Below, one piece after another: positions 1 to 37,582 of a stretch of DNA of 37,582 bases. A program made the position numbers and the translations under genes. Numbering within the stretch: the stretch's first letter is position 1; each line of letters starts with the position of its first letter. Below the pieces are notes generated by a model. The model had not been told where the DNA came from. It ran no database searches and worked only from the letters and a program-made list of their open reading frames with translations. Source of the stretch: Gammaproteobacteria bacterium (lineage in GTDB: Bacteria > Pseudomonadota > Gammaproteobacteria > Steroidobacterales > Steroidobacteraceae); contig VBNH01000077.1 in assembly GCA_005878095.1 (NCBI GenBank), positions 1 through 37,582 of the forward strand. Direction: 5' to 3'.

Positions 1-2172
1 GACTGCCGGCAGGTGCCCGCCCTTGAACTGCGCCCAGTGCGCGCCGCCGTCGACCGAGATCCACAGTCCGAACTCGGTGCCGAGAAACAGCAGCTGCGGA
101 TCGACGCTGTCTTCCTTGATGACGTGCGCATAGCCGCGCACGCCCTTGGAATCCTGCGGGCTGACCAGCGGCCTCCAGGACTTTCCCCAGTCGCCGGTGG
201 CATAGACGTACGGCGCCATGTCGCCGAAGGTGTGCCGATCGAAGGCGACATAGGCGCTGCCGGGCGCGAAGGCGCTCGCCTGCACCCAATTCACCCAGGC
301 GTTCCGGGCAACTCCCGGCACCTGGCCGACGACATTGTCCCAGTGCTGCCCGCCATCGCGGGTCAACTGCAGGTTGCCGTCATCGGTGCCGACCCAGATG
401 ACCCCGGCCGCGAGCGGCGACTCGCTGATCGAATAGATCGTGGTGTGCATCTCCGCCGAAGAATTGTCGACGGTGATGCCACCGGACTGTTCCTGCTTCT
501 GCTTTTGCGGATCGTTGGTGGTCAGATCCGGCGAGATCCGCTCCCAGGTCTGGCCGTGGTCGCGCGAGCGGAACAGAAACTGCGCGCCGATGTAAACCGT
601 GCCCGGCTGGTGCGGGGACAGCGCGATCGGGGTGTTCCAGTTGAACCGCAGCTTGGTGTAGCGCTTGAGGTCCGCGGCACCGAGCTTCGGCTGGATGTCC
701 CGTGACTCGTGGGTACGCATGTTGACGCGGCTGATGTTGCCGCCCTGGTATTCGGCGAAGACATAGTCAGGATCGGAAGGATCGGCGAACATCCAGAAGC
801 CGTCGCCACCGAACATGTTCTCCCAGCGCGCGCTGGTGATGCCGCCCGGATAGGCGGAGTCGCCCACCCAGGAGCTGTTGTCCTGCAGGCCGCCGTAGAC
901 GTGGTAGGGGTCGGCGTTGTCGAGGCTGACGTGGTAGAACTGCGAGATCGGCAGATTATCGGTCTTCCACCACTTGTTCGCGCCGTCGTAGGAAATCCAC
1001 AGTCCGCCGTCGTCCCCCGCGAACACGTGCTTGGGGTTGCCCGCCTCGATGAAGACATCGTGCACATCCCCGTGCATGCCGGCGAACCCGCCGATGGCGC
1101 TGAAGCTCTTGCCGCCGTCCTCGCTCATGATGAGGTTGCCGTCGGTCTTGTAGAGGCGGTTGGCGTCCTGCGGATCGACGATGAGGTTGGCGAAGTAGAA
1201 CGGTCGCCAGACCATCCATTGGCTCTTGTCGCCGCGTTCCCAGCTGCTGCCGCCGTCGTGCGAGATCAGCAGCGCCGAGTCGGTCGACTCGACGAAGGCG
1301 TACACCCTCTTGGAATCACTCGGCGCAATGGCGAGCGCGATGCGCCCGTATGGCTTTGCGGGGAAGCCCTTGTTGGCTTGCGGAGTGATTTCGGTCCAGC
1401 TCCTGCCGCCATCCGCGCTGCGATACAGACCGCTACCGGAGAGCGCGGTCGGCCCGTCGCCGCCGGAGCGATAAGTCCACCCCTTGCGCCGGAAGTCCCA
1501 CAGGCTTGCGAACAGCACGTCCGGAGCGTGTGGGTCGAGCGCGATGCTGCCGCAGCCGGTCGACAGATTGGCGCCCTTGAGGATCAGCTGCCAGGTGTGC
1601 CCGCCGTCGCTGGTCTTGTACAGACCGCGCTCGGCCGAGTCGCTCCACAGCTTGCCGGGCACGCAGGCATAGACGGTGTCGGCCGAGCGCGGGTCGACGA
1701 TGATTTTGGAAATGCGCTCGGAGTCGGACAGGCCGACGTGCGTCCAGGTCTCACCGGCGTCCGTGGACTTGTAGATGCCGTCGCCGATCGACACGCTGTT
1801 GCGCGTCCAGCTCTCACCGCTACCCACCCAGACGTTCTTCGGATTGGAGGGATCGAGCGCGATCGCGCCGATCGACTGCACCGGCTGCTCGTCGAACACC
1901 GGTTTGAAGGTCGTGCCGCCATCGGTCGACTTCCATACCCCGCCGCTCGCCGCGCCGACGAACAGCGTCACCTTCCCGGAGGCATCGGTGTAGCCGGCGA
2001 GAGCGGAAATCCGGCCGCTCATGGCGGCCGAACCGATGTTGCGTGCGCCGAGGCCGGAGATCGTGCCGGAATCGGTTACGGTCGCGCCGCTCCCCGCGGC
2101 ATCGGCGCCGACAGCGGAGCTGACCAGACCGGGCAGGAACACGCACGTCAATGCCGTGAGCTCGATACGCAT
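1..2172 (-). CDS. Secreted VPS10/sortilin-type BNR-repeat beta-propeller protein (C-terminus outside window)
   Basis: The reading frame is open from an ATG at 2172 to the left edge, giving 724 codons with no stop seen. The start has an AAGGAG Shine-Dalgarno at 2180-2185. The N-terminus (MRIELTALTCVFLPGLVSS) looks like a Sec signal peptide, so the protein is probably periplasmic or outer-membrane associated. The rest is a string of BNR/Asp-box repeats of the type S-x-D-x-G-x-T-W (for example KSTDAGETW, KTSDGGHTW, RSADGGRSW, RSRDHGQTW). Each is paired with a strand such as IALDPSNP or IVDPRSAD, as in sortilin/VPS10 propellers and the large proteins often mis-annotated as glycosyl hydrolases. 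I see no sialidase catalytic residues and no protease domain, so an enzymatic role is not supported. It lies 19 nt downstream of the LolA-fold gene on the same strand and is probably co-transcribed with it. Confidence 0.85.
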   Translation of the reverse strand, partial: MRIELTALTCVFLPGLVSSAVGADAAGSGATVTDSGTISGLGARNIGSAAMSGRISALAGYTDASGKVTLFVGAASGGVWKSTDGGTTFKPVFDEQPVQSIGAIALDPSNPKNVWVGSGESWTRNSVSIGDGIYKSTDAGETWTHVGLSDSERISKIIVDPRSADTVYACVPGKLWSDSAERGLYKTSDGGHTWQLILKGANLSTGCGSIALDPHAPDVLFASLWDFRRKGWTYRSGGDGPTALSGSGLYRSADGGRSWTEITPQANKGFPAKPYGRIALAIAPSDSKRVYAFVESTDSALLISHDGGSSWERGDKSQWMVWRPFYFANLIVDPQDANRLYKTDGNLIMSEDGGKSFSAIGGFAGMHGDVHDVFIEAGNPKHVFAGDDGGLWISYDGANKWWKTDNLPISQFYHVSLDNADPYHVYGGLQDNSSWVGDSAYPGGITSARWENMFGGDGFWMFADPSDPDYVFAEYQGGNISRVNMRTHESRDIQPKLGAADLKRYTKLRFNWNTPIALSPHQPGTVYIGAQFLFRSRDHGQTWERISPDLTTNDPQKQKQEQSGGITVDNSSAEMHTTIYSISESPLAAGVIWVGTDDGNLQLTRDGGQHWDNVVGQVPGVARNAWVNWVQASAFAPGSAYVAFDRHTFGDMAPYVYATGDWGKSWRPLVSPQDSKGVRGYAHVIKEDSVDPQLLFLGTEFGLWISVDGGAHWAQFKGGHLPAV

Positions 2173-2191
2173 CGTTCTTCTCCTTAAGAAT

Positions 2192-2941
2192 CTAGCGGGC
2201 CGAGACGGCGCGCGCGCTCGCGGCGGGGAAGTGAAACTGGGCATCGTCGGCGCTGACGTTCGCTTCAGCCTTGTCGAACTGCACCTTCTGGCGATCGCTT
2301 GAGCCGCGCGGGCCCGATTCCCGGGCAAACGGGAAGTAGACACCATCCACCTTCTCGTAATCGCCGTAGTCGCTGACCGTCTCGTTGGGCACGCCGTGCT
2401 CGATGCGCCGGTTGATCGTGCGGATCTCGAGGAAGTAATCCGGATCGAGATACACGTAGGTGATGTCGCCGTTTGGCCGCGTCACGCGCAGCTTGTGCGC
2501 CTCGGTGCCATCGACGTCCTCGGTACCCAGATAGTCGAGTGTGTAGCCCTTGGCCTTGTAGTCCACGAGGGTGCCGGCGAAATCCGCCGCATCCTCGCCC
2601 AGGCCCTTGGCGTCGTCGGCCGACAGCTTTTCCGGATCCTTGCGGCCCTGGAAGGGGTTGATCCGCCACGCCTGCGTGCCGTCATAGGCCTCCACCTCGG
2701 TCAAGCCCTGGAGCGAGGCGTCGCAGCGGATCGATTGTGGGCGCTTCAGCACGCACAGGTACCCGAGCTCGAGCGTGCCGCCATTGACCAGCACCTTGCC
2801 CGAGAGACGCAGCGACTGGATCGCGTGCAGTTTCTCGATCCCGCCCCGGGCTGCGACGTTCTTGGCGGCGAGCTCCTCGGCGGTAGAGCCCAGCGCGAGC
2901 GGTGCTGCGAGCACCATCAGCGTGGCTATGACTGGATGCAT
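2192..2941 (-). CDS. Exported LolA-fold protein (outer-membrane lipoprotein-sorting family)
   Basis: 249 aa. A longer frame reaches 2977, but the ATG at 2941 is preferred. It has GGAGGGGAG just upstream and begins a clean signal peptide (MHPVIATLMVLAAPLALGS). The mature part begins with the helix EELAAKNVAARGGIEKLHAI, typical of exported LolA/LolB-fold proteins. It continues through repeated beta-strands, including HKLRVTRPNGDITYVYLDP, in which a conserved aspartate precedes Y-F-L-E-I-R. Such proteins sit in the periplasm or outer membrane and bind hydrophobic ligands; the precise ligand is unknown. It is immediately upstream of the BNR propeller gene and may be translated with it. A true LolA is unlikely because lolCDE or ftsK neighbours are absent. 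Confidence 0.8.
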   Translation of the reverse strand: MHPVIATLMVLAAPLALGSTAEELAAKNVAARGGIEKLHAIQSLRLSGKVLVNGGTLELGYLCVLKRPQSIRCDASLQGLTEVEAYDGTQAWRINPFQGRKDPEKLSADDAKGLGEDAADFAGTLVDYKAKGYTLDYLGTEDVDGTEAHKLRVTRPNGDITYVYLDPDYFLEIRTINRRIEHGVPNETVSDYGDYEKVDGVYFPFARESGPRGSSDRQKVQFDKAEANVSADDAQFHFPAASARAVSAR

Positions 2942-3088
2942 GAGACTCTCCCCTCCGGTATCCCTGGCATGATGCACCGCCGAGAGTGCCGTTGTCGGGA
3001 CCGATGACTTCGTCGCGACGATTTCTTGATTCGGCTCGGCGCTTTTGCAGCGCGTATTTCACTGCGAACTGCCAGCGACTGCAATTTC

Positions 3089-4666
3089 CTAGACGCTCGA
3101 CAGGAGCGCAGGGATCGCGCGCGCGGGGGCGACGTGCTCGAACCCGCAGGCTAGCCGCAGGAGCGTCGGTTCGCTGAATGCAGCGCCGAAAAAAGACAGT
3201 CCCATGGGCAGACCCCGGTGCAGACCCGCCGGTACGCTGATGTGCGGATAGCCCGCGATCGCGGCGGGCGAGGAACAGCCGCCGGTATCGAAGTCGCCGT
3301 TCACCGGATCGATCAGCCATGCAGGTCCGGAGGTCAGCGTTACGATGGCATCCAGACGATGGCGGGCGAGGACCGCGTCGATGCCCCTGGCGCGCGTCGC
3401 GCGCAGGCAGGCCGCACGGGCCTTGAGGTAGGGCGCGTCTTGCAGGCCCGCTTTGGCTTCGGCTTGACGCAGCAACTCCTGGTCGAAGAGCGGCAGTTCG
3501 CGAGGCGCCTGGGCAGTGTTGAAGCGAATCAAGTCAGCCAGGGTACGGACCGGGAAGCCGCTCGGGAGCCTCGCCAGGTAGCTATTCAAATCGCTCTTGA
3601 ACTCGTACAGAAGAACTTCCAGCTCAGGCGCCACCCAGTCAGCGTGCGTCGGCAGATCCGCCGGATCGATGATCTGGGCGCCGGCCTGGGCCAGTGTCGC
3701 GACACACCGATCGAGGAAATCGTTCAGCGGCGCGTTGTCGGCGAAGAACCGGCGCGCGATGCCGAGCCTTGCGCCGCGTAAGCCATCCGGATCCAGAAAG
3801 CGCTGATAGTCGGCCACGAACCGACCTCCAACCGCCGCACTCGCCGCATCGGAGGCGTCCGGACCGGACATCGCGCCGAGCAGCAGCGCCGCATCGCGCA
3901 CCGAGCGTGCGAGCGGGCCTGCGGTGTCCTGGCTGTGCGAGATCGGCACGATACCGCGGCGGCTGACGAGTCCGACGGTCGGCTTCAGCCCCACGATGCC
4001 GTTGATCGAGGCCGGGCTGACGATCGATCCGTCAGTCTCGGTACCGACGGCGGCGGCACACAAATCCGCCGCCACTGCGACCGCTGAGCCCGAACTCGAG
4101 CCCGATGGCGTGCGGTTCAGCGCATGGGGATTCAGCGTCTGGCCACCACGCGCGCTCCAGCCGCTGGAGGAATGCGTCGAGCGGAAGTTCGCCCACTCGC
4201 TGAGGTTCGTCTTGCCCAGAATCACCACGCCGGCGGCCCGCAGGCGTGCGATGAGCGGTGCGTCCTGCGGAGCATACCAGCCATCGAGGGCGAGGGAGCC
4301 TGCGGTCGTCATCATTCGATCGGACGTCTCGACGTTATCCTTGATCAGAATTGGCACGCCGTGCAGTGGCCCGCGCGGTCCGCGCGTGAGGCGCTCCTCG
4401 TCCAATGCGGCGGCGATGTCCAGCGCACGCGGATTTGTCTCGAGCACTGCACGCAGCTGTGGGCCGTGACGATCCAACGCCTCGATGCGATCGAGGTAGG
4501 TCTGCGTCAGGCCCCGCGCCGTCAGCCGCCCGTCGGTCATCGCCGCGGCGATGTTGGCGAGGTCCTGGGGTGAGCCCGCGGCTGTGCTCGGCTGCGCGCT
4601 CGGCGCACGCCCCGGAACGCCAAGCATGGCGGCAGTCGTCGCCATGAGAAACTCGCGGCGGTCCAT
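3089..4666 (-). CDS. Tat-exported amidase-signature hydrolase
   Basis: 525 aa. The frame extends to 4963, but the ATG at 4666 has GAGGAGG upstream and starts with MDRREFLMATTAAMLGVPG, a twin-arginine signal (RREFL). The enzyme is therefore probably folded in the cytoplasm and exported. Amidase-signature residues are visible: Lys109 in LIKDNVE, the cis-Ser about 191 in the S-G-S-S-S-G-S-A loop, and the nucleophile Ser214 in GTETDGSIVSPA. The family hydrolyses amides and includes GatA, FAAH and peptide amidases. GatA itself is excluded by the signal peptide and by the lack of gatB/gatC. The glycine-rich loop is Ser-rich where many relatives read GGSSGGS. It is divergent from the carrier-protein operon across a 145-nt gap, so shared control is possible but unproven. 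Substrate unknown. Confidence 0.88.
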   Translation of the reverse strand: MDRREFLMATTAAMLGVPGRAPSAQPSTAAGSPQDLANIAAAMTDGRLTARGLTQTYLDRIEALDRHGPQLRAVLETNPRALDIAAALDEERLTRGPRGPLHGVPILIKDNVETSDRMMTTAGSLALDGWYAPQDAPLIARLRAAGVVILGKTNLSEWANFRSTHSSSGWSARGGQTLNPHALNRTPSGSSSGSAVAVAADLCAAAVGTETDGSIVSPASINGIVGLKPTVGLVSRRGIVPISHSQDTAGPLARSVRDAALLLGAMSGPDASDAASAAVGGRFVADYQRFLDPDGLRGARLGIARRFFADNAPLNDFLDRCVATLAQAGAQIIDPADLPTHADWVAPELEVLLYEFKSDLNSYLARLPSGFPVRTLADLIRFNTAQAPRELPLFDQELLRQAEAKAGLQDAPYLKARAACLRATRARGIDAVLARHRLDAIVTLTSGPAWLIDPVNGDFDTGGCSSPAAIAGYPHISVPAGLHRGLPMGLSFFGAAFSEPTLLRLACGFEHVAPARAIPALLSSV

Positions 4667-4752
4667 CTCAAGGCCTCCTCGTATCGGGCATACGGGCCGC
4701 TGCGGCGGGCATAGACTCTGTGGACTATATAATAAGCACGGTGGTGAAAGAC

Positions 4753-4779
4753 TTGCCCGCGAGCCTGAGCCCGTATAAT
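4753..4779 (+). promoter_or_regulatory. Sigma70-like promoter of the ACP1-ligase-SDR operon
   Basis: A perfect -10 hexamer TATAAT lies at 4774-4779. A partial -35 TTGCCC is at 4753-4758, with a short 15-nt spacer. Transcription would start near 4786, leaving about 25 nt before the ACP1 ATG at 4812. A second TATAAT at 4728-4733 has no convincing -35 on either strand. No operator palindrome was recognised. Confidence 0.45.
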
Positions 4780-4811
4780 GAATTGCCCCGGGCGCATTGG
4801 AGCCAGCTGAG

Positions 4812-5051
4812 ATGTCGGTGCGAGCCACCATCACGTCGCTGTTCGAACAGGTTGCCCGCGAGCAGCAGAGGAAACTGTCGCCGCTGTCCGATGACCTGAA
4901 GCTTCTCGCGTCGGGCCTGGACTCGCTCAGTTTCGCTCTCATCGTCGCGCGGCTGGAGGACAAGCTCGGCTATGACCCGTTCGACACCGCCGAGAGCTTT
5001 CCGGTGACGTTCGGCGACTTCGTCAGACTGTACGAAAGCCACTCGCGCTAG
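4812..5051 (+). CDS. Acyl carrier protein (ACP1)
   Basis: 79 aa, a typical free-standing carrier protein. The phosphopantetheine attachment site is Ser38 in SGLDSLSFALIV, with the canonical D-S-L. It is followed by helix RLEDKLGYDPF and a C-terminal helix FGDFVRLYE. A TTG at 4797 is in frame, but the ATG at 4812 has GGAG at 4799-4802 with 9-nt spacing and is preferred. The downstream AMP-ligase starts 5 nt after its stop and the SDR overlaps that, so the trio ACP1-ligase-SDR forms one tight operon. The simplest reading is that the ligase at 5057 loads ACP1 and the SDR acts on the bound acyl group. It is not the housekeeping AcpP: the sequence is divergent and no fab genes are nearby. Confidence 0.85.
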   Translation: MSVRATITSLFEQVAREQQRKLSPLSDDLKLLASGLDSLSFALIVARLEDKLGYDPFDTAESFPVTFGDFVRLYESHSR

Positions 5052-5056
5052 CGGCC

Positions 5057-6445
5057 ATGTGGCTGTGGGGGTCGTTGACAGCCTCCGGCACGCCGCCCTC
5101 GGGATGCCTGTATGGCGCGGGCGCACGCATCGAGCTTGCAACGCTGGCCGGGGCGTCGAGCCTCGGCGCTCGATTGGAAGCGCTGCGCGGGCGCACCGTC
5201 CTCGTTGCCGCCCGCGACCAATTGAGCGCCGCACTCGCGCTGATCGAGCTCGATGGGGTGGTGCGGCGCATGGTGCTCTGTCCGCCCGACTTGTCTGCCG
5301 AGCATGCGCCCGCCGTGATGCGCGATTCGGGAGCGGATGCGTACCTCACCGATGCGGGCGCCGATGCGGGCGCCACAGCCGTACGCGGCCTCGAGGGGCT
5401 GCACGTCAGCAGCGCCGCGGCGTTGCGACCGCTCGGCCTTGCACGGCGGCGCTCGCACGACACGGAGTGGATCCTGCTCACTTCCGGCACCAGCGGGGCA
5501 CCGAAACTGGTGCAGCACACGCTCGCGAGCCTCACGAGCGCGTTCAGCGCTCAGGAGGCTCCCCCGGGCCCCCTCGTATGGGGCACGTTCTATGACATCC
5601 GCCGCTATGGCGGTCTGCAGATCTTCCTGCGCGCGCTGTACCATGGGTCGCTGGTGCTTTCGAGCGCTGCGGAATCGACCGCCGATTTCCTCGCACGCGC
5701 CGCCGCGGCGGGAGTCACACACATCTCTGGAACCCCCTCGCACTGGCGCCGGGCGCTCATGAGCGGCGCCACCGCACGGATTTCGCCGCGCTATGTGCGC
5801 TTGTCCGGGGAGATCGCCGATCAGGCGATCCTCGACAGTCTGCGCCATGCCTTTCCGCAGGCGACCGTCGCGCACGCGTTCGCGTCCACCGAGGCGGGGG
5901 TGGGATTTGAGGTGCGCGACGGGCTCGCCGGCTTCCCGGCGGGTCTGGTCGGAGCCCCCGGGGCCGCGGTCGACATCGACGTGGCAGGGGGTACGCTGCG
6001 GCTGCGGTCCGCCGGCAATGCGACGGGCTACCTCGGCGCGCACGCGCCTGCGCTCAAGGACAGCGACGGCTTCATCGACACGGGGGACCGCGTCGAGCTG
6101 CGCGACGGACGCTACGTTTTCATCGGCCGCAGCGGCGGAGTCATCAACGTCGGGGGACTCAAGGTATATCCTGAGGAGGTGGAGGCGATCATCAATGCCC
6201 ATCCCGGGGTGCGCATCTCGCTCGTCAAGGCTCGCCGCAGCCCGATCACCGGAGCCGTCGTGACGGCGGAGGTCGTGCTCATCGAGGGCGCGGCGACCGG
6301 AGCGCAGGCCGAGGAGCTGGTGAAGGGCGAGATTCTGCAGGCGTGCCGTCGTGCCCTGGCGGCGCACAAGGTGCCGATGAGCATTCGGATCGTGCCGGCA
6401 CTCGAGGTCTCCGGGTCCGGCAAGCTGGTGCGTCCAGATGCGTAA
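5057..6445 (+). CDS. ANL-superfamily acyl/aryl-adenylating ligase, probable ACP1 loader
   Basis: 462 aa, short for the ANL superfamily. Motifs in order: P-loop LLTSGTSGAPK (residues 140-150), GTPSHW, the A5-like AFASTEAG, DTGDRVE (A7), the hinge GRSGGVINVGGLKVYPEEVE, and the C-terminal SGSGKLVR carrying the lysine used for adenylation. The N-terminal subdomain is reduced compared with acetyl-CoA or fatty acyl-CoA synthetases, as in ligases dedicated to a small acid and a carrier protein. The ATG at 5057 is 5 nt after the ACP1 stop, and the SDR ATG overlaps its end by 8 nt. I infer that it activates a carboxylic acid and transfers it to ACP1. The adenylate-forming chemistry is supported by motifs; the substrate cannot be read from sequence. 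Confidence 0.83.
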   Translation: MWLWGSLTASGTPPSGCLYGAGARIELATLAGASSLGARLEALRGRTVLVAARDQLSAALALIELDGVVRRMVLCPPDLSAEHAPAVMRDSGADAYLTDAGADAGATAVRGLEGLHVSSAAALRPLGLARRRSHDTEWILLTSGTSGAPKLVQHTLASLTSAFSAQEAPPGPLVWGTFYDIRRYGGLQIFLRALYHGSLVLSSAAESTADFLARAAAAGVTHISGTPSHWRRALMSGATARISPRYVRLSGEIADQAILDSLRHAFPQATVAHAFASTEAGVGFEVRDGLAGFPAGLVGAPGAAVDIDVAGGTLRLRSAGNATGYLGAHAPALKDSDGFIDTGDRVELRDGRYVFIGRSGGVINVGGLKVYPEEVEAIINAHPGVRISLVKARRSPITGAVVTAEVVLIEGAATGAQAEELVKGEILQACRRALAAHKVPMSIRIVPALEVSGSGKLVRPDA

Positions 6446-7172
6446 CGTCGTGGTCACAGGAGGCAGCCGCGGGATCGGGCTGGCGATTGCCACGGCTCTT
6501 GCGGCGGGCGGCTATCGCGCGATTGCCATCGCCCGCACCGAGAGCGAGGAGCTGCGTTCCGCCATTGCGGCGGGAAATGCTCACGGGGGCGCGGTGAGCT
6601 TTCGCGCCTTCGATCTGGCCGACAGCGCCGCACTCGCGGGGCTCGCCGGCAGCCTGCGCGAGGAGTTCGGCCCTCTTTACGGGCTCGTCAACAATGCCGG
6701 CATCGGCACGAGCGGCATGCTCACGCTGATGCGCGATGAGCAGATCGAGGAGCTGGCGCGCCTCAACATGATCGCGCCGATCATCCTCACCAAGTACGTG
6801 CTGCGTGGGATGATGGTCGAGCGGGCGGGCCGCATCGTCAACATCGCCTCGATCGTCGGCGGCTCGACCGGCTATAGCGGGCTGTCGGTCTACGCGGCCA
6901 CGAAGGCGTCCCTCATCGGATTCACCCGCTCGCTGGCGCGCGAGGTCGGGCAGCTCGGCATCACGGTCAATGCGGTCGCACCCGGCTTCGTTGACACGCA
7001 GATGACGCGCGATTTGGGCGCACAACAGCGCGAGCAGATCGTGCGCCGCAGCGCCCTGCGGCGGCTCCCCGGCGCCGATGACGTCGCTGGCAGCGTCGAG
7101 TTCCTGCTGAGCGAGCGCGCCCGGAACATCACCGGCATCACACTCACGGTGGACGCCGGCAACACGGTCTAG
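6438..7172 (+). CDS. Short-chain dehydrogenase/reductase, FabG-like
   Basis: 244 aa classical SDR. The Rossmann motif is TGGSRGIG at residues 7-14, the structural NNAG lies at 85-88, and the catalytic set is Ser138, Tyr152 and Lys156 (S...VYAATK). The closing PGFVDTQMTRDL and the end ITLTVDAG match the 3-oxoacyl-[ACP] reductase group. It probably reduces a keto group on an ACP1-bound acyl chain with NAD(P)H, although related SDRs act on free alcohols. The start overlaps the ligase stop by 8 nt and the next gene starts 2 nt after its stop, so it is translationally coupled on both sides. This is a secondary FabG-type gene inside a specialised cluster. Confidence 0.88.
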   Translation: MRNVVVTGGSRGIGLAIATALAAGGYRAIAIARTESEELRSAIAAGNAHGGAVSFRAFDLADSAALAGLAGSLREEFGPLYGLVNNAGIGTSGMLTLMRDEQIEELARLNMIAPIILTKYVLRGMMVERAGRIVNIASIVGGSTGYSGLSVYAATKASLIGFTRSLAREVGQLGITVNAVAPGFVDTQMTRDLGAQQREQIVRRSALRRLPGADDVAGSVEFLLSERARNITGITLTVDAGNTV

Positions 7173-7174
7173 CC

Positions 7175-8572
7175 ATGTGCGCGTGGGTGACTCGTAGCGC
7201 TGCGATCTCCTGCGTTGCAATCGGCGTTGCCGCCTGCTCGCACCGGAGCGTACCCGCGGACCCCTGGGATCCGCAGGCCGCCGCAGCGTACCTTGACCAC
7301 AGAATCGAGTGGTGGATGGGATGGTCGAGCGCGGCCCGCGATCAAGGGACTTTCTGCTTCTCCTGCCATACCGCGGTGCCCTATGCGCTCGCGCGCCCGA
7401 GTCTTCGCACGGCGCTCGCCGAGGCCGCTCCCACCGCCGCCGAGCGCCGGCTCATGGAGGACGTCAGACAGCGCGTACGGCTGTGGAACGCGACTCGCCC
7501 CTTCTACACCGATCAGCGCAACGGGCCGGGCAAGAGCGCCCAATCCCGCGGCACCGAGGCCGTCCTGAGCGCGCTGATGCTGGCCTGGGATGACGCGCGC
7601 AGCGCTCGCCTCAGCGCCGAGACCCGTGCGGCGCTCGACCACATGTGGGCCGTGCAGCAGGCGAGCGGGCCCGACCGCGGAGCGTGGGCGTGGCTCGACT
7701 TCAATCTGGCGCCCTGGGAGGTACCGGACGCGCAGTACTATGGAGCCGCCCTCGCTGCCCTGGCGGTCGCAGTCGCCCCGCAGGACTATCGATCGATCCC
7801 GCAGGTCCAGGACCCTCTGCAGCTGTTGCGCGAATACCTGGCGCGCAATTACCCGGCGCAGTCCCTGCACCATCGCCTGGTGCTGCTGTGGGCCTCGACG
7901 AGACTCGCCGGGCTCCTGAGCTCCGAGCAACGTCAGGCGCTCATCGAAGCGGCGCTACGCGGACAGAACCCGGATGGCGGCTGGAGTCTGTCCGCGCTGG
8001 TTTCGCCCTCGAGCAGGCGCGGTGAACTGCTGCGCGATGCGGCGAGCGACGGCTATGCGACCGGCCTCGCCACGCTCGTGCTGGAGCAGGCGGCCATGCC
8101 CCGCGCGCTCGAGGCAGTACGACACGGCCGGTCCTGGCTGGTGCGCAACCAGCGCGGGCACGGAGGGCTCTGGATCCGTGGGCAGGAGGGCTTCTGGGTC
8201 ACGCATTCCCTGAACAAGCGCCGCAATCCCTCGAGCAACGTCGGCCTGTTCATGAGTGATGCGGCGACGGCCTACGCGGTCCTCGCGCTGACCCGATCGC
8301 CTGGCGTTGAAAGACCCAACCCTGTCCCAACTCCGCGAGGGCGCGCGGCGCGCCCGCTACAGACGCAGGCTCCCCGCCCGCAGGCGCTCGTACAGGGCCC
8401 CATCGACTCTCACGTAAGCCTCGAGCGCCCGGTCGTCGAAATACACCGGGTCGCTGACCCGCGCCGGATCGTATCCCTGCAGTGCCAGCTCGCTTTTCTT
8501 GAGCCTGAATGTGCCCGTGAGCTCGATCGAGGGCACGATCCGAATGAACAGCGGACGCGCGTACGCCGGTAG
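7175..8572 (+). CDS. Squalene-cyclase-fold lipoprotein with a CXXCH motif; C-terminal tail suspect
   Basis: 465 aa. The N-terminus MCAWVTRSAAISCVAIGVAAC ends in a lipobox (V-A-A-C), so it is probably a periplasm-facing lipoprotein. Soon after come WWMGWSSAARDQGTFCFSCH and a stretch ending LARPSLR. The C-F-S-C-H matches the c-type haem attachment motif. The remainder has alpha/alpha-toroid helices and QW-like repeats (QNPDGGWSL, GGLWIRGQEGFW), as in squalene/hopene-cyclase-like domains. I do not see the cyclase DXDD acid, so cyclase activity is not supported. It starts 2 nt after the SDR stop and belongs to the ACP1 operon. The recognisable domain ends near 8310. The last 80 or so residues are proline/arginine-rich and read antisense through the 3' end of the next gene. 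A TGA in the +1 frame near 8306 makes a small indel or read-through possible. Function unknown. Confidence 0.7.
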   Translation: MCAWVTRSAAISCVAIGVAACSHRSVPADPWDPQAAAAYLDHRIEWWMGWSSAARDQGTFCFSCHTAVPYALARPSLRTALAEAAPTAAERRLMEDVRQRVRLWNATRPFYTDQRNGPGKSAQSRGTEAVLSALMLAWDDARSARLSAETRAALDHMWAVQQASGPDRGAWAWLDFNLAPWEVPDAQYYGAALAALAVAVAPQDYRSIPQVQDPLQLLREYLARNYPAQSLHHRLVLLWASTRLAGLLSSEQRQALIEAALRGQNPDGGWSLSALVSPSSRRGELLRDAASDGYATGLATLVLEQAAMPRALEAVRHGRSWLVRNQRGHGGLWIRGQEGFWVTHSLNKRRNPSSNVGLFMSDAATAYAVLALTRSPGVERPNPVPTPRGRAARPLQTQAPRPQALVQGPIDSHVSLERPVVEIHRVADPRRIVSLQCQLAFLEPECARELDRGHDPNEQRTRVRR

Positions 8573-10150
8573 AGCCTGCAGGTGGTGCCGCAAGGCCGCC
8601 AGCTCGAACTGCGCTGCCACCACGACGGCCGCCATGCCTGCACGCCCCTCGGTCCCCGGCACGCTGACTCCGTAGACCACGGCATCGCTCACGCCCGGGC
8701 AGGCGGTAATGACGGCGGTGACCTCGCCGGTGGAAACGTTCTCGCCCTTCCAGCGGAAGGTGTCGCCAACGCGATCGACGAAATAGAAAAACCCCTGTTC
8801 GTCCTGGCGCATCAGATCGCCGGTGCGGTACCAGGCATCGCCCTCGGCGAAGACATCGCGGAGGATCTTCTGCTTCGACGCCTCAGGATCGGCGTAGCCT
8901 TCGAAGCGCCCGCCGTCCTGCCCGCCCGGTCTCGACAGCGCGCCGATGGCCTCGCCGACTTCATCGGGTGCGCACCGCAGGCAGCGCCCGGCCTCGTCCC
9001 GCACGGGAGCGCCCGCTTCGGTGTCGAATCTGACCAGGGCGACGGGCACGCGATGCGCCAGGAACGCCGGGATCCTGCCGATCGCGCCGGCGCGCCCTTC
9101 GCAGTTGTACAAGGAGAAGCTGCCTTCGGTCGCAGCGTAATATTCCAGGATCTGCGGAATGCGGAAGCGTCGCTGGAACTCCTCCCAGACCTCCGCCCGC
9201 AGGCCGTTGCCGCAGCAGAGCCTGAGCGCGTGCCGCGTCTCCTGCGCCTGCGGAGGGCTCGCCAGCAGATAACGGCACAGCTCACCGATGTACTGAAAGA
9301 GTGTGCAGCGCTCCTGCACGATGTCCTGCCAGAACTCGCGCGCCGAGAACCGCTCGCGCAGCACCACGGCGCCGCCACCCACGAGCGGCGCGCCGCTCGC
9401 CACCACGCCGCCGATGCTGTGGTACATCGGCAGGCAGTTGTACATGCGATCGGAGGGTGCGGTGTCCATCAGGCCGGCAAACCAGTGAGTCCACTGCATG
9501 AGGCGAAAATGGCTGACGTTGGCCGCCTTGGGGAGCCCGGTCGTGCCCGAGGTGTAGATAAAGAGTGCGCGGTCCTCGAGCGACGGCGCCGGCGCCTCCG
9601 AGTCGCTCAACCGATCTGCCGGCATGCGCGCGGCCTCGAGGTCAAGCCGCGGCAGATCCGCATCGCCCGCGCCGTGTGCCCAGCACCCGAGCGTGCTCGG
9701 CAGGCGCGCACGCGCTGCCTCGAGCGCGGCGCTCAGAGCGGCCCCGACGAGCACGCAGCGAGGGGCCACGACCCGGATAGCGTGGGCCAGCAGCTCGCCG
9801 GTCAGGTTCGTGTTGAGCAGCGACACGGTGACGCCGATGCGGGACAGGCCGAGCCAGATGGCCATGTAGTCGGGGCAGTTCTCCATCAGCAGGCACACGA
9901 CGTCCCCGGCTTTCAGGCCGTGCGCGAGGCCCCAGCGCGCGTAACGACTCACCGCCTGCGCGAGCGCGCGATAGCTGAGAGAGACGTCGCGCGCGAGCAG
10001 CGCCGGCGCCGCGTCGAATCGCTCGGCCAGAGTGTCGATGAGCAGCGGCAGGATCGGCGCCTGGCCGCGCTCGATCGGCGCGGTCGCCTCGAGTGCGTGC
10101 AGCCACGCCTTCAGAGGTGATCGCATGTTTTCAGGACGGGGAGCGCTCAT
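8357..10150 (-). CDS. Long-/very-long-chain acyl-CoA synthetase, FATP/FadD6-like
   Basis: 597 aa. ANL motifs: IYTSGTTGLPKAA, CLPMYHSIGG, YYAATEGS, WYRTGDLM, then FVDRVGDTFRWKGENVST, which is characteristic of the FATP/very-long-chain acyl-CoA synthetase branch. A conserved FEGYADPEASKQKILRDVF block lies before A7. The enzyme would activate a fatty or bile-acid-like carboxylate to its CoA thioester; the branch is usually membrane associated. It is on the opposite strand to its neighbours, so it is transcribed separately, with its start 90 nt from the divergent sulfhydrylase-like gene. The ATG at 10150 has no clear Shine-Dalgarno; an in-frame ATG at 10126 is an alternative. Its 3' end overlaps the tail of the cyclase-like gene by 216 nt. 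The conserved C-terminus of this ligase makes its own frame the more trustworthy. Confidence 0.88.
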   Translation of the reverse strand: MSAPRPENMRSPLKAWLHALEATAPIERGQAPILPLLIDTLAERFDAAPALLARDVSLSYRALAQAVSRYARWGLAHGLKAGDVVCLLMENCPDYMAIWLGLSRIGVTVSLLNTNLTGELLAHAIRVVAPRCVLVGAALSAALEAARARLPSTLGCWAHGAGDADLPRLDLEAARMPADRLSDSEAPAPSLEDRALFIYTSGTTGLPKAANVSHFRLMQWTHWFAGLMDTAPSDRMYNCLPMYHSIGGVVASGAPLVGGGAVVLRERFSAREFWQDIVQERCTLFQYIGELCRYLLASPPQAQETRHALRLCCGNGLRAEVWEEFQRRFRIPQILEYYAATEGSFSLYNCEGRAGAIGRIPAFLAHRVPVALVRFDTEAGAPVRDEAGRCLRCAPDEVGEAIGALSRPGGQDGGRFEGYADPEASKQKILRDVFAEGDAWYRTGDLMRQDEQGFFYFVDRVGDTFRWKGENVSTGEVTAVITACPGVSDAVVYGVSVPGTEGRAGMAAVVVAAQFELAALRHHLQALPAYARPLFIRIVPSIELTGTFRLKKSELALQGYDPARVSDPVYFDDRALEAYVRVDGALYERLRAGSLRL

Positions 10151-10240
10151 AATGCGCAGACGGTGCCGATGGCGTCAGCGCATTTGATACGCAGGCGCGG
10201 TCTTGGCAGCGGATGTCAGACCAACAGGTGATGCGAGGCA

Positions 10241-11521
10241 ATGAGACCAGAGACTATCGCTTTGCACAGCGGCTTCGACTGCGACCCGGCCACCAAGTCC
10301 GTTGCCGTGCCGATCTACCAGACGGTTGCCTACTCCTTCGACAGCGCCGCGCATGGCGCGGCTCTGTTCGACCTCGAGGTCGAGGGCTATCGCTATTCGC
10401 GCATCGCCAACCCGACCAACGCAGTGCTCGAGCGGCGCGTCGCCGATCTCGAGGGGGGTGCGGATGCCCTGAGCGTGAGTACCGGGCAGGCGGCGGTGCA
10501 CTTCGCGGTGCTGGCCGTGACGGAAGCGGGCCGCACCATCGTCTCGGTGCCGCAGCTCTACGGGACCACGCACACGCTGCTCGCGCACATTCTGCCCAGG
10601 TTCGGAGTCAAGACGAGGTTCGCCAGGTCCGACAAGCCCGCGGATCTCGCGGCCCTCATCGATGAGAGCACCAGTGCCGTGTTCTGCGAGACGGTCGGCA
10701 ATCCCGCCGGCAATGTCTGCGACCTGGAGGCGATGGCCGAAGTGGCGCATCGCTCGGGGGTGCCGCTGATCGTCGACAACACGGTTCCCACCCCGATACT
10801 GATTCGCCCCATCGACTACGGCGCGGACGTTGTCGTGCACTCGCTCACCAAGTTCCTCGGCGGTCACGGTACCACCCTCGGCGGCATCATCGTGGACGCC
10901 GGCAAGTTTCCCTGGCAGAAGCACGCCGTACGATTCCCGATGCTGACGCAGCCGGACGATTCCTACCATGGACTCGTCTACACAGAGCACTACGGGCCGC
11001 AAGCCTACATCGGCCGCTGTCGCAGCGTCTATCAAAGGACCATGGGCGCGGTGTTGCCGCCGCTCAGCGCCTTTCTGCTGCTGCAAGGCATCGAGACGGT
11101 GGCTCTGCGCGTGGAGCGTCACGTCGAGAATGCGCGGCGGGTCGCGGAATTCCTGCGTGCCGACCGGCGCGTCGCCTCGGTCAGCTATGCCGGCTTCCCG
11201 GACAGCCCGTACTACGCACTGGTGCAGAAATATCTCGGCGGGCGCGCCTGCTCGCTGCTTACCTTCGCGATTCGCGGCGGCTACGATGCCGGCACCCGCT
11301 TCTACGACGCCTTGCGCCTGTTCAAGCGGCTGGTGAATCTCGGGGATGCGAAGTCCCTGGCGTGTCATCCCGCATCGACCACACACCGGCAGATGTCGGC
11401 GGAGGAGCAGCGCCTCGCGGGCATAGGGCCCGAGACCCTGCGCCTGAGTGTCGGCATCGAGCACATCGATGACATCATCGCCGACCTCGACCAGGCACTT
11501 GGTGCCGCCACGCGCGGCTGA
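10241..11521 (+). CDS. metY: O-acetylhomoserine sulfhydrylase-like PLP enzyme (Cys/Met metabolism family)
   Basis: 426 aa, full length for the family. The PLP lysine is Lys204 in SLTKFLGGHGTTLGG. Upstream are YRYSRIANPTNAVLERRVADLEGG (phosphate and substrate-binding region) and VDNTVPTPILIRP (cofactor aspartate). The C-terminus SVGIEHIDDIIADLDQAL is typical. Known family members catalyse gamma-replacement on O-acyl-L-homoserine, normally with sulfide, giving homocysteine. It is followed after 15 nt by a PLP decarboxylase, and a MetA-like homoserine acyltransferase lies 3 kb away. Enzyme and likely acyl-homoserine supplier therefore sit in the same cluster. Inside a carrier-protein cluster the nucleophile might not be sulfide; some fungal relatives (Fub7 in fusaric acid synthesis) use a carbon nucleophile. 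The primary-metabolism assignment remains possible. Confidence 0.85.
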   Translation: MRPETIALHSGFDCDPATKSVAVPIYQTVAYSFDSAAHGAALFDLEVEGYRYSRIANPTNAVLERRVADLEGGADALSVSTGQAAVHFAVLAVTEAGRTIVSVPQLYGTTHTLLAHILPRFGVKTRFARSDKPADLAALIDESTSAVFCETVGNPAGNVCDLEAMAEVAHRSGVPLIVDNTVPTPILIRPIDYGADVVVHSLTKFLGGHGTTLGGIIVDAGKFPWQKHAVRFPMLTQPDDSYHGLVYTEHYGPQAYIGRCRSVYQRTMGAVLPPLSAFLLLQGIETVALRVERHVENARRVAEFLRADRRVASVSYAGFPDSPYYALVQKYLGGRACSLLTFAIRGGYDAGTRFYDALRLFKRLVNLGDAKSLACHPASTTHRQMSAEEQRLAGIGPETLRLSVGIEHIDDIIADLDQALGAATRG

Positions 11522-11536
11522 CGGGCTCGAAGGCGC

Positions 11537-12949
11537 GTGAGCGAGGAACTGCCACCGCCGGTCGCGGCGCTGTTTCCGGCTCGCGGGCTGCGCGAGCGCC
11601 TGGATGATCGGCTGACGCGCGAGCTTGCGCTCGCCGGCGAGCGCATCGCCGGCGGCTCCGTCATGCCTACCCTGGACATGGCGGGATTTCGCCGCGAGCT
11701 CGCCGGCTTTGATTTCGAGAGCCCCCGTCCCATCGAGCCGCTGCTCGAATGGACCATCGCGCAACTCGAGCACGGCGTCACTCACATGACGCACCCGCGC
11801 TACTTCGGTCTGTTCAATCCGGCCGCCAACTTCCCCGCGCAGTGCGCCGATCGCATCGCGGGCGCCTTCAATCCGCAGCTGGCGAGCTCGGGCTCCTCGC
11901 CCGCGCCGGTGGAGATCGAGGCACACGTCATCCGTGCCTTCGCACGGCGCGCCGGCTTGCCGGCGGACGCGTCGGGCCATTTCACCACCAGCGGCTCGGA
12001 GGCGAACTACACCGCGCTCGTGTGCGCGCTGACGCGCGCGGAACCGCGATTTGGCGAGGACGGGGTGCGGGCATTTGCCGCTCCGCTCGCCATGTACACC
12101 TCATGCGAATGTCATCCCGCCTGGTTCAAGATCGCGCACCAGGCGGGTGTCGGGCGCGCCGCGCTGCGGCTCATTGCCACCGACGGCCATGGCCGCATGG
12201 ACGCGCGCTCGCTCGCCGAGCGTGTGGCTCAGGATCGCAAGCAAGGGCTGGTACCGGTGCTCATTGCAGCCACGGCCGGCACGACCGGCGGCGGCATGGT
12301 TGATCCGCTGGCGGCCTGTGCGCAGATCGCGCGCCAGCACGGCCTGTGGTGCCACGTCGATGCCGCATGGGGTGGGGCAGCGCTGTGCTCGGATCGGCTG
12401 CGCGGGCTCCTCGCAGGCATCGAGCTGGCGGACTCGCTCACCATCGATGCGCACAAGTGGCTGGCGACGACCATGGGCTGCGGCATGTTCATCACTAGAC
12501 ACCCGGCGCTGTTGAGCGAGGCATTTCGCGTCAGAGCCGACTTCATGCCCTCCACTGCGCACAGCCTCGATCCCTACCTGAACAGCGTGCAGTGGTCGCG
12601 GCGCTTCATGGGCCTGCGCCTTTTTCTGGCGCTCGCCGCGGCCGGCTGGCAGGGCTATGCCGCACACGTGGAGCGGGCCGTGGAGGTGATCGAGCACGTC
12701 AAGGCGCGGCTGCTCGCGCACGGTTGGACCGCGGCCAATGACTCGCCGCTCGCGGTGCTGTGCGCCGTGCCGCCGCCCGGGAACCCTGGGGTCGGGGAGA
12801 TCGTGCGCCGGGTGCGCGCCTCAGGGCGCGCCTGGGCCGCGTGCGCGACTTTCGAGGGGCGGGAGGTCGTGAGGGTCTGTGCCACGCACGGCGAGACGAG
12901 TCTCGCCGACGTCGATGAGCTCGTCGCCGCGCTAACCGCCGCCGCTTGA
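11537..12949 (+). CDS. Group II pyridoxal-phosphate-dependent decarboxylase
   Basis: 470 aa, starting with GTG at 11537, 15 nt after the preceding stop and preceded by AAGG. Family signature: TSGSEANYTAL (phosphate-binding), HVDAAWGG at 273-280 with the cofactor aspartate, and IDAHKW with PLP Lys307. The N-terminal THPRYFGLFNP and FNPQLASSGSSPAPVEIE, and the C-terminal barrel, match aromatic-L-amino-acid, glutamate and 2,4-diaminobutyrate decarboxylases. It removes the alpha-carboxylate of an L-amino acid. The substrate cannot be fixed here; a product of the neighbouring gamma-replacement enzyme is an obvious candidate. Some members instead act as aldehyde synthases, with changes in a flexible loop that I cannot judge. 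Its stop overlaps the end of the convergent ACP2 gene by 18 nt. Confidence 0.87.
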   Translation: MSEELPPPVAALFPARGLRERLDDRLTRELALAGERIAGGSVMPTLDMAGFRRELAGFDFESPRPIEPLLEWTIAQLEHGVTHMTHPRYFGLFNPAANFPAQCADRIAGAFNPQLASSGSSPAPVEIEAHVIRAFARRAGLPADASGHFTTSGSEANYTALVCALTRAEPRFGEDGVRAFAAPLAMYTSCECHPAWFKIAHQAGVGRAALRLIATDGHGRMDARSLAERVAQDRKQGLVPVLIAATAGTTGGGMVDPLAACAQIARQHGLWCHVDAAWGGAALCSDRLRGLLAGIELADSLTIDAHKWLATTMGCGMFITRHPALLSEAFRVRADFMPSTAHSLDPYLNSVQWSRRFMGLRLFLALAAAGWQGYAAHVERAVEVIEHVKARLLAHGWTAANDSPLAVLCAVPPPGNPGVGEIVRRVRASGRAWAACATFEGREVVRVCATHGETSLADVDELVAALTAAA

Positions 12950-13234
12950 GGCGCGAAGCCGCCGCACCAGCTGCTCGACCGAGACAATGGACTCGAAATT
13001 CTCCGGGGTAATCTCGGCCTGCGGGATCGTGAGCTTGAACTCGACCTCGATGGCGAGCATGAGGTTCACCATCTTGATGGAGCTCATCCCGAGTTCGCTC
13101 AGGCGCGCATCGATCGGCAGAGGTCGGGAGGCGGCCGGGGGGCCGAGAATCTGCCTGATCAGACCGATCAGGCGCTCCCGCGGCGTGCTGTCGGAGACCT
13201 GGGTTCCAAGCTCGCTCATGTCCCACACCATCAT
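12932..13234 (-). CDS. Carrier protein (ACP2), candidate partner of the amino acid:CP ligase
   Basis: 100 aa from the ATG at 13234; a second ATG at 13219 would give 95 aa. The 13234 start is favoured because it forms an ATGA overlap with the stop of the MetA-like gene, implying translational coupling. The phosphopantetheine site is Ser52 in SELGMSSIKMVNLMLAIE, where the usual D-S-L reads S-S-I. The segment EFKLTIPQAEITPENFESI is a typical helix II-III region of small stand-alone carrier proteins. It resembles the carrier proteins I recall beside amino acid:[carrier protein] ligases more than it resembles AcpP or ACP1. I infer it is charged by the ligase at 15652. No 4'-phosphopantetheinyl transferase is in the window, so it would depend on one encoded elsewhere. 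Confidence 0.83.
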   Translation of the reverse strand: MMVWDMSELGTQVSDSTPRERLIGLIRQILGPPAASRPLPIDARLSELGMSSIKMVNLMLAIEVEFKLTIPQAEITPENFESIVSVEQLVRRLRASSGGG

Positions 13235-14232
13235 ACCTGCGCCCGGACGACCGTGCCTGCGGCGGCCTTCGCATTCGCCAGCAGCGACAGCCAGTTGCGG
13301 TACATCGTCAGGGCCGCGGGCCGCCAGCTGCTGTGCGCGCCGGCTGCGGCGGCGGAAGGGAAGTCGGTGAGCAACTCCGGCGTGCGCTGCGACAGCGCGC
13401 GATCCTGGAACTCGCGCAGCGCCGCCGCCGCCTCGGCGGAAAAGTAGCGGCAGGGGAGCGGCGGGTAACCCGACTGCTCCCCGCTCAGGAACCGGCCGAC
13501 ATCGCGCCGGTACTCCTTGAACAGCGTGGTGCGCTCGTACTCCGGATGACCCTGGAAGAACAGGTGCAGGCTGCGGCGCTGCTTGACGAACAAGTCCGCA
13601 CCCGACTCGGGTGAGCAGCTGAGGATCGCATATCCGGCGGCGCGCAGCTGCGCCACCGGCAGCTCGTTCCATCGGGAATGCGGCATGCGCAGCGGGGCCG
13701 AGACGCCACGCACGAGCGGGTGGCCAGCGAGAACGGAGTGCTCAAAGACGCCGAAGCGCTTCTGCCCGAGGCGCTGGCGGCGAACGCCGTCGAGCACCTC
13801 GACGGCGGCGTGAGCGGCGAGGCACGACCAGATGCTCGAGACGGTGTGGGCCTCGGCCCAGTGGAGCACCTCCACGAACTGTGCCCAATACGGCTCATCG
13901 CTCAACGCGGCCGCGCGCGGCTCCGTTCCGGTGACGATGAGCGCATCCGGCGCCTGCCGCAGCAGCTCCTCGAGGCTCCAATAGGTGCGCTCAATGCGCT
14001 CGCGGGCGGCCGGTCCGCGCGGCACTCCCGGGAGGCAGGAGAAGCGCAGCCGCACCGGCTGGGAGCCCCCCGCCGCATCCAGCAAGGCTGCGAACTGGCC
14101 CTCGGTTGCCTCGAGGGCTGCGTCCGGCATATTGTTGAGGACGCCGATGACGATGCCGTGCGAGGCGGCGCGGCGATCGCAGCCGCCATGCGCTGGCGTT
14201 GCGGATCGCGCCGGCTCGACGTGCAGCGGCAT
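13231..14232 (-). CDS. metA: MetA-family homoserine O-acyltransferase, divergent
   Basis: 333 aa. The start at 14232 has GAGGCGAGG upstream. It has a glutamine-amidotransferase-like fold as in MetA: GVLNNMPDAALEATEGQF near the N-terminus, nucleophile Cys137 in SIWSCLAAHAA, MPHSRWNE, and the acid-base pair His229/Glu231 in FQGHPEYE. Counting back from the nucleophile, the residue known to switch acetyl (Glu) versus succinyl (Gly) specificity at position 111 of the family is Arg106 here (TGTEPR). The acyl donor is therefore unclear. The family acylates the hydroxyl of L-homoserine for methionine synthesis. The gene is coupled by ATGA to ACP2. That suggests a role tied to the carrier protein, perhaps acyl transfer from a carrier, rather than plain methionine supply. 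The assignment to the family is firm; the substrate is not. Confidence 0.78.
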   Translation of the reverse strand: MPLHVEPARSATPAHGGCDRRAASHGIVIGVLNNMPDAALEATEGQFAALLDAAGGSQPVRLRFSCLPGVPRGPAARERIERTYWSLEELLRQAPDALIVTGTEPRAAALSDEPYWAQFVEVLHWAEAHTVSSIWSCLAAHAAVEVLDGVRRQRLGQKRFGVFEHSVLAGHPLVRGVSAPLRMPHSRWNELPVAQLRAAGYAILSCSPESGADLFVKQRRSLHLFFQGHPEYERTTLFKEYRRDVGRFLSGEQSGYPPLPCRYFSAEAAAALREFQDRALSQRTPELLTDFPSAAAAGAHSSWRPAALTMYRNWLSLLANAKAAAGTVVRAQV

Positions 14233-14252
14233 CAGACCTCGCCTCTTAACTG

Positions 14253-14263
14253 TGACCCGGTCA
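14253..14263. promoter_or_regulatory. Short palindrome upstream of the metA-like gene
   Basis: TGACC-C-GGTCA is a perfect 11-nt palindrome, 21 nt before the metA-like ATG, in the 209-nt gap between the divergent metA-like and dehydrogenase genes. It could be an operator. It does not match the MetJ or MetR consensus. No clear promoter hexamers were found in this gap. Confidence 0.2.
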
Positions 14264-14441
14264 AGCAGCGGCTAGGGTACTTGTCAGGGCCTGTTAACAC
14301 TACGGGCGCACAGCTTCGGTGATATGCGCCAAGTAGACTACGCGATGAACACCAGCTTGAGCGAGTCGAAGCGGCTAAATAAGGCGCGAGAGTCCTCAAG
14401 TCTTCCGGAGAGCCGCTCGAATTCATTGCGGCGTCGATAGA

Positions 14442-15635
14442 ATGAACAGAGCGCCATCCGCCACCGCGGCCCGCACGCCGGCCGACTTCAAGACACGCGT
14501 GCAGGCGGTCACCGCGGTCGCCGCGCAGCACGCCGCATCCGTCGACAGCGCCGCCCGCTTCCCCGAGGAAGCGTTCGCGGCCGTCAAGTCGCAGCGCCTG
14601 CTCGGTATCCTGGTGCCGGAGAGGCTCGGGGGCGAGGGCGCAGACCTCGCGCAGGTTGCCGACGTGTGCTACCAGCTGGCTCAGGCGTGCGCCTCGACCG
14701 GCATGATCTACGCGATGCACCAGATCAAGACGGCCTGCATCCTGCGGCACATGCGCGACAGCCAGGCACTCGGGCGTTTGCTGCGTCGTTTGTGTGCGGA
14801 ACAGCTGCTGCTGGCGTCCTCGACCACCGAGGGCCAGGGCGGCGGAAACGTCCGCGCCAGCGAGGCACCGGTCGAGTACCGCGACCGCCGCATCAGCCTG
14901 GAGCGGCGCGCGAGCGTCATCTCCTACGGCGCGTACGCCGACGGCATCGTGACGACCGCACGGCGCTCCTCCGATGCGGCGGCGTCGGATCAGGTGCTGG
15001 TCGCCTTCCTGAAGGACGACTACACCCTCACGCGGCTGCAGGGCTGGAACACGTTAGGGATGCGCGGAACCTGCAGCGAGGGCTACACACTCAAGGCGTC
15101 GGGTGCGGCGGATCAGATCGTGCCGGAGCCGTACGAGATCATCCATCCGCAGACCATGGTTCCGTGCGCCCATCTGCTGTGGGGCTCGGTATGGGCGGGT
15201 ATCGCTGCGGATGCGACCGCGCGCGCCCAGGGGTTCATCCGCCTGGTGGTGCGCCAGAGTGGCGGGCAGACCCCTCCGGGGGCGCCCCAGTACACCCGCG
15301 CGCTCGCATCGCTGCGGACCTTGCGCGGGATGTTGGCGAGCTCGCTGCGCGCCTACCAGCGCTCGATGGACGACCCCAAGGCGCTGGCGTCGCTCGAATT
15401 CCAGACCATGATCACCCTGACCAAGGTGGAGGCCTCCGAGCTCGCGGTGTCGATCGTGCTGTCAGCGATGCGCGCCTGCGGGTTGTCGGGATACCGCTGC
15501 GACAGTGAGTTCAGCATCGAGCGGCATCTGCGCGACGTACTCTCCGCGCCGATCATGATCAACAACGATCGGATACTGACCAACCTCGGGAGCTCCTCGC
15601 TGCTCACGCCGATTGCGGCCTCGATCGGCGATTGA
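14442..15635 (+). CDS. Acyl-CoA-dehydrogenase-like flavoprotein, probable carrier-bound substrate oxidase
   Basis: 397 aa with acyl-CoA dehydrogenase architecture: N-terminal helices (RFPEEAFAAVKSQRLLGI, VPERLGGEGADLAQ), a middle beta-domain with TTEGQGGGNV and GWNTLGMRGTCSEGYTL, and the C-terminal helical domain. FAD binding is expected from SGYRCDSEFSIERHLRDV near the end. Where classical enzymes carry the F-E-G-T catalytic Glu, this protein reads SAPIMINNDRI, so the usual base is missing. It starts an operon with the amino acid:CP ligase 16 nt downstream. By analogy with flavoproteins that oxidise aminoacyl thioesters (for example prolyl-carrier-protein dehydrogenases), it may oxidise the aminoacyl group on ACP2. 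That is inference; a CoA substrate is not excluded. Confidence 0.82.
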   Translation: MNRAPSATAARTPADFKTRVQAVTAVAAQHAASVDSAARFPEEAFAAVKSQRLLGILVPERLGGEGADLAQVADVCYQLAQACASTGMIYAMHQIKTACILRHMRDSQALGRLLRRLCAEQLLLASSTTEGQGGGNVRASEAPVEYRDRRISLERRASVISYGAYADGIVTTARRSSDAAASDQVLVAFLKDDYTLTRLQGWNTLGMRGTCSEGYTLKASGAADQIVPEPYEIIHPQTMVPCAHLLWGSVWAGIAADATARAQGFIRLVVRQSGGQTPPGAPQYTRALASLRTLRGMLASSLRAYQRSMDDPKALASLEFQTMITLTKVEASELAVSIVLSAMRACGLSGYRCDSEFSIERHLRDVLSAPIMINNDRILTNLGSSSLLTPIAASIGD

Positions 15636-15651
15636 CGACGCCACTCCTCAC

Positions 15652-16557
15652 ATGAGTTCCGAGGCGCCCGATCCCCTGCAGCACATCGGCGCTGCGCTGT
15701 TCAGGCCGCTCGGGGTCGACGGCGTGTACGCGCGCACGGCTTTGTACGAGGACCTGGTGGAGCGGCTCACCGCCTTCATCTCGCGCCAGCGCGACCGGAG
15801 CGCGGAAATCCTGCGTTTCCCGCCGCTCATGAGCCGTGAGCAGCTGGAGAAGTCCGGGTATCTCAAGAGCTTTCCCAATCTGCTCGGGTGCGTGTGCGCG
15901 CTGCATGGCACGGAGGCCGAGATCCGCGCGGCGGCCGAGCGGTACGAGGAGGGCGGAGACTGGACCCGAGCGCTCGCGCCCGCGGACCTGGTGCTGTCGC
16001 CCGCGGCGTGCTACCCGGTCTATCCCCTCATCGCGCCCCGCGGAGCCGTTCCGTCCGCTGGACTGCTGTTCGACGTGGCGGCCGACTGCTTTCGCCGCGA
16101 GCCGTCGCGCTCCCTGGACCGCCTGCAGTCATTTCGCATGCGCGAGTTCGTGCGCATCGGCCCGCCCGAGGAGATCCTGGCGTTTCGGCAGCATTGGATG
16201 GAGCGCGCGCAACGCCTTGCCGCGCAGCTCGCCCTGCCATGCAGGCTCGATGCGGCCAGCGACCCGTTCTTCGGGCGCGTCGGGCAGGTGATGGCGGTGA
16301 GTCAACTGCAGCAGTCACTGAAGTTCGAGCTGTTGATCCCGTACTACGCTGGCGCGAAGCCTACCGCCTGCATGAGCTTCAACTACCATCGCGACCAGTT
16401 CGGCGTGATCTGGGGCCTGAAGGACGAAGCCGGTGCCACCGCGCACACCGGCTGCGTCGCCTTTGGCATGGACCGGCTGGCCATCGCGCTGTTCTGCGTC
16501 CACGGTCTGGAGCCCGCGCGCTGGCCGGGCTCGGTGCGCGCCGCGCTCGCGCTGTGA
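15652..16557 (+). CDS. Amino acid:[carrier protein] ligase (class II aminoacyl-tRNA-synthetase-like)
   Basis: 301 aa from the ATG at 15652; an in-frame ATG at 15613 overlaps the preceding stop and is less likely. It is a free-standing class II catalytic core without a tRNA-binding domain. Motif 2-like FRMREFVRIG and motif 3 FGMDRLAIALF are present. Putative zinc ligands are Cys120 (SPAAC), Glu165 (RMRE) and Cys268 (HTGC). Their spacings of 45 and 103 residues equal those I recall for Cys131, Glu176 and Cys279 of Bradyrhizobium Bll0957, the archetype of these seryl-tRNA-synthetase homologues. The family activates small amino acids (Gly, Ala) with ATP and loads them onto the phosphopantetheine of a carrier protein, not onto tRNA. 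ACP2 at 12932 is the likely acceptor and the preceding dehydrogenase a likely next step. The biological role of this family is still largely unknown. Confidence 0.9.
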   Translation: MSSEAPDPLQHIGAALFRPLGVDGVYARTALYEDLVERLTAFISRQRDRSAEILRFPPLMSREQLEKSGYLKSFPNLLGCVCALHGTEAEIRAAAERYEEGGDWTRALAPADLVLSPAACYPVYPLIAPRGAVPSAGLLFDVAADCFRREPSRSLDRLQSFRMREFVRIGPPEEILAFRQHWMERAQRLAAQLALPCRLDAASDPFFGRVGQVMAVSQLQQSLKFELLIPYYAGAKPTACMSFNYHRDQFGVIWGLKDEAGATAHTGCVAFGMDRLAIALFCVHGLEPARWPGSVRAALAL

Positions 16558-16603
16558 TCGAGCGCTTGCGGGCGCGCGCTGCGGGCCGCCTTCCTTCACC
16601 AAC

Positions 16604-17545
16604 ATGCCACTCGACCCCCACGCCAAGCGCCTGTTGGAGCGGCTCGCCGCCACCAATCCCCCGAGCGCTCGCAGCCTTACGATCAGCGAGCGCCGCAGCG
16701 CGCTGCAGGATCTGCTCGCTTTTTCCGGCCTGCGGGAGGAAGTGGAGTGCGTGGAGAATCGTACCCTGCCCGCGGCGGAGGCCCCGCTGGCGGTGCGCGT
16801 GTACACGCCCAGCGGCGCGCCGCGCACCCCGCTGCCCGCGCTCATCTACTTCCACGGCGGTGGGCTCGTCGCCGGCAGTCTCGATTCGCACGACGCGATC
16901 TGCCGCTCCCTCACCAACGCCAGCGGCTGTCGGCTGATTTCCGTCGACTACCGCCTGGCTCCCGAGCATCTTTTTCCGGCCGCCCTCGCGGACGGCTACG
17001 CGGCGGTGGCGTGGGTGGCTGCTCACCCGCGCGAGTTCGGCATCGACGCCGATCGGATCGTGCTGGGCGGAGACTCCGCGGGCGCCACGCTCGCCGCCGT
17101 CGTATGCCAGATGGCCGCCACGGCCGGCCACCCGCGCCTCGCGCTGCAGCTGCTGATCTGTCCGATCCTGGACGCCCGCGCCGTCACTGAGTCGCGCCGC
17201 GCCTTTGCCCAGGGCCACCTGCTCGATCAGGCGACCCTGGATCACGATCTCGCGCACTATCTCGGGCCGGATGTCGATCCCACGGATGCGCGGGTGTCAC
17301 CGCTGCGCGCGGCACACGTGCAGAGGCTGCCACCGACTTGCATTCACACCGCGGAGTTCGATCCTCTGCGCGATGAGGGTGCGGCCTACGCCGAGCGGCT
17401 GCGGCTTGCCGGCGTGAACACGACCTACCGATGTCACTCCGGTATGATCCATCTTTTCTATGGCATGGGGAGACTGATTCCATATGCGGCCACGGCCTAC
17501 AGGCTCATCGGCGCGGACATCCGCTCGATGCTCGCTGACACCTGA
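16604..17545 (+). CDS. HSL-family alpha/beta-hydrolase (esterase/acetylhydrolase)
   Basis: 313 aa from the ATG at 16604. The longer frame from 16433 runs inside the ligase gene and is rejected. Hormone-sensitive-lipase family motifs: oxyanion-hole HGGG at 84-87, the SVDYRLAPEH block, nucleophile Ser158 in GGDSAGA, the aspartate of EFDPLRDEG, and the histidine of SGMIHLFYG. No signal peptide, so cytoplasmic. It hydrolyses short-chain esters or thioesters. In this operon it may release or deacylate a product, but these esterases are common and promiscuous. It lies 46 nt after the amino acid:CP ligase and 15 nt before the NTF2-like gene, so co-transcription is likely. Confidence 0.86.
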   Translation: MPLDPHAKRLLERLAATNPPSARSLTISERRSALQDLLAFSGLREEVECVENRTLPAAEAPLAVRVYTPSGAPRTPLPALIYFHGGGLVAGSLDSHDAICRSLTNASGCRLISVDYRLAPEHLFPAALADGYAAVAWVAAHPREFGIDADRIVLGGDSAGATLAAVVCQMAATAGHPRLALQLLICPILDARAVTESRRAFAQGHLLDQATLDHDLAHYLGPDVDPTDARVSPLRAAHVQRLPPTCIHTAEFDPLRDEGAAYAERLRLAGVNTTYRCHSGMIHLFYGMGRLIPYAATAYRLIGADIRSMLADT

Positions 17546-17560
17546 CGCGAGCGACAGCCG

Positions 17561-17944
17561 ATGGTGGATCGCCTTCAGGTAGAGCGGCTGCTGCAACAGC
17601 TGTATGCGGCGCGCGTCGGCGGGCGGCTGGACGAGCTGTGCGCGCTGTTTGCCGACGACGCGCACTTCAGGATCGCCGGCACCAGCGACGGCAAGCCGAT
17701 CGCGGTGGCGGCCCGCGGGAGCGGCGAAATACGGTCCTGGCTCGCGATGATGGTGAAGACGTTCAAGCTCAACCGCCGCGAAGAGCTCTGCACCATGATC
17801 GACGGTGCCCGCAGCGCCGTGCATTGGCGCGCCGACATTCATTCCCGGATCACCGGCGCCGTCGTGTCCACCGAGCTCATCGATCTGATCGAAGTGCGTG
17901 CCGGGCGCATCGTCTCCTATATCGAGTACTTCGTGCCGTGTTGA
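17561..17944 (+). CDS. NTF2-like (SnoaL/ketosteroid-isomerase fold) protein
   Basis: 127 aa. The pattern is that of the cone-shaped SnoaL-like fold: an N-terminal helix VERLLQQLYAARVGGRLDEL, then ALFADDAHFRIAG, a middle helix WLAMMVKTF, and the strands LIDLIEVRAGRIVSYIEYFVP. Family members are small isomerases, cyclases or dehydratases in natural-product and steroid pathways, or simple binding proteins. I cannot identify catalytic residues with confidence. It follows the esterase after 15 nt and ends the run of tightly packed plus-strand genes. A role in the product pathway is plausible but unproven. Confidence 0.72.
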   Translation: MVDRLQVERLLQQLYAARVGGRLDELCALFADDAHFRIAGTSDGKPIAVAARGSGEIRSWLAMMVKTFKLNRREELCTMIDGARSAVHWRADIHSRITGAVVSTELIDLIEVRAGRIVSYIEYFVPC

Positions 17945-18149
17945 TCCTGAGCCGGTGAAACACGGGCGATGGAGGTTGCGAGGTTCGAGTGTGCATCGAT
18001 CGGGCGACTGCCTGCAGCTCAGGCCGAGCCGTCCGGATGCTCCGGCGGGCGCTGCGTGCGTCGTACGACGGGGGTTTCTAGGTAGAGTTCGCTGTGGCGC
18101 TGCGCGCGATATGCTGCGACTTCATGGCGGCCCCGATGGGTAAGGAACC

Positions 18150-20051
18150 ATGAGCGCTGAGCCGACCGATCTACCCCGCCTCGCGACTGGCGCGGGGTCG
18201 GCCGTGCCGCTGTACTTCGACTCGGCAGCGCACCGGCTGTTCGGCTGGTTGCATCGGCCCGCCGTGCCGGCAGCGCCGGGCCTGGGGGTGGTGATCTGCA
18301 AGCCCTTCGGCTACGAGGCGCTGTGTGCGCACCGCAGCGTGCGTGCGTTCGCCGAGGCGGCGGTGGAGCTCGGCGTGCCCGCGCTGCGCTTCGACTACCG
18401 GGGCACCGGCGATTCCGCGGACATAGAGCCCGCGGCCGATCAGATCGATGTCTGGCGGCAGGACGTGGCGGCCGCGGTCGGCGAGCTGCGCCGCCAGACG
18501 GGCGTGGAGCGCGTGTGCCTGCTCGGATTTCGGCTGGGCGCGCTGCTTGCCATACTGGCCGGCGCAGGATCTGCGGCTGTGAATGCGCTGATGGTCGTCG
18601 CACCCGTGCTCAGCGGCCGCCGCTACCTGCGCGAACTGCGCACTACACAGCTTGCCGCGGCCGAGCCGGGCACCCTCATCCGCAATGACCCCCAGGCGCC
18701 TGGCGCCGGCTCGATGGAAGTCAGCGGCTTCTCCCTGTCGGCAGCCAGCGCTGCACACCTGTCGCAGCTGGATCTGTCGGCGCCGGTGCAACCACCGGCT
18801 TCCGACGTGCTCATCATCGATCGCGATGATCTGCCCGGTGCCCGCGGCTGGAGCGAGTTGCTGCCCGGGCTTGGGGTTCGCACGCGCTATGTCGCGCTGC
18901 CCGGCTTCGTCGATATGATCATGACGGCGCCCCATGCGGCGGTCACTCCGCAATCCATGCTCGCGGCGATGCGGGAGTGGCTGGGCTCGCTCCCGGGCGC
19001 CCTGTCTGCGCCGTCGGCAGGCGCTGACGCGTCGCAGCTCGGGCGAGGGGAACCGCGGTCGGTTGCGCCCGTCCTGGCGCTCGTGAGCAACGAATGTCCC
19101 TCCGAGGCAGCCCCGAGTGAGTACCCCGTTCTGCTCGGCGCGCAGCGGACCCTGTTCGGCATCATCACCAGGCCGGCAGCGGACGAACCGCGGCGCCGCG
19201 CAGTGATTCTGCTCAACGCCGGGGCCACCTATCACATCGGCTCGGGCCGCGTCTATGTGTCGCTTGCGCGACGCTGGGCCCACCGCGGGTATGTCGTGTT
19301 GCGCATGGATCTGGCCGGCCTGGGTGACAGCGCGACGCGGCCCGGACAGCCGGATAACGAAGTCTTTCCGCCGGCCGCGCTCGAGGACGTGCGCATCGCG
19401 CTCGACTTCGTGCGCCAGCACTACCAGGTTCGCGAAGTCGCGCTGGGTGGGCTGTGCTCGGCCGCCTACCATGCTCTGCGCGCGGCGGTAGCGGGGCTGC
19501 CGGTGAACCGCCTGTTGATGGTGAATCCGCAGAATTTCGTCTCGGACGAGGGCCAGATGGGCACCGACCTGCAACTGGCAGAGGTGGTGCGCGACGTCGG
19601 CGGATATCGTGAGCGCGTCCTCTCCGCAGCGGCCTGGAAGCGGTTGCTGAGGGGTCAGGTGAACGTCTGGCACATAGTGCGTGTCTACCTGCACCGCGTG
19701 CGTATCGCTGTGCAATCCGCCGCGCGCGATGCCGCGCGAGCCCTGCACATTCGGCTGCCGCACGATCTGGGCTCGGAGCTGGAGGAGATCGCCGCGCGCG
19801 GTATCAGAGTGGTATTTGTGTTCGCGCGCGGTGATCCGGGCATCGAGCTGCTCAGGATCCAGGGCGGATCGGCGGTCCGGCGGCTCGGCGATCGCTGCCA
19901 CGTGCACATCGTCGACAGCGCCGATCACACATTCACCCAGAGTCGCGCGCGGGCGGTCCTCGAGCAGACCCTCAGCGCTGAGTTGTTTGTGCGTCACGAC
20001 GAGGTCGCCGACACCGCCGGGGCTCGCCCGGTTGCGCGGGCCGGCGGTTAA
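18150..20051 (+). CDS. Tandem alpha/beta-hydrolase protein with altered nucleophile elbows
   Basis: 633 aa, preceded by TAAGGA. Two alpha/beta-hydrolase domains lie in one chain. Domain 1 (about residues 15-290): GLGVVICKPFGYEAL, then LRFDYRGTGDS, and the elbow LLGFRLGALLA, where the expected Ser of G-x-S-x-G is Arg. Domain 2 (about 325-620): AVILLNAGATYHIGSGR, VLRMDLAGLGDSA, and the elbow LGGLCSAAYHA with Cys in the nucleophile place. HIVDSADHTFTQ near the end probably supplies the histidine. Each half resembles the paired hydrolases that accompany exosortase-A loci; there too unusual elbows occur, as far as I recall. Domain 1 is probably non-hydrolytic, while domain 2 could be a Cys-dependent acyltransferase or thioesterase. 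It follows the NTF2-like gene after 205 nt and may have its own promoter. Confidence 0.78.
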   Translation: MSAEPTDLPRLATGAGSAVPLYFDSAAHRLFGWLHRPAVPAAPGLGVVICKPFGYEALCAHRSVRAFAEAAVELGVPALRFDYRGTGDSADIEPAADQIDVWRQDVAAAVGELRRQTGVERVCLLGFRLGALLAILAGAGSAAVNALMVVAPVLSGRRYLRELRTTQLAAAEPGTLIRNDPQAPGAGSMEVSGFSLSAASAAHLSQLDLSAPVQPPASDVLIIDRDDLPGARGWSELLPGLGVRTRYVALPGFVDMIMTAPHAAVTPQSMLAAMREWLGSLPGALSAPSAGADASQLGRGEPRSVAPVLALVSNECPSEAAPSEYPVLLGAQRTLFGIITRPAADEPRRRAVILLNAGATYHIGSGRVYVSLARRWAHRGYVVLRMDLAGLGDSATRPGQPDNEVFPPAALEDVRIALDFVRQHYQVREVALGGLCSAAYHALRAAVAGLPVNRLLMVNPQNFVSDEGQMGTDLQLAEVVRDVGGYRERVLSAAAWKRLLRGQVNVWHIVRVYLHRVRIAVQSAARDAARALHIRLPHDLGSELEEIAARGIRVVFVFARGDPGIELLRIQGGSAVRRLGDRCHVHIVDSADHTFTQSRARAVLEQTLSAELFVRHDEVADTAGARPVARAGG

Positions 20052-20256
20052 CCACGAGCACTCGGCGGCAGGCGCTGAAGCACGGCGCCGCCCCGTCCCG
20101 CGCGGGTAGCTCCCGTAAGCAGCGCGCCTTTTTCCCGGACCTTGAGTATCCATTGTGCGAGCCCAGTCCGGGTCGAGGGCGCTGGTAACTGCTAGCATCA
20201 CCTGTGTCCGGCGTACGCCGATGAGTGCTGCGGACTGAAAGTCTCACGGGGAGCTG

Positions 20257-23109
20257 ATGAGCGAAGCCACCGATGACGGAGTCGCCGTGACCTTATCGGC
20301 GTCCACTGAGTGGAAAGTGCGGGTCGGCTTCGGGTTTGCGCTTACCTGTCTGGGTGCGATCGGGATAGTCTCTTATCTCAGTGTCGTGCGCCTGAGCGAG
20401 AACGCGGCGCGGGTTGAGCACACCCACGAGGTGCTCAGCAGCCTCGAATTGCTACTGGCGGCTGCAACCGACTGCGAGACCGCTGAGCGCGGGTACGTCA
20501 TCACGGGCGATGAGAGCTATCTGGAGCCTTACCGAGAGGCTGCCGCGGTGATTGACAGCCGCACGCGGCGCCTGCGCGAGCTGACGGCGGACAATCGTGC
20601 TCAACAGCGCCGGCTCGACTCGGTGGCGGCGCTCGTGACCGAGCGGCTTGCCGTTTTACGCGCCGTCATCGAATTGCGGAAAGACCAAGGCTTCGCAGCG
20701 GCGCAAGGCGAGATTCTCACAGGAAAAGGTAGACAGTTTCACGATCGGATTCGCCGCCTCATCGGTCAGATGGAGGATACCGAGACGTCCTTGCTCCAGG
20801 AGCGTGAACAGCGGGCCAACCACAGTTCGATCCTTGCTCAAGCGGTTATTATCGGAGGCGGGCTTCTCGCCTGCGGACTCGTTGGCCTCGCCCTGTTTGC
20901 GATCCGCCGGGACTTTGCGGGCCGAACCCGAGCCGAGCGAGCATTACGCGATGCGAGAGATCGGCTCGAATTGCGCGTGCGTCAGCGCACCGCGGAGCTA
21001 GAGAAAGCCGGAGAGACGAAGGCACGGCTGGCGTCCATCATCGAATCCTCCGACGATGCGATCGCCAGCAAGAATCTGGATGGCATCATCACCAGCTGGA
21101 ACCGGGGCGCAGAAAGGCTGTTCGGCTACTCCGCCCAGGAGGCCGTGGGCCAGCCGATGGCCATGCTGATCCCGCCGGAGCGTGCGAGCGAGGAGCCGAC
21201 TATCCTGGCAGGAATTGCGCGCGGTGAAACGACTGACCATTTCGAGACGGTGCGGGTTGGAAAGGACGGACACAAGATCGATGTTTCCGTCTCCATCTCC
21301 CCCCTCCGCGACAGCCAAGGCCGCATCACCGGCGCATCCAAGATTGCTCGGGACATCACCGACCGCAAGCTCGCGCAAGTCAAGGTGCAGGCCCAACTCG
21401 CGCGCCTGCACCTGCTGCACCAGATAACCCGAGCGATCGGCGAGCGGCAGGACATCCAGAGCATCTTCCAGGTCGTCATCCGCACGCTCGAGGAGCAGCT
21501 GCCGGTGGACTTCTGCTGCATCTGTCTCTATGACCCGGCCGAGAAGTGCCTGATCGTCACGAGCGTCGGCTTGCACAGCGAAGCACTGTCGCTCGAGCTT
21601 GCGATGACGGCGCAGGCTCGCGTCGAGATCGATCACAACGGATTGTCGCATTGCGTGAACGGCCGGCTCGTTTACGAACCGGATATCACTCAGGTCCCAT
21701 TCCCGTTTCCCCAGCGCCTGGCGAGGGGGGCCTTGAGCTCGATGGTCGCGGCTCCCCTGCTGGTCGAAAGCAAGGTGTTCGGCGTCCTGATCGCCGCCCG
21801 CCAGCAGGCGCACAGCTTCAGCAGCGGCGAATGCGAATTCCTGAAGCAAGCGAGCGAGCACGTCGCATTGGCGGCCCACCAGGCCCAGCTCTATAGCGCG
21901 CTACAACAGGCGTACGACGACTTGCGGCAGACGCAGAAGGCGGTGATGCAGCAGGAGCGTCTGCTTGCTCTGGGTCAGATGGCGAGCGGCATCGCGCACG
22001 ATATCAACAATGCCATTTCCCCAGTGGCGCTCTATACCGAATCGCTGCTGGAGCGGGAGCCGGGCTTAAGTCCGGGCGCCCGCGGCCAGCTCGAAACCAT
22101 CCGGCGCGCCATTGATGACGTCGCGCAAACCGTCGCGCGGATGCGCGAGTTCTATCGCCCACGTGAACCGCAGTTGGCGCTGGCTCCGGTTGACATGAAC
22201 GCCATAGTGCAGCAGGTCGTAGACCTGACGCGTGCCCGCTGGAGCGACATGGCACAGCAGCGCGGCATTGCCATCGCGATGCGGACCGAGCTGGCCCCGG
22301 ACCTGCCGGCGATCATGGGCGCCGACAATGAGATTCGGGAAGCGCTCACCAACCTGATCTTCAATGCTGTCGATGCCATGCCCAACGGCGGCCCGCTGAC
22401 GTTGCGAACCCGAGTCGCACAGCAGAAAGGACCCCATGCGGAGGAGGGGGTGGACCGCCGATTCGTTCAGGTCGAGGTGATCGATAGCGGCATCGGGATG
22501 GATGAGGACACGCGACGCCGATGTCTGGAGCCATTCTTCAGCACCAAGGGCGAGCGTGGCACGGGGCTTGGACTTGCGATGGTCTATGGCGCTGTGCAAC
22601 GCCACAGCGCGGATATTGACATCGAGAGTGCAGTCGGCCAAGGCACCACCATGCGCCTGACTTTTGCGATACCGGCCACACCCGCGGTTGGTGCAGCGCT
22701 CTCCACCGCCGTCGGTGCGGTGCCGCCGCTGCGTATCCTGGTCGTGGATGATGATCCACTGGTGCTCAAATCGCTGCGCGATGCCCTGGAGGGGGATGGC
22801 CACAGCGTGGCAACGGCCGATGGTGGCCAGGCCGGCATCGATGCTTTCCTTGCGGCACGCGCACAAGGCGATCCGTTCCCTGTCGTGATTACAGATCTCG
22901 GTATGCCCTACGTCGATGGGCGCAAAGTGTCCAACGCCGTGAAGACTGCCGCTCCGCGGACGAGCGTCTTATTGTTGACCGGGTGGGGACAGCGACTGGT
23001 CGCCGATGGGGATATCCCGCCGCATGTGGACCGTGTCCTCAGCAAGCCACCGAAGCTGCGCGAGCTGCGTGAGGCGTTGGCGCGATGCCTGGATGCGCAG
23101 GTTGCGTGA
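20257..23109 (+). CDS. Hybrid sensor histidine kinase (CHASE3-PAS-GAF-HisKA-HATPase-REC)
   Basis: 950 aa with GGGGAG before the ATG. Order: TM1 about 24-46; a periplasmic CHASE3-like domain (TDCETAERGYVITGDESYLEPY); TM2 about 195-222; a coiled coil; PAS about 260-375 (IIESSDDAIASKNLDGIITSW); GAF about 390-550; HisKA with His581 in SGIAHDINNAISPV; HATPase with the N box LTNLIFNAVDAM, DSGIGMDEDT and GERGTGLGLAM; and a C-terminal receiver with DDD and phosphoacceptor Asp880 in VITDLGMP. The kinase resembles NtrB-like and fused-receiver kinases that act in short phosphorelays. No separate response regulator or DNA-binding partner is adjacent, so the output is unknown. It is convergent with the porin gene, with 22 nt between them. 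Confidence 0.92.
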   Translation: MSEATDDGVAVTLSASTEWKVRVGFGFALTCLGAIGIVSYLSVVRLSENAARVEHTHEVLSSLELLLAAATDCETAERGYVITGDESYLEPYREAAAVIDSRTRRLRELTADNRAQQRRLDSVAALVTERLAVLRAVIELRKDQGFAAAQGEILTGKGRQFHDRIRRLIGQMEDTETSLLQEREQRANHSSILAQAVIIGGGLLACGLVGLALFAIRRDFAGRTRAERALRDARDRLELRVRQRTAELEKAGETKARLASIIESSDDAIASKNLDGIITSWNRGAERLFGYSAQEAVGQPMAMLIPPERASEEPTILAGIARGETTDHFETVRVGKDGHKIDVSVSISPLRDSQGRITGASKIARDITDRKLAQVKVQAQLARLHLLHQITRAIGERQDIQSIFQVVIRTLEEQLPVDFCCICLYDPAEKCLIVTSVGLHSEALSLELAMTAQARVEIDHNGLSHCVNGRLVYEPDITQVPFPFPQRLARGALSSMVAAPLLVESKVFGVLIAARQQAHSFSSGECEFLKQASEHVALAAHQAQLYSALQQAYDDLRQTQKAVMQQERLLALGQMASGIAHDINNAISPVALYTESLLEREPGLSPGARGQLETIRRAIDDVAQTVARMREFYRPREPQLALAPVDMNAIVQQVVDLTRARWSDMAQQRGIAIAMRTELAPDLPAIMGADNEIREALTNLIFNAVDAMPNGGPLTLRTRVAQQKGPHAEEGVDRRFVQVEVIDSGIGMDEDTRRRCLEPFFSTKGERGTGLGLAMVYGAVQRHSADIDIESAVGQGTTMRLTFAIPATPAVGAALSTAVGAVPPLRILVVDDDPLVLKSLRDALEGDGHSVATADGGQAGIDAFLAARAQGDPFPVVITDLGMPYVDGRKVSNAVKTAAPRTSVLLLTGWGQRLVADGDIPPHVDRVLSKPPKLRELREALARCLDAQVA

Positions 23110-23131
23110 TACGAGAACGTCCGTTCGAGTT

Positions 23132-25152
<2,021 letters not shown>

Positions 25153-25884
25153 TTAACTTGCCGATGACGCCCGACTCCTTTGACCGGCCACCTTCTCCCT
25201 ACGCCGTACCCAGAGAAACGGAGCCAGAATCGGGACGAGGGTAAGCAATACTCGAAACCCCATGGCCGGATCCATGTCCGGAAATCGAAATCCGATACCC
25301 GCTGAGATCGCCCCTTTCGGGAGCGCGGGCGACCAATCGAAACCGGCATTGGTCATGGCGCCCAAGCAGGCGATGAGAATGCTGCCGACAATTGGCCAGA
25401 GCACCGGGGCACGGTAGCGCGCCGCGAGGAAGCAAGCGGCTCCGGCCGCAAGCATGGGTGCAATCCACAGCGCGTAGGCCTGAAGGGCTTCACAGATCCA
25501 CGGAACCGGGCCGGGATGAAGTGGAGTCATCCCCAGGGTGTGAACCGAAAAGGCGAACACTCCGACAGCCGCGAGCATCGATAGAACAAACTGGACCGGC
25601 AGGCTCAACAGGGGGAGCACAGCAAACGCCAGCCAAGGCCACCGCCGCGCCCAGGAGCGCAGCTCCGGACGCGCGATGATACTTGCCGCCAGAACGTCCT
25701 CCGTCCCGAGCCGAGCAGCGGCTTGAGACTCGCTCTCGGTCTGTGACAGGCCTGTCGAGTGAAACTCCGCTACCAGGTCGTCGAAGTGGGCTTCAAGTTC
25801 GGAGATCAAGCGTCTCACCCGCCGCGGGCTGATTCCCGCCCGCCGCAGCCGCTCCGAAAGGCCTGCAAATCGCCCTCCAGGCAT
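25153..25884 (-). CDS. PadR-linked integral membrane protein with HAAS-like N-terminal domain
   Basis: 243 aa. The N-terminal cytoplasmic domain (residues about 1-75: RRVRRLISELEAHFDDLV, then SQAAARLGTEDVLAAS) is the helical signature found in membrane proteins encoded directly after PadR regulators (the HAAS/permease-prefix type). At least four or five membrane segments follow, around residues 82-105, 130-150, 155-172 and 210-228. It has no transporter ATPase or catalytic motif. The ATG at 25884 lies 1 nt after the PadR stop, so the pair is translationally coupled. Family knowledge suggests the membrane protein transmits a signal to, or is regulated by, PadR. The signal is unknown. Confidence 0.78.
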   Translation of the reverse strand: MPGGRFAGLSERLRRAGISPRRVRRLISELEAHFDDLVAEFHSTGLSQTESESQAAARLGTEDVLAASIIARPELRSWARRWPWLAFAVLPLLSLPVQFVLSMLAAVGVFAFSVHTLGMTPLHPGPVPWICEALQAYALWIAPMLAAGAACFLAARYRAPVLWPIVGSILIACLGAMTNAGFDWSPALPKGAISAGIGFRFPDMDPAMGFRVLLTLVPILAPFLWVRRREKVAGQRSRASSAS

Positions 25885-25885
25885 A

Positions 25886-26212
25886 TCAGGTACCCGCCAG
25901 CACCGATTCGACGCCGCCGGCGATTCGGCGCCACTCCTGACTCAATTCATTGAGGCGGCGATGGCCCTTGGGCGTGATCGTGTAGTACACCCGCGTGCGC
26001 CCGGAAACCGTTCGCCGACGCGTCCTCAAGAATCCCCGGCTCTCCATGGCGTGCAGCGCCGGATAGAGCACGCCTTCTCCAAGGGAGATGGCTTCCCGAG
26101 TTGTCTCGCGGATTGCGCGAGCAAGCTCGTAGCCGTACATCTCCCGAGCGCTCAGCAGGCGCAGCACCAACAGCTCGGGGACACCGGACATCAATGACGG
26201 GCTCAGCGTCAC
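25886..26212 (-). CDS. PadR-family transcriptional regulator
   Basis: 108 aa. PadR winged-helix signature: PELLVLRLLSAREMYGYELARAI, then LGEGVLYPALHAMESRGFL (recognition helix) and RTRVYYTITPKGHRRL (wing). The GTG at 26212 is chosen because AGGGG precedes it at good spacing; an ATG at 26191 lacks a Shine-Dalgarno. It most likely represses its own operon through the palindrome at 26224-26244, which overlaps the promoter. Its partner gene is the membrane protein that follows after 1 nt. Confidence 0.92.
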   Translation of the reverse strand: MTLSPSLMSGVPELLVLRLLSAREMYGYELARAIRETTREAISLGEGVLYPALHAMESRGFLRTRRRTVSGRTRVYYTITPKGHRRLNELSQEWRRIAGGVESVLAGT

Positions 26213-26223
26213 GGGAAACCCCT

Positions 26224-26244
26224 ATACCTTGCCTAGCGAGGTAT
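26224..26244. promoter_or_regulatory. PadR operator palindrome
   Basis: ATACCTTGC-CTA-GCGAGGTAT: nine-base arms with one mismatch around a 3-nt centre. The site ends 12 nt before the padR GTG and overlaps the 3' edge of the -10 hexamer, the expected position for autorepression. Confidence 0.7.
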
Positions 26245-26270
26245 GATACGAGAAATTCTGTGCTTGGCAA
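26243..26270 (-). promoter_or_regulatory. padR promoter
   Basis: Reading the minus strand, a -35 TTGCCA (26270-26265, five of six consensus bases) and a -10 TATCAT (26248-26243, five of six) are separated by 16 nt. Transcription would begin within the adjacent palindrome. Confidence 0.6.
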
Positions 26271-26413
26271 GTGGTCAGCGCGCGCTCGCGATGCGGCGCA
26301 ATTGTCGAGCCGACGCCGGAGTTGTCCCATGCGTCTTCCGTCATCTGTCCGAACCCAAAGCGGACACATCGTTACAGCGAGGCCTCGGCTTTGATTGAAG
26401 CAAGGCGATTTTT

Positions 26414-26647
26414 TTATCTCACCCTGACGACAACCTTGCCTTTTGCACTTCCTCTTTCGACGTAAGCCATAGCCTCGTTGGTCGACTCGAATGGAAAGAC
26501 CCGAGCCACAACTGGCCGAATAATCCCAGAATCGATGAGGCGACCGATCTCGCATGAACTGTCTCAAGATCCAGGACGATCCCATGTCTTTTGCGAAATC
26601 GGGATCCGGTGGGCTTTTCCATAGCGCTCGACGATGAATGCTTTCAT
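26414..26647 (-). pseudogene. Remnant of zinc-type (MDR) NADPH:quinone oxidoreductase with large internal deletion
   Basis: The ATG at 26647 overlaps the stop of the upstream SDR gene (ATGA) and begins MKAFIVERYGK, the usual MDR N-terminus. A TGA at 26566-26564 interrupts the frame. In the same frame just after it comes the family C-terminus: EIGRLIDSGIIRPVVARVFP, then ESTNEAMAYVERGSAKGKVVVRVR and TAA at 26416-26414. The Rossmann and catalytic middle, about 250 codons in intact relatives, is gone. This was an oxidoreductase co-transcribed with the SDR; it is now non-functional. Confidence 0.75.
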
Positions 26648-27480
26648 GATGTTTTCGCTACCGGCACCGCGTCGAGTCGCAGATCTCTTCGAATCCCAGC
26701 GTCCACCAGGCCAGCAGGCGCAAATCTTCGTAGCAATCGCAGGCGGCTCGCGAGCCCGCCGGCGGTGTATCGGAGTTTGGGGCGAGCCGCACTGGCAGCT
26801 TTCAGCACGACGTCAGCCACGACGCCCGGCTGTTCCGCAGTTGCCATCACTTCCTTCACCCTCTTGTTCACGGCCGCACGAACCTCGCGATACTCATCGA
26901 GCTTGGCGTCGGGTTCCAGGAAGTTCGCCTCGAACGGCGTGTTCGTGTATGCGGGTTCGATGACCGAGACCCGGATGCCCCTCGTGCGTAGCTCATGGTC
27001 GAGCGACTCGGAATAACCTTCGATCGCGTGCTTGGTCGCGGCATAGAGTGCCCCGTACGGCATGGGCAAGAAACCAAGCACGGAGCCGATGTTGATGATG
27101 CGACCACCCCCCTGCTTTCGCATGTAAGGCACGACCGCGCGCGTCATCCGGACGATCCCGAAGAAGTTCGTCTCGAAGATCGACCGGGCCTGTTCGATCG
27201 AGCTCTCTTCCGCTCCGGCGGGGGCGACACCAAAGCCGGCGTTGTTCACGAGCAGGTCGATTCGACCTTCCAATCGCATTAACTCGTTTACAGCCACCTC
27301 GACTGATTCATCGCTGGTCACGTCGAGGGGCAGCATCCCGAACGATCGCTGGCCCGTTTGCGCTCCGCGTCTGCTGGTGCCGTAGACCGTGTAGCCAGCC
27401 GTCGCGAGGCGCTCGGCCGTCGCTTTGCCGATGCCTGACGAGGCGCCCGTAACGAGCGCGATGGATTTCCTGAGCTTCAT
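26644..27480 (-). CDS. Short-chain dehydrogenase/reductase
   Basis: 278 aa classical SDR: TGASSGIGKATAERL for NAD(P) binding near the N-terminus, VNNAGFGVAPAG, catalytic INIGSVLGFLPMPYGALYAATK (Ser, Tyr and Lys of the triad), and an extended C-terminal substrate region. The ATG at 27480 has AAAGG upstream. A TetR gene lies just upstream on the same strand, with similar dyad sites before both genes, so the SDR is probably derepressed by a small-molecule inducer. The substrate is unknown. Its stop overlaps the start of the deleted MDR gene. Confidence 0.88.
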   Translation of the reverse strand: MKLRKSIALVTGASSGIGKATAERLATAGYTVYGTSRRGAQTGQRSFGMLPLDVTSDESVEVAVNELMRLEGRIDLLVNNAGFGVAPAGAEESSIEQARSIFETNFFGIVRMTRAVVPYMRKQGGGRIINIGSVLGFLPMPYGALYAATKHAIEGYSESLDHELRTRGIRVSVIEPAYTNTPFEANFLEPDAKLDEYREVRAAVNKRVKEVMATAEQPGVVADVVLKAASAARPKLRYTAGGLASRLRLLRRFAPAGLVDAGIRRDLRLDAVPVAKTS

Positions 27481-27576
27481 GGGAATGCCTTTCAGTGTGC
27501 GTCACGAATTCGGTTGCGGCGATGACGGAGCAGGGGCCACGGGATCTGGGTGGTGTCGTCATCGTGCATGATCAGT

Positions 27577-27594
27577 ATATGAGACATATCATAT
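27577..27594. promoter_or_regulatory. Putative TetR operator before the SDR gene
   Basis: ATATGA-gacata-TCATAT, a perfect inverted repeat, 97 nt upstream of the SDR ATG. Read on the minus strand it contains TATGAT (27593-27588), a good -10 hexamer. It shares ATATGAT, GTCT and CATA with the dyad at the tetR start. Confidence 0.5.
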
Positions 27595-27632
27595 TTTCGC
27601 TTGAAGAAGAGCCGGCACGGGTGCAGGTGCAC

Positions 27633-28214
27633 TCAGGTGCCAGCGGGGGCAAAATGCTTCAACACCGCCTTCAGCAGTGCGTCGGAAAGCTTGGGGTCGT
27701 CGACGGCGCGCGCCAGCAGCAATGCGCCGACCATCGTGGCCACGGTAACGAGCGCGTGTTCGTGCGCGCCCGGTTGCCCCCAGTCGGGCGACTGGCGAGC
27801 AACGACATCGATCATCTCCTTGATGCGGCGCGTGGCCGCGCGCCGTACTTCGGAGCCCTGGCGTGGCATCTCCGAACCGAGCGCCGCAACCGGACAGCCC
27901 ATTTCCACGCTTTTTACGTGCTCCTTCGAGAGATAGGCGTGCAGCAGCCGCTGCAACGCCTGCTCCGGCGGAGCGGTGGCCGCGACGCGTGCCGCTGCGG
28001 CGACGGCCTCGGCACCGGCGCGGTCCGCCGCTTCGGCGAGCATCGCCTCGCGCGAAGCGAAGTGGGCGTAGAAGCCGCCGTGCGTGAGGCCAGCCTCCTT
28101 CATGATGTCGGCGACGCTGGTGCCGTCGTAGCCACTGCGCCGGATGGCGCGCGCGGCGGCCTCGACGATACGTTCGTGCGTGACTTCCTTGGCTCTGAGG
28201 GCGGTTCGCTGCAT
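27633..28214 (-). CDS. TetR-family transcriptional regulator
   Basis: 193 aa from the ATG at 28214; an upstream in-frame start at 28268 would span the promoter and operator and is rejected. The N-terminal HTH reads ERIVEAAARAIRRSGYDGTSV, then KEAGLTHGGFYAHFASREAMLAEA, as in the TetR/AcrR subgroup that controls oxidoreductases. The C-terminal ligand domain carries MGCPVAALGSEM, a motif common to this subgroup. It likely represses itself and the downstream SDR-MDR pair through the dyads at 28214-28229 and 27577-27594. The promoter suggests a nearly leaderless message. Confidence 0.9.
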   Translation of the reverse strand: MQRTALRAKEVTHERIVEAAARAIRRSGYDGTSVADIMKEAGLTHGGFYAHFASREAMLAEAADRAGAEAVAAAARVAATAPPEQALQRLLHAYLSKEHVKSVEMGCPVAALGSEMPRQGSEVRRAATRRIKEMIDVVARQSPDWGQPGAHEHALVTVATMVGALLLARAVDDPKLSDALLKAVLKHFAPAGT

Positions 28215-28229
28215 ATGATGTCTATCATA
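28214..28229. promoter_or_regulatory. TetR operator overlapping the tetR -10 hexamer
   Basis: TATGAT-gtct-ATCATA is a perfect dyad touching the ATG. On the minus strand TATGAT (28229-28224) is also the -10, with a weak -35 TTGCAC at 28251-28246 and a 16-nt spacer. Transcription would start only a few nt before the ATG. Confidence 0.6.
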
Positions 28230-28515
28230 CAGAATCCGGTGCAGAGTGCAAGGCGACCTCCCTGCCAATGTAGGGAACTCTCGAACGCCGCTCGGGCGGT
28301 ACTTTTGTAGGGAATGCCAACGTCCGCTGCTGTTGGCCGAAAGCGCTTAGCTCGATATGGCCGGGTGACAGCGCGGGAGTGACGCGCGACGCGCGCTTGT
28401 ACCGATGCGACCTCCATCACGTTCAGTCCCTTCTCGAAATCGGCTCGTGGCCTCGTGCCGCAGGTACGAGTTGCAGCTGTAAGGCTATAAAAACAAGAAC
28501 ATGCGGCAACGTGAC
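28230..28515. other. Intergenic stretch without a recognised gene
   Basis: About 290 nt between the divergent tetR and vapB promoters. Short frames exist but carry no motif or start signal. The only signal seen is the -35 of the tetR promoter near its left edge. Confidence 0.5.
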
Positions 28516-28518
28516 TCC

Positions 28519-28582
28519 TTGACTGACAGGCGACCGCAGGGGAGAATTCGCTATGCAGGAAAGCATATAGGCATATTTATGC
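28519..28582 (+). promoter_or_regulatory. vapBC promoter and operator half-sites
   Basis: A -35 TTGACT (28519-28524) and a -10 GAGAAT (28542-28547) are spaced by 17 nt. Downstream are three half-sites: TATGC at 28552-28556, GCATA at 28563-28567 and TATGC at 28578-28582, the last overlapping the vapB ATG. This is a likely autoregulatory target of VapB or VapBC. Confidence 0.45.
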
Positions 28583-28848
28583 GTACGACGTTCGATCTTC
28601 CTGATGAGCTTGTGAAGCGCGCCAAGATCACGGCCGTAAAACGCGGCTCCACGCTGCGTGATCTGGTCGCCGAGGCGTTGCGCCGGCTTTTGGCGGACCA
28701 GGCTGCGCCGCAGCGCAAGAGGATGACTGAGGCACCCGTGAAACTGCCGCCCGGGCACACGATTCCGCTCCTGTCCAACACCGAAATCGCGCGGATGTTC
28801 GCGCAGGAAGACATCACGCATCTCAATGACGTGTATCGCGGACGCTAA
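28579..28848 (+). CDS. vapB: VapB-like antitoxin
   Basis: 89 aa. The ATG at 28579 starts MRTTFDLPDELVKRAKITAV, the ribbon-helix-helix pattern of the VapB family; the frame upstream to 28501 is not homologous. The C-terminal part (HTIPLLSNTEIARMFAQED) would wrap around the toxin. The toxin gene overlaps its end by 23 nt, so the two are co-translated. The antitoxin binds DNA and neutralises the PIN ribonuclease. The Shine-Dalgarno is weak (AGG only). Confidence 0.83.
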   Translation: MRTTFDLPDELVKRAKITAVKRGSTLRDLVAEALRRLLADQAAPQRKRMTEAPVKLPPGHTIPLLSNTEIARMFAQEDITHLNDVYRGR

Positions 28849-29266
28849 CGTCCTCTTTTCGCTGCTGGTTGAGGGTCACGTCGCGCATGAAGTGGCTCGA
28901 GGTTGGTGGGATGAGCAGCCGGACGGAGCTGTAGGCACGTGCCTGCTGACGCGCCTCGCGGTCCTGCGTTTGTTGACCAACCGAGTCGCCATGAATGGCA
29001 CCCCGGTCACGCCGACTGAAGCCCTCGGGGCTTGGGGCCGGCTTGGGAACGATCCGCGCTCGGTTCACGTTGAAGCCGAGCCGGCCATACACGAGAGCCG
29101 CTTTATCTCGCTCGTATCCGGCCGGGAGTCCACGCCGAATCTCTGGACCGACGCATGGCTCGCCGCGTTGGCAATGTCGCTCGACTACGAGATCACCACG
29201 TTCGATCGAGGGTTCAAGTCCTTTCGGGGGCTGCGGCTGCGGTTGCTTAGCATGGCGGATAAGTAA
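28826..29266 (+). CDS. vapC: VapC-like PIN-domain ribonuclease toxin
   Basis: 146 aa. PIN-domain acids: Asp6 in IADANVLFSL, Asp109 in WTDAWLAALA and Asp127 in TTFDRGF. The glutamate usually near residue 43 in relatives reads Arg in LTRLAVLRLLTN, so one metal-binding acid may be missing or supplied from elsewhere. Family members cleave tRNA or rRNA in a Mg-dependent way when VapB is degraded. The start at 28826 overlaps the vapB stop by 23 nt. No other toxin-related gene adjoins it. Confidence 0.83.
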   Translation: MTCIADANVLFSLLVEGHVAHEVARGWWDEQPDGAVGTCLLTRLAVLRLLTNRVAMNGTPVTPTEALGAWGRLGNDPRSVHVEAEPAIHESRFISLVSGRESTPNLWTDAWLAALAMSLDYEITTFDRGFKSFRGLRLRLLSMADK

Positions 29267-29442
29267 CCGACTTGAAATGGTGGCTCGGGATGGATTGGCC
29301 TTGGCCACCACGCTGCGGCACACGATCCGATGCAATGGGTCATGCCCTTCGGAAAATTTGATCGGGAGCGCTGGAGATCTTCATGGCAAGCGCTGCCATT
29401 CCATTGGAAGCGACGCGCTCCCAGCCGCGCGTGGACCACGGT

Positions 29443-30594
29443 TCAAACAGGGCGCGATCTGACGTGGGCAAACTTCTCTTTCGTTCGCAAGAAAGGCGCC
29501 TCAAGGAGATGATATGACAGAATGGCGACCGCGATCGTAGAGAGCAACGCCGCTGCGGTGCGGGTCAAGCGGGCGATCGGACTGTGCGCCAACGGCACAG
29601 CGAAGGTTTCGATGAAAAGCAAGTGATAAACGTATAGACCGTAGCTGATACGGCCCAAATATGCGAGCGCCCGAACGAGCCCACGCCGGCGAGTTGAGAG
29701 CTGAAAACCCAGCGTACCTAGGATCAAGGCGATACAACCGATCGTGACAGCAGGGTACGTGAGCAGAGCTATTTTCCCAACGACGTCGCCATATCGTCCA
29801 GCGGCAGTGAGTACAGCAAACCCGAAGAGCAGAAGGGCGACGCGCAGACTTCGGGAAGGGGCCAGTCCAACCCGCTCAGTGCGCAAAGCAAGGAGCGCGC
29901 CGCAGGCAATTGGGTCAAGGCGCGCCAACGTGTTGCACCAAATCTGCGGGTGTATCGCGCCATGAAGCACCAACAATAGCCTGGTGAGGAACGACACCGC
30001 CAGCAGCGCAAACGCGACGATCGCCAGATGATGCGCCCAACGTCGCATGAGGAGTGGCCAGCTCAGGTAGAATTGCTCCTCAATCGAGACTGACCATAGG
30101 GGCGTGCTAACGCTGTGCGGATAGCCCCAGACTACGAAGGCCCAATTGCCTGACAGGAGCACAAAGGACACGAGGTATTTCAGGGGAAAGCTTTCATCGG
30201 CAACTACGTACTTTGCAAGGACCGAGGCGCTGACAAGGAATGCGAAATACAAGGGCCAGATGCGCAGTATCCGGCGAACATAGAACCTCGGTACATCAAT
30301 GTTGCCGCAGAGTTGCCGTTCGCGAAGCAGCAGACTTGTAATCAAGAACGAGCTCAACGCGAAGAACAGATCCACACCGAATGCACCTCCCGCGGAGGCG
30401 GCGATGATCACATCGGCGACTTCTGGCGCGATGTGGGCTCGCGCGAAGAACGTCTCGTCTCCTGGAACAACGTGACTGAGGAACACCATGAAGAAAGCGA
30501 AGAGCCGTAATACGTCGAGCTCGGGACGGTAGTAGCGCGGCGCATCTTCGGCACGGATCGCGCTAGCAGTGCTGGTGACCTCCGGCGCGCCCAT
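29443..30594 (-). CDS. Acyltransferase-3 (OafA/YrhL-type) integral membrane protein
   Basis: 383 aa from the ATG at 30594; a GTG at 30633 would add 13 residues and neither has a strong Shine-Dalgarno. About ten membrane helices. Family marks: YYRPELDVLRLFAFFMVFLS with the histidine in LSHVV, the FGVDLFFALSSFL loop, RRILRIWPLYF, and WSVSIEEQFYL. It transfers acyl groups (often acetyl) from the cytoplasm to periplasmic sugars, lipids or antibiotics. There are no polysaccharide genes in the neighbourhood, so the acceptor is unknown. It is on the same strand as the cobalamin operon, 163 nt beyond its end, and might be read through from it. Confidence 0.88.
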   Translation of the reverse strand: MGAPEVTSTASAIRAEDAPRYYRPELDVLRLFAFFMVFLSHVVPGDETFFARAHIAPEVADVIIAASAGGAFGVDLFFALSSFLITSLLLRERQLCGNIDVPRFYVRRILRIWPLYFAFLVSASVLAKYVVADESFPLKYLVSFVLLSGNWAFVVWGYPHSVSTPLWSVSIEEQFYLSWPLLMRRWAHHLAIVAFALLAVSFLTRLLLVLHGAIHPQIWCNTLARLDPIACGALLALRTERVGLAPSRSLRVALLLFGFAVLTAAGRYGDVVGKIALLTYPAVTIGCIALILGTLGFQLSTRRRGLVRALAYLGRISYGLYVYHLLFIETFAVPLAHSPIARLTRTAAALLSTIAVAILSYHLLEAPFLRTKEKFAHVRSRPV

Positions 30595-30756
30595 GGCGAT
30601 CTGTTCTTGCACGGACTGTGGTCGGACCGGCACTCTGTCCGTAAACGACGCAATTCGTCAATCGTCAGCGTTCTTAAGCGCTGGTGTCGGCCGGACTGCC
30701 AAAGGACGGGAGTTTCACTGCGACCCGTACCCCTTTCACGCCGCGAGCCTGATTTA

Positions 30757-31538
30757 TCAGCTGGGCCACGGGAGTCGCGTGATTGCGCCGAGATAGAAGC
30801 CAAGCTCCATCAGCTGCTGACCGGCGCCCATGCTGTCGCCGGTATAGCCGCCGAGGCGTCGCCGCAGGTACAGTCCCCAGATGCCGCCTAGCATTGCAGC
30901 GGCGGCGGCGCCTCCGAGGGTCGGCGCGCCCAGTAGAGCGAGCGGGGCGATGCAGGTGAGGCCTGCGACTGCAATCGACACGCTGGAGACATCCTGCGCG
31001 AACGGACGTGCACGCGAAGGGCCGGTTTCGCGGGCGTACGGGAGGCAGGCCATCAATACAACGACGCGAAGCGGCTCAACGCGTGGCCGGACACCAGGAG
31101 CAGTGCCGCACGGGCGGGCACCACGGCTTGCAAGCACGTCATCTTGAGGAGGAGGGCGAGCACCAGGGCCGATGCACCAAAGACTCCAATGCGCGGATCC
31201 TTCATGATCGCGAGTACCTGATCGCGGGTCCGCCCGCCGCCGAATCCATCCATGGCATCGGCCAACCCATCCTCGTGCAGCGCACCGGTCAAGAGGATCG
31301 TGGCAACGCTGCTCGCAACCACTGCGACGAGAGGTGGCCACAGGAGTGACCCCAGCAGCAGCGCCGCAGCGCCGGTACAACCGACCAGGAGCCCGATCAC
31401 GGGAAGGTAATGGATCGCGCCGCGCAGGTGTTCCTGGGAGTGGCCAACCCACGCCGGCGCGGGTAGGCAGGTAAAGAACTGGATCGCCGCGAAGAGCCGG
31501 ATCAGCTCGCGTTTGGCGGCGGGCATTCCTTCAGCCAC
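30757..31538 (-). pseudogene. cobS: cobS, adenosylcobinamide-GDP ribazoletransferase, interrupted by a frameshift
   Basis: The frame from the GTG at 31538 (an ATG at 31526 is also possible) carries the CobS N-terminus: LIRLFAAIQFFTCLPAP, GALHEDGLADAMDGFGGG and IMKDPRIGVFGASALVLAL. It stops at 31053 just after SGHALSRFAS. The protein continues in the next frame, VVLMACLPYARETGPSRARPF, through LGGYTGDSMGAGQQL to TGA at 30759-30757. Inserting one base near 31063-31066 restores a continuous protein of about 260 residues, normal for CobS. The enzyme joins AdoCbi-GDP and alpha-ribazole in the last step of the B12 lower-ligand pathway. Either the gene is broken or the consensus has a one-base error. 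Its start overlaps the DUF71 gene's stop by 8 nt. Confidence 0.8.
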
Positions 31539-32211
31539 TGGCGAGGTCCGCGAACCAGAACTGCTCGCCGCCGTACTCTGGCGGACTGGTATAGCTGCGC
31601 ACTCCGCTGACGAATGTACGAATGGGCCACCGAAACCGGGGTGCGTGCGTCACGAACGTATGGAACTCGCCGTTCTCACCGCAGGCATCGACGCCGTCCG
31701 GAAGATCGGCGATGAACTGCCGGTCATATGGTCTGCCGCAGAATGACTGCGGGAGCCAGCGCGCGTTGACGCACACACAGAGGGCCTTGATGTCCCTGCG
31801 CAGCACATCATCCACTACGAGCGGTCTTGGCCGTCCCCACAACGGCAAGTGTGCGGTCATGTCCGCGCGGGCACAGACCTTCTCTTCCCACTCCCGGTGG
31901 GGGATGAGGTCAATGTCGCCAAATATGGCGTGCTCGATCCCCCGACCATGGGCCTGAACCAGCGTCTCGACGAACACCGCCTCGTACCGAGGCCAATCGG
32001 CTCGAGGCGTCAGGAGTTCCACCCCAAGCGATTCCGCCTGGGCGCGGACCAGGGACTCGGGAAGGGCATGGGATCGACTGCGGTCGGCCGCCTCCTCGAA
32101 CATGGCGATGAGCGTGGTCACGGTGAACCCTTGCTCTACCGCCAGGTGCAATGCGAGGCACGAGTCCTTCCCGCCGCTCCAGGAACAGAGCGCCTGGCGA
32201 ATGGCGCTCAC
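31531..32211 (-). CDS. DUF71/Dph6-like PP-loop ATPase of the B12-associated subgroup
   Basis: 226 aa from a GTG at 32211 that overlaps the cobT stop (GTGA). The PP-loop is CSWSGGKDSCLALHLA near residues 9-24. GIEHAIFGDIDLIPHREWEEKVC and DACGENGEFHTFV are diagnostic of the COG2102 family. Eukaryotic members make diphthamide, which bacteria lack. Comparative genomics (the DUF71 study I recall from 2012) predicted a bacterial subgroup in cobalamin salvage because it sits with cob genes. Its place between cobT and cobS under a B12 riboswitch fits that prediction. The reaction is not established; an ATP-dependent amide-forming or amide-breaking step on a corrinoid intermediate is the usual guess. 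Confidence 0.82.
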   Translation of the reverse strand: MSAIRQALCSWSGGKDSCLALHLAVEQGFTVTTLIAMFEEAADRSRSHALPESLVRAQAESLGVELLTPRADWPRYEAVFVETLVQAHGRGIEHAIFGDIDLIPHREWEEKVCARADMTAHLPLWGRPRPLVVDDVLRRDIKALCVCVNARWLPQSFCGRPYDRQFIADLPDGVDACGENGEFHTFVTHAPRFRWPIRTFVSGVRSYTSPPEYGGEQFWFADLASG

Positions 32212-33311
32212 GCCGCTCTGCCGCTTACGCCCGCGCCTTCAAAGGTCGCCATATCCGTCAACAGGGCGAGCGCCGCGCGCACGAGAGGCAGCGCCATCGC
32301 GGCTCCGGTCCCTTCTCCCAGGCGCATATCCAGATTCAGCAGCGCCTCTACGCCCAGATGCGCAAGCAGCGCGCGGTGGGCGTGCTCGGCGGAGCAGTGG
32401 GCGAACACGCAGTAATCCAGCACATGTTGGTCAAGTTGCGCGGCCAACGCGACCGCGACCGTCACCGTGAAGCCATCGACCAGCAGCAGCAGGCCGCGTG
32501 ACGCAGCCGCCAGCGCCGCGCCGGTCAGCATCGCGATCTCGCAGCCACCGAACTCGCTCAGCAACTCCGACGGAGTCTGGGGCGGTGCGCGCCGTGCCCA
32601 CGCGGAGGCGAGCACGGCTTTCTTACGCGCGAGGCCCAGATCGTTCAGACCTGTCCCTCGGCCTACGCAATCGTCAAGGGGAATGCCGGTGAGCCCGTGC
32701 ATGAGGAGTGCGGCGGAGGCGGTATTGCCGATGCCCATCTCGCCCAGCAGGACCGTGTTCGATGCTGCAGAGATGACTGCGGCAACCACCTTGGCGCCAA
32801 GTTGCAAGGCGCGCTCGCATTCCTCAGTCGTCATGGCCGGCTCGACGACCAGATCTCGCGTGCCACGCCGCACCTTTGCGTCGATGAGTCGCGGATGGGA
32901 AGGGAGATTGCCGTCGATTCCGGCGTCGACGATCCATAGGTCGATGCCCTGCGCCTTCGCGAGCACGCTGATCGCCGCGCCGCCGGACAGAAAGTTCATC
33001 ACCATCTGCCTGGTAACCACACGCGGGTAGGCGCTGACGCCACGGTCGGCGACTCCGTGGTCGCCGGCGAATACCAGAGCTACAGGCTGCTCGATAGTGG
33101 GCTGCAGCGTGTGGAATACGGCGCAGACCTGAGCGGCCAGCGGCTCGAGTCGCCCCAGAGCGCCCTGCGGCTTGGTGAGGATGTCCAGGCGATGGTTGGC
33201 GGCGGCCCTGCTTGACTCATCAATTGCAGCAACAGGCCTGCGGCCTGAATTGGCGCTGGCGGCACCCGCGCGGCGTTGTTGAACGGACGTTGACAAGGGC
33301 TTTGAGCTCAT
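32208..33311 (-). CDS. cobT: Nicotinate-nucleotide:dimethylbenzimidazole phosphoribosyltransferase
   Basis: 367 aa. The ATG at 33311 has AAGGA upstream and overlaps the cobU stop (ATGA). Family features: LTKPQGALGRLEPLAAQ, VFAGDHGVADRGVSAYP, GEMGIGNTASAALL, GRGTGLNDLGLARK, and the C-terminal RLGEGTGAAMALP bearing the catalytic glutamate. It transfers phosphoribose from nicotinate mononucleotide to the lower-ligand base, making alpha-ribazole phosphate, which CobS then joins to AdoCbi-GDP. Cytoplasmic. The final glutamate and glycine-rich loops are intact, so it should be active. Confidence 0.95.
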   Translation of the reverse strand: MSSKPLSTSVQQRRAGAASANSGRRPVAAIDESSRAAANHRLDILTKPQGALGRLEPLAAQVCAVFHTLQPTIEQPVALVFAGDHGVADRGVSAYPRVVTRQMVMNFLSGGAAISVLAKAQGIDLWIVDAGIDGNLPSHPRLIDAKVRRGTRDLVVEPAMTTEECERALQLGAKVVAAVISAASNTVLLGEMGIGNTASAALLMHGLTGIPLDDCVGRGTGLNDLGLARKKAVLASAWARRAPPQTPSELLSEFGGCEIAMLTGAALAAASRGLLLLVDGFTVTVAVALAAQLDQHVLDYCVFAHCSAEHAHRALLAHLGVEALLNLDMRLGEGTGAAMALPLVRAALALLTDMATFEGAGVSGRAA

Positions 33312-33826
33312 GGGAATTCCTTGAGGATAAGCGGCAGTCCTGCCGCCAGTAGTACGACACGCTCGCAACGCGCCGCCAGGTCCTGGTGCAGCCGACCAGC
33401 TGCATCTGCGAACGCGCGTGCGAGAGCGTTCGCAGGGATGACGCCCTGGCCGACCTCGTTACTGACGAAGACTTGATCTCCTGCGAGGCGTGGCAGGCTG
33501 TCGAGGAGCGCGTCCCGCTGCGGTTCGAGGCCGGCGCTGCGTGGGGACAACAGGAGGTTCGTGAGCCACAGCGTCAGGCATTCGATGACCACGATGCCGC
33601 CCGCGCTCGCCGCTGCGCCAAGCGCATCGGCGAGGCAAATGGGTTCCTCGACGACGGTCCAGTTGGCGGGGCGTCGCGCCCGGTGTGCTGCAATCCGCGC
33701 GCGCATCTCCTCGTCATTGGCGGTGGCGGTAGCGATGACGGTGACCGGACCACCATGGGCGCGTGCGAGCGTTTCGGCATACCGGCTCTTGCCTGATCGC
33801 ACGCCACCCAGCACGAGCGTTTTCAT
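33308..33826 (-). CDS. cobU: Adenosylcobinamide kinase/guanylyltransferase
   Basis: 172 aa. The ATG at 33826 begins MKTLVLGGVRSGKS, with the P-loop at residues 7-14; a GAGGAA lies upstream. ANDEEMRARIAAHRARRPANW holds the histidine of the guanylylated intermediate region, and VFVSNEVGQGVIP is a family hallmark. It phosphorylates adenosylcobinamide and adds GMP to give AdoCbi-GDP, the CobS substrate. Its stop overlaps the cobT start by ATGA, so the two are coupled. It is also known as cobP in aerobic-pathway organisms. No corrin-ring synthesis genes are seen here, which suggests salvage of imported corrinoids at this locus. Confidence 0.94.
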   Translation of the reverse strand: MKTLVLGGVRSGKSRYAETLARAHGGPVTVIATATANDEEMRARIAAHRARRPANWTVVEEPICLADALGAAASAGGIVVIECLTLWLTNLLLSPRSAGLEPQRDALLDSLPRLAGDQVFVSNEVGQGVIPANALARAFADAAGRLHQDLAARCERVVLLAAGLPLILKEFP

Positions 33827-33871
33827 GGTCCACGTTTCCTCATAAGCCAACTGCGCTCCTGGACAGGTCCT

Positions 33872-34456
33872 TCATGGCTTCGCCGGGACCGGGCCGGCTG
33901 ACTCTCGTTCGGGTCCGAGCAGAAGTCGCCGGCAGAGGATCGCGAGTGCGATGTAGGCCGCGGCTCCCGTTAGGTACGGTCGGTAGTACGGGCTCACGCC
34001 TCGAACGAAGTCTCCGACCGGCATCGCTTCGAAGTAGCCCGATAACGCATAAAAGCTTGCATTCGAGAGCACAAAGGCGATGGTGGTACTCGCGAGGAGC
34101 GCAACTGCGAGCGCGAGTCCGCGCAGCCATCCGTGCCATCGAGCGGCGTAGACGCAGGTCGCTCGGCCCGCCCCCCAGAGGACTCCGTAGGTCGGAATCA
34201 GGAATGGGTAGGCCGGCGTGATGCAGTAACTGCTGGCGCCTTGCGCGACCGCGAGTGCATCGACAACGGCGGCGGCAAGCAGGCCGACCACGAGCCATCG
34301 TGCGGAGGCGACCCACAGGCCGAGCAAGAAGAATACGGCGAGCGAGGCGTCCGGTGGTGTGGCGATGCCGCCGAAGTGGCCGATACGGGTCACTGCGAGC
34401 AACGCGACCAAGGCGATGCCCGTGATGAGGTCGCGCGATAGTTTAGGAAGGTTCAT
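33872..34456 (-). CDS. btuM: BtuM-type cobalamin membrane transporter
   Basis: 194 aa, about six membrane helices. The ATG at 34456 has AGAGGA upstream; the longer frame to 34567 enters btuB. It lacks signal-peptide or ATPase features and looks like an ECF S-component. AVAQGASSYCITPAYPFLIP places Cys78 where Thiobacillus denitrificans BtuM has its cobalt-coordinating cysteine (Cys80). The upstream RIGHFGG and AVVDALAV carry the His and Asp conserved in that group. BtuM binds cobalamin and can remove its cyanide ligand. How it is energised is debated, and no ECF ATPases are in this window. The position 19 nt after btuB in a riboswitch operon supports the call strongly. Confidence 0.82.
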   Translation of the reverse strand: MNLPKLSRDLITGIALVALLAVTRIGHFGGIATPPDASLAVFFLLGLWVASARWLVVGLLAAAVVDALAVAQGASSYCITPAYPFLIPTYGVLWGAGRATCVYAARWHGWLRGLALAVALLASTTIAFVLSNASFYALSGYFEAMPVGDFVRGVSPYYRPYLTGAAAYIALAILCRRLLLGPERESAGPVPAKP

Positions 34457-34475
34457 CGAGGATTCCTCTCGTGAG

Positions 34476-36338
34476 CTAGCGGGATGGGTGGTACCGCAGA
34501 CTGATCCATCCTGTGCGACCGTCCTGCGGGTAAAACTCGGCCGTCTCGTAATGGCGCGCACTGACATTGGCCACCTTGGCTTCCACTGACCACTGCTGCG
34601 CCGGCGCGAAGCTGCTGAGTAGGTCGAGTGTGGTGTAGCCGCCGAGCCGCCGAGTGTTTGCGAGATCCTCGAAGCGTGGCCCGACCGCGTTTAATCGCGC
34701 AGTGACGTGCGCACGCGACCATTGGTGGCCGAGTTCGAGCCGGCCACTCAGCCTGGCCCTGCGTGGTAACAGGTTGCCGCCCTCAGCCGATCCGGGTGTG
34801 CGATTGCGGGGATCGAGCCACGTGACGATAAGTGACGCCGTCGACGCCGCCCGCTGAGCGATCACCTGGCCCTCGGCACCGCGAATCACCGCGGTCTCGA
34901 TGTTTGCCGGCAAGAAACTGGAATCGAAGGCGATCAGGTCAGTAACGCGGGTCTCAAACGTATGTAGCGACCACTGCGCTTCGCCGCGCGAACCATCGAT
35001 TCCAAGCTCCGCTGAGCGGGAGTGCTCCGGCCGAAGTGCTGGATTACCGAAAAAGGGATAATAGAGTTCGTTGAAGGTCGGCGCCCGGAACGCAGTACCG
35101 AACGATCCGGTGAGCCTCGGCCCGGCAACGAAGCGGTGCGACCATGCCGCGCTTCCGGTCGCCTGACCTCCGAATTGCTGGTTGTCATCGTGTCGGGCGC
35201 TGATGCTGAACCGTTCGGAGGCAAACCCGCCTTGATACTCAACGAAGCCTCCGATGTCGCGGCGCGAACTGACGGCATAGGCGACCGAACTCGCGACGCC
35301 ATCGCGCTGCGCATCGGTACCGAGTGTCAGCAGGTGCTGGGTTGCCAGCTGCCAGTCGACTTGCAGAGTGCCTTGGGAATGAACGGTGTCGAACCTGCTC
35401 TGCGGGACGAAATTGAGGTCATCGGTCGCCTCGTCCCGCGACTGGCCGGCGCGCATCGTCAGGTGCAGTGAGGGCAGGGGCGACCATCGCCCCGTCATGC
35501 CAGCGGTCTGCTGGACGAAGCTCTCGTGATTGACGAACGTCCCGGCGAAGCGAGTCCCTCCCTGGGCACGCAGCGCTGTGACCTCGACGTTCGCCGAGTC
35601 GCTGAAGTCGTATCCGATCCGAGCGGACTGCGAGGCGTTGTGAAAGCCGTCAGGCGTGAAATCGAACGTAAAGCAACCCCCACCCGGCGCAACGGGTGTG
35701 CCGCGGCACGACGCATAGCCATCGCTGCCGAGGTAGGAACTCGAGGCACTGTAGGAAAGACGGCTCGTGCTCCCGGAGAAACCGGCGCTGGTATTTCCCG
35801 TGTTATGGCTGCCGCCGCCCGCGCCAGCCGTCAGCTGTGGCTCGCCTTGTCCGCGGCGAGTGAAGATCTGGATCACCCCGCCGACCGCCTCTGAGCCATA
35901 GAGGCTCGAGCGGGGACCCCGGACTATTTCGATCCGTTCAATCTCCTCGACCGGCAGGTACTCGAAGGCCGTCGTGCCGAGCGTAGCGGACATGAGTTTG
36001 ACGCCGTCGACCAGCACCAGCACCTGGTCCGCGTCGGTACCGCGCAGGAAGAGCGCGGTCGCCTTGCCGAGACCCCCATTGTTTGAAATCTGCACGCCAG
36101 CCTCGCCGGTCAGCAGCTCCTGCACCGACGTCGCCTGGCGCGCCTGGATGTCTGCGCGGGTGATCATCGTCACCGAGCTGAGCGCATCGTCGATCGACTG
36201 AGTTGTGCGTGTGGCTGTGACGACGACGGTGGCCGCGTCGCTCTGCGCCTGTGCACCGGCGCTGGCCAATAGGACTGCCGGAAGAGCGCCGAGAACGCGG
36301 ACCTGCGCGGCAACGAGGAGCGTACGCAAGAATGGCAT
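34476..36338 (-). CDS. btuB: TonB-dependent vitamin B12 receptor
   Basis: 620 aa, close to E. coli BtuB (614). The ATG at 36338 has GGAGG 5 nt before it; upstream ATGs would extend into the leader. A signal peptide ends near ASAGAQA, then a TonB-box-like TVVVTATRTTQ, a plug domain (VQELLTGEAGVQIS, RGPRSSLYGSEAVGGVIQIFT), and a 22-strand barrel ending ISLRYHPSR, which lacks a terminal aromatic. It imports corrinoids across the outer membrane with TonB energy; tonB-exbBD are not in the window. First gene of the B12 operon, placed directly after the cobalamin riboswitch. Confidence 0.92.
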   Translation of the reverse strand: MPFLRTLLVAAQVRVLGALPAVLLASAGAQAQSDAATVVVTATRTTQSIDDALSSVTMITRADIQARQATSVQELLTGEAGVQISNNGGLGKATALFLRGTDADQVLVLVDGVKLMSATLGTTAFEYLPVEEIERIEIVRGPRSSLYGSEAVGGVIQIFTRRGQGEPQLTAGAGGGSHNTGNTSAGFSGSTSRLSYSASSSYLGSDGYASCRGTPVAPGGGCFTFDFTPDGFHNASQSARIGYDFSDSANVEVTALRAQGGTRFAGTFVNHESFVQQTAGMTGRWSPLPSLHLTMRAGQSRDEATDDLNFVPQSRFDTVHSQGTLQVDWQLATQHLLTLGTDAQRDGVASSVAYAVSSRRDIGGFVEYQGGFASERFSISARHDDNQQFGGQATGSAAWSHRFVAGPRLTGSFGTAFRAPTFNELYYPFFGNPALRPEHSRSAELGIDGSRGEAQWSLHTFETRVTDLIAFDSSFLPANIETAVIRGAEGQVIAQRAASTASLIVTWLDPRNRTPGSAEGGNLLPRRARLSGRLELGHQWSRAHVTARLNAVGPRFEDLANTRRLGGYTTLDLLSSFAPAQQWSVEAKVANVSARHYETAEFYPQDGRTGWISLRYHPSR

Positions 36339-36467
36339 TCCACCCTCCATGCACCCACCGTGCATGTGTCGGACCGATCGACGTGGAGGATGGGAAGCGA
36401 TGCAGGGCGTGCGCAGTTCAGGACACCGGCCGCTCCACACCGATGCTGCCCACCGCAACACGTGCCT

Positions 36468-36655
36468 CTGCGCCGCAGGTCGGTCTACGGGCTCGTGAGT
36501 GGAACTGTCCTGCCGGGTCGCCTTCCCACGCCGAAGCGCAGTGGCATCGTGACGCGGCTTTTACTCACTTACCGTTGCGGGGGCAGCGCCGGATTGGCCT
36601 TTGTCGGCTTCACCGGCTTCCCGTTTCACTCGTGCGACCATGAGGTCGACAAGCG
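36468..36655 (-). promoter_or_regulatory. Cobalamin (B12) riboswitch
   Basis: Read on the minus strand the conserved blocks occur in order: GGGAAGCCGGTG (36622-36611), GCTGCCCCCGCAACGG (about 36587-36572), GCCACTG (36545-36539), GGGAAGG (36527-36521), and the B12-box GAGCCCGTAGACCGACCTGC (36494-36475), a variant of the usual GAG-x-C-x-GGAGACCTGCC. The element ends about 130 nt before the btuB ATG. High adenosylcobalamin should repress btuB translation or transcription, and the whole btuB-btuM-cobU-cobT-DUF71-cobS run with it. The outer boundaries are approximate. Confidence 0.9.
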
Positions 36656-36865
36656 CCTGAACGCGGCATCAGTCTGCCGCCCATCTAGCGCGGCGTCAAC
36701 GGCCTTTCAAAGCGCTGCAATGCCGCCCGGCGATTCCCCTCCTTGGGAAGCCGCGCGGGCTGGGCCGGATAGGTTTCTAGAGCAGATCGCCATATCCAGC
36801 CGCATCCACCGGAATCTGTCGCCGGCAGCACCACGACCCACAGCTTAAACTGCACTGGCCGTGAC

Positions 36866-36881
36866 GTAGCTTTTAGGCTAC
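36866..36881. promoter_or_regulatory. Operator of the degraded toxin-antitoxin operon
   Basis: GTAGC-ttttag-GCTAC, a perfect inverted repeat. It overlaps a -10-like TACAAT at 36879-36884 on the plus strand. Position and symmetry fit an autoregulatory site for a HigA-like antitoxin. No good -35 was found. Confidence 0.5.
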
Positions 36882-36887
36882 AATCCC

Positions 36888-37272
36888 AAAGTAGAGGTCC
36901 GCGAGTACCAGGGCGTCGACGGCAATGCGCCGGTGACTCAATGGCTCTCGGACCTCCGGGATCCCGCGGCGCGGGCGCGCATCGTGTCGCGTCTTGACCG
37001 GCTGAAAGCCGGACTTCTAGGCGACTGCAAGAGCATCGGCAAAGGCGTGTGCGAGCTGCGGATCGATTATGGTCCGGGTTACCGCGTGTATTACGCGCGG
37101 GACGGTGAGGCGCTCATCAATCCTCCTGTGCGGTGGCGATAAACGATCGCAAGCAAAGGATATCGAACGAGCTCGTGCGTACTGGAAAGACTACAAGGCC
37201 CGCAAGCCCAAGCCGCCCGTTCCGAGCGGCCGATCACCTGCAAAGCGAGGCCGAGGTCGCCGCCTACATTGA
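36888..37272 (+). pseudogene. HigB-like (addiction-module killer) toxin, start lost and frameshifted
   Basis: Homology to the RelE/HigB-type killer proteins begins at KVEVREYQGVDGNAPVTQWL, before any start codon; the first usable start is the GTG at 36933. It runs through CKSIGKGVCELRIDYGPGYRVYYARDGEAL. That frame then ends at TGA/TAA-type stop 37140-37142 after a few unrelated residues. The normal continuation, ILLCGGDKRSQAKDIERARA, then YWKDYKARKP, lies one frame over and runs on to 37272. One extra base near 37111 accounts for the shift. Intact relatives are about 100 aa ribosome-dependent mRNases. The gene is probably dead, although the 36933-37142 fragment could be expressed. Confidence 0.65.
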
Positions 37273-37528
37273 AGCGATGCTCGAGGATGGTGATGCACGC
37301 GCCATGCCCGTCGCTCTTCGCACCGTAGCCGAATCGGTGGGCGGCATGACTGCGCTCGCACGCAAGACGGGGCTTTCCCGAGAGACGCTCTATCGAACCC
37401 TCTCGAAGCGCGGTAATCCGCGCCTCGACACGCTCGCGGCGATCCTCGCCGCGTTTGGTCTTCGCCTGACTGTGCGGACCCGAAGCGGACGTGCCGCAAG
37501 AGGCCGAGCGACTGTGGCGCCTGCCTGA
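37178..37528 (+). CDS. HigA-like addiction-module antitoxin
   Basis: About 116 aa from a GTG at 37178; a GTG at 37133 is the only longer option and lies deep inside the toxin reading frame. The recognisable family part starts RPFRAADHLQSEAEVAAYIE and continues to LEDGDARAMPVALRTVAES, then the HTH GGMTALARKTGLSRETLYRTL and NPRLDTLAAILAAFGLRL. No ATG precedes the conserved part, so the native toxin-antitoxin junction may be damaged. With its toxin frameshifted it is probably an orphan regulator acting on the palindrome at 36866-36881. Confidence 0.75.
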   Translation, partial: RTGKTTRPASPSRPFRAADHLQSEAEVAAYIEAMLEDGDARAMPVALRTVAESVGGMTALARKTGLSRETLYRTLSKRGNPRLDTLAAILAAFGLRLTVRTRSGRAARGRATVAPA

Positions 37529-37582
37529 GCCAGTTTCCTCAAGGTATTGCGTTCGGTCGAAGAAGGAATGCGAAATACAAGG

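Follow-up and report, generated by a model that had tools for sequence, protein, structure and literature searches.

An uncharacterised, conserved variant of the amino acid:[carrier protein] ligase locus in a Steroidobacteraceae bacterium

Results and Discussion

The stretch of DNA analysed here (the window; 37,582 nucleotides, contig VBNH01000077.1) carries a real, conserved and uncharacterised variant of the amino acid:[carrier protein] (aa:CP) ligase locus. Judging from its sequence, the locus probably serves to attach a small amino acid, either glycine or alanine, to a carrier protein and to oxidise it in the bound state. The block recurs in related uncultured bacteria, and a variant form is found in Bradyrhizobium and related bacteria. 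What aa:CP ligation does in the cell was stated as unknown in a previous report (PMC9437257), and this long-orphaned ligase family now gains a setting for testing its role. Literature searches found no printed description of the gene set; subscription papers were mostly outside their reach, and its absence from print is unproven.

Gene content of the locus

Every gene named in the preliminary description is present in the window, and the profile matches agree with that description (Table 1). Its list was incomplete in omitting a 465-aa ORF at 7175-8572, within the cluster range, and it took in a fused hydrolase that is found, at the threshold used, in only 6/96 loci of the window's ligase clade (clade I). 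The 465-aa ORF, which has a CxxCH motif and no Pfam match, was rejected as a cluster member, being found only in relatives L038 and L186; an amidase and a histidine kinase were likewise rejected, as neither tracks the ligase (57 genomes each, 36 of the genus). Pfam scans of the cluster genes detected no KS, condensation or modular A-PCP domains, in line with the earlier statement that the locus has no NRPS or PKS. The amino-acid-adenylation model TIGR01733 gave 78 and 139 bits with the two ANL ligases, far under its cut-off of 317, and the SDR also matched PF08659 (KR), as is usual for SDRs. Scans for exact repeats and tRNAs gave nothing of use.

Table 1. Genes of the carrier-protein locus, with positions in the window and profile matches.
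Gene product	Position	Strand	Profile match
ACP1, stand-alone carrier protein	4812..5051	+	PF00550 24.6 bits (cut-off 20.8)
ANL1, acyl/aryl-AMP ligase, probable ACP1 partner	5057..6445	+	PF00501/PF13193
SDR, FabG-like 3-oxoacyl-ACP reductase type	6438..7172	+	PF00106/PF13561; TIGR01830 206 bits (under cut-off 298)
FadD6/FATP-like long-chain acyl-CoA synthetase	8357..10150	-	PF00501; NF006134 734 bits (cut-off 625)
MetY-like PLP gamma-substitution enzyme	10241..11521	+	TIGR01326 580 bits (cut-off 495)
Group II PLP decarboxylase	11537..12949	+	PF00282 208 bits
ACP2, carrier protein	12932..13234	-	PF00550 32 bits
MetA-like homoserine O-acyltransferase (HTS family)	13231..14232	-	PF04204 203 bits; NF003776 396 bits (cut-off 358)
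ACAD-fold flavoenzyme without canonical catalytic Glu	14442..15635	+	PF02771 46 bits
Amino acid:[carrier protein] ligase (SerRS-derived)	15652..16557	+	NF005479 448 bits (cut-off 357)
HSL-type alpha/beta-hydrolase/esterase	16604..17545	+	PF07859 239 bits
SnoaL/NTF2-like protein	17561..17944	+	PF12680 48 bits
Fused two-domain hydrolase 2 + hydrolase 1, exosortase-A type; optional member	18150..20051	+	TIGR03100 143 bits, TIGR03101 118 bits (both under cut-off)

Distribution and co-occurrence

The ligase type is present in 23/58 genomes of the window's genus, all 23 of which also encode the MetA-like gene (Fisher p=2.7e-15, 58 genomes), while 34/58 have neither a clade-I ligase nor an HTS. A single genome of the genus has the MetA-like gene without the ligase, and there the contig breaks inside the adjoining ACAD gene. 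MetY, ANL1 (p=1.3e-9) and the PLP decarboxylase (p=1.7e-11) track the ligase in the genus with few exceptions. Among dereplicated clade-I ligase loci, the ACAD gene is found in 96/96 and a carrier in 87/96; the HSL-type hydrolase is present in 45/96, the SnoaL/NTF2-like gene in 33/96 (never alongside a GNAT-like gene in 63 flanked loci) and the FadD6-like synthetase in 27/96; a phylum-wide sample also had the ACAD in 27/27 loci. The ACAD is thereby singled out as a near-obligatory partner enzyme of the ligase. The cluster genes interleave in several distinct orders across genomes, and its recurrence in many of them makes the cluster more than a chance assemblage. Neighbourhood comparison of the ligase homologues supports the proposal of a discrete pathway: ACP2, the dehydrogenase and the genes resembling MetA and MetY are repeatedly found near the ligase. 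One genome outside the genus (G058; 83% complete) has the ligase, ACAD, esterase, SnoaL-like gene, ANL1 and a piece of MetY, with no match to HTS or the decarboxylase. Distance correlations between cluster genes were 0.65-0.92, computed without an unlinked control, and are given no weight here.

Ligase and carrier proteins

The window ligase belongs to the same family as Bll0957 of Bradyrhizobium (PDB 3MEY, 4H2S-4H2Y) and has the same active-site segments (E 1.3e-135 to 3MEY and 7.8e-133 to 4H2W). It is 301 aa long, and its match to SerRS models of 518 positions is confined to their C-terminal half (249-503, 301-497); by this comparison, it is a catalytic core without the tRNA-binding region. 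Residues C120/E165/C268 are kept in 121/121 sequences and were equated by gapless alignment with the metal ligands C131/E176/C279.

The ligase tree, from which Bll0957 itself is absent, separates a MetA/MetY-linked side, including the window and Bradyrhizobium, from a DUF1839-linked side. The Bradyrhizobium CP and ACAD loci fall in the window's clade, for which a limited and well-delimited group of partner genes can now be named. However, 24 of 37 fetched Bradyrhizobium-titled loci have no MetY in the stretch covered and mostly comprise no more than the CP-ACAD-ligase core with a GNAT-like gene, to which the window adds MetA, MetY, the decarboxylase and the ACP1 module. In a published phaR mutant table, bll0957 and the acd gene bll0958 each showed a fold change of 3.0 (PMC10888616). 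Loci of Azospirillum, Rhizobium and Mycetohabitans share the CP, ACAD and ligase core with the window, but lie on the other side of the tree, where DUF1839 (with GH2 in 3/4) replaces MetA, MetY and ACP1.

The attachment Ser is kept in 27/27 ACP1 and 93/93 ACP2 sequences, and the C-terminal Lys of ANL1 in 31/31. The possible starts of ACP2 lie at or just beyond the MetA stop, suggesting that the two genes may be translationally coupled. ACP1 and ANL1 are both present in 21/23 flanked loci having either, as are SDR and ANL1 (21/23), and this module is absent from many MetA/MetY loci. A hint of similarity between ACP2 and AmcB of cispentacin biosynthesis was a dead end, as that route differs; it was described as starting from 2-oxoglutarate and using a type II PKS-like pair (PMC10698177).

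ACAD-fold flavoenzyme

Acyl-CoA dehydrogenases have their catalytic Glu at either the MCAD-type or the IVD/RedW-type position. At the former, in a column taken from the alignment to 3pfd, the cluster enzymes carry Ile (I373, 118/118). At the latter, position 243, the residues are A91 S24 T3 G1 C1 with Glu in 0/120; this column, less certain, was read gap-free from a conserved G-I-A segment where HMMER had put an insertion. The adjacent H244 is kept in 120/120. For pyrrole-forming ACADs, the catalytic Glu was taken from the ChmG literature (PMC10849742). Since Glu is missing at both canonical base positions, plain desaturation is doubtful; by analogy, its loss points away from this reaction and toward imine formation or N-oxygenation of a putative glycyl-ACP2, and gives reason to expect an unusual oxidation. 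The preliminary description had an aminoacyl-ACP2 being oxidised, which the near-invariant core of CP, ACAD and ligase makes likely, whereas plain desaturation is the doubtful part.

By similarity, the ACAD stands nearest to ordinary ACADs: five ACAD entries scored 72-80 bits (7p98 80, the others 72-76), against 71 for 3m9v/4kcf (KijD3), 66 for DnmZ, 64 for nitrososynthase 3mxl and 51 for prolyl-ACP dehydrogenase 4irn. In a separate comparison with the window ACAD sequence alone as query, ordinary ACADs filled the top seven places. No flavin reductase, which an N-oxygenase would need, was found among the scanned cluster genes.

Two known systems resemble this arrangement in part. ChmG of chalkophomycin biosynthesis is reported to be an ACAD-fold N-oxygenase acting on prolyl-ACP, and ChmI/ChmJ/ChmG, like the window, combine a stand-alone CP and a ligase with an enzyme of the ACAD fold that lacks the catalytic Glu; unlike the window, the ligase is a proline-adenylating enzyme, not SerRS-derived, and the product feeds an NRPS (PMC10849742). 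In azaserine and triacsin biosynthesis (AzsF-AzsQ / Tri22-Tri30), an ACAD is reported to oxidise a carrier-bound glycine analogue, from hydrazinoacetyl to hydrazineylideneacetyl; the substrate is a hydrazine, the ligase is of the AMP-binding type, and an NRPS moves the unit to serine (PMC10445470).

MetA, MetY, and decarboxylase

The cluster MetAs keep the catalytic Cys (43/43), His (42/42) and Glu (42/42) and form their own clade among the HTS compared (support 94/95). The residue at the acyl-choice position (the Gly-or-Glu rule for position 111) is neither Gly nor Glu (R21 I8 K4 V3 L3 S2 C1 M1; n=43). MetA is the sole HTS match in the genome, and a MetX homologue lies elsewhere (351 bits, under the model cut-off of 500). 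MetY is about equidistant from the O-acetylhomoserine sulfhydrylase 8sf5 and FUB7 (PDB), and the PLP Lys is kept in 43/43 MetY and 26/26 decarboxylase sequences.

MetA was always accompanied by MetY (28/28 flanked loci; MetA only, 0/63), supporting the earlier idea of a homoserine-derived unit. However, MetY occurs without MetA in 6/34 well-flanked MetY loci, and neither gene is present in 29/63 well-flanked clade-I loci, so this branch is not obligatory. MetA as the taker of an acyl unit from ACP2 was demoted, because MetA follows MetY; with MetA only in 0 and MetY only in 6 of 63 flanked loci, supply of O-acylhomoserine fits MetA better. Among 43 MetY loci, 20 have the decarboxylase, 18 a class IV aminotransferase, none both and five neither; this exclusivity follows phylogeny (gamma/beta versus alpha) and may not imply equivalence.

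Proposed pathway and alternatives

We propose, with about even confidence, a dedicated, patchily distributed carrier-protein pathway around three constant members, the ligase, ACP2 and the ACAD. A small amino acid, most likely glycine but possibly alanine, would be activated by the ligase and loaded on ACP2; the ACAD-fold enzyme would then oxidise it at the nitrogen or the C-N bond, with no Cα-Cβ desaturation, to an N-hydroxyglycyl-, oxime- or iminoacetyl-ACP2. In parallel, MetA would make O-acylhomoserine, MetY would swap the acyl group for a nucleophile, forming a gamma-substituted 2-aminobutyrate, and the PLP decarboxylase would convert this into an amine. Alphaproteobacterial loci have a class IV aminotransferase in the position of the decarboxylase, in some cases together with a ThDP enzyme. 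ACP1/ANL1/SDR and the FadD6-like synthetase may provide an acyl unit, and the hydrolase and SnoaL-like proteins may join or release the parts, with release or tailoring as a possible role of the HSL-type hydrolase. Gene content, co-occurrence and the kept and missing catalytic residues form the basis of this scheme, and from them we infer the substrates, type of oxidation, order of steps and product. In a bolder version, which we consider improbable, the aa:CP ligases would feed a widespread chemistry free of NRPS and PKS: the Glu-less ACAD-fold enzyme would N-oxygenate ACP2-bound glycine, the N-O species or a breakdown product would be the MetY nucleophile, and decarboxylation would then give an N-O-linked amine joined to the ACP1-bound acyl unit.

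The layout of CP, ligase and ACAD also matches prolyl-carrier dehydrogenases, and the ACAD ranks with ordinary ACADs, as a canonical dehydrogenation would have it, whether by RedW/PigA-like formation of a dehydroalanyl thioester from alanyl-ACP2 or in an aminomalonyl-ACP route. Alanine is suggested by a Priestia cassette adjoining an alanine permease and a racemase, and the aminomalonyl route by the Streptomyces locus L250, whose 3HBDH-CP-ACAD-SerRS-like ligase-AT set is aminomalonyl-like. Nevertheless, the absent Glu argues against dehydrogenation, the ACAD of L250 falls in a different subfamily (PigA/RedW type; 22% identity to the window ACAD), and no 3HBDH, AT or KS was found among the scanned window genes; we regard this reading as rather unlikely. 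It is unlikely, too, that two or more separate pathways, such as glycyl-ACP2 oxidation and an ACP1-based acyl/lipid route, are merely co-located. The modules do stand apart elsewhere, as core only (many Bradyrhizobium), core with MetA/MetY, or core with the ACP1 module, but in the genus ANL1, the decarboxylase, MetY and MetA are for the most part present or absent together with the ligase, as one block, and the interleaving in different orders speaks for one pathway.

Systems such as Dlt and AlmEFG move an aminoacyl group from a carrier to a glycan or lipid, and a comparable envelope decoration could be read into the clade-II loci with DUF1839, often with GH2 and a hydrolase. DUF1839 was assigned a papain-like fold, with cell-wall glycan processing suggested, in one study (PMC10318531). 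Since the window lies in the clade without DUF1839, its Pfam-scanned cluster genes include no DltB/MBOAT-like or lipid A transferase gene, and plain aminoacylation would leave the conserved ACAD without a function, such a role is quite improbable here. A housekeeping role of MetA and MetY in methionine synthesis, with their position here due to chance, would agree with the retention of the catalytic residues checked in both and with MetA being the only HTS match of the genome; the patchy presence (34/58 genus genomes with neither clade-I ligase nor HTS), the MetX homologue and the separate MetA clade rule against it, leaving only a slight chance. For the proposed cassette pathway, each step is open to in vitro work with small proteins, and the records found include isolates with the extended gene set, namely Bradyrhizobium, Rhodopseudomonas, Bauldia litoralis and Prosthecomicrobium hirschii.

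Gene content of the cluster

The window (contig C54) belongs to a draft assembly of 191 contigs that totals 3.43 Mb and is 94.7% complete. Every gene named in the preliminary description was found there, scoring in its expected family, and the reported absence of NRPS and PKS genes was upheld, KS and condensation domains not being found in the cluster genes scanned. The amino acid:carrier protein (aa:CP) ligase scores above the curated NF005479 cut-off in the family model scan, and matches the solved Bll0957 structures 3MEY (E = 1.3e-135) and 4H2W (E = 7.8e-133). According to PMC9437257 and PMC5370406, such ligases activate a small amino acid, e.g. Gly or Ala, and load it onto the phosphopantetheine of a carrier protein from their own operon; their role is given as unknown. 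The chief value of the present locus, a variant of the aa:CP ligase locus with a real and strong gene association, is that this long-open question becomes directly testable. No published characterisation of the pathway was found in the literature searched.

Features of the cluster with their positions in the window
Feature	Position	Strand	Remark
465-aa ORF	7175-8572	opposite to the FadD6-like gene, which it overlaps	CxxCH motif, no Pfam hit; absent from the preliminary description
ACAD (flavoenzyme)	14442-15635
aa:CP ligase	15652-16557
Fused hydrolase	18150-20051		two exosortase-A-associated hydrolase families joined; both scores below cut-off

A counterpart of the 465-aa ORF was seen only in two close relatives (L038 and L186), in the latter as a match in three pieces. 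A 34%-identical relative of the fused hydrolase lies in an Azospirillum locus of clade II, the DUF1839-linked ligase type; the window and Bradyrhizobium ligases belong to clade I.

Co-occurrence within the genus

The ligase family was detected in 26 of the 99 genomes searched (own, genus, family and order). For the genus, 58 genomes including the window's own were compared for the clade-I ligase and four partners, with the sets entered by hand; 23 carry the ligase, and G033 and G054, which have the clade-II type only, were scored as lacking it.

Co-occurrence of four partners with the clade-I ligase in 58 genus genomes; because of relatedness among the genomes, the many drafts and partner counts drawn from the matches listed, independence is overstated by the p values and gaps in assembly may account for some absences
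Partner	Both	Ligase only	Partner only	Neither	p
MetA (PF04204)	23	0	1	34	2.7e-15
MetY (at least 75% identity; among matches listed)	19	4	2	33	1.6e-9
ANL1 (at least 59%; among matches listed)	20	3	3	32	1.3e-9
Decarboxylase (at least 61%; among matches listed)	21	2	2	33	1.7e-11

The sole genome with MetA only, G051, probably holds the cluster, because its contig ends inside the ACAD gene. Among the other exceptions, G004 (65% complete) has ANL1, MetY and the decarboxylase on a single contig, with no ligase match found; G043 (97% complete) has ANL1 alone; and G031 and G034 have the ligase and MetA without ANL1, MetY or the decarboxylase. G058, from outside the genus, carries the ligase together with ANL1 (71%) and a fragment of MetY (79%); matches to the homoserine acyltransferase (HTS) and the decarboxylase were not found. 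As a rough control, two flanking genes were compared in 57 genomes, of which 36 come from the genus. For the amidase, the best match there reaches 54% identity and is not a close orthologue, and the best matches of the kinase are in G005, without the ligase, and G033, with clade II only, so neither gene tracks the ligase. In relatives, gene order is shuffled and content largely retained. The recurrence proposed earlier is real and strong among the genomes compared. Clade-II ligases also occur in some genus genomes (L054, L055, L057, L058 and L059, four of the five with DUF1839), and G027, G038 and G044 have both clades.

Distribution and ligase phylogeny

In the phylum sample, 28 of 398 genomes (own included) have a ligase above cut-off. 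All 27 loci besides the window contain ACAD, 25 contain the carrier protein (not found in L236 and L237), and 15 contain DUF1839 and GH2; none of the six inspected among the 17 below-cut-off places showed ACAD. In a tree of 90 ligases, the rows divide into sides of 24 and 66 (100/100); long branches meet between the two sides and at L235-L237, so that support for these joins may overstate their sureness. DUF1839 accompanies 23 of the 24 rows and none of the 66, of which 48 have MetA or MetY, 13 have other clade-I partners and five are of other kinds. The window and Bradyrhizobium loci lie on the MetA/MetY side. Since the alphaproteobacterial rows L235-L237 also carry both genes, we infer that the MetA/MetY link is old in clade I and was lost in many Bradyrhizobium.

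A scan of named-genome contigs gave at least 550 relatives; the best 80, which were kept, come from gamma-, beta- and alphaproteobacterial MAGs, many Bradyrhizobium, Rhodopseudomonas, Bauldia litoralis, Prosthecomicrobium hirschii and two records with other titles. The L114 record (titled Frankia sp. RB7) may be mislabelled or contaminated, because its neighbouring ORF families are the same as in Bradyrhizobium loci. The ligase of L130, an Acidimicrobiaceae MAG, groups in the tree with gammaproteobacterial MAGs.

Out of the best 80, the loci of the genus and those of the phylum sample, 116 were taken as clade I, with clade II omitted on purpose and some loci absent from the ligase tree; removal of identical ligases left 96, many cut by contig ends. 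At the score thresholds applied, these contain ACAD (96), CP (87), GNAT-like protein (50), EST hydrolase (45), MetA (43), MetY (43), SnoaL (33), SDR (28), ANL1 (27), FadD6 (27), ACP1 (26), decarboxylase (26), aminotransferase IV (20), cupin (10), ThDP (9) and fused hydrolase (6). The 63 loci with at least 5 kb on both sides have both MetA and MetY in 28 cases, MetY only in six, MetA only in none and neither in 29; ACP1 and ANL1 occur together in 21 and one without the other in two. In the 43 loci with MetY, the PLP decarboxylase is found 20 times and the class IV aminotransferase 18 times, never together. Five loci have neither; for two of them (L042, L047), a decarboxylase of 61% identity lies on a different contig of the same genome. 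This exclusivity is suggestive only, because the split runs along gamma/beta versus alpha. In most alphaproteobacterial loci the ligase is followed by a member of the GNAT-like family F3 (about 290 aa, 40 loci); scans of three members gave a weak GNAT hit just below the Pfam cut-off for one and no significant hit for the other two. No transporter common to most clade-I loci was seen among the neighbouring ORFs annotated. Five gammaproteobacterial loci have members of a sigma-54-type response regulator family nearby.

In a table of PMC10888616, bll0957 (ligase) and bll0958 (acd) each show a fold change of 3.0 in the microaerobically grown B. diazoefficiens phaR mutant, in keeping with a shared role; a second column of the same table gives 2.5 and 1.7, respectively.

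Catalytic residues and proposed chemistry

Residues were counted in tblastn pieces from loci of both clades and from a single Priestia locus, with identical rows taken once. In the ligase, C120, E165, C268, R148 and E150 are each conserved in 121/121 rows, and the carrier Ser in 27/27 (ACP1) and 93/93 (ACP2). MetA retains its catalytic Cys (43/43), His (42/42) and Glu (42/42), as well as the Glu of the segment that reads TG[TA]EPR in the window's MetA (43/43). Two columns past that Glu, at what we take to be the Gly/Glu site for the choice of succinyl or acetyl, the residues are R (21), I (8), K (4), V (3), L (3), S (2), C (1) and M (1). A branch supported at 94/95, and present in 96% of bootstrap trees, separates 27 selected cluster MetAs from 12 HTS of other families in the order. 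MetY scored 434 bits against FUB7, which makes a C-C bond, and 451 and 424 bits against sulfhydrylases; being about equally close to both, it does not disclose its nucleophile by sequence.

Where the MCAD-type catalytic Glu would lie (YEGT in the 3pfd alignment), ACAD has Ile in 118/118 rows. The IVD/RedW-type position, a less certain column read back without gaps from the conserved G-I-A segment, holds A (91), S (24), T (3), G (1) and C (1) of 120, followed by His in 120/120. In the profile search, the top five entries are all ACADs (72-80 bits); 3m9v/4kcf (KijD3), DnmZ and 3mxl reach 64-71 bits and the prolyl-ACP dehydrogenase 4irn 51 bits; with the window sequence as sole query, ordinary ACADs take ranks 1-7 and 3mxl rank 8. 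The family is thus not assigned to the N-oxygenases by similarity; the missing Glu is the stronger fact.

Gly has no beta carbon, so Cα-Cβ desaturation is impossible for it. This and the absence of the Glu leave imine formation or N-oxygenation as the most probable ACAD reaction on carrier-bound Gly, and we slightly prefer N-oxygenation. Precedents for a step on carrier-bound amino acids after loading are AzsF/Tri22, where a hydrazinoacetyl group is oxidised on its carrier (PMC10445470), and ChmG, annotated as ACAD, in which Met replaces the catalytic Glu and prolyl-ACP is N-oxygenated (PMC10849742). In the simplest reading, MetA and MetY would convert homoserine to a gamma-substituted 2-aminobutyrate, from which the PLP decarboxylase would form an amine, and ACP1, ANL1 and the FabG-like SDR together resemble a small acyl-ACP module. 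The chemistry proposed in the preliminary description, oxidation of an aminoacyl-ACP2 and its joining to an acyl and/or homoserine-derived unit, is plausible but supported only in part.

Cassettes in other bacteria

In Bacillota, the Priestia megaterium version of the cassette (L249, plasmid NZ_CP085444.1) carries its own holo-ACP synthase, in the compact order acpS-ACP-ACAD-aaCPL-transporter-ATP-grasp-hydrolase-alanine permease-alanine racemase. The adjoining ATP-grasp, transporter, permease and racemase genes hint at an alanine-derived antimetabolite with self-protection. A Streptomyces sp. NBC_00984 plasmid locus (L250) contains 3HBDH, a carrier, a RedW/PigA-type ACAD, AT and a SerRS-like ligase, which at 181 bits stays below the NF005479 cut-off, all amid NRPS/PKS genes. 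It looks like an aminomalonyl-ACP subcluster with the SerRS-like ligase replacing the usual adenylation enzyme. Distant SerRS-like ligases also occur on plasmids of Streptomyces decoyicus (L251) and Apilactobacillus kunkeei (L253), next to either a PP-binding protein with NRPS genes or a small ORF with two ATP-grasp (ddl) genes.
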